Shown: in pieces, positions 1-64,000 of the stretch
Numbering within the stretch: the first letter of the stretch is position 1
How the letters are laid out: each line of letters begins with the position of its first letter
Assembly (NCBI GenBank): GCA_002118135.1
Contig: BDIU01000358.1
Location: 299,895-363,894, forward strand
Source: Trebouxia sp. TZW2008
Lineage: Eukaryota; Chlorophyta; Trebouxiophyceae; Trebouxiales; Trebouxiaceae
Reading direction: 5' to 3'
DNA: 64,000 nt
Notes under the pieces: model-generated
Told to the model about the DNA's origin: nothing
What the model saw: the letters and a program-made list of their open reading frames with translations, nothing else
The model's database searches: none
Translations under genes and position numbers: made by a program

Positions 1-1665
1 GACCAACCTCAGTCAGTCCACTTGATCTCTGGCTTGCCAGGAAAACTTGGTCAAGGGGAAAGTCCTTGGAGCTTTGGATCCTTTCCACCTTCAAGCCGCC
101 TGGCTCTTGAGACTGGCAAACCCCACCACAGACCGTCTACACACAAGCACCTGGTGTTACAGAGAAACGCAGTAGCAGCAGCAGCAACAGCTGTTTTGCA
201 TCACAGATTGTCTACATACAAGCAATTAATGTTGCAGCAGCAACAATGGTAATAACTCGGCGACAGAAAACCTCTACACAAGGAATGAGTGTTATAGCAA
301 CATGTAGCAGCAGCCATGCATATCTATGACAGGTTTCAGCGACTACGCTGTGTGCACACTGTGCTTAATCAGACCAGCCACTTTACAATAGACCAGTTCA
401 CAAAATCCAACACAAGAAGGCTGACAACCAAGCACAAGCTGTTAGGGTGATGCATGTGGCACCACAATGCCACATTGTGGTGCACCAGTCACTGCTTCTC
501 ACTGATAGGATGTACTGCAAAGGTCGGCAAAGAGCTGAGGGAGCCATACCTGAGCGCTTTCAGCCACTAACACCCACGAACCAAATCTCAGAGGCTGTGC
601 AGACTCTGATGAAAGTTTGAGCAATGCCGGCCTCTGAATCTGGACACCTGGGTGTGGGCAAAGAATAATGTCTGAAGCAACTGTCCCACTAATGCCCGCA
701 TGGAGACTAAGGCCGGAGGGGTCAGTTTGTCTGTGGCAGATCAGGCCTATGACTTCATGATTGACTTCATTTTAGCCTGGCACACTTTTGCAGGGTCGAC
801 TGCTAGTGTATCAGCTGCCAGCTGTTGCAAGCAATGATGCTAAGTCAGGCAGAAGCTGTGCCAGCTGTTGTCTGACCCGAACCAGGCAAAGCCTGGCGGT
901 CCCTGTGCCATTGCAGGGGGCCCCTGCATTGCTCACAAGCATTGCTGATAGGCCAGCCATCAGCAGCCAATGCTGCCGCTCAAGGGCAAGGCAACACTTT
1001 TCCATACTGCTAGTGCCAGTGGTCAGAGTCCGCTGCTGCTGTGACCTGCTGCCATGCTGACCGCCCAGCATGGGCTTCAACCCCTGTACCCCTTGTCCGT
1101 GCAACTAGTGACGCAGAATGTTGACTGGACTCTGGCTGAGCCGCATCTGCAACATGCCATTGCAGTGATGCAACCTGTGCTTGAAAGGCAGGTGTATGAT
1201 GCAGCCAGATGTAGAAGAGCAACAGCAACAGCATGTTGAATGTGATGACAACAGGCTCTTCATAGTGCCTGTTGCTCAAGCTGTAAGGCGGCAATCAGCA
1301 GTTGCCAACTCATGCGGCTGTTGTCTCACCTGTGAAACAGCTTGGCCATGCAACCCCACTCTGCAAATGATACAGCAAGGTCACTAGGCTGGTATGCCTC
1401 TTGCTTGCAGCTTGTCTTGAGCAAACAGGCCATCTGATGCCTTCAATGTGGAACTGACCTCAGGTGCACTTAGGTTTGCAGGACATCCAGTGCCAAGTCA
1501 GCACTTAGGGGCAATTCTGCTAAGTATGTTCAAGCAGATTTCGACACCTTCGACAGCGGGCCGAAGTGCCACTGGCGTACAAACCCCACCAGCGGGGCCA
1601 GCAGCAGCTGATCTGGCAGCTGCCACCACTCCTGCGATGCCTGCCGCAGCACCTTTGTTCATGCA
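1..1665 (-). CDS. Unresolved minus-strand gene fragments, left edge
   Basis: I do not recognise this product and could not join a full model. Several minus-strand segments look like exons with splice-like edges. They are 1-97 (open, ...LKVERIQSSKDFPLDQVF...), 550-730 (acceptor CCACAG, donor GTATGG, ending ...SWVLVAESAQ), 1046-1174 (43 codons, acceptor CACAG, donor GTCACA), 1330-1360 (31 nt, TTTGCAG acceptor and GTGAGA donor), and an Ala-rich stretch near 1510-1665 beginning MNKGAAAG that could be an N-terminus. A 26-nt exon ending at a GTCAGA near 870-900 would join 1046-1174 to 550-730 in frame. The segments may belong to one gene running off the window, or some may be chance. Three diverged copies of a short motif at 120-330 resemble the intron-edge arrays seen elsewhere in the window. 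Confidence 0.3.
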
Positions 1666-2829
1666 TGTTGCAAAGGATGTACAAGGCGAAAAAGCTTGCA
1701 AGTGAAACCTCAACACCCACCGTCAGAGGACTGTCGTGTGCTGCACGTCGTCATCGCATCTTGCTCTTGATGACTAGTGATCTACGCTCCACCGCTGGCT
1801 ACCTCCGCAAAACGACAATATAAGGGACTGGGTCTGCTTGACTCAACTTCCTTTCTTCCCGGACTCAAGCAAAGCATTGCTCTATTCACGCAAGCAAGCG
1901 GTATCAACAAGCTGTTAGCAGAATCTGCGATCAGCCAAGCCTGCTTTTCATGTTGCATGGCGCTGTAGCTGCGACAGGTGCAGAGAAACAGACTTTTCCA
2001 TGTGTTGGGCCACTTGATGATCGGCGTGGACATCCTTCGAAAAGGTTTGCGAGCTCTCAGAAGCCAAGCGTACTGTTAACAAGGATTGATGTCAATCAAT
2101 CAATTGAACCCTGCTACCAGGGTAGTCAGCAGCAGTCATCAAAGTGGAAGATTTGCACAGTGACATGCAGGTTTGATTTTGCTGTACCAGGTCATGACAG
2201 CAACTCGAGATCGAACAGTGTCCTGTTGCCAGCAAGTTGCAGAGCTGCCCAGAAAATTTCACATGAGGCCGGACTTGATGCAACTAACAAAGCAGCTGCT
2301 GCATGAAACTGTCTTTCACAACATGGGCTTTAGAACTCTTGAAATCATCTCAAACCCGAAAGTCAAAACACATCATGCTCATCAAAATGCGTATCTGCCA
2401 CAGTTCAATAGTCAGCCAAGGACTTAGCTAAACTCTCATGTATACAGCCTGCAAGCATTGCTGAGTGCAAACTTCACTGCTGCTGCAGTACAAACAAAAC
2501 AATTTGCCCTGCAAAACAGAAGGTGTACATCTATTTGCCAGCATCAGCAAGCCATTTTATGCCGCACGTACACACAAAACATTGCAAGGTCGTTGCTGAA
2601 GCCAGCATCCCTCAGGCACAACAACAGTCGAAAAGTAAAGAATAATTTGCAGCTATCTAGACATGTAGGGCAATGACAGTGTATGGCAAGCAACCAGCTC
2701 CAAAGTACACAGGCAATGAATAACACCATAGCGTATGCAGATCTGTATGGAGCAAATGAGCTCCAAACAGTATCAGAAAAGATACAACCTAAATCTGCTG
2801 CATCTGCTGCGTAAAGCATGATACACACC

Positions 2830-2935
2830 AGCTTCTGTGCCAGAAACGACTCAGCAACAGTTGCATGAATGGCATCAGCGCAGGCGTCCCATGCCGGCAT
2901 TCTAAACGCTTCAATCCACTGAGCATCGTGCTGTG
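2830..2935 (-). other. Isolated candidate exon
   Basis: The minus strand carries an open segment starting after an ACCACAG acceptor and ending at CTG|GTGTGT. It encodes HDAQWIEAFRMPAWDACADA followed by a helical-looking stretch. No partner exon was found on either side, so it may be a piece of the unresolved left-edge gene, a decayed exon copy, or chance. The rest of 1700-3159 shows no supported gene. Confidence 0.15.
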
Positions 2936-3159
2936 GTGTGTGATGTTGCAATGCTGTGCACAACAGCGTCTTGCCACTTGCGACAATCCCACAATGCTGA
3001 TGCCAGCATCAGTCAAATTGGTTATCAATCAGTAAATGCGACAGTCATATGCACGCTGATGAGTTGCTTGTTGGTTCTTCCTGAGCCGCGCTGTGGTTCT
3101 CAGAGAGGGGCGCTTGCTGTCTGCATGAGGCCTGCCTTGGTGAATCAGCAGAGGCAGCT

Positions 3160-6100
3160 TCACCTCATGGGAGTTGATGGCTGTGGTGTTGGCTTATTTC
3201 CCTGTACTTCTACTTCGCTCAGGAATGACATCAAGGGCGCTAGCTGACCAGTTTCTCTGAGTGTCCTGATCCAACACGCAGCAAAAGTCAGTCAGCACTT
3301 TTCAAAACACCGTCACCGATGACACCATCGACAACCAAACATTGCAAAAGGCAAGCACATGAGACACAAAAGGCTAACAGCAGGGAAACATTGCCATATA
3401 CTGTCAAAATGAAAGCTGGTCTTTCCGGATTTTAGTTCGCTAATTTTGATTTGCACCAAACAGGGTCATCAAACCTCACTAGCAACCATGCAGATGCTGT
3501 TACTGCTGCTGGTACTGCAGCTGCTACTGGTGCTGATGCTAATGACAATGATGGCCATGACCAAGGAGAATTTGGGTGAACGCAGAGAGCTCGTTTTGGC
3601 AAATAGCCTCCTAGGACAGGCCAAACAGCTGGCTTATGCTAGCAAGCATGCTGGAACTTACGCTGCTAATGATGCTGCTGTTGCTGTCAATGATTGGCAT
3701 GATCAGAGGCAGTTTACCTGAAAGCAGAGAGCTCAATTTTTCAAGTGACCTCCTGGGAAATGCCGAACTGCTGAATTACCCTAGCAGGTAATGCTGAAAC
3801 CGATGCTGCTGACGCTGCCCACTTGAATTATCAGCATGATGACAAGACGTGGTGATGTGGCAATGATCAGAGGCAGGTTACCTGAAAGCAGAGAGCTCGT
3901 TTTTGCGAATGGCCTCCTGGGACAGGCCAAACAGCTGGCTTATGCTAGCAAGGGACTGGGGCTTGCCCGTGAATATGCCATAGCGCAAGGCAATGACTTC
4001 CCCTTCACGCTCTGGCAAAGATTCCAACACTTCCTCAATGTTGCTTGTGAACCTTCTGCAGCACAAAGGATCAGTCGTTTTGCATATGTCTTCAGCAAAC
4101 TGCATCAAATCACTGCGAACACAAATGCACAATGCTGAAATTGTCTCATTTATCTCCAGAACTTCCTCGATTACACTTGTGAACCTTTTGCAGCACGGAT
4201 TTTGCAGCACAGAGGGTTGACCATGCTGCATATGTAATAACAGTAATAACAGCACTCACTACAAATTTTAGCATACATTGCTGAGTACGTGTGGCACACA
4301 TTCTGTCTCGCCAGGCAGGCTGGTTTTGAGCGTCCGTTTTGTAGGTTTTGTCTTCAAGCAAACTACATCAAATCATTACAGATACAAACACACAGTGCCA
4401 AAATTGTTGTGTTTAGTCATGACATTGGTGACAACCAACTGCTGCCAACATAACAACTGGCTGCAAGGCGCTCCACCAGAGTGTCCCATCATCATCGTCA
4501 TCAAACTGAAGGTCTATCACAGCACAGATGCTGGTAACAGAACCGAACAAACAGTGCTGTGTTTGGCACACTTACGACGTTGACATGGCAACTTCACGGC
4601 TGTCTTCATCAGCAGGCTCGTCAATGCTGGCGCAAAGAAGGTCCAACAGACTGTTCTGACCGCCTGCATCATACTGAGCCTCTATCGGAAGGGGATTGTT
4701 CTTGACGTGTGCGAGCGCCAGCACCACCCGACTGAGAGGTTGATCAATCTCTTTCGCGATCTCTAGGCCTGTTGGCTTTCGATCCCACTCCTGCACAACA
4801 ATATAGACTTTGAAAATTGCCTACAAGCTGAGCCTCGATCACAACAGAAATCCTGACGTTCTCAAGCACCGCCCTGCTGAGAGGTTGATATAATCATCTT
4901 TTTATCTTCTGCACAGCTTGAAAGGAGTTTTGCTGAAGGGTGCAATTACATGCAACTGTCACTGCGCTGAGTGCTGCAAATACTGCACACAAGACTACAC
5001 AGTGGAGTGACAATGCTGGAGTTTGGCCTTTGCCTGATTAATCTTGCAGCTGAGCCCCTTGATGTTCACAGGCAGCCTCGCAATATCCTCATGCAGGCAG
5101 CTCATGCTTCATGAACAAGAGCTTGTGTGAATGCAGATTGCACAGCAAGAAGAGCTTGTGTGAATGCAGGTTGCACAGCAAGAAGAATCAGAAGTAGGGC
5201 ATACCTGGTAGAACTTGGCCTTTGCCTGGTTGATCTTGATGTTGAGCTCCTTGATACTGACAGGCAGCCTTACAACATCCTCATGCTCCATCATATAGCG
5301 GGAAATGGCCCTGCGTAACAGTGCAAGTGGTAAATAACAGTAACAGTAACAGTCACAGCAAGAATAGTAACAGCAGTAACAGTGACAGTAGGACTAGTAA
5401 CAAATCCCATAGCCCTTGGAATGGCCCCATGCTCCATCATGTAGCAGAAGGTTGACCTGCAAAGCAGAAAAGGCAGCAACTACCAGTAGTCACAATAACA
5501 GTGACAGCGAATGGAGCCATCCTCCATCTTGTAGCGGATGGTTGCCCTACATAACTCAACTTGATGAGCCAGTGATAAGCTTATGCAGCAACTTTTTTGT
5601 TTCCATTCAGTCTAAACGTCCACACACTGAAAGGGCTAAGGATACAAATCTTTGTAAATGGGCTTGGGCCCTGCACTGTCCCAAAGCCCACTCCCCACCA
5701 GGTGGACTAGTCGTGCTAGTCAGGCTCAGCAGGCCCAGCTAGATACGTACCAGTTTGCGCATGCAGCACCGAAGTGACGCCCAAAACAAGCTGGCTTAGC
5801 GGGATAGGACTTGGGCCACACATTCCTAGCACATGTGCTGGAACATGTAACCCTGATAACAGCCATGAACTGGCAATTGGGCAAGACAGCTTATTTGTTG
5901 ATCAAAGTGTAGGCCTAAGTGCTGAGTTTGGGCGACCAGGTTCTGCTTTGCATCATAGCCAACAACAGCACCCAGCTCAAGTGTTGATGATGATGTTCGC
6001 AACTTACTTGATGATAGTAGTATAGGCGCAAGTGCTGAATTTGGCACCCAGGCTGTGCTTTGTGTCATATCCCAACAACAGCATCCAGCTCAATTGTTTG

Positions 6101-9100
6101 GTGGTGATATTTGCAGCTTACCTGTTGATCAAAGTGTAGGCATAAGTGCTGAGTCTGGCACCCAAATCCTGCTTTGTGTCATATCCCAACAACAGCACCC
6201 AGCTCGACTGTTGGTGATGATATTGGCAGCTCAACCGTTGATGATAGTAAAGGCGTAAGTGCTGGATTTAGCGCCCAAGTTCTGTACAGGCACAAGGGGC
6301 GAATTTGGTACCCTGATTCTGGGATGTACCAGCTTACCTGTTTATGACCGTGTAGGCGTAAGTGCTGAACTTGGCGCTGAGATTCTGCTTTGTGTCGTAG
6401 CCAACTGCAGCCTTGAGCAACGCAACTTCGCCAACACCAACGAGCTCATTGAAAGGAAACTCTGATCCCTGGCGCTTCACTCGCCACACAAAGCTCCGCA
6501 CCAGCCCCTTGTGATAATGCAGCAGCATCTGCTTAGCACGTTCACCCCTGCACCACAAATGGCGATCTATTGCCTGAGCTTGCACTGCAAAGGATTTAAG
6601 ACCCAGCTGATGTATCAACTCATTGTGATAATGCAGCAGCATCTGCTTAGCACGTTCACCCCTGCACCACAGGTGGCGATGTGTTGCCTGAGCTTGCACT
6701 GCAAAGGGTGTAAGACCCAGCTGATAATCATTCATTCATTCATTATGCACGTGGGCTGGGCAGGCGCAGCAGGCCCAACTAGGTACGTACAGAAGCAATC
6801 GACTGTCTCCAACCAGTTCGATCATGTGCTAAACGAAAGCAATATTTGTCAAACCATTGTCGTTGTGCGGTAGCATCTGCTCGACTCTTTCTCATCTGCG
6901 CATACAGAATCAAATAAGGTGCGCCCCACATTGCAGCAGACACCTGGACCTTTGCAACACCGCAAGATGAAAGTGATCTTGCTCGTGATCCTGTCTGCAA
7001 AGGCAACATGCGTTCTGAGCACGTGATATTGGGCTTGCTGTCCAGCAATGCGAGCACAAATGCTGTGCGATCAGATGCATTGGCATAACCGCAAGGTTCA
7101 GCGCATTCTTCCTGCTCCAGATTATACATTGCACATGCAGGTACCTGTACATGACACACTTTGCTCAGTTTATTGCATCTGTCTTGACCTTGCTTGTTTG
7201 TGTCTTCTTCACAGCTCGGGCATGGCTTCTCATACTATTGTCCATGGGATCACATGAGAGACGCTATGGCACACTTCGCTGTCCATGCAGTATGACCAAG
7301 CAAATTGGAGTTGCCCATGTGAGAATCAAGCCCACATGTGGGACCTGCCAAGCACACCAAGAGTCCCATGCAGCAACACTTGTGAGACATGTGATCACAG
7401 CAGGCAGCAAGCTAGCAACCACACCTGTCAAGCCTCTGATGTAACTGATTGAACGTTTGGGCACCAACAGCATCCTTCCATTTCTTCAGGCGCTGGTAGT
7501 CATCTGCTCTGATAGCCCCGTCTACAGCTGGTGCTGCCGCTGCAACGGTGGACTCCAAAGGGGCTGCATCGCTTGACTCTTCAGGACTTGCATCTGTTGG
7601 TGTTGCTTCTGGAAAGTATACAAGGCGCCGCTGTTGCTCTATGAATGCTGCATCCTGCATGACAAAGCCTCATGTTGTGGCGAGGTGCTCTGGTAGACAG
7701 GCTGAAATCAAGCACAGCAACGCTGCGCACATGTAGGTATGCTGCATTCGGCACGACAAAGCCTTTGATCAAGCTTTCTGCTGGACAGGCTGACATCTGC
7801 AAGCTCTGATTTGTCACATCAAGGTGTCAGCGATGCATGCATATGCTCTGGTAAGGAAATGAGGCGCCACTGTTGTTCTATAAACGCTGCATCCTGCATG
7901 ACAAAGCCTGATGTGTTTGAGAGACACTCTGCTAGTTACACTGGAACCTGCAAGCGTGTCGGTGATGCATACATATACTCTGGGAAGGGAGTGCAGGGCC
8001 AAGGCTGCTGTAGTATGCTGCAGCCTTATGCGTCCTGCATAACCAGGCCTTGTGTTGGCAAAAAGCGATGGTGCATCAGTCAAAGGAAGGTGCAGTGACG
8101 GCATCTGTTGTCAGCATGGTCGTGCAAGCATGCCAATGCTGCAATGTGGTATGAAGCCACTCAGTGTGATAGTACTGCACTGGGCTGTATCTGTGTGATA
8201 CCCAGCAATGTTGGCACTGAGCAGACAGAAACAGGTAGGGCTCAGTATGCATGTACAAAGCATTGCATCAGCCAATCAGCATGCCTGCCTTTTCAAATTG
8301 TTGTGTACAATTTCAACAAAAGTAAAGCTCATGCACTGCAGCAGGGCAGAGAATGCTGCTCTGATTACAACATCAACCAGCACCTCACAGCATTCAGTTA
8401 CAGACAATGGCAGCTTTCGACTTTGCTGCAGACGCACATGCTTGCACAGCAGACATGCAGTTGTACATTAGCAAAGCTTGCCTGGATAGCTGAGGATAAC
8501 ACATTGTGTTCCTCCACACTCAACATCTTGAATACATTGCCATCAGACCATAGTGAAGCTGCAGGCATGCACAGCCTGTGCTTACCTGTATAGCTGAACA
8601 CAACACAAGGTCTTCCTCCACACTCAACATCTTATCTACATCGCCATCAGCTCTTGACAATAGCGGCGGCTGCCGTCCTCTGCGAACAGGGGCTGCTTCC
8701 AGTGTGCCAGGCGACGGTTGCCTCTCCCGATCAAGCGGGTTTGAATAGTATCTGGCCCGTTTTACTGCCAAAGCTCTGGCATGAGATGGTCCCTGTTGCG
8801 TGTCTTGCCTGTAACCAGCTGGACCTGCCTGCTGCGGTGTGGCGTTGCTGCCGCCTGGTGATGTAGACCCTGGGCGACTGTATGCTGCAGCTGGTGTCGG
8901 TTTGACCTGAAGATCAGACTGTGTGCTGCGGTAAGCAGGAGTTGCAACTGCAGCCTGACTGGTGCTCTTCCTACCGCCTTGAGATCTATTTGCATCTGTG
9001 GGCGACGTCTGTCTACTTTGCCTGTATCCAGGTGAAGCTGACCGCTGTGGTGTGGGTTTAGCCTGGAGATTACCCTGTGGGCTGCGATCAACAGGAGCCA

Positions 9101-10049
9101 CAACTGCAGCTTGACTGGTGCTGCTTCTGACATTCATTGGTCTGTTTGCATCAGTCGGAGACTGCTGCCTAGCTTGTCTGTGACCAGGTGAACGTGACCG
9201 CTGTGGTGTGGGTCTGGCCTCGTTTGGACCCACAACTGCAGCTTGACTGTCTCTCTGCCTGGCATTGTTGAAGGTGTTTTCAGCTGCTCTTGTTCTGGCT
9301 ATTTGCCTTTCTGTAGTAGGTGGCTGAATTGTCTTTGCTGCAGCTGTTGAAGCTTGAGCTGGTTTTGCAGGGAGACCTGGACTGGCTTGATCAAGAGTGC
9401 CACTCACAGATTGCTGCTTGAGCCTTGATTTGGAGTTGGACCTATTGCGTGGCCTTGTGGCAGCGGCTGCTGCTTGCTGACTTGGCTGTGAAGCAGATGG
9501 ATCAGCACCGTCAAGACTGTCACCTGAAGGCTTTTGTTTGCCCCTTCTAGGAGATCTGCTACGCCGGCTGAAATTGCCAGATGCTGTCGCTGTTGCTGTT
9601 GCAACTTGGCCATCACTGTTGGGAGGTTTGCTGTCACTACGCTGCTTGGTGCGGGGAAAGGACCTGCTGTTGCCCGAGCGTCTGGCTTTGGCTGGACCAG
9701 GTTTGCTAGCGGCTTGCTTAGCAATGCTGTTGTTTGAGTCAGGTGTCTGATCACTGCTTACTGCTTGTGTGGGAGGAAGCGTCTCAGCTTGGTGCTGCTC
9801 AGGCACACCTTCTCTCTGGAGCTGGTGCAGCTGCAATTGGTCTTGCAGCAGTTCCTGCAGGGGCCGGTCAGTTGCTGTGTTCGCGTTCTCGGGTGTGCTG
9901 AGGACGGCGCCACGGGCATTGCTGACAGTCTGTGCCGACTCCCGCGTCAGTGACGCAGGTCCTGCAAAGGGTCTGAATAGAGGCCTGAAGCGTTTGCTGG
10001 ACGGGAAGGTCTGGCACAGAGGAGAGGTTCTATGACAAATTCCACGCAT
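3160..10049 (-). CDS. Plastid-type RNA polymerase sigma-70 factor
   Basis: Exons in transcription order: 10049-8586, 7654-7425, 6547-6338, 5310-5205, 4790-4576, 4112-3882, 3265-3160 (TGA). All junctions are GT-AG and in frame, giving 853 aa. By family it directs the bacterial-type plastid polymerase to promoters. The first ~470 residues are a transit-like start (MRGICHRTSPLCQTF) and a Ser/Pro/Gln/Arg-rich repeat region. Sigma region 1.2 starts at LSVEEDLVLCSAIQ (end of exon 1). Region 2 is in exons 3-4 (GERAKQMLLHYHKGLVRSF, then AKFSTYAYTVINRAISRYM). Region 3 is in exon 5 (RKPTGLEIAKEIDQPLSRV). Region 4 with its helix-turn-helix is in exons 6-7 (LPEREGEVIALRYG, SISQLFGLSQEAIRKNE). The Trp-Trp pair usual after FSTYAY is Thr-Val here. 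A GTG eight codons upstream is in frame, but the first ATG is at 10049. An alternative end would splice a 43-nt intron after 3164. Confidence 0.88.
3590..3790 (-). repeat. Donor-side copies of sigma exon 6
   Basis: Two diverged copies (about 3588-3655 and 3725-3785) of the end of sigma exon 6, which is centred on ELSAFR and its donor at 3881. The nearer copy keeps a GTAAAC donor. The farther copy has lost the donor and gained a TAG stop. Confidence 0.75.
4140..4410 (-). repeat. Acceptor-side copies of sigma exon 6
   Basis: Diverged copies of the start of exon 6 lie upstream of it in transcription order. One is near 4150-4225 (IEEVLE part) and one near 4350-4405, matching the acceptor region at 4090-4145. 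Confidence 0.7.
5025..5185 (-). repeat. Copy of sigma exon 4 interior plus a short minisatellite
   Basis: 5025-5095 is a diverged copy of the exon 4 stretch encoding KELNIKINQAKAKF. 5118-5185 holds two copies of a ~37-bp unit (AGCTTGTGTGAATGCAG...). Confidence 0.65.
5410..5550 (-). repeat. Acceptor-side copies of sigma exon 4
   Basis: Two copies (5412-5465 and 5505-5552) of the exon 4 start, recognisable by the YMMEHE-coding part and the acceptor context. AACAGT-type short repeats fill 5330-5400 between them and the true exon. Confidence 0.7.
5690..5853 (-). mobile_element. Adjacent short dispersed repeats B and A
   Basis: 5690-5760 contains family B (core GGCTCAGCAGGCCCAGCTAG then TACGTAC). 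5786-5853 contains family A with core AGCACATGTGCT. Both lie in sigma intron 3 and recur elsewhere in this window. They carry no coding capacity. They look like short non-autonomous elements (MITE- or SINE-like), but no terminal repeats or target duplications were proven. Confidence 0.5.
5886..6300 (-). repeat. Four donor-side copies of sigma exon 3
   Basis: Copies near 5888-5965, 6003-6060, 6122-6200 and 6236-6290 repeat the end of exon 3 (AVGYDTKQNL...FSTYAY part) with its GTAAGC donor region. The donor is kept in the copy near 6122 and changed in others. Spacing is about 115 bp. Confidence 0.85.
6618..6726 (-). repeat. Acceptor-side copy of sigma exon 3
   Basis: A close copy of 6510-6610 containing the GERAKQMLLHYH-coding start of exon 3 and its upstream acceptor region. 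The tandem unit is about 109 bp. Confidence 0.85.
6727..6835. mobile_element. Dispersed repeat B with CATTC-type simple repeat
   Basis: A short ATTC run (6727-6745) is followed by family B: GTGGGC..., then GCAGGCCCAACTAGGTACGT, then a TGTCTCC segment. The same order occurs inverted at 15698-15945 and, weaker, at 49683-49775. Confidence 0.55.
7730..8060 (-). repeat. Acceptor-side copies of sigma exon 2
   Basis: Copies near 7735-7800 (partial), 7845-7925 and 7975-8055 repeat the exon 2 start (DAAFIEQQRR part) with the preceding TCATGCAG acceptor. The one at 7845-7925 is closest to the true exon. Confidence 0.75.
8465..8580 (-). repeat. Donor-side copy of sigma exon 1
   Basis: A diverged copy of the end of exon 1 (MLSVEEHNVLSSAIQ versus MLSVEEDLVLCSAIQ). 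Its donor is GCAAGC in place of GTAAGC. Confidence 0.8.
8870..9260 (-). repeat. In-frame ~48-codon repeats inside sigma exon 1
   Basis: About three tandem coding units share the order KPTPQRS.SPGYRQ, QTSPTDANR, STSQAAV. They lie in the low-complexity N-terminal region of the sigma factor. They are in frame, so they lengthen the protein without breaking it. Confidence 0.75.
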
Positions 10050-11569
10050 ATCGATCTCGCTGCTCAGACGCACATATGGCAGTGACTTGCCTCTGAGGCC
10101 GAGACTGCACCAGACAATCTATCGCAGATTCACCCAGACCCGCACGCGCAATAGGATTACGCTCGCAGCACGGCAAGCGTTGACGTCTCTAACCAAGCCG
10201 TCCACGACACTCTTGTTTCATCTATCACGTGGTTATCCAATCTCGACCTATATTTAGGTATGATTTGCATTGATTCATTGTTGATATTGTCTGTTTGACC
10301 CCCCTGTTGGGTCCCAAGGACAGTAAAATTGATTGATTGATTGATTGATTGATATATAAGATCTTCTTCTTCGCAAACCTATGTGAATAGCGGCATCCTC
10401 AGGCCAAATTTCATGCTTTAACAGCCTAAGCAGCTGTGCGAGTGGTTCCCCCACACGTAACATCAGTTGTCCCGTCGAGACTGTGTGATCCTGCATCCTG
10501 TGGGATCAATGGCACCCGTCATGTCATTCTGAATGCACTGAAGATCCTTCAATCAACATGGATGTCATTGAGACAGCCATAGACTGCAGAATTGGGTACG
10601 AATTCTCGAAAATTGTACAGTGCACCTTCATGGTGCGGACGGCCCATGACCGTTGTTGCCCACATGTTTTGTACACTACCAGGCAATCAAAAGCACTGGT
10701 CAAATGCCTCATGCGCTCAATGACATGTCAGTATGTACCTCTCAGACCTAGCTATACATAAACATTCATTCCCTTGCAATTTGCAGTGCTGAACGCCTAT
10801 GTGTAAACTCAAGCTGCTGTCAGACAATTCAGACTTGCTGACAACATGCATCAATTAGGCGCCAAAACTTCCAGACGCATAAGCCCATTGCCACAGCAAG
10901 CTCATTATCAATGCAAGCTGGTTATCAAAGCAAGCTGCTCATCAAGACAAGCTGATTATCGAAGCATGCTGCTCATCAAAGCAAGCTGATTGTCAGCTTG
11001 GCATGGCTGGCAACTGCTTTCATCAGCATTGCAAGACTGTGCCAATCTTGTTGCTGAACAAGCTATCTCTGTCCAGTGCATGTCAGACAAAATCAAAACG
11101 CTGACCCCAGGAGCATTAGTCATCAAAGAGCGAGCCTTGATCCCTGGCCTGATCTATTGTTATACCCTGCAGTGTTGCTTGACCCTGTTTTTTGCTGTGT
11201 AAAAACCCTCCGCCGACCAAATGCACAGTATAAACCCAAAAGAAAGCAGCAGCATGTGTGACACAAGCATCCTTGCATCAGATAGGTGCAGAACACAGCT
11301 CCCCAGCTTCTAGCAACCCCAACACAAAGCAGCCACAGCCGCCATACAAGCACCCTTGTATGTTTGATCCAGACGACAGCTCTGCAACTTCTCGCACATT
11401 CAGCTGCATTCAGGGCTGCTTCTGATCGTACAGGGCGCTAGCATGATGCCAAACGACATGGTCTTTTCTGTTTCCTTTCTACCAGCATACTCAGAGGGCG
11501 TCCAGTGGTATAAATGTTGCAGACATCATGTTTCAACTCCACACAGGCAGCTGACGTTTGCTGTTATGA
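10050..11569. other. Intergenic, sigma 5' side to bZIP 3' end
   Basis: No gene is supported here. It holds a TTGA microsatellite (10326-10352) and degenerate ~20-bp repeats at 10905-10995 of the type AAGCTGNTTATCAAAGC. A minus-strand open stretch at 10275-10496 has a plausible helical segment (LAQLLRLLKHEIWP), but no splice partner or homologue was recognised. It could be 5' leader of the sigma gene. Confidence 0.5.
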
Positions 11570-14500
11570 TCAGGCAAAGACAGGCTGTACTGAAAGTGGC
11601 ACGTAGTCATGTGTTGTCTGCTTAGCCAATAGCTCAAGATATGATTCCAGGCCTTCCCATTGAGCTGCCATGCTGCCCATGCTGCGGTCATTCAGAATTG
11701 AATGCTTGCTAGGCTGACCATTTGCTTTGGCAACTGCCTCTAGAGCGTTCTCTACATCCGGAATGTAAGGGTAGGCGTGTACAATCACTGTTGCCCATTG
11801 CTTGGTGCTAAACACCTGCAGCATCATTTGTGATGGTGAAACACAATGCAAGGCATTTGCTGTGTCTGGAACGTAAGGGTAGGCATGCACACTCACCGCT
11901 GCCCATTGCTTGGTGCTGAACACCTGCAGAATCATTTGTGATGGTACAACAGAAAGAGAAAAAGAGTCTACACCGTTGGCGTATTTGAGCGGCCTCGGAT
12001 AGACCGTGGTGTCCCTTCACAAAACACAACAGAAGGGCATTTGCTGCGTCTGGAATGTAAGGGTAGGCATGCTTGATCACTATTGCCCACTGCTTGGTGC
12101 TAAACACCTGCCGAATCAGTTGTAACATGATGAATAGTCTGAGCTGCTGTTACTGGTAAGGCACAACAAATGAGCATTTGCTGCAACTGAAATGGAATTA
12201 TAGGCACGCTCACTCACTGTTGCCCATTGTTTGGTGCTGAACACCTGCAGCATTATTTGTGATGGTAAGAGACAACACAAGGGCATTTGCTGCGTCTGAA
12301 ATATATGGGTAGGCGTGCACGATCACTGTTGCCCACTGTTTGGTGCTGAACACCTGCAGCATCATTTGTGATGGTGAAACACAACACAAGGCATTTGCTG
12401 CGTCTGGAACGTAAGGGAAGGCGTGCACAATCACCGCTGACCATTGCTTGGTGCTAAACACCAACAGAATCAGTCTTTGATGATGACCTGCATGAAATGC
12501 TTGATGATGGATGAGGAAATCTCAGGGTGGCATGAAAGCTGTGCATCAAAACACTAAATACACCTGCGACAACGGCTTGATGACAGGCAAAAGGACATGA
12601 TGACTTGGCAACTCAGCATGCATGTAAGTACAGATATCATACAATGATGTACAATGTGTGGTAATGTTGGAATGTTTCATTAGTGTTACACACAATGACA
12701 GCAACAGCACAACAGTATCACAAGCAGGACAGTGTCATTATGTGCTTATAGTACACATGATTCATGCTTTTCATCTGGGCATGGGCTCACCCCTCGTCTG
12801 GTAGCAGCGGCAACTCTGTGGTACACTCTGTAGTCCTCCTGAGCCAACTCCTGTAACCGCTTCGCAAGCCCAGCCACCTGAAACAGCAATGGCTGTTGTC
12901 TCTGCTGTGCTCAATGCTCAATGCTCAATGCTCGATGCACAATGTACAATTCTCAGTGCTTGATGCTTGAACAACAGTCTATCAGGTAGCAGCAGCAATA
13001 AATATAATTACAGAAATGAGGGTGATGGTGATTGTCCCACCCCTAATTACAACACGCCTTGCTGCTGCTGAATACACGTCATGAGCACAGCATTCCAGCA
13101 AACAAGAGGTATATGTCCAGAAAGGCGTACCTTGCTGTTGCCAGGCAAAGGCACACTATCTTCGGCATGACCCAGGACTTTGGCGATTTGGTGCACAAGC
13201 ATGTTGCGCTCTCGAGCCAGACTAGCACGTCTGAGCAAGTAGATGCGCCTCAGTGTCTCCAAGTCTGAGAACTGCTCCTTGGTCAAATCCAGCAAGCCCT
13301 GCATTTACAGGTGAATGCAAATGTCAATCAAGCAACCACTCATTAGAAATTGCTCTCCAAGGTAGGGAACCAGCTCAGTCCTCATGAGCAAATAGATGCG
13401 CCTCAGTGTCTTCAACTCTGAGAACTGCTCTTTGGTTGAGTCCAACAAGCCCTGCATCCAAAGACGAATGGAAAGGTTGGTCAAACAGTCGATCAACAGA
13501 GTGTATATAGGGAGCCAGACTAGCTCGTCTGAGCAAGTATATACGCTGTAGTGTCTCCAAGTCTGAGAATTGCTCCTCAGTTAAGTCCAACAAGCCCTGC
13601 ATTTACAGGAAAATGCAAACTTCAATCAACCAATCAATCAATAGAGATTGCGCTCCAAGGTAGGGAGCCGGGTCAGCCCTCATGGGCAGGTGGATGCGCC
13701 TCAGTGTCTCCAAATCTGAGAACTGCTCTTCGGTCAAGTCCAACAAGCCCTGCATTCAAAGGGCGATGGAAAGTTCAACCAAACAGTCGATCAACAGAGT
13801 GTTGATAGGGAGCCATATCAGCTCGTCTGAGCAAGTAGATGCGCCTCAGTGTCTCCAAGTTTGAGAACTGCTCCTTGGTCAAGTCCAACAAGCCCTGCGT
13901 TCAAAGACGAATGGAAAGTTCAACCAAACAGTCGGTCAACAGAGTGTTGACAGGGAGCCATATCAGCTCGTCTGAGCAGGTAGATGCGCCTCAGTGTCCC
14001 AAGTTTGACAACTGCTCTTTGGTCAAGTCCAGCAAGCCCTGCACAAGCCTACCACGCAGGTTTTGTGGGACTCGTTTGTAGAACTGAAACTGGCTGTTGC
14101 ACGGGCCATGTAATCCTGGAGCATTGCCTTGTATACTGTTTGTACTTTGTCAAAATTTTGCAAGAAAGGAAGCCTACCACGTATGTGTTGTAGAACTTGT
14201 GTATGGAATGGGCACTGGCAAGTTTGCTGTTCATCTGACCCTGGAGCATGGCTTTGCAAAATTTGTGTTGCAGCTTGACGCGGCCCAGCAAACAAACTTG
14301 TGATAGACACACGTCTAATCTGTGCGAGAAAGCAAGCCTACCACATATGTTTTGGAGAAGTCGTCTATGGAATGGGCACTGGCAAGTTTGCTGTTCATCT
14401 GACCCTGGAGCATGCCCTTGCACGTTTTATGGTTCAGCAGCGTGATGCAGCCCAGCAATTGTGCAAAGAAGCAAGCCTACCACATATGTCTTGTAGAACT

Positions 14501-17500
14501 TGTCTATGGAATGGGCGCTGGCAAGCTTACTGTCCATCTGACCCTGGAGCATGGCCTTGTGCACTTTATGGTTGAGCAGTTTGATGCAACCCAGCAACTG
14601 ACTGGATTCTGCTGTCACGTGATGCAGCATATCCACTTGGGGGCCTTGCACGCTTTGCCCGCTTTGCACCAGACACGCGCCTATGCTTTGAATGTAGTCC
14701 TGCATGAACAGGTGAGTGTTGATGTAATGATGCTGCATTGACACATCAGATGAACATCAATGTGCCTTTGACTGTTGTTGTTGCAAGTATTTGGCAAAAC
14801 CAGAGAAAGGCCGTCTGGTCTCTTTGATGGGATATGTGCTTGTGGTGTGTGTTCTGTTAGGTACAGTGAAGCAGTATTGAACAGCCATTGGTACAACAGA
14901 AAAGTGAAATGCTCATTTGCAATCTGGTGAAAGGACTTGTAATCTGGTTCTTGGGAAAACAGTCTTTTAAAGACTATATTCCTTTTCTGTTGATGAACAG
15001 GTAAGAAAACAAACTTGTTGCTTTTGCAGTGTTGGCCTGAATCACAGGTGAAAGGACAGAAGGGTGTTCTGCAGGCTGCTACTTACACCATCATCATACG
15101 AGTTACGCTGTTCATTTCATGCAATGCACCTCATGCATTGCACCTGATATCAAAAATCCAGCAGCAAAGCATAGGGCTCACACCTTGCAAGATATTGTAG
15201 CAGGCAGTCCTGGCAGGCAATGCAAAGCATAGCAAAGCCGAGTTTGTGTCACACACACCTAGCAGTTGAGCCTAAGCACGTCCAAGGTGCTTGTTGCATG
15301 ACACCAGAAATACAGAAACGCAACATACTCACAGTCTGAAGGATGGTAAACTCCGGCACCTCAACATCGCTGGCATTGTGCGCAGGCAGGCTGTAATGCA
15401 TTTCTCTTAATTTTAGTGCACACCTGATGCTTAGGGTGCGCTTAGGGTTTTGAAATGTTGACTTGACTAATTTGTTTAATACTTTTATATTAGGCCCACC
15501 CTTTAGGATTTAGAGGCGCAAGCGTGGGATGTAGGGTTTTAGGGAAGAGCACACTACAAACAAGGAAGGGGCCTGAAAAGCTTCGATGCGTGTGGTCTTG
15601 ACACTCAACACAGAGCAGAGCAGGGCCATACGCAGCCAGGAATTGTCTCAATGTAAATTGTGCTCTTCACATGCATATAACGTCCAATATAACTGGTTTA
15701 GGTCAGCACATTATTGAACTGTTTGGAGACAGATAATTGCTTTTGTACGTACCTAGTTGGGCCTGCTGAGCCTGCCTGGCCCACGATCATAATGAATGGA
15801 ATGGAATGGAATGGAATGGAATGGAATGGAATGGAATGGAATGGAATGAAATGGAATGAAATGGAATGAAATGGAATGAAATGGAATGAAATGGAATGAA
15901 ATGGAATGAAATGGAATGGAATGGAATGGAATGAAATGAACTGAAGTGAAATGTCAATGGTCATGGAAGCAGAGGTCTGTGATAAGCCAGCAAGACTGAC
16001 AGTCCAAAGGGCAGCAAACTCAGGCACTTCAATCTTGCTGACTTCATACACATTCATGCTGTGAGGTCCTTGAATTTTGCGATGCATGAAATCCTGACAG
16101 GCAATGCATGGAACCTGGATGAATGCATGGAAGACCACACACACTTAGCATGAGCTTCACATGTAACTATGTGTGCCTCGCATGGGTGTGCTGTCAGTCC
16201 AGAGAGCAGCAAGTTCAGCCACCTCAATCTTGCTGACTTCATACACAATCATGCTGTGGGGGTCCCCACGCACTGACACTTTGTCTAGTAATGATCAACG
16301 CAGAGCCAGGAATACTTACAGTCCAGAGAGCAGCAAACTCAGGCGCTTCAATCTTGCTGAATTCATACACAGTCATGCTGTGGGGGTCCCCACGCACTGA
16401 CACTTTGTCTAGTAATGATCAACGCAGAGCCAGGAATACTTACAGTCCAGAGAGCAGCAAACTCAGGCGCTTCAATCTTGCTGACTTGATACAGAGTCAT
16501 GCTGTGGGGGTCCCCACGCACAGTAGTGATCAACGCAGAGCCAGGTGTACTTACAGTCCAGAGAGCAGCAAACTCAGGCACTTCAATCTTGCTGACTTCA
16601 TACACAGTCATGTTGTGGGGATCCCCACGCACTGACACGGTCACTGAAGGGCCCTGATCCGATGCATTGGTCTCCTGAGCAATGTAGCGCCCCTCGCTGG
16701 CTGCTTCCTGCAATTGCAAGTGCAAAAACTGTTGAGTAGCCAGCCAACAGGCATGTACCAGCTGTCTAGCAGCCATGCAACAATGATGTAAGAGCGATAT
16801 GATAGCGCTGAGCTATGTAGCGCCCACGTGGTCGACCTAGGACGACATGGAACGACATTGTTTTGTCTGACTTTCGCGTGTTGAACATCAACCATCGTTA
16901 TCGTGACAAGCCGGCCTGGCGGGATAGATCTTGGCCACACACACCTAGCACATGTGCTAGAAAGTGTAACCTTTTCTTATTTATTATTAGTATTACTATG
17001 TAGCGCCCCTCGCTAGCTGCCTCCTGCGTGTATATGCCGCATGAAGGCCATGTGACGGCAATTGCATGGTGGTGTGACAGCATTTCAACAGCAGCAGAGT
17101 GGTGCAAAAGTCGTTTTGACAACTGCGCTGTGAGGTAGACAACATGTCGTTGACCTGCAAAATTAGAAGCATATGTGAGTGGCTGTCACAAGGAGCTGGT
17201 TCTTGTGTTTATGCATGTAAACTGTCAAGCAGACACGGTGTATTTGGCTTGCAGGACCTAAGTCACATACACTTGGCAGTCCAAGAATGCCGTGCTGTGC
17301 ACAGGTCTCATTTAAACACCTCTTGAGAAGCTTGGCGTATCTTCTGAGTATGCTCTAGCCTCAAGCACTTCTCAAGCAGCAGATTCTTGCTCTCCAACTG
17401 CTGGTGCTTCAGCTTCAGATCGTTGAGCTCCGAAATGGTCTTTTCTAGCTGATCATATATGGTCTCTGAGCTTTCCTGCGATGCGTTAGGAAAGCAATTC

Positions 17501-18100
17501 AAAGCCAAAACTTGCTGAGGTAGCTAAGCTTGAGTGCTTGCACAGAGTTTGCACCTCCTGTAGATGAGCAGCTCGCTTGTGGCCTTTGCCAGAGCCCTCG
17601 TGCTTCCGCCGCTCTTTGCGACGGCTGCCTCCAGAAGGATGCTTAACTTGAACAGGCCCGGGGTCTGAAGCAGCTTGGCTTGGCTGAACGCTGGCGTTGC
17701 TGTGCTCACCTAATGAGCTGGGTGTGCTGACAATGTCTTCATGCTGGACGGCCGTTTCGTGGCCAAACAAAGACAAAGCTTGGTTTTGATACGTTGCTGG
17801 AGGTGCCGGAGTGGGTTGCCATGTTAGATCGCGAGGGGCCGCATTGCTCAGCGGGTTCAGCTCAGCAGGGTTGCCAGTGTTAGGCGCATCAAACAGCTGC
17901 GATACAAGAAAGGCATGCAAGTCTGAGTCAGGATGCTGCTCGATCGAACTGGGCTGCGGCAAAGTTATTGAGTCGTGTCGAGGCAAGCCATTGTTTTCAA
18001 AAAAGGTGCTCTCAGATAGCAGATCTCGCTGCACAGGGTCGCTGAGAGTCTTCGGAGGCAGTGGTGGAATGCTCATCGACAGCAGCGACCTGCGAGCCAT
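11570..18100 (-). CDS. bZIP-like coiled-coil transcription regulator
   Basis: Exons: 18100-17555, 17475-17320, 16707-16555, 14699-14481, 13298-13131, 12877-12791, 11815-11570 (TGA at 11570-11572). They give 524 aa, and all six introns are phase 0. Residues ~155-235 form a basic stretch (GGSRRKERRKH...GKGHKRAAHLQ) and a leucine-rich coiled coil (YDQLEKTISELNDLKLKHQQ). The canonical N-x7-R basic signature is not evident. The C-terminal half resembles the helical region found in many chlorophyte bZIP proteins, from memory: LTKEQFSDLETLRRIYLLRR, then LQELAQEDYRVYHRVAAATR, then QWATVIVHAYPYIPD. A nuclear regulatory role is inferred from this. The start is uncertain: the reading frame is open for about 35 codons above 18100 without an ATG, so an upstream exon is possible. 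Confidence 0.7.
11830..12470 (-). repeat. Five acceptor-side copies of bZIP exon 7
   Basis: Copies near 11830-11935, 12025-12120, 12175-12260, 12265-12370 and 12370-12470 repeat the CTGCAG acceptor and the VFSTKQWA..IVHAYPY.PD part of exon 7, each truncated after about 30 codons. The true exon (11815-11570) lies at the 3' end of the array. Confidence 0.88.
13380..14045 (-). repeat. Five acceptor-side copies of bZIP exon 5
   Basis: Copies near 13380-13460, 13515-13605, 13670-13760, 13820-13895 and 13965-14045 repeat the TGCAG acceptor and the GLLDLTKEQFSDLETLRRIY-coding start of exon 5 at ~150-bp spacing. Several hold stops or frame changes, so they are not extra exons. Confidence 0.88.
14045..14430 (-). 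repeat. Three donor-side copies of bZIP exon 4
   Basis: Copies near 14045-14135, 14170-14260 and 14334-14420 repeat the end of exon 4 (KAMLQGQM.SKLASAHSI) plus its GTAGGC donor. They directly abut the exon 5 copies, so intron 4 (13299-14480) is made almost entirely of these two arrays. Confidence 0.88.
15345..16550 (-). repeat. Donor-side copies of bZIP exon 3
   Basis: Copies near 15995-16060, 16190-16275, 16315-16400 and 16435-16520, plus a degenerate one near 15345-15385, repeat the exon 3 end encoding VYEVSKIEVPEFAALWT. Most keep a GTAAGT or GTCAGT-like donor. The three nearest the exon are almost identical to it. Confidence 0.88.
15698..15945. mobile_element. Dispersed repeat B joined to a GGAAT/GAAAT microsatellite
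   Basis: 15698-15787 is family B in inverted orientation (minus strand reads GCAGGCCCAACTAGGTACGT). It is followed immediately by 15791-15945, a long run of GGAAT and GAAAT pentamers. The junction falls at the same point of the element as at 6727-6750. Confidence 0.6.
16795..17035 (-). repeat. Acceptor-side copies of bZIP exon 3, flanking repeat A
   Basis: Short copies near 16800-16820 and 16997-17030 of the EAASEGRYIA-coding start of exon 3. Between them lies a family A repeat (16905-16971, core AGCACATGTGCT). Confidence 0.65.
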
Positions 18101-18181
18101 TGCAGCGCACCTGTGCCAATGCCCAAAACATGCCTTCAGTTTATGGTCTCGGAGCAGCTTCAGCAGGGTTCTTGATGACAA

Positions 18182-18757
18182 AACGATTACTGAACAAGTA
18201 TCTCTGGGTTAGGGATGACCTCCTGTGACTTGTCTCAACCTGCCCGCCAAAGACAATTTTAAGCTTCCTCAAGGCTTCTGAAGCTTTCAAACCATGTTCG
18301 CCCATGAAGAGCAGATGTGGCTCTATCTGGTTCTTAACCCTAATGGTGCAGTAAAAGTTGTCAAACTTTCCGTATCAGTTGTTGTCCATTGGACGTTGAG
18401 CTCATGCCATATGCTGTGCTGAAATTGTGCATCATGAGCATTGAGTGCCTGCAGGAGGCAACTGCAGTCGCAAGCTTGGCTTAGTGACTGTCCCGCCCCC
18501 CCGGTCCAGGAGCCATTTACCCCTCCCACCCCCCCCCCGGTTCATTGATTGACTAACGGATTGGTTTCGGTTGCTGCATCTGGCCCTCCGTGCGCGAAGC
18601 CTTGCGGCGGGACGCGAAGATCGCCGGCACCAGCGCGCTGTGCATTGAATGTGGGCAAACGCTACATGTGGTGCACTACAGATGCCCCCACAAGCACCGC
18701 CTGCGGTTGACAGCGACTCAGCCCAAGATCAAGTCTGCGCTTTCGGCAACCGCGTTT
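18182..18757. promoter_or_regulatory. Divergent spacer between bZIP-like and F-box genes
   Basis: The two genes point away from each other, so this stretch should hold both promoters. It includes a C-rich run at 18485-18540. No specific motif could be assigned. The F-box reading frame is open upstream of its ATG to about 18590, so that start could be longer. Confidence 0.4.
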
Positions 18758-19946
18758 ATGTCGGAGCAAGCAGAAACAAGGTGACGATCCCGCTCAGCTA
18801 GCGCGCAGCTTTCACAGCACTTTCCAACATATACTGACTTGGCATGTTCACTGTTGCAGCGGTCGCACCTTGCTACCTGACGACGTGGTGTGTTTGATCT
18901 TTCGACAACTCCCTCTGTCACGGGCGAAAGCTGCGCTCTCTGTCGTCTGCTCTCAGTGGGGAAGATGTCTCAAAGTATCAGACAGCTATTCAGAAGCCAT
19001 TGGATACAGAAATGGCAAGCTGGCCTTGCGTCAAAAGCTGCAAGGACCATATCCTGGTCTCGTTACCTTGGACGACCTGCACTTCAATACGGTGCAAGCC
19101 GAGATCCGCTGCACGCGCATGGTGTATAGCAGGATCTTTGCCAACCTCAATAGCATCCAGCTCGGTTTGCGAAGCCACGACAAGTGTGTCATCTTTCCGC
19201 CAGTCACAGCAGACATGTTCCCAAGTCTAGAGACCCTGTGCCTTGACAACAAGGGCGATCTGAGCTCGACAGACCAAGCTCTGGAGTGGGATCTACGAGC
19301 AATGCCTGACTTGCAGCAGGTCGCCTGTGACTCCCTCAACGCATCCTTTGAGTGGGATCTTAGTAAATGCCCCAAACTGCACACAGTGCGGTGTGGATCC
19401 ACCAGAATGCCAAATCTCAAAGTCCCAGAAGCTTGCCGGGTCATTCTCGAGCTGCAACTGTTCATGCAACAAGCCGCCTGCACGCCTGATATGTCTGAAG
19501 GGCTGCAACCTTGGGACTGTGCTGAACGGTTGCATCTGGATAGACTGTGGGTTGGCAGCAGTGTACTGGGGGAGCATCCTGGCAGAAATCAGCGCCTAGC
19601 ATTGTTAGGCAGCATGCTCAATGTCAAGCAACTCTCGCTAGCTGTGCACTTTGGAGATGTGCTTGCAGCGTCCAGCGGCAGACTGATCTTCCCTGAGAAT
19701 GTAGCATTTGAGCAGTGCGACATCTATGCCATGCTTCATGGCAGGCATGCCCCCGAGAACTGCGTGGGCTTGTGTGAGAAGTCCATCGAGCTTCCTGACG
19801 GTTGGCGTATGAGGCTGCTTGCATGTGGCAAGCCTGACGCACCAAACAAAGCCACACAAGGGCATTGGAAAGAATTGGACTGTAGATACTATGACCCCTC
19901 TGAGCAGACATATGCACATCTGCAGCTGTACAGGATTGAAGAGTAG
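18758..19946 (+). CDS. F-box protein
   Basis: Exon 1 is 18758-18780 and exon 2 is 18860-19946, joined across a 79-nt GT-AG intron, giving 369 aa. The joined start reads MSEQAETSGRTLLPDDVV. An F-box (LLPDDVVCLIFRQLPL...VCSQW) occupies residues ~11-50. By family it would recruit substrates to an SCF ubiquitin ligase through SKP1. The remainder has spaced hydrophobic segments such as MFPSLETLCLDN and LQQVACDSL that resemble irregular leucine-rich repeats and could bind the target, which is unknown. The gene converges on the SCI1-like gene. Its introns lack the exon-edge copies seen in most neighbours. The first exon is short and rests on splice consensus and frame only. Confidence 0.72.
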
Positions 19947-20767
19947 TTCAGACATTTGAGGGGTCAGCTTGTGATTCTACGGTTTCCGTCTTACCTTCTG
20001 AGAGCAAAGTGTTGTGTGAGATTGAAATAGGCTGAGCAAGATTTGTATATACAAGCTTTGATGTGACACTGAGTGATGAGCAATCGTTCATTAGGCATAT
20101 GACTAAGACTCAGACCCTTGTGTTGATTTGTACAAAGACAGGATGTTGTGTGTATTGCTTGCCTGTGTTGTACTTCAGCAGTGTGTATTTCAGGAGTGTG
20201 ACCCTCAGCTCTTCACTTACATTTATATGCCTGTAGCCCCGCTCTCCTGTCAGCTCATCAGCACCTGCCCCACACCTCAAGCATTCAACTCACGTCACAA
20301 GGGTTGGTTTCGACTTAGATCAGATTGCATCAGTGACACTGTGTGATACTATGACATTGTTCAACGCTTCAGGACAGTATCATGTACATGATGATGGCAT
20401 GTATACTGGATACTGACTTGGCTGACGAGCCTTTATTCGACGCCCTTATTCACGGCTGGTAATTTGATTGCATCGGCTCACTCTGCAATTGAGCGCTCTT
20501 GTCGCAGCCAAGAGCTTGTGTTACTTGTAAAATGACTAACAGCTTTCAGTATTGGTTATGGAGAGTGTGCACATTTGACTGCTTAGTTGCTGGCTGCCAC
20601 AGATTTGTGGACTTTTTCACTTTGAGCGATTGCTTTCCAAAAGGCATTGACAGAAACTGCCAGTACTGCTGACAAGTCAGCGGTAACGCTAGGCATCAGC
20701 TGCTGTCTTGCAGAAAAAATCCTGGCAACAACGTGCTGCCATGCATGGTCATGACGCCGTAAACTGT
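19947..20767. other. Convergent intergenic region
   Basis: Between the 3' ends of the F-box and SCI1-like genes. No gene is seen. TGTAA, the usual polyadenylation signal in green algae, occurs near 20526 and may serve the F-box transcript. Confidence 0.45.
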
Positions 20768-23700
20768 CTACTGTCTCTTAGGAATGGTCAGTGCAACACC
20801 AGGAGCTATCATATTCCGAAACATGGCCATCTTAGCCTGCTCCTGAGCGTTGGCTGCTGCCAGTTTCTGTGACAGCATATCCTGCTTAACAGCCTGCTGT
20901 CGGCTTTTCCAATCATCCTTTCGAGCCTCCCTGAACAGAAAACAAAACAGCTTTGCAGATGAAGAAGAAGGCAAATGCACAGCGCATGCGTGAGCGCATT
21001 CTCAGGCTGGTATTAGCCTGCATCAAGACCGCTTTGACAGAAAGCATGTACACAAGACATTACGATATCTGGTCAACTTGATGGCTGCCCCTGGCAAGCA
21101 GTCCAAATTTGAAGGACAGCATGCTTGAAATGTCCACTCACAAGAGAGATGTCTTCCTCTGATCATGAGCCTGCTGAGCCCAAAACACTGCATCATCTCG
21201 ATGGGCCAAGACTCAGACTTTTGTGCATGGCTTGACTGCATGCATCTGTTGCTGTTGTGCTGGATGGCTGGACAGTATGGTAGTACAGCAATGCATGTTC
21301 AGGCAGATACAGCTTAGCCCTGTGACCCCAAAAGAGGAAAAGAAGGGTTGAGGAAAGATGACAAGGGTGGAAGACGAAATGATTGCGTTGTTTATATAGG
21401 AGTAGTGTTTATTATAGGAATAGGAAATTATTGCGCTGCTAGGGGCTTGACACCGGGTGAATTGCAAGAATCTGAGTCGTGCAGAGATGCCATGCTGACC
21501 TGGCTTTGGCCGCAGCAAATGAGTCATCACCGCCCATGATGTCACCTCCACCAGGTAATTTACTCATGTCTGGACTCTGTTCCCGCTCTTTTGCAGCTTC
21601 CCTCCTGGCTGCCTTCTTTTCCAACTGCGCCTCCCTGCATGAGACAGTACAGTGGGTTCTAGACTGCATAGGGTACCATGAAAGTTCTGCTGAAATCAAG
21701 TTGTGTTTAGTTGGGAGAATGACTGCAGCTAGCGCGCAGTGGTCTCGTCCCTGACAAACCACAACATGCAAGTCATGACTTGGACTTCAAGCTCACTGTT
21801 TGCATGGATGGTTCTGGAAATCATGACCAATTGCGCCATTGATGCGCCATCAGCACCTTTGGACAGCCAAAAAGGCATGATGCAGGCATGTGAGAGAGCT
21901 TGCCGAGCAGTTCTATGAGTGCTGTTTGAGCTAACTGACTGTAAGCAATGGGTGTATCAATGCACCCTGACAATTCAGCTGAATTGAGGCGCTTGACATC
22001 AAGCAATGCAAGCATCAATGTAATGTGCTGAAGCAGCTGCAGTGAGTCACCTGCCAGTGGCTTTGGGCAGCTGCTCATCCAGCCATTCCTTCTGTTCAGT
22101 CCGCCATTTCCGCCGCTCAACCTGCAGTCAATGGCATCACACATTCTCACAATGATGCCATGAAAAAGCCGACCTGACAAGACAGATATGCCACGTGCCA
22201 CACGCACTTAGCATGTGCCAGGACGGGTAATGATGAGCGTCACTATCTGTATTCGTCTGCAGCTGCAGGCTTGAGAATGTCAAAATTTACCAAAGGCAGG
22301 TTTGTTGGCAACAAGCAAATGCAATTTACCTGCTGACCTTCCCTTGCGGCCTGATGAGCCTCCCGTTCCTCTTCCATGGCTGCAGCCATTCCCACCTGCC
22401 CAGACGCCAATTCTGCGCTGCCACCTACAGCCAAAGACAGCATGTAATGATGACAGACGGTCTGGAATGAGCAGCGCAGTCAGGGCGTCTGCTGATTGAC
22501 AGCGGAAAGTCAGACAAGGCGTCGTCATGTAAATCTTTTGATTTCGACCTGAAGACAACTTTTCATCACACTAGCAAGGATGCTCAAGATTGCTACAAGG
22601 GCTAAGACAACATTGCCTGCAGCAAGAGAGGCCTTCTTTAAGCAAGCATCCCTTGGCATCATTGCATGAATTTTGTCACTGAGGTCAGCGGCTGGATAAT
22701 GTATGTGCGTCTGAATGTCAAGCCCCTTTGCACAGCATGCATCTGACCTTCCATTGCAATGTCTGAAGCAATCAGAAATTTGCACAGCGTGAGTCTGACC
22801 TTGCCTGATTCCCCATTGATGATTGGTGCGACGCATGCTTGTCCCACCCGTCAGTCCAGCATAGTACTTGGCATACAGCTTACGCCCATTCCACTCCTCC
22901 ACAAAGTCATCTGCAAACACATTTTATCTTTGAGATGTCTGTGCTCACATCTACATCCCCAGTCCAGCATAGAACTCGGCGTACAGCTTGCGCCTGTTCC
23001 GCTCTTCCTTCCACTCATCTGCATCTGCAGACAAATCTAAAGACTTCAATACATCCTCATCTTTTGCATGCTCATTATAAATCCTGCTAGGTGCAAACAC
23101 TGTACAGTCCTGAGACGTCTGTGCTCCAATGCATGAAGCTACCCATGCAGCATGACAGGCTCAATGATGATGGTGTCATGTAACACATCACAAGACTCGC
23201 AACAAAGGTCCTGTTTGCCATGCCTGTGCAGGTTGGCAGGCATTGTCCACAGGAATCATGTGCATATTTCAAGGCAGGACATGCAGCGAACAGCGTGTCA
23301 ACTGCGACTGAGATTCAATCTCAATGCCAGGCTTCTATCTGTGTGCAGTCTTTAAAGCAAAACAAACACAGTAGGCTTGTGCAAGAAGTGAGTCTGGCAG
23401 TCATGCCTACCAAAAAGAGCCCGGGTTGCATCAGCATCCATGTCATTGAAAAGTTTGCCCTTTTCATCCCTGAGCCATGCAGTGAACTCTGCATTCTTGG
23501 CAAAGTAGTCATCCTTAGTAATGGTGTTAATCTGCACGTGGCAAGCCACATGTGACCACACCGGCAGCAGGGTAGTCTAGATAGTGAATTAGAGCAGAAG
23601 GCTGCCACAGATTGTCTGACCCATACCATCAGCAGGCAATACTGCACAACACATTGAACATGATGCAGACATCAGGAAGTGGCGAAAAACTGCTGGGCTA

Positions 23701-24401
23701 GACAGCAAGCGCAGGTGAGTTGACTTGAAACACAAGACGCAGGCCACACACACCTGCGTATCCCTATCTACTGGTTTGATGTCATCTGCATCTTCAGCAT
23801 TCTGTCCCTTCAACTCTGCAACAGGCAAGGGTGTTGGCCAAGTCCACACGCTGTGTGTTTTCCAGGAGTGGTAAAGATACAAAGGTAAAACATGCAATGC
23901 AGAGACGTTTTGCAAAACAAACTGCTAGGTGCAATGCAGAAGCGTTCATAGTTGCACAAGGTGATTTTGCTGGGGCATACTCTGCTTCAGAAACTTCTTT
24001 GCCTCCTTGACACGCTTGTCTTCCTTCTTTGATTTCTTGTGCTTATCCTGTGTGCAGTTCAGCACAGTATGCTTTCAACATTATGTACAGCTTCCAAACT
24101 TTCAATCTGTACATCACGACACCTGCCAGCTCGATTTGTGTTGCCACTGCTTCAAGCTAGCCTTACCTTCTTGCTTTTCTCCTTCTTATGCTTCTTGCTG
24201 TGTTTCTGGTCGCGATCTGCATATGGTGAAAGTGCAGAGTGAAGGGAGCTTGGATTGACGTCACAAAACAAACCACTGGGTGCCGCTCGATGCTACCCTT
24301 GGAGCAGAAATTGCATGTTTACCTGAGTCCTCGGATGAATTGCTGTCGGAGTCATCTGAATGCTTTCGCTTGTGCGATTTCTTGTGCTTGTCGCTACCCA
24401 T
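20768..24401 (-). CDS. SCI1: SCI1-like nuclear protein (style cell-cycle inhibitor 1 family)
   Basis: Ten exons: 24401-24323, 24216-24167, 24047-23981, 23815-23754, 23531-23411, 22910-22800, 22424-22330, 22121-22051, 21634-21500, 20930-20768. All are GT-AG and in frame, giving 317 aa. The N-terminus is Lys/Ser/His-rich (MGSDKHKKSHKRKHSDD). The conserved core runs over exons 5-6: DDYFAKNAEFTAWLRDEKGK then DDFVEEWNGRKLYAKYYAGL. The C-terminal half is charged and helical (RRKWRTEQKEWLDEQLPKAT, then MGGDDSFAAAKA, then TIPKR), as I recall for fungal and algal relatives. Plant SCI1 is a nuclear, partly nucleolar protein linked to cell-cycle control and RNA processing. The role in algae is not known. 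It is divergent from TCF25, with 279 bp between the start codons. Confidence 0.78.
22955..23035 (-). repeat. Acceptor-side copy of SCI1 exon 6
   Basis: A diverged copy of the exon 6 start (EWKEERNRRKLYAEFYAGL versus FVEEWNGRKLYAKYYAGL) with its CTGCAG acceptor. It ends in a TAG and is not usable as the exon. Confidence 0.75.
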
Positions 24402-24680
24402 GTGAGTCTCCAGTCGCTTTGCTCGCAAAAACCCGCGACTCAAAACAAGTGATCACAAGCCTTATGCAGACAGGCTACCACGCTGTCTCAGGACTGGTGA
24501 GCTTCCCGTCAGCCTCGCTGCAAGCTAGAAGTGCGAGCGAGAGTTTAGACCGCGGTTGAGTGCGTTAAGTGCCTAGCACGCAGGCCTAGCAAGTGCATCT
24601 TGTGCACTTGGAGTCAATGTGCTGGCGTTTCATGGCATGCCTTCAGTCTTTGCCTTGAGTGTCGCACTAGGCTAGCAGCA
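24402..24680. promoter_or_regulatory. 279-bp bidirectional spacer, SCI1 / TCF25
   Basis: Head-to-head start codons at 24401 (-) and 24681 (+). Positions 24525-24633 are repeated at 63832-63940 with a single mismatch, which suggests this part is a movable promoter or leader segment. No individual binding site could be named. Confidence 0.55.
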
Positions 24681-27600
24681 ATGGCAACTAGGCACCTGCA
24701 GAAGTTGCGAGCGCAGGAGGTACCAGCGCTAGAGGTTGCAACAGACGACCAGAGCGACAGCGAGGAAGACACTGCAGGATCTGCACCTCTAAACCCCTTT
24801 GATCTCCTCGACGCGCAGCAGGTAAGGATTGATGATCATGCCAGCACAGCTTACAGATGCATCTGCAGACTTTGATTGAGCACCGCAACATGTGCAGGCC
24901 GAAGACAGCAGTGACGATGAAGTCAACGCTGCAGCAGAGCCTGCCACCTCTGCGCAAGCCCCTCAAGCTGACAGCAAAGCCAGCACAGCTAAAAGAAAGA
25001 AGAAAGCTAAGCAAAAGCAGAAGAAGTCAAACGCACAAGCAGCCAGCAGTACCCCAAGTGCGCCAGGCCAGCAAGGCAAGAAGCAGCAGCAGCCTGCATC
25101 CCCGGCAGAGGACGACATAGATCAGCTGCTTGCCTCCCTAAACATCACTCAGGCTGCAGCAGCTCCTGAGGCTTCAACCAGCGGCAGAACTGACGCTGCC
25201 TCAAAAGGCACCAGCAATGGCCTGGCTTTGCTTGGTGTCAATCCTGCCAAGCTGAGGGCAGATGATGAGATGCGCAGGATCTTTGGCAGCAAAGTGGTAG
25301 ATGCAGCTAGGAATGAGCAGAATGCAGGCGGCATGGTTGGCGGCAGCAGGCGTGTGCGCAGGTCAGCACTATGATGGCTCCTGTCAATTGCCAGAGTCAT
25401 TGGCAACTTGCGACAAACCAGTGATCACAGCATTGCATGCATAGCATTGATTAGCTCTTTGACAGGTCAGGATGGCAAGCATGAGTGAGAAAGTATGTAC
25501 TTCCGCAATGCATGAGTGTGCCTTATCTCAACAGGCTGACAATGCTGCTGGCGATGAAGCTAGGCATGCATGCAGTTTCACCTGTCACGCATCATCACTG
25601 TTGTACAATTTCCTGGTGCACCAGCACTCAGGTCTTCACAAGTGGTCATCATGTGCGCTGCGCTATTTATCTACATGAGTCAAACGCCTTCGCAGATTGT
25701 GATAGCATGCAAAATGATTTGCAAGTCCACCTAAATCAATCATGCATCACCCAGGCAGGTTTACATTCACAATTCAGCAACCAAAGAACAGTGCCTTGCA
25801 TCAGGCCACGTAGCTTCTACTCTGTCCTCTTGCAAGCATGTCTTGCAGTGGGTATGTCACTAGTCATGAGTCACAATTCCCCAGGAAATATGTCAGTAGT
25901 CACCATGTCACTAGTCACTAATCATTAGTTGGGTATGTCACTAGTCAATGCCGAGACAGCTGACAAGGGTGGGCTCTGATCAAGCTACTGCCGTCAGCTT
26001 ACCCTGAGAGTCATCTTGTGCAAGACACCGCTGTCTTGCATATGATGGCATCTCCAAAAGAGCTGACACCAGCAGCTTGAACAGGACAGTTTCCTGGTCA
26101 GCTGCCCCTGGTAGAGGATCGTGACTATCCCAGTGCGGCCAGAATGTGTCATATGTGCATGCCATCAGTGAGGGCAAAGCAGCTCAAGAGCTGCTGCAGG
26201 TCGCACACCCATCTTGCCACGCTGCAATTCACAACAAAGCTGTGGGAGATGCCTTGTTCACCATTGCATGCAGCTTGTCTGCACACCAGCGGCAACTGAA
26301 CACAAACACAAACACAACACTGCACAACACAGGCTCAGCCTGCCAATCTGGCACTGTCAGACTAGTCACAGGTGACTCGTTGCAACTGTGTTTGCAGAGT
26401 CATGAGCGGGACCTTGATGGCACTGTTCAAGGCCTACCTGTTGTTTGTCCCTCTTATCGTCCCTCTTGCCTTTCTGCCGTCGACTAGGCATTTGCAAGAG
26501 ATGCCTTTGGCAACAATTGTTGCTGGGACCTGACAGTGTTCAACCACTTTCAGTGCTTGGGAGATTTACAAACCCAGATGTGCCTTTACACATTTCACCC
26601 TAGAGTGTCTGGTGAAATCTTTTGTCCACGGCTATCTCCTTTGTCCCCGTTTCTGACACAATGGCCTATTTCTCTCAATGAGCCTGCCCTGGGAATGATT
26701 TTGAGATTTCTTTAGGCAGGCCTCTTGATCGCCCATCTTGCCATTTTGACACATGTAGCTTAATTCCTTGCATCAATGCTTACAGATTGATGGCACGGGG
26801 CTTGATCAAGAGGACACCCTGAAAGCTGGGCTGTTCATCGCCCCAAAGGAGCACTGGAACCCTGTTTGACAGCAGCCTGTCCACGGAGCTGATAGCCCCA
26901 CAATGCCATGTCAACACTGACAAGACAGCTGCCAATGCCTCTCTGCAACCGTTCATGCAGGTTGATGACCTGGGTCTTCATCAAGAGAGAATCCCTGTAG
27001 CTGCCCATGTTGATCTCTTGACGCTGACAAGAGATCTGCAACTGACACCTCGGCATTGTGTACAGGTTGATGGCGCGGGGCTTGATCAAGAGGGCACCCC
27101 TGAAAGCGGGTCTCTTGATTGCCCCAAAGGAGCACTGGCCCCCCTTTGATGGCGGCCTGTCAATGGAGCTTGCAGGCACCACTGCTGATGGCCACCAGCT
27201 TTTCAGATACACCCATTCTGCAGCATACAACGTATGTATCTTTGCCTAAAACACTGCATCTGTAACACACCCATGTCTCAGCCCAAAAGCCTGCTGAGAT
27301 TGAGCTCTGACCATGTCTGTGGAGATGATAAACACCACTGGTGATGGTCACCAGCTGTTCAGATACAACCATTCTGCAGCATACAATGTATGTATCTCCG
27401 CCCAAAATACTGCATCTGTAACACACCCCTGTCTCAGCACAAAAGCCTGCTGAGATTGTGCCCTGAACATGTCTGTTAAGATGATAAACACCACTGATGA
27501 AGGCCACCAGCTGTTCAGATACACCCGCTCTGTAGCATACAGTGTATGTAGCTGTCCTCACAACATGTTACATACAATCTGCAAGTACGTAACGTGCAAA

Positions 27601-28360
27601 GCATGTAGCTATGCAGCATGTAATCGCCTCAGCGAAAGCTGCATGACGCTGCATGGACAAAATGGCTGACATGTTAGTCTGGCAACAATGCTTAGGAATC
27701 AGTACCCTTTGGCTAGTACCAAGCTGTTGACACGTGCACCGTCAGCAGCAGATCCTGCAACAGGGCCTAGCATGAATGGTCTTAGCTTGCTAGACTCTCA
27801 GTTTCACCATACTTGTCGTTCACCGAATGACAGTCAGAGCTTGCCAGTAGATTCCTAGCAAGGATAGTGCTGCTTGCAACAAGGGGCACAAAACACAACT
27901 TGCAGGTGCTTCAGCCGTCTGCAAACCATGTTGAGGCTTGAACCCATGACCTATTGCAGCCGTGCAGATGTGGCTTGCAAACAGATGCACAAAGCACAAT
28001 GCCCAAGTGACCTCTGTGTGTCAAACCACAATGCAGACAGGTGATTCAGCTGTCTGCATACACTGCTGAGACTTGAACCCATGACTTGTTGCAGGCAGTG
28101 CAGATGCTGTTTGAGCAGAGCCAAGCTAGCTTTGACCCAAACACCATCATGGCCCTACTGCAGCAGCACCCATACCATGTGGACGCCCTCCTCACCATGC
28201 AGGAGCTCTACAGGTTTGTCCAGTCTTGACTCTTCTTCAGATGTACAGGTTGATCTCCACTGATCCATGGTGCCTTTGTCAACCTGTAGGGAGTGCTATG
28301 CCATCTTCTCTCAGGTCATATACGCCTTCATGATTGCTGTCTCCGTTGCTGATGCTTCGC

Positions 28361-28391
<31 letters not shown>

Positions 28392-31300
28392 CAACAGCTA
28401 TCAGAATCATAACATGCACTACATTACCATCATAGCTTCCTGCATAGATGCCACATGTGCAGGGCACAATACTCAACCGCTGTTGCTGGTGCGACTGCTG
28501 CCGCTGCTTCTCAAAACATGTCACAGCCTTCGTGTCCATGTCAGTGCTCGTGTAGAACCACGGGCTGCAAGGCGTCAGACTGCTGCTGCTGTTCAAACTG
28601 CACCAATCACTTGTTGTGCTGCTTTGTGCAGGTCCATGGGAGAGGTGGCAGCCAGCGATGAAATGCTAGAGCGCTGCATATATGGTGAGGCGCCTTTCTG
28701 ATGTACCTTGACAGCACTTTTGCTGATGTTGTTTGCCCACATAACTTGCCCTTTCACGGCCATTGTTAGCATAGTTGCTTTATGCATGACTCATGACTAA
28801 GGCAGCCATGTTCCAAGTGCATAGCCGCTTCCGCACGCGCACAATGGGGCAGCCACTACGCCATGTGTCACGTCAATCTCAGCTGACAGCACTTCTGCCC
28901 ATGTGTTCAACCCTTTCAAGGCCCTTATCACAAAGCACTGCTTCACTTGTGACTGCTGAGTAAGGCAGCCAAGTCCAAAATGCTTTGCAGCTTCCGCACA
29001 TGTGCAATGTGAAAGTCATCAAGCAATTACTTACTTTGATCTCAGCTGTGCATCACAAATCTTGCTTGGGCAGATGCATTGAGGTACCAGTGTCCGTCGC
29101 CACCTGTGAAACCGTGTCTGCTGTAGAATTATTTGTGCATGATCTGACACAGCCGCAGTCTCAGAGGTGCTGATGCACTGCTCCAGTCACCCTGTGAAAG
29201 ATCAGCACGATCAGCACAAACGCTGATGCCAAGATGGGCAGACATGAAATAAATGTCCGCAGTTTGATGACAGCTATGACACTCAATGCAGCAATATGTT
29301 ATCAGCTATGTGACTGTTCAAAGTCATTGCTCTGGACAGTCAAGTACATCTTCAATCATGCGGCAGCGTGAGCTGCCTCAAGCACCACTTATGCATTGTC
29401 TGCAAATCTTTGCTGTATACTGATTTGTACTGACTATATGCTTGCCAGTGAAGCCAATGCCTCTGTTGATCGCATGTAGAAGCAGCAGACTGCCTTCGGT
29501 CTGATTACCAGAGTTGACTTGTGTTGACAAAAACTCAGCTGAAGTCACTCAAGTCTGCTGGCTGTGTGCTGCAGCATTGGAGTTGGCGTGGCACCCATAC
29601 TTCAACCCTGCCTCTGCAAACAAGCGGCTAAGCTTGAACAGGCCAATCCTGTGGTTTCATGTCTCAGATCTTTGTCTGTAAGCCCTGCCTGTGTGCTGCA
29701 GCACTGGAGTTGGCGTGGCACCCATACTTTAATCCTGCGACTGCCAACACACGCATGGACTGTGCAGAGCCACTGAACAGGCCACTGGTTGTTGCCCTCT
29801 TCAAACAGACACAGGTCAGACTTGCTTTGAGCATGCAGCAACGCTAACAACGCTGAGCTATTGTGCATGTCCTGTCACTGGTGTGTCTGAAGATGTGTTG
29901 ACGCCACAGGTCATGTTGTACACTTGAGATGCCTGCATAGAGGCCCACCATGTTCCGTCACTGCTGTGGCTGATGATGTGTTGACGCCACATGTCATGTT
30001 GTACACTCGAGATGTCTACATAGAGGCCCAACACTCCATTGCTGCATGTAGTCCTGGCAACAGGAGGCATTTTCTTGTTGCCCGGCACCAATGGTCAGAA
30101 TTAGCAGAGGAACTTGTTGCTCAGAACTAATGGTCAGATCAGCCAGCAGAGGAACTCGGTGCTCGGATTTGTTGGTCAGATCATGCCAGCAGAGTATCAG
30201 CAGTATAATATATGCACAGTCACATGTGCAACACATTGTGATTGAAGAATGCTGATCACAATTCTGTTGCAGAACCTGAGCAGGAGAGGGCTGCACGGCA
30301 CAGCCCTGGAGTATGCCAAGCTGCTGCTGGGGCTTGACCCCTCTGACCCCAAGGGGGTGCTGTTCTGCATTGACTACCTCGCCATCAGGGCACACCAGTA
30401 CAACTTCCTGAAGGTGAGGCCAAGCACCAGCACTGATCAGTGCACAATGTCATGTCACAAGAGAGATTGTGTACAAGAGTATCTTGAATAACAGCCAGTA
30501 CAAGCAAAACAGTCTTGCACATTGCTGGGGCTTGACACTTCTGACTCCAAGGGGGTTCTATGTTGCATTGACCACCTCGCCATCAGGGTACACAGATGTA
30601 ATTTTCTGAAGGTCAGATCAAGCATCAAGCCTTGCATCAAGCACTAGCACTGATCAATTTGCCTGCACTGCAGTCATAAGCAGCACCTGATGCAAAGGAC
30701 TGTATGAAACATTCTGTACATAAGCCACATGGCTTTGTGAGGTTTCTTGTTTCGATACTTCATGTGGTGCTTTGTGTGGGTATCTGGCGTGTTCAATGCT
30801 AGACCAAAATAGCAGTTGCATTCTGCTGCAGAAGCTAGAAACAGACGTTAAAGACTTGAGCCACACGGTCAACTTTGCTTCCAGCACAGCAGCCTCGACG
30901 CAATGCATCCTTCCAGTATCAGCACAAGATTTCATTTGCCTCAATTGCATGCCAAACAGCATTCTAGCCAGCAAAACAGCATGATACAAAAAGGCATCTG
31001 CGTCCTGCTGCAGAAGCTGGTGACAGATGATGAAGACCTGAGTCATATGCTCAAATTTGCCAACAGCATAGTGCTGGCAATTTCAGTTGCTGCACTGTCC
31101 CATTTCCAGCCTGATGCCTGTTGAATCAAAACATTATGCACTTCTGCAGAAACTGGTGACCAATGATAAAGACCTGAGTCACATGCCCAACTTTGCCTAC
31201 AGCATAGTGCTGGCACACTTTAGGCATCTTTCTGATTTCTGCACGACACTTAGGTTAGTGTCGTGTTAGGTTAGGTGAGTGTTCCTCAAGGTCACTGCCA

Positions 31301-33568
31301 GTTTCACAGACCCTCAGCATTGCAGCATCAGACACTGCCTCAGAAAATGGTCCTATGTTTGCGTCCAGATTCTCAATTACATGCCAAATTCAAGTGCCTG
31401 AAGCCTGCAACTGCTGCAGACACTGGTGACAGATGAGGAGGATTTGAGCCACATGCCCAACTTTGCCTACAGCACAGTGCTGGCAGACTTCAGGGAACGC
31501 ACAGGTGACACAGCAGACAAGCAGGGCAGGGCATCTGGGTTTGCCCCTGCTTCAGACCCTGGCACCAGCCGCCTTGAAGAAATATTGCAAGGGGAGGCCT
31601 CCCATGAGGAGCGGCTGTCACATGCTGTCATGATGTACCCCTCTGTAGTGGTGCGATTGATGGACAAGTAAGCAGCTTCTGCCAGGCTGCTTATTCTCAC
31701 AGAAGCTTTGGATGTGTCTCATTGCATTTGATGCATATTTCAATGTGCAACCCTAAGTTGCACCCAAAAGGTGAACACTGGTTCTGACAGCCCATAATCT
31801 CTGAAAAGTTGCTCTATCGCTGCTCTTGCCACGGACCCACAATGGGTGCTCTGAAGCCAAAACCCTGGAACAGCAGCATGTGACTGCAGCTGACAGTCAT
31901 GATCTCAAGCAACTGTAGCTTGACTTGCAGAAGTGCAGCACGGATAGACCCTGCTGCTATATTGTCAGCTTGGCTTGTCAGCTTGGCTTGCAATGTCAGA
32001 TCTTTGCCACCTTTGCCACCTCTTTGAGGCTGCAACATAGCAGACAAATGAGCTGTTGCACCTGCAATCTGATGCGCAACGTCAGGACCTTGCACTGCTG
32101 TTGCAGCTTGTGTTTGACTTGCAATCTTACAATGCTGCCACCTCTTACAGGCTGCAAAACAAGGGTGTAGGGCAAAATGTCGGGCAGAGCAGTCTGTTAG
32201 GAACGCCACCTTTGCTGCTTTGCTGCTCTTCTTGAGTTTGCAACCATCATCAGTTGCTTGCAAATTGGCTTCAGACTTTACAGCCTGATGGCTCTGCAGG
32301 TTGCAAGATAGGGGCGTGGGAAAGGATGCCGAGTGGGGCAGTCTACCAGAGAAGCCTCACTTGCTGCGTAATGGCTTGCACTTCTAAAAGCTTTGCTCCT
32401 CTTTGCAGCCTGCACGACAGCAGACCACTGCGCCAGCTTCTGTTATGATTGCAGTTTGCACAGCCTGCCTGCAGTTTGGTTGTCAACCAAATGTGCCTAT
32501 TCCCTGCAGGCTGCAAGATAAGGGTGTGGGCAAAGACGCTGAATGGGGCAGCCTGTTAGAGAAGCCCCCTTTGAGACATGCTGATGACACTGACAGCGCC
32601 ACTGTGAGCCACGCTGTGGATGTTTTTGTGGAGCGCCATCATCTCCTTTGGAAGGTCAAAATCTTCTTCTCGTGTAGTGACATCGACCTGAATCATGTCA
32701 GCTGGTTAGATATGCCTTCTGGCGCTCCAAGCCTTGTGATGCTGATGACATTGACAGTGCCACTGTGAGCCACGCTGCCACCATCTGCTTTGGAAGGTCA
32801 CAATCGATTCCTGTTCTAGTGACATCATTCTCAGTCAGTCTAAGTTTCAGGAGAAATGATGCCTTATGGGATCTCAAGTCTCGTGATGCACAGTGTCCCT
32901 TCAAAGAAATCTGCACCTTTGAAGTAGCACACCAAAAAGTGCACTGTTACGACTGCATGTCCATGATGCTCAGCAGCTGCTGAAGGACATCTGCACCATG
33001 GACATATCTCAGCGATCCTGTCAGCACTGCTGTGCGATTGTGTGACCCACAGACAGTCATCTACACCCTGTGAGCAGCACAGCTTGGAGCAGAGCGCCAG
33101 ATCCACAGTCCACAGTGGCTGCTGAACACAGCCTGCACCATAGCAGTGTTGCAGCAATCCTGTGAGCACCGCTCTGCACTGTGTGACCTACCGACCGACA
33201 TCTGCACGCTGTGAACAGCACAGCTTGGAGCAGAGCCCCATGCCTGCAGATCCACAGTGCACAGTGGCTGCTGAACAAAGCATGCACTGTAGCAGTGTCA
33301 CAGCAACCCTGTGAGCGCCGCTCTGCACTGTGTGACCCAAAGACAGGCGTCAACCTTCTGCGAGTAGCACAGCTGTCACCAGAGAGCTGTGACTGCAGGT
33401 CCAGGTTGTACAGCGTCTGTTGCAGGTCGCCTGCAATCTGGCAACGCTGCAGGGGCTTATGAGCACTTGAGTGCAGTCTTCACAGATCTACTCTGCACCC
33501 TGTACCAGCACAGCTTGAGATGGAGTGCTTGTAAGAGCAGCGCCATGATGCTCAGCGCCTGCTGAAGG

Positions 33569-33644
<76 letters not shown>

Positions 33645-35835
33645 TTTTACATGCTTAGCCAGCCAATATTTCTAAAATCGGATCACATGTGCCACACTGT
33701 TGCAATGACTATATGTCCATGAAATTCAGGCAGTCTATGACACCGTGAAACACCCCCAAATGATCATGTTGCGCAAAAAAAAGCGCGCATGTTATAATTG
33801 CCGCCCGGCAGTTGTGGCTGGACTTACCTCATATTGCTGTCAATGTCAGGTTGAGGTCATTACTCATGTCAGCTTGAGGTCATTACTCATGTCAGTTATT
33901 GTAAAGCTTTTTACAGCAACTGTTGCAGGCACATGATGCACAGCGGTTGTTGAAGGATGCCTGCAGCCTGGCAGTGCAAGCAGACCCAGCAGACAGAGCC
34001 AATTGGGCGTGTGTGGCTCAGGAGGTGTATGCAGACATCCCAGCAGACGTCAACAACTACCGCCACCTACGCATTGCAGACTTCTCTGATACTGTCTCAG
34101 CGCTGCCGCCAGAGGAACTACAGGTATTTGCTGGCATATTCCAATCAACTTAGTTCTTGTTGACTGTGAGACAAGTGTATAGGTGCGCATTGCAGACTTC
34201 TCAGATACTGTCTCAGCTCTGCTGCCAGAAGAGTCGCAGGTAACAGCGCATGTGGTGAGATGAAGGCTTACTGTTGTTGAAGTGATTTCGATAGTGGGCT
34301 TCATTGACTTCTCCTATACAGTCTCAGCTTTGCCGCCACAATAGTTGCAGGTACCAATTTGCATAGTGAAACAAAGCCTGTTCTTGCTGATCTTGAGAAT
34401 TTGCATTGGTAACTTCTCAGACGCTGTCCCAGCTCTCCTGTCAAAGGAAATGTACGGGCTCTCCTTGGGGGTGAGGTGGGGCACCAGGCCTTAAATATGT
34501 GATTGTGTTGTCCCTCAGCTAGTCCGTATGCCTGATGCATGAGGTGCGGGCTGCCCTTGGGGCTGGTGTGGGGTTGCAGGCCTTTGATGTGAGTGTGCGG
34601 TCACTCAGCTTTTGACAGTGCCTATTGCAAGATGTGCGGGCTGCCAGGAAGGGAAGGGGGGGGGGGGGTGAGGGTGGGGTTGCCAGTCCCCAAACTGGTA
34701 TGGATGAGCTGTCACCCATCTAGTCCTCATTCCTGATGCATGGTCTGCAGGCCATAATGGGGTCAAATATGGCTATAGACACACTTGGCAGCAGGACGTG
34801 CAGAAGGACTAGTCTGCCTTGCATGTCTGATTCGGTCAAGTCCAAAGAGCATTTGAAAGACTCGCAATGAGGCAGCTGATTGCGTGTTTTTGCACCTAGT
34901 CAAAGCCTGCCTAGCAAACACTTTCACTGCACAAATGAATGAGTCAGGAGGGATGGGGGTCATGGCCCTCACATTTGGTGATGATGCATTCTTGCATCTG
35001 TCAATGATGCTTACAAAGTACTCTCTGGCTTGTCGGCTGCAGTTGGGCCTGAAATTGGGGTCGAAGTTGCTGATCCTCAAACCGGCATTGTGTGAATATG
35101 CTGTCACTCTTCTTCCTACTGCCTGATAGAGCTGTTGATTCTGTATGAATTTGTTGTCACTCAGATACTGATGATGCCTGATGTATGGTCTGCAGGCTGC
35201 CATGGGTGGGGTTGGTGGTGGGGGTGGGGGCAGGGTTGTCGGCCCCCAAGGGTTAGAAGCTCAGGACTGGCAAGCTCAGGTTCCTGAACACATCCTGGAG
35301 CAAGCTGCAGCGCTTGACACAGACCCAGCAGCCTTGGCTGAATTGCTGCATAACATGTTGCCTGATCAAGCCGCAGAGATTCAGCGTTTAGTCAATGAAG
35401 GTAATTTTTCTTGGATGAGCCAACACCTTGCCAAGAAGAAGTGCTCAGCAACGACAACAACATGTGACACTTTCCAGCAAAGGTGCTAGGTGTGTGTGGC
35501 ACAAGTGCTGTCTTGCCAAGCCGGCTTATCCTGAGCATCACAGCAAGAATGTTGAGAGAAGTGCCTCCATGCATGTTGGACGAGTAACTGTAATGAATTA
35601 TTATGTCAATGCAGGTGCCGTTCGAGGGCCAGAAGGTGTCAACAATGAATTGCAAGCTGACAACCCATGGGCAATGCTGCTGCAAACGTTTTTACCCTGG
35701 GTCAATATTGGACAGGTTCCAGATTATTCACAGCAGGAAGATCCAAGCGGGCCAAATTCTACTGCAAGTCCTGAAAATGAGGCTCAACAGGCAGCTGATC
35801 GAGAGGCTGATCGTGAAGATGATGATCTTGATTAA
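24681..35835 (+). CDS. TCF25: TCF25/Rqc1 homologue, ribosome quality control
   Basis: Twelve exons: 24681-24821, 24898-25361, 27066-27231, 28095-28213, 28632-28684, 29702-29814, 30273-30413, 31420-31667, 32510-32654, 33929-34123, 35196-35400, 35615-35835 (TAA). All are in frame, giving 736 aa. The TCF25 hallmarks are in order: RHLQKLRAQE at the start; a Lys-rich acidic linker; LGVNPAKLRADDEMRRIFGS; HWPPFDGGLSME...GHQLFRYTHSAAYN; DPNTIMALLQQHPYHVDALL; ALELAWHPYFNP; LLGLDPSDPKGVLFCIDYLA; VFVERHHLLWK; NYRHLRIADFSD; and PWAMLLQTFLPWVNIG near the C-terminus. In yeast and animals this protein works with Listerin and NEMF on stalled 60S subunits in the cytosol. Exon-edge copies surround most internal exons. 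Exon order and phases leave no gap in the conserved core. Confidence 0.92.
26786..27064 (+). repeat. Acceptor-side copies of TCF25 exon 3
   Basis: A clear copy at 26786-26905 and a decayed one at 26955-27010 repeat the CAG acceptor and the LMARGLIKRAPLKAG-coding start of exon 3. The first carries an in-frame stop. Confidence 0.85.
27305..27560 (+). repeat. Donor-side copies of TCF25 exon 3
   Basis: Copies at ~27310-27400 and ~27470-27555 repeat the GHQLFRYTHSAAYN-coding end of exon 3 with a GTATGTA donor. Together with the acceptor-side copies they flank one exon on both sides. Confidence 0.87.
27905..28035 (+). repeat. Acceptor-side copy before TCF25 exon 4
   Basis: The stretch near 27905-27990 repeats 28035-28120, which holds the intron end (CTTGAACCCATGAC) and the start of exon 4 (CAGTGCAGATG...). 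Confidence 0.7.
28365..28395 (+). repeat. CTG trinucleotide repeat
   Basis: A short run of CTG/GCT units in TCF25 intron 4, noncoding in the gene model. Confidence 0.7.
29570..29665 (+). repeat. Acceptor-side copy of TCF25 exon 6
   Basis: Copy of the TGCTGCAG acceptor and the ALELAWHPYFNPA-coding start, about 125 bp upstream of the true exon 6. Confidence 0.85.
30500..30620 (+). repeat. Donor-side copy of TCF25 exon 7
   Basis: Copy of the exon 7 end (LLGLDTSDSKGVLCCIDHLA versus LLGLDPSDPKGVLFCIDYLA) with a GTCAGA donor-like end. Confidence 0.85.
30825..31230 (+). repeat. Three acceptor-side copies of TCF25 exon 8
   Basis: Copies near 30825-30900, 31005-31085 and 31140-31225 repeat CTGCAG plus the LVTDDEDLSHMPNFAYSTVL-coding start. 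The true exon 8 starts at 31420 and alone continues into a long open frame. Confidence 0.88.
32150..32375 (+). repeat. Two acceptor-side copies of TCF25 exon 9
   Basis: Copies near 32150-32215 and 32285-32370 repeat the acceptor and the LQDKGVGKDAEWGSLL-coding start. A separate donor-side copy of the same exon lies at about 32705-32800. Confidence 0.83.
32705..32800 (+). repeat. Donor-side copy of TCF25 exon 9
   Basis: Repeats the DDTDSATVSHAV...LWK-coding end with a GTCACA end in place of the GTCAAA donor. Confidence 0.78.
32955..33575 (+). repeat. Acceptor-side copies of TCF25 exon 10
   Basis: Copies of the AHDAQRLLKDAC-coding start occur near 32960-32998 and 33540-33572, with more decayed ones near 33100 and 33260. 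The 33090-33360 block is itself a ~150-bp tandem repeat. Confidence 0.65.
33573..33641. repeat. GA dinucleotide microsatellite
   Basis: About 34 uninterrupted GA units. It begins inside a copy of the exon 10 start and runs into an ~83-bp dispersed sequence (33641-33723) that recurs at 63709-63785, also after a GA run. Confidence 0.9.
34180..34460 (+). repeat. Three donor-side copies of TCF25 exon 10
   Basis: Copies near 34180-34245, 34300-34355 and 34395-34455 repeat the IADFSDTVSALPPEELQ-coding end. The first two retain a GTAAC or GTACC donor. Confidence 0.85.
34510..34770 (+). repeat. Acceptor-side copies before TCF25 exon 11
   Basis: Copies near 34515-34580, 34605-34650 and 34705-34765 repeat the intron end and the Gly-rich start of exon 11, marked by CCTGATGCATGGTCTGCAGG. 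Confidence 0.7.
35463..35530. mobile_element. Dispersed repeat A in TCF25 intron 11
   Basis: Matches family A: ACACTTTCCAGCA...GTGCTAGGTGTGTGTGGC...GCCGGCTT. The palindromic core is altered here. Confidence 0.5.
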
Positions 35836-36784
35836 ATTGTGCTCAAGGTTCCAGTCAAGGGCTGATATAATTGATGAGCTTGACAGTCACCTGTCGAATG
35901 TGTCACACATATATATAAGTCCCTTATTGACTGCTGACTCTGATGCCAGATCACAATACGCACACTTGTATTTGCGTCTTACAGAGCTTTTTGCGTGATC
36001 CGCAGTCAAAAATCACTATGGCTGCGGATGACAGGTGAGCGATGCATCAGCGTTCCGTGACAGATGTCATGCCTCACTTTCCAGACACTCAATGCAGGAC
36101 CAAGAGTCAAGAGCAGCTGGACTTTTTCATCTCCCGCAGATCTATTTGCATCAGATGTATAGGATACACGCAATGCTGTCGCTCTTAGTATATCTACTCA
36201 GCCAGACGAGAACATGTTATCATCACACACACAGCACAGAGTCTGACATGTAAAGCTGCCCTGGCTCTGCAGGTCTGCTGCGTATTAGGCAACGTCATGC
36301 AGACTTCCTACATAAGCTGCGCTCTGGTCGATGCAGGGCCCTTCAAATAGAGCAAAGCGAACGGGCTTCTGCTTAGGGCGCTATTTTGTTCATACTGGCG
36401 TTTATGTATCAGCAGTCCTAATCCTGATATTGTCTTTTTGTCAGCGTCGAGATTGCAAACAAAAATTGCTTGTTGATAGCTCTGAAAGATGTGAGTGATT
36501 CACAACCTTGACAGAGACTAGCAGTAGCATCGATACAGACGCCAGCAAATTTTGATCTGCTTTTGGAAACAGTCAAATTGAACACCACGAACATGCATTT
36601 ATACACTTGAAAACAATGACCTGTCACAGTGTACAACAAGGAAACCATGCTAAAATGCCATGCACCCAGCAGATTTGTGCACGACTGCATCAAGATTTGC
36701 ATGTATGGTCTGACAAGCACAAGAGAGTGACTTGCACATTGCAGCCTCTGAAAACAAACACAGAGAATCAGCTTCAGCAGTATA
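35836..36784. other. Convergent intergenic region
   Basis: 3' flanks of TCF25 and the plastid gene. No gene seen. A TGTAA occurs near 36249 and could be the TCF25 polyadenylation signal. Confidence 0.45.
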
Positions 36785-37883
36785 TCATTCAGGTACATTC
36801 TGCTTCAGAAATTTATGTGCAGGGTGGGACTCAAAGAACTTGTCGAACCTAGCTTCCTGTTGTGGAGTGATCTGATTTTCATATTGAGCTGCAGCTTCAA
36901 AATCTGCTTCGTCATCTACACGGTCATAGTATCGCTGTACATGCAAGTCAACTCGGCCTTCTTCCGGCTCCACAAAGTCGTCAACATCATACAACTGCAT
37001 TGCATCGGTTTCTGCTGTGCCAAGGTTCCATTGAGGGTCAACAGGAATTTTTTCCCGCTGCTCGAAGTCAGGCTGTCCTTTGAATCCTCTTCTAACAAAG
37101 GCATAAACCTTTTGGTAAGTCAAAATGCCTAGAAAGATTTGATCGTCCAGATTAGCTCGCCATTCTGGGAGATCGTTGATTTGGTCAAGTATCGCTGCAG
37201 CTATGGTGCCTGCGACAAAGAACCTTATGACTTCTTGCAGAAGGTGCCACACTTGTTTTGCCCACGTGATAGGCTCGAAAGTGATCCAGGGCCCATCATC
37301 ATCCTCAAACGCGCCAAAGTCATCCTTTCCAAACCCCCCTCCTCCTCCACCTCCCCCTCCTCTGTCCCCTCCACCCTTACCCCCTGACCCACCACCTGGT
37401 GCATCGTCATATGCAGCAAGCATGTCGCCCTTGTCCTTGAAGACGCCTTGCAAGGCACCGCGTGCTGCGTCCTGCAGATACAACCAGAGTGAGATGTTGC
37501 TCATGATCAATCAAGCCACATTGACTTGAACGCCGTGCCTGAGCAATGAAGTCCGGCGTGATCAAGTCCAATACAAAGTGCTGCCCAACAACAGATGCAT
37601 TAAGGCTTGCCTCGTTCCCGGCGGGATTGACAATGGAACTTGAGTCTCCTAATGGCGGTGCCGCTGGAGTGTTAGGCACAGGGCCGGGTTCTCCAGGCTC
37701 TGGTGCTCCAGGCCGAGAGTCGCAGCGTGCAGGACAGTATCGATGTCTCCGCAAGCTGGCAGCTTGTCTTTGTGCATGGAGTCGGCGGCCGCTGGCAAGT
37801 CTCGCAAGTTGAAGGGTGTGGGTATGATGACATTGTGTACGAACAGGAGTTGTCATGCGCAGAAGGCTTCCGGTCAGGGCCAT
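36785..37883 (-). CDS. Conserved plastid-targeted protein, unknown function
   Basis: Exon 1 is 37883-37539 and exon 2 is 37471-36785 (TGA), about 343 aa. I do not know its function. The first ~45 residues are Arg/Leu/Ser-rich and transit-like. A linker of Pro, Ser and then a long Gly run (GGGGGGGGG) precedes a conserved-looking block: DDDGPWITFEPITWAKQVWH, a weak membrane segment around FFVAGTIAAAILDQI, DQIFLGILTYQKVYAFVRRG, and an acidic C-terminus with DAMQLYDVDDFVEPEEG and FFESHPAHKFLKQNVP. The order resembles a plant and alga plastid family that I cannot name. The junction is uncertain: a GC-AG intron of 67 nt (CAG|GCACGG...CTGCAG|GAC) is in frame, and GT donors a few bases on also work with a nearby acceptor. 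Confidence 0.68.
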
Positions 37884-38314
37884 CGGAAGCTGCAGTCACG
37901 CCGGCTGCTGAGCACGTGCACGTTTCGAACACATGCTAGACAGCCGGCAGCATCGATGCAAGCCGTTCAGATTGTAAACGCTGCTTCTCTTGGCGATCTG
38001 TCACGCAATGTGCATCAAACAGGCACGCGAAGATGGTGCAAAAGCTTGGTCAAAGCTAGGGTTAGCTCGCAAGTAACCCTAAACAAGTACGGCAAGCGTG
38101 TTTGACCTCGGCAAGCGCGTGCGGGTTGTGAGCGTTCATTGCAAGTTTGCTCTGATCACTGCATCTAATAAACGTTACCGCGCACCGCGTGTAATAAGCT
38201 TTTCATGCAGTGCTTACAGCAATCCCGTACTCTTGTCAATCTGACCCTGTAGCGTTGTTCTCATTTTCCCTGTGCCTGGTCTTAAGGCAAATCTTCAGCT
38301 TGCAGCTCGTCTAT
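37884..38314. promoter_or_regulatory. Divergent spacer, plastid gene / SPOC gene
   Basis: Should contain both promoters. A CTTGCAG acceptor-like site at 38302 hints that the SPOC gene may have an upstream noncoding exon. No other element is assigned. Confidence 0.35.
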
Positions 38315-41300
38315 ATGGAGCTGCAAAGAGCACGGAGGGCGATCAAGCCTCCCAAGAAGTACTTGGAAGCTGAAGGTGAGCGTACACTATTCTGCGCTCA
38401 ACAGCAAGACCTGCCATTACGATCTATGCTGTTCAATCATATAAGCGTCAGCAGGCATGCTCTTCGTGTGCAGATGATCAGCCAGCCACGGGCACTCCAG
38501 AAGCAGAACAGCCGATGTTTGTGTATAGGCTGTTGAAGAAAAGAGAAGTCAATAGGGACCTTGTCAATCAGGAGGTTGTTACCTGCGATGTTTGCAGTTC
38601 AATATCTTGCTTGCAGTGCATCGCTTCCAATATGCTGAAGGTTCAAGTGCTTGTATTGCTTGTCAGGTGCATGTTCTGTGGCCAGATGATGGTATATGGT
38701 ACAAGGCTGAAGTTCTCAAGGTGAACTATGTTACCTGTCCGTGTTTGACGGCCATTCATGACAGTAGGATCGACGCTGCAGCCACTGGTGTCACCTGTGT
38801 TTTGCATTGGTCCTGCTACATGATCTGTGCTTCACAGTCTTGTTTGCTTGCTCTTGTTTCAATGAGCATATTTGCTGAAGACATATGTTTGTAGCCACAT
38901 TCCTCCAGCGATTGTGCACAAGAGATGTGAAAGCCATGCTAGAAATTCCACAACAACAACGAGAGCAGCATTCAGCAAACATCAGTTTTCTACCAATGGC
39001 TTTGATTGAGCCTTCTTCTTGCATGTAGAAACATGAAATTTTTTCTCAAGTTGCCAAACACCATTGAGCACAGCACTCAGCAGACAGCACTCGCTACAGC
39101 TTTGATTGAATCTTGCTTCTGCATGCTGCAGTTGCGTACCAGAGACATGAAGGCTGTGCTTGAGTATCCCAAAGAAGAAGAGCATGAGGAGGTGGATCTG
39201 ACCGACCTGATTGAGGACGGTCAAATTGCCCTCAGTAAGTTGTCTTCCATCCGTGCTTCACTTGCACTGTATTGTAAAACACCTGCTTCATCATCATGTC
39301 TAACACAAGCTAGTCTGGCAAGACAGGACTTGGGGCTCACACATCTACTTCGTGTGCTCAAAATTTGCGAGAACTATGATCACTATCATCCTGATAATCA
39401 ATGTCAATACCGTCACCATCACACTTCTGCAAGATCATGTTGACAAACATGTTTAGTGACATGTGTACCAAACTGCCACCACATCAAGTTATTCTTCTTT
39501 TTTGTAATAAAGTTGTGGCCACTCCTGCTGTTGACATCAGACACATTCTACGGCATTGGGTCATAGTGTCCTGCTCACAAACGATTGACGCTAATCTTGA
39601 TCATCATCATGTTACTGGAAGTGAAATCACTAGAATCTTTATTGGCATCGGGCATGTCCTGTTGCAGTGGAGCCTAAAGTACCTTTCCACAAACAATTGT
39701 CCTCATCCTGATCATGTTGCTGTGATCATTACCATCAACATGGTCATTCTCACTCTATTGGCATCACTGTTGACATCAGATGTCCTGTTGCAGTGGAGCC
39801 TAGGGTACCTTTCCACAAAAAATGTTCCCATCCTGATCATGTTGCTGTGATCAATATCATCAGCATTGTCATCCTCACTCTATTGGCATCACTGTTGACA
39901 TCAGATGTGGTGTGCTGCAGTGGAGCTTAGGGCGCCTTCTCGCGGACGATTGTTCTCATCCTAATCACTCTCATGTTGCTGTGATCAATATCATCAGCAC
40001 TGTTATTCTCACTCTATTGGCATCACTGTTGACATCAGATGTTGTGTGCTGCAGTGGAGCCTAGGGCGCCTTCTCACGGACGATTGTTCTCATCCTAATC
40101 ACTCTCATGTTGCTGTGATCAATATCATCAGCAGTGTCATTCTCATTCTACTGGCATAAAGTAAGGTTGTCCCCCTTCTCCCAATCAAAACACATACCAT
40201 TGTCCAACCCAAGCTCTTCAAAGGTTTTAACTGTTGACACCAGATGTTGTGTGCTGCAGTGGAGCCTGGGGTACCTTTCACAAACAATTGTTCTCATCCA
40301 AACCGTTATCAAGTTGCTGTGATCAGTGTCATCAGCATAATCAGTAACATCTTATTGGTATCATTGTTGGTCCACCCGCTAGCAGGACTCCATGCCCCGT
40401 GGCCGCCACGTGCGCCTTAGAGGGTTGCAAAGACCTGCGCAACACTGTTGTGTGCGGCCGCAGCTGCCCATTACGTTAGACTGGCGCGGCCCAACATGTG
40501 TGACATCAGATATGGCGTGATGCAGTGGAGCCTAGGGTACCTTCTCACAAACTCAGGAAGGATGAGTTTGCTGTTCCTGAGGACGCCGAGACGCCTCACA
40601 TCTCAGAGCCAGTCCATGAGCTTAGTGAAGAGGAGGAAGGAGCATCTCCCGACCCTGAAGATCAACGGGAGCCAGTGTTCAAGGAAGACGAAGAAGAAGA
40701 TGACGACATTCCTGACGCTGGGGCAATTGAAGAAGAGCCATCTGAGGGGTCAGATGTTAGCCAAGCAGCTCTGTCTGAACAAGCGTCCAGTAGCAGCAGC
40801 GGCAATGATCAAACGGTCAGTTCCTTTGAGGCTTTTTCACCTGCTGCCTGCTTGGCACTAGGACCTACCAATGTTTGATGTGTGTGCAGACGTGCGCCAA
40901 AGCTTGAACAAGCTGCTAGGCTTGTTGGGCAACATCAGCTGCTTGTGAACATGATGTAGCCGCCAGCTTGTCATATGCTAGTCTTGTCTCTTGAGAGCAT
41001 TCAGGTCCTCAAAGCAAACGCAAATGTACCATTTCACCCTAATCTGTAGGGGCAAGGAATCTTGATGCATCGCTTGCTCGTAATCCGCCTACTCACCACG
41101 ATTCACCCTGAGGAATGTAAATAAAGCAAATGTGATAGTTGGTGTATATGTCTGATTTGTCGAATGTGCTCCATGTCATCAAGGGGCATGCCAGAAGTCT
41201 TACTGCGTGTGTTCCCAGGCTGCTGAGGAAGAAGCAGAAGACTTGGCAGCAGAGCCAGCAGAAGAAGATGAGGCACATGATGAGTCAATGGATGAAGCTG

Positions 41301-44300
41301 AGGGTAGCCTACCCAGCCTAGGCAAGAGGCGGTCTACAGACACAGCTCTCTCTGGACAGACTTCCAAGTGGGCTAGACCAGGGTCACTGACAGAGGTGCT
41401 GTCTTATGCGTTTGTCTGCGCTTTGTGCCTGTGTCTGAAAACAAGTTCTTACCCTCCACAATGCAATGTGTCTATGGCGCTTGCTGTCAGAAGACTCTGG
41501 TTGCAGTGCATGAGCTGCAGTCATGTAATACAGCAATTTGTATTTCAATGCATCGTGCAAATGCCCAATCTCTGACTGTCTTAGCCTTGTCTGGTCAACA
41601 AGCTTCTGTCTTTGCAAAGCCACTGTCTTACAAGCAAACATATGTCTTGGTCCATCACATCTGACAGCACTATGGCATTCACTGATGCACAGAAAGTGTA
41701 ATTAATTGCTGCTTTAGCGTGCTAGACAAACAGTCAGTCACCTGTGGCACATGTGTCAGAATGCTTCATGCATGACAATCGACTGCCTGCTGATGTCAGG
41801 TGGCACGAAAGCAAGGCTGGCGACCTCAGCATTCCCAACCCCAATCCAACCCCACAGTATCACCCCAGCGTCCCCAGCAGGTCAATGTTACCCACTTCTC
41901 ACCTTCACGCAGAAGCCCACATCAGCTGCATGACCCTGGCAGTGACCCTAGCAGTGGCACTGCTCAGGCCACAGCTTTGGGGGAGCGGTCACATGGCTCA
42001 GAGGCTCTTCACAGCTTTGAGGCAGCTGCTGCCAGAGCTAGTCGCATTGCTGAGGAAGCTGCCACAGCTGGGGCCGCCAAAGAAGAAGAAGCTGCTGATG
42101 CAGAGGACTATGACACAGCGCAGAAGTATGCGCAGCGTATGCTAGGGTCTCTTGGGCAGCCCAGGAGCTCAGCAGGCGCAGCAGCAGGCAAACGATTCTA
42201 TGGTGCGTCGTTACGCCATGAATATTGAGTGTCAACTATACTTTGTGCTGGGCTGTGTCTTTTTGTACGCCCACTTTTCTCAGAGGGCATACCTGTGCAT
42301 TTGGGCCCATCAATACAGGCCAATGCTTGTGCAGCTAGATTCATCAACAAGTGCAAATGTGCTGATGCTGTCATAGAAGGCTTTCAAATTTTTTGTGCAT
42401 ACAACCAATAGGCACATTCTGCGTAGCTGCGCACCGCTTTGAGCAATTGCAGCTTGCTGATTGGCATCCAAATGACTCTGGCATTATGCTTTCTTGCGTA
42501 CCAGCTTGAGCTCAATGTCATAGGTAACTACAGGCTTATCACCAAACAACTCGTACTGTCACACAGTTGCTGCACAATGACAACAGTTGGGCATGTTTAT
42601 TTTAATTGAAACGGCCTCTGGTGGCAGCTGCAGCTTACCACTTTCCAGCCATTTCCAGTCAAATTCTGCCACTTGACGCCATTCTTGGGCTTGCGATGCA
42701 GAAGAAGTAAGACACACCTGCCAGCGCTAGTCATCTGCTGCTGTCTGACGCATACGTGTGTTGCATACTGATGCGCTCTGAGCTTGGCATTGCTGCACTG
42801 CCAAGAGGATTGCCCAGATGGGTCCCAGTGTGTTGCATCTGCATGCGTGCATTCATTGTTCTACTGCCAAGGGATCCACAGCTGGCCACTTGGTTGTGTG
42901 TGCATACAGGCACTCAGCAGTCCTCCAGTAGTTTAGGCAGAACATCAGGACTCAAGGGCCGGCCCAGTCAGTCTCAGCAAGATCCACAGGTGAGATAGCA
43001 GGCTGCTTGAGATGCACCTTTGAGCTGTCAAGCTTCCAAACAGAAATGTCTCTCCAGAGCATGTCAGCAGTTGCTGTTGCAGCATGTCATGATCTGGTGG
43101 CTAGGCATGGTGCACAGCATGCATGTCAGCGCAATACAGCCTTGCTCCTGTCCCCAATGCACCAAATGCAGCCACAACCATGTGCACCTGCTTTTGAGCG
43201 AAAGAGCCTGCAAAAACAACACCTGTGAAAATTGATTGCATGCATCACAGGCAGTGCGAGAGAAGGTCATTTCTAACCTGGCAAACTCACTGGAGAAGGC
43301 TGCAACTGAGCTAAAAAAGGAGGGCCTGACTGAGGGTCTGCCTGACGCCACAACAGTGGCCAGGGCAGTTGAACAGGCGCTGCAGCAGCACTTTGGTTTG
43401 TCCCTTCAACTGCCTGTCCCTGAATGATTGTGTTCGCATGCAGCTCGCATGCATCATTAGTGCAAACAGACAGGTTGCTTTCATTGTCGGTCTTTGCTTG
43501 CCTTGTATCACTGCTCTCTCTTTCAAGCAAAGGTGCTGCAAAGGATGTGCTTGCTCAGCTGCCACTGTGCTGCTACCCAACATGCTCTGCACTGTGCAGA
43601 CAGGACTGCTGTCAAACATCTGCATGCCTCTGTGCATACCTAGCTGTGCTTCTGCCAATGATTGCCTGTAGCTGCCTGTAGGCATTTCTGCTGAGGCTCT
43701 TCCACTGCAGCTCACAGGCAATGAATACTGCACTGCGCTGAAGGATTGGAAGTGTCTACAGTGCTGAGACAACAGCGCCATGTTGTGCTGTACTGAAACA
43801 GCATGCAGTAAGCACACTGCTGACGAGCGCCCAGTTCAGATTTAGTAAGCTGCTAACTGGTTATTGGTTGTGTCAATGGTATAGGTACAGACAAGGAGTA
43901 CAGGCAGAAGGTGCGCAGCCTCTCCTTCAACCTGAGGGATGCAAGCAACCCAGAGCTCAGGGCTCGAGTGCTACAAGGGGAAGTGACACCTGACCGCCTT
44001 GTGCAGATGACGCCCAATGAGCTTGCATCCAAGGTATGTGGCTTTGCCATACAATCCAAAGTGCCCTCTCAGAAGAGCTTGTCTTGTGTGACACCTTTGT
44101 GCATGTCCCACTGCCAGGAAAAGCTCAGAGCTTGTGCAGAGTGTTGCTGAAATCTCTAGTGTGCGTGCTGTCCAGCCTGGCAGCTTTGTACTTCAGTCCT
44201 GCACCAGTCTGCTTTACCTGAACTGCAAGCACTGACTGCAAAGATTTGCAGCAAGCAGCAACCACTCTATGGCTCACTTTCAATACTCATGCAGGAGTTG

Positions 44301-47300
44301 AGTCAGTGGCGGCAGCAGCAGCTGCAGGAGTCACTGCGCAACTCTGTGCTAGATGAAGAAGCTGCCGCTAAGTTCAGCACTGCTGCTGCTCTAGCTGCCA
44401 AGGAGAAGCGCAACCAGATGGCCAAGGCAAATTACGACAAGGGGCTGCTCACTGCTGTGGACAATGTCGAGGCCTTCCAAGAGGTGAGCCTCACTCGCAA
44501 TCATGACATGTTGGGCTTGGATTTGCAAAGTACGGCAGCCTTTTTAAAATCCAGAAGCTGATCCTGTCAATTTCATTGCTGCTGCTGCACTTGCTGTTGG
44601 AGACACTGAAGCCCTTCTTTGTGTTCACCTCACACAGCATCTTCAACAGTTGGCCCAGGTGTGAAAGATAGGCTGGTTGGTGACACTGTTGGTTGCATAT
44701 TTCAACAGTATACTTGTAGAAGTCACAGTAGGGCGCAGGACTTCTGTGCTTTCATCTTGTAAAGCCAAGTCAATTCTCAGAAGCCCTGATGCCCTCCATG
44801 GCAATCTTGATGTGTCATCTGATGGGGAGACTAGCAGGAGCTTTGTAGCGTGTCCTGAGATCTGGGGTCTGACAGTAATTTTGCATGACATCAGCCTTGA
44901 CCTCATTTGCCTGCTTGTGCATTTGACAGCACCAGTCAAGGAGACATTCCACCATGATGCCAAGCCGCCCTTTAGGCAGCTTGAGAGCTTTGACAGCAGT
45001 GCAGTGAAGACCCCAGAGGCTTCACCTCCCACCCGCCTGACCTCATCAGGAGACCAGGTGGAGAGTCTGATGACATTGGGCCTGACTCACTTCATGTGTC
45101 TGTGCAGCTAACAGCACCAATCAAGGAGACAGTCCGCCACGAAGCCAAGCCATCCTTCAGGCAGCTTGAGAGCTTTGTCGATGGTGCAAGGAAGGCTCCT
45201 GAGGTTTCATCTCCAACCTGCCGGAGCTGATCAGGGGATCAAGAAGGATCATGTCATTGGCCCTGACTCATTTCATCTGTCTGTGCAGCCAACAGCACCA
45301 ATCAAGGAGACAGTCCACCACGAAGCCAAGCTATCCTTCAGGCAGCTTGAGAGCTTTGTCGATGGTGCAGTGAAGGCTCCTGAGGTTTCATGTCCAACCT
45401 GCTGGACCTGATCAGGGGATCAAGCAGAAGGATTATGTCATCGGCCCTGACTCATTTCATCTGTCTGTGCAGCCAACAGCACCAATCAAGGAGACAGTCC
45501 ACCACGAAGCCAAGCCATCCTTAAGGCAGCTTGAGAGCTTTGACAGCGGTGCAGTGAAGGCTCCTGAGGTTTCGTCCCCAACCCACCTGACCTCTTCTGG
45601 AGACTTTGGTAGGGAGGAGGCTGTACCCTCTGAGGGTTTGAAGAAGGCAGAGCCTGGCAGCAGATCCCTGGACAGCAGTTCCACTGGGCGAGGCAGCGGT
45701 GGCAGCGCAAGCTTCAACTGGGCTAGCATCAAGGTTTGGCATCAGCCTTCTGAGTGAGCTGCTGTTGCGTAACATGCGCATCTCAGTACGGTGCAAAGTT
45801 CATTCCTTCACGAGCTGGTTGCATGCTAGCACTTTCTTGCAATGCCTGAAGCGCTTGGCCCTCCAGCCAGAGTAAGAGACATGGGTTTGCGGCAGATGTA
45901 AATTGCTGCGCGAGCACTGTGTACTGTCCATGTGCCCTTGCACAGTCTACATTGTACATAAAGCAACCTGTATCTGCAAACGCGTGAGTCCAGCGTGCAA
46001 TATGTTGCATGTATTTATTGTGCAAGCCTACACCAATGCCAAACTACACATTATGTATACATGCAACCTGTGTCTTGAGCCCCTGACCCCCACATCACTA
46101 CCTGTATTCTGCAATGTGGAGTTTTGTCATGTAGCATTCTGCAACAAAGCCTGCTTCAGCTGTGCTCTGGTTTCATGACAGAACTCAATAATCTTCTGGC
46201 GGCAGCATGCATCTGCATGTAACCTGATTGCACCCTGACCAGTTCTTCACACAAACCATACATGCTAAACATATGCATTTCAGGCACATGCCAGCAAGCT
46301 GCTCAAAGACGCAGAAGCCCCTGACAGTTGCTGAAAGGGTCGTGGCTTCTGCCAAGGCAGATGCTGCTGCCAAACCATGGTTTAGGTCAAAAACTTCTTT
46401 ATGAGATCCATACATGCCAAACATGTTGGTTGCAGGCGCATGCCAGCAAGCTAGCAAAAGATGCAGAGGCCCCTGACAGTCGTTTCAAAGGCTTTGATGA
46501 GTTCATGGCTTCTGCCAAGGCAGATGCTGCTGCTAAGCCACAGCCTTTAGTCAAAGAAGAAGGCCCTTCAGAAGCTGAGGCTGTGGACATGCCTTACTCG
46601 CCAAGTGCAGCAGCAAAAGCTGAGGTTGATGCAGATCTGCCTGACCTTGTGAATCTGATTGGCTCTTCAGATGGCTTGGCCAGGAAGCAGGTACAGCATG
46701 TACAATTCACAATGACACTACAGTCTGAAAGCCATGATAATGGCTGCATTTCTGAGCTAGGCATACCTCTCAACATATGTTGACTGCCTCTACAAACAGC
46801 TCTGGAGCTGTGCGTCAATCTATGTCCAACAGCCACGCAATATGTTCAGTGTTGGTCTGAATGAGGGTGTTGCCTTTTCTGCCTTGTTGCTGACCAGTGT
46901 GCTTGCCGTTTGATGTCAATGCAGGTGTGGCATGGGCAGTTGCATGTGCCAGGCATGTTCAGAGCGTCAGTATCAGCAGACATGTTGGCAGGCACAGGCG
47001 ATGTTGGCAGGATGTTTAGCGGCAGTGAGGTATGTCACTGCATGTTTACATGATGCAGGGCATCACATGGCCTTGTTCAGTCAAAGCATGTCTACAAACC
47101 AAGCTGACACTACGATGCCGAGCATGCTGCTTTATGTTATGACCATTGTATGATGCACAGCAGGAAGAAAGACATGGCGTCGTCTGCTGTGATGTCCTTT
47201 GCTTTTTCAAGTTGCCTGATGCTGTGGAGTGCAACATGTAAGCAAGAGCAGCCAAGCTTCTGCTCACATCCTTGACTTTCTTGTGCTTTTGCAGGTGGCA

Positions 47301-50300
47301 GTGAAGGGCCGTGTGAACCTTGACAAGCTGACTGCTTTTCTTGAAGAGTTGCGTGTGTCAAAGAGCCGCACTGTTTCACTAGGGACACTCATGTCTGCTC
47401 GTGATGCATCTGCTGCTGACACAACGCATATAGCGGAGGTGAGGTGTTTTTTATTATCAGCTGATTCATGTGGACAGCATTGTGCCCTGTCAGCAGGACA
47501 GCATACTGGACCATTGGTAAAAGTGACACAGTTGATGCGCAGCATTGCATGGCTGCTCAAACTTGCATGGCCATTTCACATCTGCATGCCAGAGCTTTGC
47601 TTGCATGTCTTTGCCTGTTGCATGCAATAATTGCCTGTCTCAATTGTGCCATAAGTTCTGGATAAGTGAGCAGCAGCAGTTATTTATACATACATAACTG
47701 CTGCCAATCCAAACTGGCAACCTCCAACAAGAGCTTGAGGCAGATACAAGGCAGACATGCAAACTGGCTGTTGCATACAATTGTATGCACCAGAAGGCAG
47801 CTGAAACGTTCACAGAGCAGGCTAGGAGGGAGTACATGACATACACCCTCAAAGGCAAATGCAACACATCAGAGATTGCAGTATGAGGTTGAGAATATTG
47901 GAAAATGACATTTTGGCATAAGCCATTGCCAACCCAAATGCAAAAGCTCTACAAATCATCTCTCTGCTAAAAGCTGAATAGTCATGCATTATCTGGAAAA
48001 AGCTCTTGAAGTCTAGGGCAGCTTGCAAGTCCTCGAAAAGTGGCTGATTCTTATCAATGCAGCAGAATTCAGCCTGAAGCGTTTTCTAATCCTCCCTGAA
48101 TCCGGTCAGGAAAATTCCAGCATTGACCTGAGCAATTGCTTGCTGCACAGCTCGTTTTTGGTCTGCATGCTGGATTGAAACTTGCAATCAGATAGAATGA
48201 AGCAGGTCAAACGAGCCAAGCTCGATAATTACATCCCTGAGTCGAAACAGCCATATCAGGACAATAACTATTCTTGCATGACTAACTTCGTTTGGCTGGT
48301 CATCAGTAATGGACTTCCTCACTTGTGAAGCAGTTGACATGATAGGCTGACACACAGCCATTCTTGCCTATAGCTAAGCTTCCTTGTCTTGTTGCAGTTG
48401 ATTGACATGTACAGCAGCAAGCAGCGTACTGGAGTGCTTGACCTAGAAAGCGGCTTAGAGGCTTACATCATTCCACCATCCCCTCTTGTGGACAGACTGT
48501 TGAGAACTGCCCAGAAGTCAGCACTGCAGGCCAATCACAGCACAGCTTCCATCCCTGCTGCTCTTGACCCATCTTACTTGATGCTGGTGGTCATCCACAG
48601 AAAGGTGTGATCTACCACCAGAGGGACATCAGTCGTGCCTTGCCTTGCACATGTTGCAAGCTTGCCTGATGAATGCAGCCAAGAAGCAAACTGATGCAGG
48701 ACATACATCCCATTGCATTGCAATTTATGTACTACCGACCTGATGCTGCAGAGATGACATGCATCGCCATTACAGTGCGCAGTTCCTTTGCCACCTATCA
48801 CTGCAAGAGTCATGCGACTTGTTGCGTCAGCATTGACCCTGGCTGTTATGCTACAACAGCAGCAGCTGTGCTAGTCAATATACAACATCTTGACTGTTCT
48901 GGCATCACCTGTAACGTGTTTGTAGGACTGGAGGCCAACTCGTGAGCCGGCTGTTCATAGTGACTCACCTCACGCTCAGCCAAGTCCTGCTGAGTTTGAT
49001 GACTCCGAAGCCAATCCAGCAAGTGCCCCTCCACCACCAGCGCCTCCAGGGCCGTTCCCCGGGGCAGGGCCATCCAGCACCACGCCTTCAGCCCTAGGGC
49101 AGGCCCAACAGCCCTTCCCTGGGGCAGGGCCATCAGGCAATGTGCCCCCAGCCCCAAGCGCTCAAGACTTCCCCCGGGCAGGGCTGTCAGCCAGCATGCC
49201 TTCTGCTTCCTCTTCTGGGGCTGTTCCACCAGCAGCCCCTGGGCAAGCATCTTCTATGCAGCAGCTGCAAGCTGCCCTTTCAGCACAGTCTCAGGTGAGC
49301 AGTCGAAGAGAAACTCAAGTAAGAATGCTTAGCATTCATGCCATTGACGGAGGCATCACAGCAATGCTGTCAAGACCATGTGCATAGCAGCAGTCTTCTG
49401 CTCAGCCCAATCTTGGCGTATGCCCACTCAATAAGCATAGCGCTGTGATGATTCCTGGTGTAGGCACAAAAAAGCAATCTGAGTTTTGCCACGATTTTGG
49501 CATCAACGGTAATCCATGATGCTTTGACACTACAGCATCCTTAATGCTGACAACATATGTTCCTCGCTTTGCAGTATCAGGCTTGAAGCGCATGTCACCG
49601 TAACAACTTGACTTTTACATCCTCATCTACAGTTCACTCAATTCAGTCTGATGTGCTAAACCTTACTTGAATACTCATTCCTTTCATTCAATCTCAACAT
49701 GTGTTAGTCAGGCTCAGCAGGCCCATCTAGATTTGTACTGGAGCAATCACTGTCTCCTGTCTGTCTGCCACTAGTTTGGGTTGGGTTCGCCAAGTCAAAC
49801 TTGCCGTACTGATTGACGTGCAGGGGGCAGTTCTACCATCAGGGCTGGATCTGGGAAGCATAAGTGCCCTAGCGGCTGCTCTTGGAGTACAAAGCGTAGC
49901 CATGCCAGGTCAGCGCTCCCAAAGTAGTTGTCTGCATTTGTTAGTCGCTCTCAGTAGCACATGCTCTTTTTTTTGTCGTGCTGCAAAGCAGTCTCTTAAG
50001 ATAGTATGTTGTCATCAGAATTCTTGTGTTAGTCCCTGGTCACAGAGTTCAACAGCAGGCCCTCCAATGAGTCCCCTTTGTTGCCATGCCCTGACCTTGG
50101 TTCGCAATTGTTGCTTTTCTTCTTCTTGATCGCTCACTGTCACTGGCTTGTCTGTATCAGCATGAGTGCTGTGCAGGGTCTCAGGCAAATCAGCCTCAAG
50201 GCTCAGCAGCGTCAGCGTCACACCCCCACCCCAGTCACATGGGTCCCAGCCAGGCGCCGCAGGACCTGTCACATGACCCAAGGATGCGTCAATCAGGGCA

Positions 50301-52388
50301 ACCGGGCCCTCAGCAGCAGTGGGTAGCGCCCCAGTGGGGAGCCCCAGGTATTGTCAGTCATTCATTTCTTCATCCACTCACTCACTCACTCACTCACTCA
50401 CTCACTCACTCACTCACTCACTCACTCACCTCACTCACTCACTCACTCACTCACTCACCTCACTCACTCACTCACTCACCTCACTCACTCACTCACTCAC
50501 TCACTCACTCACTCACTCACTCACCCACCCACCCACCCACTCACCCACTCACTCACTCCCCCACTCACCCACTTCACTCACCGATTCACCCACCCACCCA
50601 GCCACTCCCTCACTCATTCATTCTACTACTGCACGCATTCATGACCAATCAGCAATCCAGGCAATTCATGCACTCGCTCTGTTGCTACCGGGAGTTGCTT
50701 GAAGACTGACCTCATGTATCTGTGCAGGACCAGGGCATCACCCAGCAGCCCCAGGGCCACCAGAGGCATACGGTGGCCCTGAGTATCCCCTGAGGGCTCC
50801 CCAGCAAGACCCCTACCATCAGGGGCCTCACCAAGGAGCCCCTGGGCCCCGCCCTGGCTTTGCACCTCAAGCAGGTGCAGTACATCCTGAATGCAACATT
50901 CCACAATACGTGTACCAGCGCCAATACGCAGACATGCATGCAAAGTGGCTGAAACATGCTCACAATTGATGAACTGGATTTGGAGCTTGGATGCTGCTCT
51001 GGCAAGTCACGTCACAAGCAACTTGTCATTGACTGGACCAGCAGATAGGCACCAACCATGCACATCTGTCACCATCATGAAACAGCAGATCTCTGTTGTC
51101 TCTTGGTCCTGTCATAGTTGTGCACACAAATGTCCTTGTGCATTATATGGCAATTGTGGCATGAAAAAGCTTTGCTCCTGTTTCTTGTGTCAATCTGTGC
51201 TTGATGTGCCTTTTCAGGTGCTGTGAGGCCAGGCATGCCTCTTCCTCAGCCCCTGGCTCATCAGGCACCTCCAGGGGGGCCCGCAGGGGGTTACCCCCCT
51301 CAGCAAGGGCAAATCCAGAGGCCAGTCTACCTTCATGGCCCTGGCCCTGCCCTAGGGCCGCCCCACAGGCCCCCTGCCAGTGGCCCTGGGGCAGGGCCAC
51401 ATCACAGGGCTAGTGCAAATGGCCCTGGCTCTAGTTATGCTCCTAGCATCCCTGCACATCGCAGGTCAGGACCCATTGTCTAATTTGCATCATGCATGCA
51501 TTGTCTAAAACGGAAAATCATACTGTATGATGGCTGAGCTCAGTCCATACTCAAAATAGCATTGTTATGTTATGCAAGGTATGCTGGGTTGTGTTGAATG
51601 TCTGCTGCACGCAATTGAGGCAGCCATGCTGACTCGCTGAACAACTCAAGATTAGAGAAACTTTTTGTTTGAATTCAGTGCTGCCATGTCTTGCAGAGAG
51701 GGCCTTGTTGGGTGGGAAGGTCTTGACAGTGCTTCCTTAGGAGGCAACAGAAGAGGAAGGGATGACAGGGGAAGAGGCAGGGTTAGGGGCCGCGCCAGCG
51801 GTGGCAGAGGACCTGCCAGTGGTGGCCAGTATGCACAGGACATGGACAGAAGCAGGTTTGTATACAGGTCAACATGCTTGTGATGAATCTGCAATGGCGA
51901 ACAGCTGCCTGTATGACAGCCCTTATTGTTGTAGATAAATATGATGAGTGGCATACAGCAAGAGCTTGACTCAAGGCAAGCATGTTGCAGACTGTGACAG
52001 CATCTTCTCTTGACATTCAGGAGACTTGCGGTCCTTTTTGGAGGCTAAGCAGGCCTTCACAAGCATCTGTGCTGGCAGGTCACTATAATCACAGTGTTAG
52101 TCAGCAGGGTGCATTCCATATGCACTGCGCATTCTCTTTTGTCCATACCATTTTGACAATGATTGTGCATACAGCTGGCTGTTGCAGCAATTGTGATGCT
52201 CTGCTGTGCTGTGCAGCATGGACAGACAGGGCAGGGAGGGTCCAGACGGCTACCCACCGCCACCCCCAAGGGGGCGTGGGGGTCCAGGCAGGGGTGATGG
52301 CGGCAGAGGATTCGGTGAACGAGGCAGGGGAGGGGGAAGGGGAGGCAGGGATAGGGGGCGGGGACCTTCGAGGGGACGCTGGAATTAA
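38315..52388 (+). CDS. PHF3/DIDO/Bye1-type Pol II regulator: Tudor-like, TFIIS-M, SPOC, RGG
   Basis: Exons: 38315-38375, 38474-38574, 38667-38720, 39132-39234, 40526-40815, 41219-41395, 41800-42202, 42910-42989, 43251-43395, 43885-44033, 44295-44483, 45473-45733, 46436-46690, 46925-47029, 47295-47438, 48398-48604, 48926-49294, 49824-49908, 50177-50347, 50728-50874, 51218-51464, 51697-51855, 52217-52388. All are in frame, 1357 aa. Residues ~50-106 are Tudor-like (VHVLWPDDGIWYKAEVLK, EEVDLTDLIEDG), followed by an acidic region. A TFIIS central domain spans ~424-521 (AVREKVISNLANSLEKA, YRQKVRSLSFNLRD, LVQMTPNELASK). A SPOC domain spans ~757-908 (VWHGQLHVPGMFRASVSA, VKGRVNLDKLTAFLEELR, GLEAYIIPPSP). 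The tail is Pro/Gly-rich, then RGG (RGRGGPGRGDGGRGF). In animals and yeast such proteins bind elongating RNA polymerase II in the nucleus. No PHD finger was found. Exon 2 uses a weak GTTGTT donor. Confidence 0.87.
38880..39060 (+). repeat. Acceptor-side copies of SPOC-gene exon 4
   Basis: Decayed copies near 38885-38950 and 38995-39060 share TTTGATTGA...CTTCT...GCATG and the RDMKA-coding start with the true exon at 39132. Confidence 0.6.
39650..40300 (+). repeat. Five acceptor-side copies of SPOC-gene exon 5
   Basis: Copies near 39655, 39775, 39900, 40030 and 40235 repeat GACATCAGATG...TGCAGTGGAGCCTAGGG and about 80 bp around it. The true exon 5 acceptor is at 40525. Spacing is ~125 bp, and each copy presents a TGCAG acceptor. 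Confidence 0.88.
44925..45440 (+). repeat. Three acceptor-side copies of SPOC-gene exon 12
   Basis: Copies near 44925-45055, 45105-45240 and 45290-45425 repeat the acceptor and the KETVHHEAKPSFRQLESF...VKAPEVS-coding start at ~182-bp spacing. They are highly similar to the true exon at 45473, so they are recent. Each ends in a stop or frame change before a donor. Confidence 0.9.
46283..46380 (+). repeat. Acceptor-side copy of SPOC-gene exon 13
   Basis: Copy of the HASKLAKDAEAPDS-coding start and MASAKADAAAKP part, carrying an early TGA. Confidence 0.83.
49683..49775. mobile_element. Dispersed repeat B in SPOC-gene intron 17
   Basis: A diverged family B copy (GTCAGGCTCAGCAGGCCCAT, then CACTGTCTCC) preceded by a short CATTC-type stretch. 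Confidence 0.45.
50373..50625. repeat. CACT tetranucleotide microsatellite
   Basis: Long runs of CTCA/CACT with CACC interruptions inside SPOC-gene intron 19. The long Ser/Leu/Thr/His frames through it are repeat artefacts. Confidence 0.95.
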
Positions 52389-53034
52389 GCTTGATGACAT
52401 TTGCTGTGACCAATTGTCAATTGTTGCTGCTGTCTTTGTTGCTACCCTCCTGCAAGCTGAGCAGCTGCATCGGGATTGAGCAGATGGACAATGCAACTTC
52501 GATGACATTGTCTGACGAGTCTGAGGTGTTCAGCTACCTGCTGTCCTGTTTTCAAAGTGACACTGAGACTGAAATGCTGTCATTGCACAGAATCTTGCTT
52601 TTGACAGGTTTACAGTTTCCGCAAAACGCTGGTCATTGGCCAACGTATTGAGTGCTGCTGTATTCGATCAGCTTGTGTTGTAGCAGAAGGTCTCTTCAGA
52701 GGCCCTTGACTGATCTCAAGCGATTGCGATGTAATGCCTGAAGCTTGCCCCAGAGCAGTGATGGAGCTGAAGTGACATGACACGGCTGTCGTGAAGTTTG
52801 ACGCCGCGCGTCAGCCTCCCTGTGCAAGTTGACTGTTGTGACAAAGCGATGCTGTGAGTGTGTTTGCGACAGCGCACGCTGCAAGCAATCCTCAGGTTGC
52901 AAGGCATTCTCTCTTTGTGACATATGCTGCTCGCATCCGAACTCGCTCGACGCTACGAAAAGTGGCAACGCAGATCCCACGAGTGATCCTGCCTTGTTGT
53001 TGAGTATCGGCGAAGCACATCGTGTTGCCGCGCA
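52389..53034. other. Intergenic region before the LRR gene
   Basis: 3' flank of the SPOC gene and promoter side of the LRR gene. No gene is supported. CG dinucleotides rise from about 52790 onward, as expected near a promoter. Confidence 0.4.
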
Positions 53035-56000
53035 ATGAACGGTGTAAAATGTTTTGCACCGCAGATGCATACAGGCCAATGTAGGATGGCGGCCTGCGGG
53101 CCGCGAAAGTTGGTCTCTCGAGGCGGTTCAGTGCAAAGTCGCACACTCGGAACCGGACGTCATAGCCTACAAACCAGCAGGCAGCATTGTCAGTTGCGAT
53201 GCAATGCAAAGAAGCGCAAGAAGTCCCAAAAGCTCGCAGACGATGTTCAAGAGGAAAGGCCTACAGATGAGGACTACATCCAAACAACCCAGACACCACT
53301 TGGCGATTCAGAGGATGCTCAAGACGCAGCTGCAGACTTGTCAGCAGACGACATAGACGAAGCAGACTACGAGGAAGCGGAACCGCAGGCAAGCTATGCT
53401 CAGCCAGCACCACAGAGAGCACAGCAAACTCTTCGAAGATCTGTTCCAGCACCCCCACCAGCCCCACCACGGAGGGACTCAAGTCAGTTACTTGGACTAG
53501 CTGGCGCGGCGTTGGCATTTGTTGCAGTTGTTGCTGCAGCTGTGTTTGGCTTCAAACGCGTTTCCTCACAGAAGAAAGCAGCGACAGCAGACGATGCACC
53601 AGCAGGAGCTGGGGACCAGGCAAGTTCGTTTTGTCTCATACTCTTACAGCAGCCCTGTTTCTGTTGCTTTTGCAAAATGCTGACAAGGTGCGCTTTATGA
53701 CAACCTGGGCAAGCACCCAGTCACATGCATGGCGCGTCATAGAATTGCATTGATGATGTGCAAAATGCATTGCATAGCAAGTGGTGCATGCTAGACAAAC
53801 AAGGTATTGAGCCAAAGCACTTGCGCACAAGTATGTGGTATGCTGTGACATGTGGAGACTATGCCACGCCAACATGCTTCTGCAGTGGTGTGGTGTGGTG
53901 TGACATGTGCATGTGCAAGCCATGACAATGTTACATGCTTGCTCAGCGCTGTCTCACCTGCAGCTGCTTGCAACAGTGCAATTAGTGCTGCAGCGTAAGG
54001 TCGATGTGTATAAAATCCTCAAGTCCGCTGTCCCAGCGATCTGCTGCAATGCCAATCGTACGCATGAACTTTGGCATTGCACCTTGTCTTCGGAAATTCT
54101 CTTGCGCAAGATAGAGAGTTGAATTGTTTCGTCATCTGCTTGCTGCAGAAACAATAACAAGTGGAAATAAGCACACCGTAGTTTGCTGCAGAGACAGGAA
54201 ATTGCAGAATACAAGCGCAATTTGCTTTGCTTTAGTAATACAGAAAAAGGAATGGAGAGTGGTGTTGGTTTCTTGAAGTGAATGCAGAGTTCAAGCGCAA
54301 TGTGCCTTGCTGCCGAAATGAAGAAACACAGACTTCAAATGCAATGTCCCTTGCTGCAGAAACAGAAAGCAGCAGAGTTCAAGCGGGAAGCTACAGAGCG
54401 TCTGGACAACTTTGCAAGGTCACTTACAAGCGAGGCCTCTGTGCAGTTATCTGCCAAGAATCTAGGCGACGAGGGTGTGTCGTATATCATCAACTCTATG
54501 GCTTTCAACAGCAGGTACGTGAACATCACCATCTTTATCATCATCATCACCATCATTTGCTTCACTGAGGATCTATGACCCAGCTAGGTGCATACAGAAG
54601 CAACGAACTGCTTCCAAAGCAATCTGCCTTCAGCTACTTCATACCAGCATAAATGAAACCTTGACCTAATCACAGTTCTGCTTGCAACACAGTAGACTGC
54701 AGCAGCGTTATTGTCTGTCAAAGAAGTAGAAAAAAAAAGAGCTATTGAACAAGCTGATTCAACAATCATTTCCAACTTGCCTCATACATGTTGCACTCTG
54801 AATTCAGGTATACATATGCCAATTTCCAGCATCTGACGTGTACATTTCTTTAGATTGTAAAACAACCTGAGTGATCGCCCGCATCTGATTTCCCTTGCAC
54901 ATGTTGTTCTGGATTTAGGTGCACAACAGCAGATCTCATCCAAGAGAGGCATCGGTCACATGGGCTTCATCAAGCTAAGTCGATGATAGTCACCCAATCT
55001 AATAATATATAACAATGAAAGGTTACACTTTCCAGCACATGTGCTAGGTGTGTGTGGCCCAAGTCCTGTCCCGCCTGGTCTGAGCGACACAATTTGCCTC
55101 TCACATATTGCCCTGATTCAGGTGCTCACACGCCGATTCAGCAAGAATGGCATTTGTCACATGTGTGTCATCAGAGTGTTGGTGTAGCTGACTGGATGAG
55201 CACTTGCAAACTGACTCACACAATTTAACCTGATTCAGGTGCACATATGCTGATTTTAGCAAGAATGGCATTGGTCACATGGGTCTGCTGCGCATGCTTG
55301 AGTCCTTCAAGAGCTGTGGCAATATAGAGACTCTGATTCTGGATACCAACAGCCTGGGAGATGATGGCGCAGAGGCTATTGCACAATGGCTAGCAGGTCA
55401 GCCACGTTGACAGTTTCACATTGATGATGTCAGTATGCAGTGATGACGTCAGTGTGCAATCATGTATACGTGCAGCAACATAGAGCTTTTGGTGCTGGAC
55501 ACCAATACGTCGGGTGTGGACAGGGTGAAAGCTATTGCACAATGGCTAGCGGGTCAGTCTCATGCAAAGAGTACTAGTATCAGTAGTGTGTAAGCAATTG
55601 AAGTAGTAACGACAGCAGTGGTTATGCTGATGGCCATAAAGATCAATCACCAAAAGTTGTTATGAGTCCATACACACTCTGGGGTGGTCATGGTGCAGAG
55701 GCTATTGCCCAGTGGCTAGCAGGTCAATCACATGCTAAACACTTTATATACATACATAAAGACTAACAATCAAACAATCTAAAATAATTACAATACAATC
55801 ACATAACCAATATCAACACAATTCAATGAAATCAATAGTTGTTCATGATTACAGTATTGATATTAGTGATCGCCACAATCATGACAGCAACAGATCTTAT
55901 CAACAATCGACAGCAAGATCAGTATGCATATGGCGCCATGACAACAGTGCAGAGGCAACTGCACAGGTAGTAGGTCAGTTACAGTTCATGTCTATTCATG

Positions 56001-59000
56001 CCACAAGAAACAAGCAACCAGGATGCGTGATAGTACAGGTAATGCCAGCGCTTCAGATGAAATCGAGTAGCAATAACATTCTTCAAGTCCGGCAATATTG
56101 ACCACCAGAGTGTTGTAATTCTTGCGCTCAAAACAAGTTTGGCTTGGCAGATCAGATCATGTGCTCCTAGCACTAACGCTGACAGCCCTTGCTCTCAATC
56201 ACCGTTGTGCTTCTTGACAGGTGATGCCAGCCTTTGGACGCTGAACCTGAGTGCCAACAATATTTTTCCAAGTCTCTGCCAACATTGCCACACAGAGTGT
56301 TGTTATTGCTGCCCTCAAAGCAAGCTGGCCTTGCGCTGCTTATCATACTCACCACATCTAGCACTAACGCTGACAGATTCTGACTAAATTGACGTTGTGC
56401 TTCTTGACAGGTGAGACCCAGCTTCGGACGCTAAATCTGAGTGCCAATAACATTGGTGACAGAGGAGCAGCCGCCCTTGCTGAAATGCTCAAGGTCAGTG
56501 CATCAACACATATACCTGAAGCAGTCATTGCATATTCTAATTTTGGTCTTATGGATGAGTCCTTGCATCTTTGCCCTTGCTGAGATGCTCAAGCTCAGTG
56601 CATCAGGGCATCTACGCAATGCTGCTTTTTGAAGCAACTTATAGGAAGTTTTCCTATTTCTCTGGGCCAAGAAGTGGAGCCTTGTATGCTGGTTTGACTT
56701 ACTGGATTGCTTGTAAGTTCTGCAGCTTTGCCCTTGCGAGAGGTCAGTACATTTGCCTGATGCTGTTCTTTACATGGGGCGTTGCAACTTGCAACTTGCC
56801 TCTTTCTCCGCTCAAGGTCCCTTCGTGCAAGAAGTGAACTTGTGTACCTTGGTCTGACTTGTTGGAATAGTTCCAAAGTTCTGCAGCTTTGCGCCTGTGA
56901 GATGCTCAGGGTCAGTGCGTCAGCGCATTTACCTGACTCAACTAGTGGATTTCCTTATCATGCTTTTACCTGTTGGATTGTGTTTGAGATGCTCAAGATC
57001 AATGTATCAATTCATATCCCTCATGCAATGTATACATTCTCTCTTGATGAGCAAGGCCTTTGACAGCCAGAGTCAAAGATATCAACGGTGAATGCTTGCC
57101 AAAATGTCATTGCTTCACGACATCTCTGACTGGCTTGTTGCTGTTGTCGTTGGCATCTGATGCTGCGCTTGTCACAATCGCATCAATTCAAATGCTCGCC
57201 TCATTGGTTGTGTATGTGTGAAAGCCCACGCGCACACATTGCAGTCGTCATCAAATGTGTTCCAACTTTTGTGGCAATGGCCTTCAGGTGAGCACAACAT
57301 TGACCACCATGTCTGCTGATGCAATTTGCCCCTCATGTCGTGCTTGTTGTCATATGCTTGAACAGATGCGGCATTCTTAGCTCATGTAGTCATGCAGAGT
57401 TGACATGCGTTTGCTTAATCACTCCAGATGATCTATCACTTGTGGCATTGGCATTCAGGTGAACACAACGCTGACCCACCTGGAGCTGAACGGCAACGTC
57501 ATTGACTATGATGGCATCACGGCTCTCTCAGAGGCGCTAACAGACAACGAATCGCTGCAATCACTACACATAAAGTAAGTCTAGCCCAACCCCTACATGT
57601 GTTTGGAGGTCGGCCCAGTCCCTGCATGTAAAGTGAGGGTGGGGTAATCTCTGCATTCATGGACTATGATGGCATCAAATGCTGGAATCACAGATCTCTC
57701 AGAGGCACTAACAGACAATGAAGCACTCCAATCCCTACATGTATAGTAAGTCTGGCCCAACCCCCACATGTAACGTAAGGCTGGCCCATTCTCTGCATTC
57801 AAGTGAGTGGCGTAATTTCTGCATTAATTGTCTACGATGGCATCACAACTTTGTCAGAGGCACTAACAGGCAATGAAGCGTTCCACTCCCTGCATATAAA
57901 GCAAGAATGGCCCAAAGTAGAACCAGCAGATCTGCATCCAGCATTCAGCAACAGTTGAGTTTGCTGTCAGCTTGACAGCTGTGAGCTTTGACTTTTGTTG
58001 TGGCCTTTGACACTTGTCCCTGTACCTCCATTACTTTGCTCTTGAGGGGCGCAGCACACCAATCTGTCAGACGACTTGAGAGAGAAAAACGCCGTACAGG
58101 ATGCTGCACATGGAAGACAACAATGAGACACAGCCCTAAAGCTATCTGCGGCGGTGGCAAGACAAACACCGCTTTGAGAGAGCTGTACAAAGGCGATGAG
58201 AAAGAGCACAGGAAGCATTTCATTACTCCTTTTGCAATGAGCTTCATGCAATGAAATTGTGATCATATTGTATGACTGTGCTGCAGTGACAATTATGTTG
58301 GAGCGTTAGGGGCAGCTGTTTTGTCAAATGCTCTGAAGACAAACAAATCCTTGAAGGAGCTGTATATCAAGGGCAATGAGACAGAGCACCAAAGCTATCT
58401 CATTACTCTTTTTGGAATGAGCTTCATGCAATGAAACTGTAATCATATTGTATGACTGTGCTGCAGTGACAATTATGTTGGAGCATTAGGGGCAGCTGTT
58501 TCGTCAAATGCTGTGAAGACAAACAAATCCTTGAAGAAGCTGTATATCAAGGGCAATGAGCTGGGCAACGAAGGCAACCACGCCATCTGTAGCACTGTTC
58601 ATACTTGTTCATGTCACAACAATCGTGCGGTGTGCTGCAGTGACAACTATGTTGGCGCATTAGGGGCAGCTGTGCTGTCAAATGCCTTGAAGACAAACAA
58701 GTCTTTGAGGGAGCTGTATATCAAGGGCAATGAGCTGGGCAACGAAGGCATCAAAGTCATCTGCGGGGCCCTTACACAGCGGCAGACAACCTTCAAAGCC
58801 CTAGATGCTGGTAACAACAGGTACTGCGATGTCTTGTCCAATAACTGCATCTCCAACAACAAAAGCTGTCTTTGCGTCATATTGTTCTTACTCAGTACTA
58901 GCAATCCAGTAGAAACGCAGGGATTTGATTGCAAGTTGCCTTGTTACGCAAATGTCTTGTTGCTGAGTTTCCTTACATCAAATGTCTAAGTCATACACAG

Positions 59001-62000
59001 CTAGCATCTGTGCTGAGTACGCTGCTGCTGTTGTTATAAGCTCCTGCATGGATGATGTCCGAGAGCATGTGCATGCATGCAGTTTGGGTGAGGAAGGCGC
59101 TATTGCCATTGCAGACTATGTCAACAGAGTGGACGCACATACACTTTGTGAAGTAGTCTTCTGCTTACAGTGTGGGTGACGATGGTGCAATCGCCATTGC
59201 AAGTTATGTCAGCAGAGTGCAGGCACATACATTTTATGAAATAGTTTCTGCATGCAGCCTGGGTGAGGAAGGCGCTATCGCCATTGCAGACTTTGTCAAC
59301 AGAGTGGAAGCACATACATGTTGTGAAATAGTTTTCTGCATGCAGCTTGGGTGAGGAAGGCGCTATCGCCATTGCAGACTTTGTCAAGAGGAGCAAGAAA
59401 CTCAAGGAACTGAATCTATACATGAACGACATTGGTAATGGCGGAGCTTACAAGGTAATTGCACAGAAACACCGCTTCTTCCGCTAGTTGCAAGGCTTTC
59501 TACTCTCAGACAATTGCTGATGCTAGAGTGGGGATAGTGACACCTTTGATCAGTGCTTTTGAAGTGGTTCAGCTTGTGAACAGACTTGGTTGCTCAAAGA
59601 CAGTCGCTTGGTGACTATACGTACCTAGCAAGGCCTTTGAGCCCTAGTATGCGTGATGATGTAACGCATGTACGCATGTACGCATGTACGCATGTACGCA
59701 TGTACGCATGTATGCATGTATGTATGCATGTATGTGTGTGTGTGTGTGTGCATGTTACCAGGTAATGCTGTTTGCACACACCTTAGTATGTTGGGGGCAG
59801 ATTCTGCATTCACTGACATTGGCAGTGGTAGGGCTAACCTGATCACACCATTGGCATCCATTTGTCATGCTATGGCCATTGCTTTGTTGGCTCTTGCTTT
59901 GCTGCTGTGTGGCCACGCTTTCCTGTTGATCAACTTGACTTACCTGCACATGATGAGCAGTCATCTCTGCGAGCATTGTTTCGACAAGCACAGCTGATGT
60001 GGGCTGGCATTTCATGTCTCTGACTGGTGCATCACCAACTGCAAGTGCCAGGAATGTGCTGCATGAATTGGCCAAAGTTGCTTGCCCATGTCATCCCATA
60101 TGCAACAGTCAACACTAACCTTCAGCTTGAATGCTCTTTGCAGCTAACAGAGGTTAGTCAATCGGCAGCATTTTTGTGTGACAGGCATGAAATCTGGTTG
60201 AGTTTCCATTGAGTTTTCATAACATGCTTTGCTATGCAGATCAGAAGACTTGTGCACTGTTTCTTCACAGTCCTGAATTGGGAATCTGGCTCAGACATTG
60301 GTACAACTGGACCAGTTTGCCACACTGCTTGCAGCTAGCAGAGGCCTGGAATCACAAAACAGTTTGCAGTTGTTAGACATTGGCAGCAATACCTTTGCTG
60401 CTACTGCAATTTTATGCTACACATTCTGTTTCTAATGCAAGTTGAATTGTTGGCAGATAGCAGAGGTTATAAATTGCAACAATAGCCTTGAGTTATTAGA
60501 CATTGCGGGTAACACCTTTGTCACCATTGTTACTCTATCTTCCTGCGTTCTGATTCTGGTTGCAGATTTCCTGAATGAAATTGACCTGTTTGCAGATAGC
60601 AGAGGCTATAAATCGCAACAACAGCCTTGAGTTGTTGGACATTGGCGGCAACAACATTGGACCTGAAGGTATCAAGGTGCTGCTGTCATCCCTTAAAGGA
60701 AACCTAACCCTCAAAACCCTGGAGCTAGGGTACAATCCCATAGGCGAGGAAGGGGCCAAAGCCTTGGCTGATGTCATCAAGTACGACCTTGGGGTGAGCT
60801 GACCCCACCGTTCTCAGTTGGACCCTTACCTTATGTTGACAAAGAACCCAGAGTCTGCTGAATGCAATGACATATAGCGCATTTGTGTGTAGTATACACT
60901 GTAGACTGAGTCATGCACAGCTCCTCTTTTGCATGATACTGTACACTGTGTAGTATGCACTGTACCCCGAGTCAAAGCTCCTCTGTTGCATGACTGCTGC
61001 AACACACATAAGCATGCTTCATGCCCTGAGCAAAGCGTTGACATAAGTGTGCAGGCACGGTCAAGAAAGCATCAATAAGTCAAGGAAAACGGATGCATTT
61101 CAGCATCACGATGTGACCCTCTTTGAGCAAAAGCCGCCCAGGAAGTGCATGAAACATTGCTCAAGTTGTGTGTGCTAGTCCAGATCGAGGTGTTGAAAAT
61201 GGGCTGGTGCAAAATAGGGGAAGGCAATGGTGCAAAGGCCATTGCAGACCTGATACTGTTCAACACCACGCTTACTACACTGGACCTCAGAGGGAACAGT
61301 CTCAGCAATCCAGGTAAGCATCCTGAAGTAATTGATGGCATCATTGTCCTTTGAAAGCTTGTGGATTCACGACCCAGCTAGGTGCACAGAAGCCATGAAA
61401 CGGCTGCAAACGTCAGCTACAATGGTGCAAAAGGCATTGCAGACGCGATACTGCTCAGCATCACACTCAGAGGCAACAGTCTCAGCAATCCAGGCAAGTC
61501 TGGTCAATCTTTTAGGTCGTCAGCTAAGTCTTGTGCCTGTTAGCATATTGTCTTCAAGTATGTATCATGCATGTCTAGGCAGCCTGGTTGACATCTGTCA
61601 TGTTTTGGGTTGGGAATCACCCTTCCTGTCATTTGTGTCTCTCAACAGATTCAGACCATCGAAACTACTTGTTTTCTCTGTCTACAGCACCACATGTGCA
61701 GTGTGCATGCTGCATAAGCATTGCCTCTGCTCCAGGACCTCTTGCCAAATCACCCTGATGTCCTTGCTGTCCTGATTGATTGTAACACCAAATGTCTGAA
61801 AGGGAATTCTGGTCTTCATTCTATCTGAACTTTTGATGACTTCCTCTTCACTGTTGTGATGAACGTTGCTGGGTCTCACAGGCGCAGCTGCCATCAGTCA
61901 AGTGCTGAAGGAGCACAACAATGAGCGTCTGGCAGAGATAGATTTAGTGAATCATCAGGTGTGAATGCAACACCGTCAGGGCTGTCAGCATTGACAGTTG

Positions 62001-62569
62001 CTGTGTTGTCTTACAGGCGCGGCTGCCATCAGTCAAGCGCTGAAGGAGCACACCAACGAGCGTCTGGCAGAGATAGACCTAGGCTACAATGAAATCAAGG
62101 ATGAAGGCGCCTGTGCAGTTGCTCAGGTGAGCATACCGACATGATGACACGCTGTTAGAGGGTGTTTGTTGTGCTCTGCATCATGCAGTGTGCTGTGCTG
62201 TGACATGTAACGATGCAATCATGGCATCACGTTTTGTGTCATGCTACATGTTGATGCTTGTGTGCTGGACTGCCCATGCTTGATTGCTCGTCACCATTGT
62301 CAGCGTGCTTGCTGATGAGATTGCATGACTGCTAGGCGCATGCAGAAGCTATGCAATGTCCCAAGGAGTTCTGTTCAAAGTCATTTTGTAACAGGCAAGT
62401 CACTGCACAAATCTTGGTACAGGCACTGAAGTCCAATCCAGCTTTGGCGCCAAAGGATGTCAAGATCAGCTCAAATTACATCACAAGATTTGGGCAAGTG
62501 GCCTTGACGGAGGCTTTAGACATGGTGTATGAAATGGGAGGCCAGCGAATGATCACAATACATTTCTGA
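53035..62569 (+). CDS. Leucine-rich-repeat protein, transit-like N-terminus, one TM segment
   Basis: Exons: 53035-53619, 54360-54514, 55239-55396, 56411-56493, 57459-57574, 58641-58820, 59346-59454, 60596-60793, 61184-61313, 62017-62126, 62423-62569 (TGA). All are in frame, 656 aa. Intron 1 uses a GC donor (CAG|GCAAGT). The N-terminus is Arg/Ser/Cys-rich and plastid-transit-like. An acidic region follows, then one membrane segment at residues ~152-173 (LLGLAGAALAFVAVVAAAVF). The rest is a ribonuclease-inhibitor-type LRR array: TLNLSANNIGDRGAAALAEM, ELYIKGNELGNEG, IAIADFVKRSKKLKELNLYM, DIGGNNIGPEGIKVLLSSL, TLELGYNPIGEEGAKALADV, EIDLGYNEIKDEGACAVAQ. A membrane-anchored protein-binding role in the plastid envelope or thylakoid is inferred. 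No nucleotide-binding domain is present, so it is not a complete NLR. Confidence 0.82.
54130..54330 (+). repeat. Acceptor-side copies of LRR exon 2
   Basis: Short copies near 54140, 54190 and 54282-54325 repeat TTGCTGCAGAAACA and the AEFKR-coding start. Confidence 0.7.
54800..55200 (+). repeat. Three acceptor-side copies of LRR exon 3
   Basis: Copies near 54800-54840, 54918-54980 and 55122-55185 repeat GATTCAGGT and the YADFSKNGIGHMG-coding start. A family A dispersed repeat lies among them at 55021-55085. Confidence 0.78.
55021..55085. mobile_element. Dispersed repeat A in LRR intron 2
   Basis: The best-preserved family A copy: GGTTACACTTTCCAGCACAT, then GTGCTAGGTGTGTGTGGCCC, then AAGTCCTGTCCCGCC. 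The palindrome AGCACATGTGCT is intact. Confidence 0.55.
55470..55985 (+). repeat. Donor-side copies of LRR exon 3
   Basis: Copies near 55470-55560, 55685-55730 and 55940-55985 repeat the AEAIAQWLAG-coding end with a GGTCAG donor. Confidence 0.78.
56210..57030 (+). repeat. Copies of both edges of LRR exon 4
   Basis: 56210-56270 is an acceptor-side copy (LWTLNLSANNI). After the true exon (56411-56493), donor-side copies of LAEMLK|GTCAGT lie near 56568, 56735, 56890 and 56985. Confidence 0.78.
57270..57330 (+). repeat. Acceptor-side copy of LRR exon 5
   Basis: Repeats TGTGGCAATGGCCTTCAGGT and the following ACAACATTGAC against the true acceptor at 57458. Confidence 0.7.
57600..57910 (+). repeat. 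Donor-side copies of LRR exon 5
   Basis: Copies near 57600-57640, 57655-57760 and 57830-57905 repeat the YDGITALSEALTDNE-coding end. Some keep GTAAGT or GTAAGG. Confidence 0.83.
58100..58610 (+). repeat. Acceptor-side copies of LRR exon 6
   Basis: Two near-identical ~180-bp units (58283-58460 and 58463-58610) and a decayed one (58100-58215) repeat TGTGCTGCAG and the DNYVGALGAAV...ELYIKGNE-coding start of exon 6. In the first unit the coding frame stays open through this whole part. Confidence 0.9.
59075..59335 (+). repeat. Three acceptor-side copies of LRR exon 7
   Basis: Copies at ~88-bp spacing (from about 59077, 59165 and 59253) repeat ATGCAG and the LGEEGAIAIADFV-coding start. The true exon 7 starts at 59346. 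Confidence 0.9.
59664..59751. repeat. ACGCATGT / TG microsatellite
   Basis: Five ACGCATGT-type units grade into ATGT and then a TG run, in LRR intron 7. Confidence 0.92.
60130..60520 (+). repeat. Acceptor-side copies of LRR exon 8
   Basis: Copies near 60138-60160, 60325-60405 and 60450-60520 repeat TTTGCAGATAGCAGAGG and the SLELLDIGGN-coding start. Confidence 0.83.
61390..61505 (+). repeat. Donor-side copy of LRR exon 9
   Basis: Repeats the GAKAIAD...LRGNSLSNP-coding end. The donor reads GCAAGT in place of GTAAGC. Confidence 0.83.
61870..61965 (+). repeat. Acceptor-side copy of LRR exon 10
   Basis: Repeats the CACAG acceptor and the GAAAISQALKEH.NERLAEIDL-coding start with few changes. Confidence 0.87.
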
Positions 62570-62575
62570 TATGGT

Positions 62576-62850
62576 CCAACCTGGCTATGGGTGCACCTTA
62601 GCCCTGCAAAGCCCTAGAACCTAGAATAGTATCTGGCACATCTCATCAGCAAATGATCACAAGGTGTCGCTGCAAGCTGGCTCTGTGTCGAGACCAGCCT
62701 GCAAAGCTTTGGAACCTAGACTGGCAACCTGCATATCGTGCCATGTGTTGCCACAGCTGTGATGCAAGCTGGCTATGGGTGAAGATCAGCCTGCAAAGCC
62801 CTAGAACCTAGACTAGCAATCTACATGTTGCGTCATGTCTTGGCTCAGCA
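62576..62850. repeat. Noncoding ~115-bp tandem repeat after the LRR gene
   Basis: Three diverged units share AGCTGGCT...CAGCCTGCAAAGCCCTAGAACCTAGA. They lie beyond the stop codon and contain no exon sequence. Confidence 0.8.
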
Positions 62851-63690
62851 GCTGCCTTGTCTACTGATCATGCGGGGTTCAAGCACCCAAAACCATCTGC
62901 AGAATGAAAGGATGAGCCTGATGCTTGCTTCTCCTGCTCTGCACTCAGGGGCTGTCAGAAGATGCTGGCATCTCAGCTTAAACAGCGCAGATTCTTGTCT
63001 CTAGGCACTGAGACAGTTTGAGGCTGCTGATGAGCAAGAAATCTGTGTCTCAGGGTTTTGTGCTGGTGAACTGTCTGTTTGGTGATGGCACAATGAGTGA
63101 CAGCTAGCTGAGTCCCAGTTCTGCAAGTGTGCATATGTTGATGACAGCTGGTTCAGAAGCAAGTGCTGTCACAATGCAGTCTCCGGACACAATGCTGCGG
63201 CTCAAGACTTGTAGATGGTTGCAGCACTAGTGAGTCAGATCACTGCTCAGCTGATTAGCTCATGATCTGGCAGGCTATCGATGTTGTTTGAGGCTTGAAG
63301 AAGCTTCTGCAACAAAGACCTCATTGGACTTGGGCAACAATAATCGAGTGTTCGCTGTGACTTGGCAATGCGCGACGTTGTGCAAATCTATGCAACGTGC
63401 AACACACATGGAAACCACGTGGTTTCTGTTATCCAAGTGATCAGTATGGCTGTGGAAAATTCTGCAGCTCTTGCATGCCTGACAACAGCAGCAAATCCTG
63501 TGTCTTGCACACAATCTGAAGTTGCAGAAGTAATGGTTGAATGCATATCAGGATGGCATCTTTGGGACATCGACTACTGTCAAGAAGTTCCTGCAGAGTG
63601 TGTCACAAGCTTGCACGATCAATCACATCGGAGAGAGCTGACGCCAATTTTCAGACAAGGATGCACGCGGCACTCAAAATCAAAATGACA
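62851..63690. other. Intergenic region after the LRR gene
   Basis: No gene supported. Open frames here are short and lack splice context. Confidence 0.4.
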
Positions 63691-63693
63691 ATG

Positions 63694-63785
63694 AGAGAGA
63701 GAAGAGAGAATAATTTTACACGCTTTAGCCAGCCAACAAGGCTGATCACATGTGCCACACTGTGGCAATGACTATATGTCCATGA
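63694..63785. repeat. Dispersed GA-linked repeat
   Basis: A short GA run is followed by sequence matching 33641-33723 in TCF25 intron 9 (ATTTTAC...TTAGCCAGCCAA, then GATCACATGTGCCACACTGT, then GCAATGACTATATGTCCATG). Confidence 0.8.
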
Positions 63786-63831
63786 GGCAATGTTTTTGAT
63801 GCGCAGCGTTTCCTGCAACTCGATCGACAGA

Positions 63832-63940
63832 CTAGAAGTGCGAGCGAGAGTTTAGACCGCGGTTGAGTGCGTTAAGTGCCTAGCACGCAGGCCTAGCAAG
63901 TGCATCTTGTGCACTTGAAGTCAATGTGCTGGCGTTTCAT
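63832..63940 (+). promoter_or_regulatory. Second copy of the TCF25 promoter-side block
   Basis: 109 bp equal to 24525-24633 with one mismatch (A at 63918, G at 24611). It lies 27 bp upstream of a candidate ATG at 63968, in the same orientation relative to that ATG as the original is to TCF25. Confidence 0.85.
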
Positions 63941-63967
63941 TCCCAGACGACTAGCTGCGGGGCAACC

Positions 63968-64000
63968 ATGGCCAGATTACTCGTCACCCCTCGTTTGAAA
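63968..64000 (+). CDS. Possible start of a further gene, cut by the window end
   Basis: ATG in a good context (CAACCATGGCC) followed by 11 open codons (MARLLVTPRLK) just after the duplicated promoter block. The basic, Leu-rich start could be an organelle-targeting sequence. Too short to identify. Confidence 0.3.
   Translation, partial: MARLLVTPRLK

Follow-up and report, generated by a model that had tools for sequence, protein, structure and literature searches.

Exon-edge arrays in a 64-kb Trebouxia window

The window analyzed here, a stretch of 64,000 nt from Trebouxia sp. TZW2008, carries minus-strand genes with arrays between 3507 and 23023, among them a sigma-factor gene (sigma-70 model), and, on the plus strand, TCF25, a TFIIS/SPOC gene and an LRR gene. 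Scans of the window with Rfam (gathering threshold) and for tRNAs gave no matches. Of the 47 array components found between 3507 and 62849, 37 reach a predicted splice junction, 8 are confined to introns and 2 lie inside exons. Hence, the count of more than 30 arrays given by the first-pass annotation holds. Arrays of the window are listed below.

Minus-strand genes
3507-3952 (-), array 3' of the donor of exon 3882-4055, sigma-factor gene; period 142
4023-4407 (-), copy 5' of the acceptor of exon 3882-4055; in part also similar to dispersed repeats
5014-5551 (-), copies on both sides of exon 5205-5310
5887-6418 (-), array 3' of the donor of exon 6338-6547; period 113
6502-6725 (-), young contiguous tandem duplication across acceptor 6547; 46 nt exon and 64 nt intron, 92% identity
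7608-8026 (-), copies 5' of acceptor 7654
8476-8650 (-), copy 3' of donor 8586
11742-12486 (-), multi-copy array 5' of acceptor 11815
13214-14043 (-), six-copy array with a unit of acceptor plus exon start (153/145 nt); several copies called exons by the gene finder
15985-16653 (-), array 3' of donor 16444; period 124
16682-17027 (-), weak short match at acceptor 16707; 30 nt, lag 316, part matching dispersed repeats
22852-23023 (-), copy 5' of acceptor 22910

TCF25
26774-27170 (+), copies 5' of the acceptor of exon 27066-27231
27158-27565 (+), copies 3' of the donor of exon 27066-27231
27903-28113 (+), copy 5' of acceptor 28095
28749-29048 (+), intron-only array, comparison class
29558-29749 (+), copy 5' of acceptor 29702; 48 nt exon and 17 nt intron, 89%
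29866-30033 (+), intron-only array, comparison class
30074-30194 (+), intron-only array, comparison class
30325-30627 (+), copy 3' of donor 30413; 89 nt exon and 16 nt intron
30805-31494 (+), three copies 5' of acceptor 31420
32148-32573 (+), two copies 5' of acceptor 32510
32578-32837 (+), copy 3' of the donor of exon 32510-32654, interrupted by an internal deletion
32906-33973 (+), array 5' of acceptor 33929; part matches elsewhere in the sample
34070-34448 (+), copies 3' of donor 34123
34452-35249 (+), array 5' of acceptor 35196

TFIIS/SPOC gene
39635-40552 (+), five copies 5' of acceptor 40526
44884-45604 (+), copies of about 181 nt 5' of acceptor 45473; two taken for exons by the gene finder
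46243-46540 (+), copy 5' of acceptor 46436

LRR gene
54203-54382 (+), 44-nt unit 5' of acceptor 54360, beyond the curated span
54888-55284 (+), copies 5' of acceptor 55239; part matches elsewhere in the sample
55319-55738 (+), copies 3' of donor 55396
56035-56454 (+), array 5' of acceptor 56411
56473-57042 (+), copies 3' of donor 56493
57258-57476 (+), copy 5' of acceptor 57459
57501-57915 (+), copies 3' of donor 57574
58159-58763 (+), copies 5' of the acceptor of exon 58641-58820
59074-59390 (+), three 88-nt copies 5' of acceptor 59346
60325-60659 (+), copies 5' of acceptor 60596
60886-60993 (+), intron-only array, comparison class
61225-61498 (+), copy 3' of donor 61313
61873-62082 (+), copy 5' of acceptor 62017; 66 nt exon and 9 nt intron, 91%

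The full sample comprised 294 kb, namely the window and 23 tiles from elsewhere in the 68.5 Mb genome. Local direct repeats were accepted at a score of at least 24 and a lag of 20-900 nt; one dinucleotide shuffle per sequence served as control, and inverted matches were counted within 900 nt. The sample yielded 532 direct local matches and 30 inverted ones, the shuffled sequences none, and the preponderance of direct copies is what local repair or slippage would produce. The filling of introns with exon-edge copies is confirmed as a real observation. Array units are mostly 80-180 bp long and cover about 20% of predicted intron bases, with identities from about 64% to 100%, in line with the near-identical to faint range described earlier. 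The arrays are private local duplications: for 142 of 152 no match was found elsewhere in the 294 kb, while the remaining 10, including 4023-4407 and 16682-17027, share some sequence with other places in the sample. Counting either side, one or more intronic copies accompany 129 of 769 predicted junctions (39/154 in the window, 90/615 in the tiles); if only the expected side and canonical sites are counted, this holds for 69 acceptors and 45 donors. Scaled from the tiles, where about one junction in seven has intronic self-copies, some 27,000 junctions of the 68.5 Mb genome would have copies, an extrapolation from a small, non-random sample.

Exons across the 294 kb are ab initio predictions, made with stricter gene-finder settings than an initial set that called about 2,500 mini-exons. 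Gene predictors will take such copies for exons, as happened in the TFIIS/SPOC and LRR genes at 45005-45203, 45289-45384 and the first part of 58467-58820. Other doubtful calls were 44555-44658 and most of 28290-28684, and neighboring genes were fused. A curated set was kept apart, consisting of parts of TCF25, of the TFIIS/SPOC gene (up to 49908) and of the LRR gene, all checked against orthologues; TCF25 exons were located by TBLASTN with Trebouxia TCF25 orthologues.

One-sided order of the copies

The curated genes contain 32 components, of which 25 span a splice junction: 17 lie upstream of an acceptor and 8 downstream of a donor. The others are 4 intron-only arrays, 1 exon-exon array and 2 downstream pieces belonging to donor arrays already listed. 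The proposed rule, that intron sequence 5' of an exon repeats the acceptor and exon start and sequence 3' of it the exon end and donor, was borne out: all 25 junction arrays are correctly placed, and no wrong-side copy was found in the curated parts of the three genes. TBLASTN recovered the TCF25 exons and, adjoining them, separate partial matches, which upstream correspond to the exon's first part (29565-29651, 32298-32363, 31120-31227) and downstream to its last part (30522-30611, 34153-34245). Across the 294 kb, 207 de-duplicated copies minus 39 on exons without both junctions left 168. Upstream copies hold the acceptor in 89 cases, the donor in 2, exon interior in 6 and both edges in 1; downstream copies hold the donor in 51, the acceptor in 6, interior in 11 and both in 2. 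In a looser count, acceptor copies were upstream in 127 cases and downstream in 25, and donor copies downstream in 93 and upstream in 27. The rule is less clean on uncurated models, in which the finder sometimes takes the wrong copy for the exon. One-sidedness follows from geometry, since a junction-crossing duplication spares the mRNA only with the extra copies on the intron side. Random templated insertion of nearby DNA is disfavored by this order and by the scarcity of interior-only copies (17/168).

A gap of at most 15 nt in the best match, as in a contiguous tandem, was seen in 23 of 33 intron-only arrays and in 23 of 90 nearest junction pairs; of these 90, 48 count as adjacent if similarity across the gap at z of at least 3 is accepted, and 42 lack such similarity. 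At least two gaps between copies hold shorter, sub-threshold copies, as reading of the sequences revealed. The exon edge matched without the adjoining intron in 32 of 63 pairs, compared with 0.31 simulated, and in 22 of 44 pairs with exon identity of at least 80%, compared with 0.26. Simple contiguous duplication, simulated with indel rates guessed from few alignments and with the intron part being merely decayed, gives 26-31% where about 50% was observed, and was rejected as a full explanation. Part of the pattern is nevertheless decay, since in all 38 adjacent pairs matched flanks are more alike than mismatched ones (9.58 versus 8.16, sd 0.26); in the exon-edge-only class, 28 pairs selected for low similarity, the values are 7.71 and 7.60. 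Old copies held under constraint were likewise rejected, as the real exon is close to the copy at synonymous sites too, which points to a recent origin of the edge that they share. Similarity was higher for the copy closest to the exon in 37 of the 56 exon sides without a tie (57 sides overall; sign p = 0.02, Wilcoxon p = 0.10), a weak sign of re-copying from the exon.

Excess of arrays at splice junctions

The first-pass annotation had proposed, as a null model, that tandem duplication happens everywhere and survives where it spans a junction, and that the link to junctions would fall if junction arrays did not exceed the intron-only rate. Among arrays with periods of 40-300, setting aside 9 in-exon, 6 gene-end and 3 intergenic ones within that range, 92 of 120 span a junction (0.77, 10-kb block CI 0.68-0.84). 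Uniform duplication, simulated so as to include the longer visibility of arrays that hold one constrained copy, gave 0.50-0.54. In the curated genes, leaving out the exon-exon array and the two donor-array pieces, the fraction was 25/29 (0.86) against 0.44-0.49 simulated. Junction arrays thus exceed the intron-only expectation, and the proposed tie with junctions or exons survives this check; the plain null underpredicts them, although its expectation of neutral copies agrees with the data.

On intron columns only, 46 junction rows stand against 30-50 intron rows (46/76-96; null fraction 0.357). This range reflects that with exons masked there were 46 junction, 50 "intron" and 5 intergenic rows, 20 of the 50 lying inside junction arrays; in the curated genes, 8 junction and 11 intron rows were obtained. 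With intron sequence alone the excess shrinks to 1.7-2.8-fold, which is the safer estimate. Selection aside, placement was not random relative to exons on either full or intron-only scoring. Copy number also differs, with a median span/period of 2.9 in junction and 2.0 in intron-only arrays, and two or more matches in 67% and 36%, respectively.

We consider it fairly probable that small tandem duplications are frequent and remain visible, perhaps with renewed amplification, owing to the constrained exon among their copies. Units of roughly 80-180 bp would arise often in this Trebouxia-like genome, and those inside exons would mostly be lost; of the 11 in-exon arrays, 9 have, by eye, a best lag divisible by 3. 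With breakpoints in an exon and its adjoining intron, the mRNA would stay intact if the splice site continuous with the remaining exon is used; the extra copy would end up in the intron and drift neutrally, a course that would force the one-sided order expected from geometry and seen in the counts. In contiguous junction arrays the intron share (lag minus exon part) is, by eye, no shorter than about 21 nt, in agreement with the requirement for a branch point, the motif of which peaks weakly at -25 to -15. The spliceosome would probably find the true site by exon definition, as presumably only the true exon pairs an acceptor and a donor about 140 nt apart. Exon-anchored arrays would stay recognizable longer because one copy is under purifying selection, an effect seen in part; in the younger pairs, divergence of exon columns is about half that of intron columns. 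Where both parts had at least 25 columns, exon/intron identities were 91%/80%, 86%/78% and 83%/75%, and alike below 75% exon identity. Higher copy number, exon-edge-only copies and the leftover excess suggest that arrays probably re-expand and are also copied anew from the intact exon edge, through unequal exchange or gene conversion. The earlier interpretation is partly supported: the copies are private, one-sided and neutral-looking, its plain null is incomplete, and a decoy role finds no support.

A possible, though rather doubtful, alternative is a bias of the duplication process towards exons or exon-intron boundaries, by way of transcription, chromatin or splicing-linked breaks for instance, so that duplications across junctions are born at 2-6 times the frequency of intron-only ones. 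It would account for the rates per kb of allowed placements, 1.6 at junctions, 0.32 intron-only and 0.09 intergenic, and for an in-exon rate of 0.23 where most events must be lost. Intergenic arrays number 3 in 34 kb of placements and intron-only arrays 28 in 87 kb, a scarcity between genes that a uniform rate does not predict. Persistence of the excess on intron columns is also in favor of biased birth, as are 23 junction against 12 intron-only arrays at an intron-part identity of at least 80%. The excess is greatest at best identities of at least 85% (41 junction versus 6 intron-only arrays) and absent in the oldest class, 60-75% (9 versus 12), where longer visibility alone should favor junction arrays. 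However, identity is not age if copies are refreshed, and at an intron-part identity of at least 85% the counts are small (11 junction and 8 intron-only arrays). Breakpoints of contiguous junction arrays appear, by eye, scattered across tens of nt to either side, a spread that speaks against cutting at the junction itself. Exon-side breakpoints show no clear AG or GT enrichment, and cryptic splice sites there, as from an RNA intermediate, were rejected on this ground. Composition was dismissed as a cause, the GC of exon-masked intron rows (0.485, some rows lying inside junction arrays) equaling that of introns (0.479).

In a wider and likewise rather doubtful reading, introns would owe most of their growth to added copies of their own exon edges, with duplication preferring exons or boundaries and the constrained exon re-seeding the intron. 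If it were true, splice-site choice would have to use exon pairing, as many junctions face competent-looking self-copies. The arrays themselves point to one way in which introns may lengthen, the median length being 625 nt for introns that hold 60 nt of array or more and 276 nt for the others.

Neutrality of the copies and comparison with known systems

That the copied splice sites are selected decoys or splicing enhancers is quite improbable. Many copies do score in the normal range: above the 10th centile of real sites lie 76% of the acceptor copies (66 testable) and 56% of the donor copies (77). The acceptor AG is kept in 81% of copies, more than the all-dinucleotide level (0.68) and, at 123/152, more than the 101.2 expected from exon identity squared, hence there may be some selection on copied sites. 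Against the same dinucleotide in the exon part (73%), however, the difference is not significant (CI -0.01 to 0.165); the donor GT is kept in only 58% of copies (53% for its control), and at 61/120 falls below the 73.7 expected from exon identity squared. The third-position share of differences, 0.45-0.47 in pairs of at least 80% identity and 0.37 between two intronic copies, revealed no coding constraint on the copies within this range, and copy-to-copy divergence looks neutral. Neutral-looking copies lend no support to hidden exons or to the decoy role raised earlier.

Tandem exon duplication, as in mutually exclusive exons, likewise places local exon copies in introns. Trebouxia copies differ in that they nearly always carry one splice site, end inside the exon and look neutral; acceptor and donor occur together on 3 of 168, in keeping with the earlier remark that such a copy cannot be a cassette exon. 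The same count makes it very unlikely that whole exons were duplicated, lived as alternative exons and then decayed. A few copies regain exon similarity past a gap, as seen near 29565-29651 and at 61225-61498, and in the exon-edge class 6 of 41 testable pairs reach z of at least 3 for the remaining exon, as expected of dead exons, but the third-position share of that class (0.46) is without the excess expected after long coding constraint, and whole-exon decay would not give one-sidedness. An artefact of gene models or assembly is hardly credible, for although the gene finder took copies for exons and fused genes, the pattern is stronger in the orthologue-checked genes (25/29), and most copies are diverged and so presumably not assembly duplicates.

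In the AGGT-type model, introns are created by tandem duplication. Intron creation or relocation by tandem duplication (PMC2891723) resembles the present case in duplicating splice-site-bearing sequence, but Trebouxia introns pre-exist, the copy is wholly intronic and seemingly no new position arises. An intron created from an exonic duplication would have one repeat copy in the exon across the intron, whereas in 25 of 25 curated junction arrays the intron repeats the near edge of the very exon that it adjoins. Introners (PMC9860276) also mold intron sequence by repeats, as one family in many unrelated genes, whereas Trebouxia copies are private to one exon (142/152 arrays unmatched elsewhere in the 294 kb). 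A candidate source of the duplications may be the fill-in and joining of breaks with overhangs, known elsewhere. In mammals, repair of such breaks by Pol alpha-primase/CST and NHEJ yields duplications (PMC8355091, which cites a patch-mediated break model in rice), and both systems give local, direct, head-to-tail copies. The insertions described in that paper are short (<100 bp), unlike the Trebouxia units, mostly 80-180 bp, and Trebouxia arrays are exon-edge anchored, with a junction excess and about 20% of intron bases covered. A literature search, at the level of search listings, returned no description of such exon-edge arrays; the word intron is absent from the main text of PMC11523091 and, in the text available for PMC12712428, occurs in one reference title only.

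The arrays offer a genome-scale natural experiment, in an alga, on exon definition and on how the spliceosome ignores near-identical sites about a hundred bases off. In Trebouxia, a lichen-type green alga, the copies are decaying, each with a splice-site look-alike.

Gene models and repeat load

Gene models were produced with a small scripted gene finder trained on the window together with 23 ten-kb tiles from elsewhere in the same genome (294 kb in all; tiles hand-picked, not random). The source assembly comprises 68.5 Mb in 527 contigs; published Trebouxia genomes are given as 63–74 Mb with a GC content of about 50–51% (PMC11523091), a paper that also provides six PacBio assemblies (C0004–C0007, C0009 and C0010). 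The TCF25 and TFIIS/SPOC proteins of the window match those of Trebouxia strains at 58–67%, and the source organism is treated here as a Trebouxia species that is probably not closely related to the matched strains. The gene finder predicted 434 exons and 375 introns (median lengths 139 and 346 nt), with donors of roughly AG/GTRAGY and acceptors TGCAG/G, and fused some adjacent genes. Exons of three window genes (TCF25, the TFIIS/SPOC gene and an LRR gene) were checked against orthologous proteins and the models corrected, curation of the TFIIS/SPOC gene stopping at 49908 with its 3' part excluded. In the TCF25 model, the short exon at 28632 was entered with its start one base late. Junctions outside these three genes are predicted and may be wrong; the model of a sigma-factor gene is backed by Pfam domains.

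The gene at 37600–51900 encodes a protein with a TFIIS central domain and a SPOC domain. A search with this protein returned three Trebouxia proteins and one other at 63–67%, as well as a weak match to a bird death-inducer obliterator. A CACT microsatellite of about 60 units (50375–50620) lies in a predicted exon of the gene, an exon call that is doubtful because orthologues span only about a third of it.

Local direct matches numbered 532, versus none in the shuffled sequence and 30 inverted matches. Over the 294 kb, predicted introns had 21.5% of their bases within direct matches, exons 17.4% and intergenic DNA 4.8%. In the tiles alone the corresponding shares were 19.5%, 16.1% and 5.4%, and the window is thus only somewhat richer than the rest of the sample. 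Matches were clustered into arrays by overlap, so that array counts vary with the threshold. Tandem arrays were few in predicted intergenic DNA: 3 over some 34 kb of placements, against 28 over some 87 kb in introns. This suggests a link to genes, either of the duplication process or of the survival of its products. Within predicted coding exons of the window, tandem duplications were present at 8779–9220 and 49051–49200 (periods 156 and 60, both multiples of 3); across the 294 kb, the best lag was divisible by 3 in 9 of 11 in-exon arrays.

One-sidedness of the junction arrays

Junction arrays are local tandem copies spanning a splice junction. According to the first-pass annotation, copies upstream of an exon carry the acceptor and the exon start, and copies downstream carry the exon end and the donor. 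This rule was borne out: the acceptor edge was found in 89 of 98 upstream copies and the donor edge in 51 of 70 downstream copies, with 17 of 168 copies confined to the exon interior and 8 of 168 carrying the wrong edge. An initial count under looser settings separated the two sides less sharply (acceptor copies 127 to 25, donor copies 93 to 27). None of the 25 junction arrays in the curated genes violated the rule. Young arrays include those at 6502–6725 and 59074–59390.

A tandem duplication across an acceptor gives two successive units of acceptor plus exon start; since the second unit alone is continuous with the remaining exon, the first turns into intron. Duplication across a donor is the mirror image. 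The one-sided rule itself requires no special mechanism. Contiguous arrays included, at the least, about 21–30 nt of intron (read by eye), and the branch-point motif showed a weak peak 15–25 nt from the acceptor. This minimum fits a requirement that the functional copy retain its own branch point.

Excess of arrays at splice junctions

The first-pass annotation had made the link to junctions depend on junction copies exceeding the rate of duplication within introns. For this comparison, duplications were simulated by random placement on array-collapsed genes, with exons constrained, a similar score threshold, and divergence including indels at rates estimated from few alignments. Junction arrays outnumbered those expected from simulated duplication, making up 92 of 120 arrays (0.77, block CI 0.68–0.84) versus a simulated fraction of 0.50–0.54. 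The fraction was 57/79 in the tiles alone (0.72, CI 0.64–0.81), and in the curated genes 25/29 against a null of 0.44–0.49 (binomial p about 3e-5 with the null set at 0.489). At a best identity of 60–75% there were 9 junction and 12 intron-only arrays, whereas successive higher identity classes gave ratios of 23:4, 19:6, 24:4 and 17:2; the excess therefore lies in the more similar arrays.

As a strict control, arrays were detected on intron columns only, so that conserved exon columns could give no aid. This yielded 46 junction rows versus 50 intron rows, 20 of the latter falling within junction arrays, against a null of 0.357. Since the excess survives this control, it is real in the 294-kb sample, where exons outside the curated genes are predicted. 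Its size is uncertain, with odds of 1.7–2.8-fold by the strict control and up to about 6-fold in the curated genes.

Of 90 nearest pairs, 42 had a match that broke off and left copy and exon separated by over 15 nt of DNA without similarity; in 31 of these 42 the match took in only 0–25 nt of intron. Such exon-edge-only copies made up 26–31% of pairs under simulated contiguous duplication and about 50% of lag-matched observed pairs, a difference that indel turnover faster than simulated could narrow. Two explanations of this class remain. Conversion or unequal exchange may have re-copied the constrained exon edge onto an intronic copy that was already there; the higher copy number of junction arrays relative to intron-only arrays, and the slight trend towards greatest similarity in the copy closest to the exon (37/56), fit repeated re-copying but do not prove it. 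Alternatively, the copies may reflect duplication events plus extra rearrangement.

Fate of the copies and other repeats

Where copy and exon were 80% identical or more, third positions accounted for a share of 0.45–0.47 of their differences; between two intronic copies the share was 0.37. The pattern fits an unconstrained copy next to an exon whose own changes are mainly silent. Relative to exon identity squared, AG in acceptor copies was above expectation (123/152, expected 101.2) and GT in donor copies below it (61/120, expected 73.7). Retention was 81% for AG and 58% for GT, versus 73% and 53% in the same-dinucleotide control, which takes away most of both the surplus and the deficit; hence there appears to be no convincing selection for or against copied splice sites. 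By sequence score, many copied sites still look competent. As exons measure about 140 nt and the introns around them about 350 nt, the true site is likely chosen by acceptor–donor pairing across the exon.

Small tandem duplications are known, one documented origin being the repair of breaks that carry overhangs (PMC8355091). Searches of open-access full texts turned up no account of introns filled with exon-edge arrays of this one-sided kind. We rate the arrays as ordinary mutations of unusual density, filtered by splicing, with the excess at exon edges unexplained.

Two dispersed repeats were also observed in the window:

10253–10353, element of about 100 bp with an ATTG microsatellite at its end
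15731–15790, repeat of about 50 bp, adjoining a GAATG microsatellite
6750–6799, the same repeat
5715–5750, the same repeat
49706–49730, the same repeat

The first element has at least 41 further matches in the genome (85–99% identical, some of them fragments), with more copies in tiles L009, L019 and L030, and looks like the tail of a short, SINE-like retroelement. More copies of the shorter repeat were present in tiles L009, L014, L021, L027 and L030.
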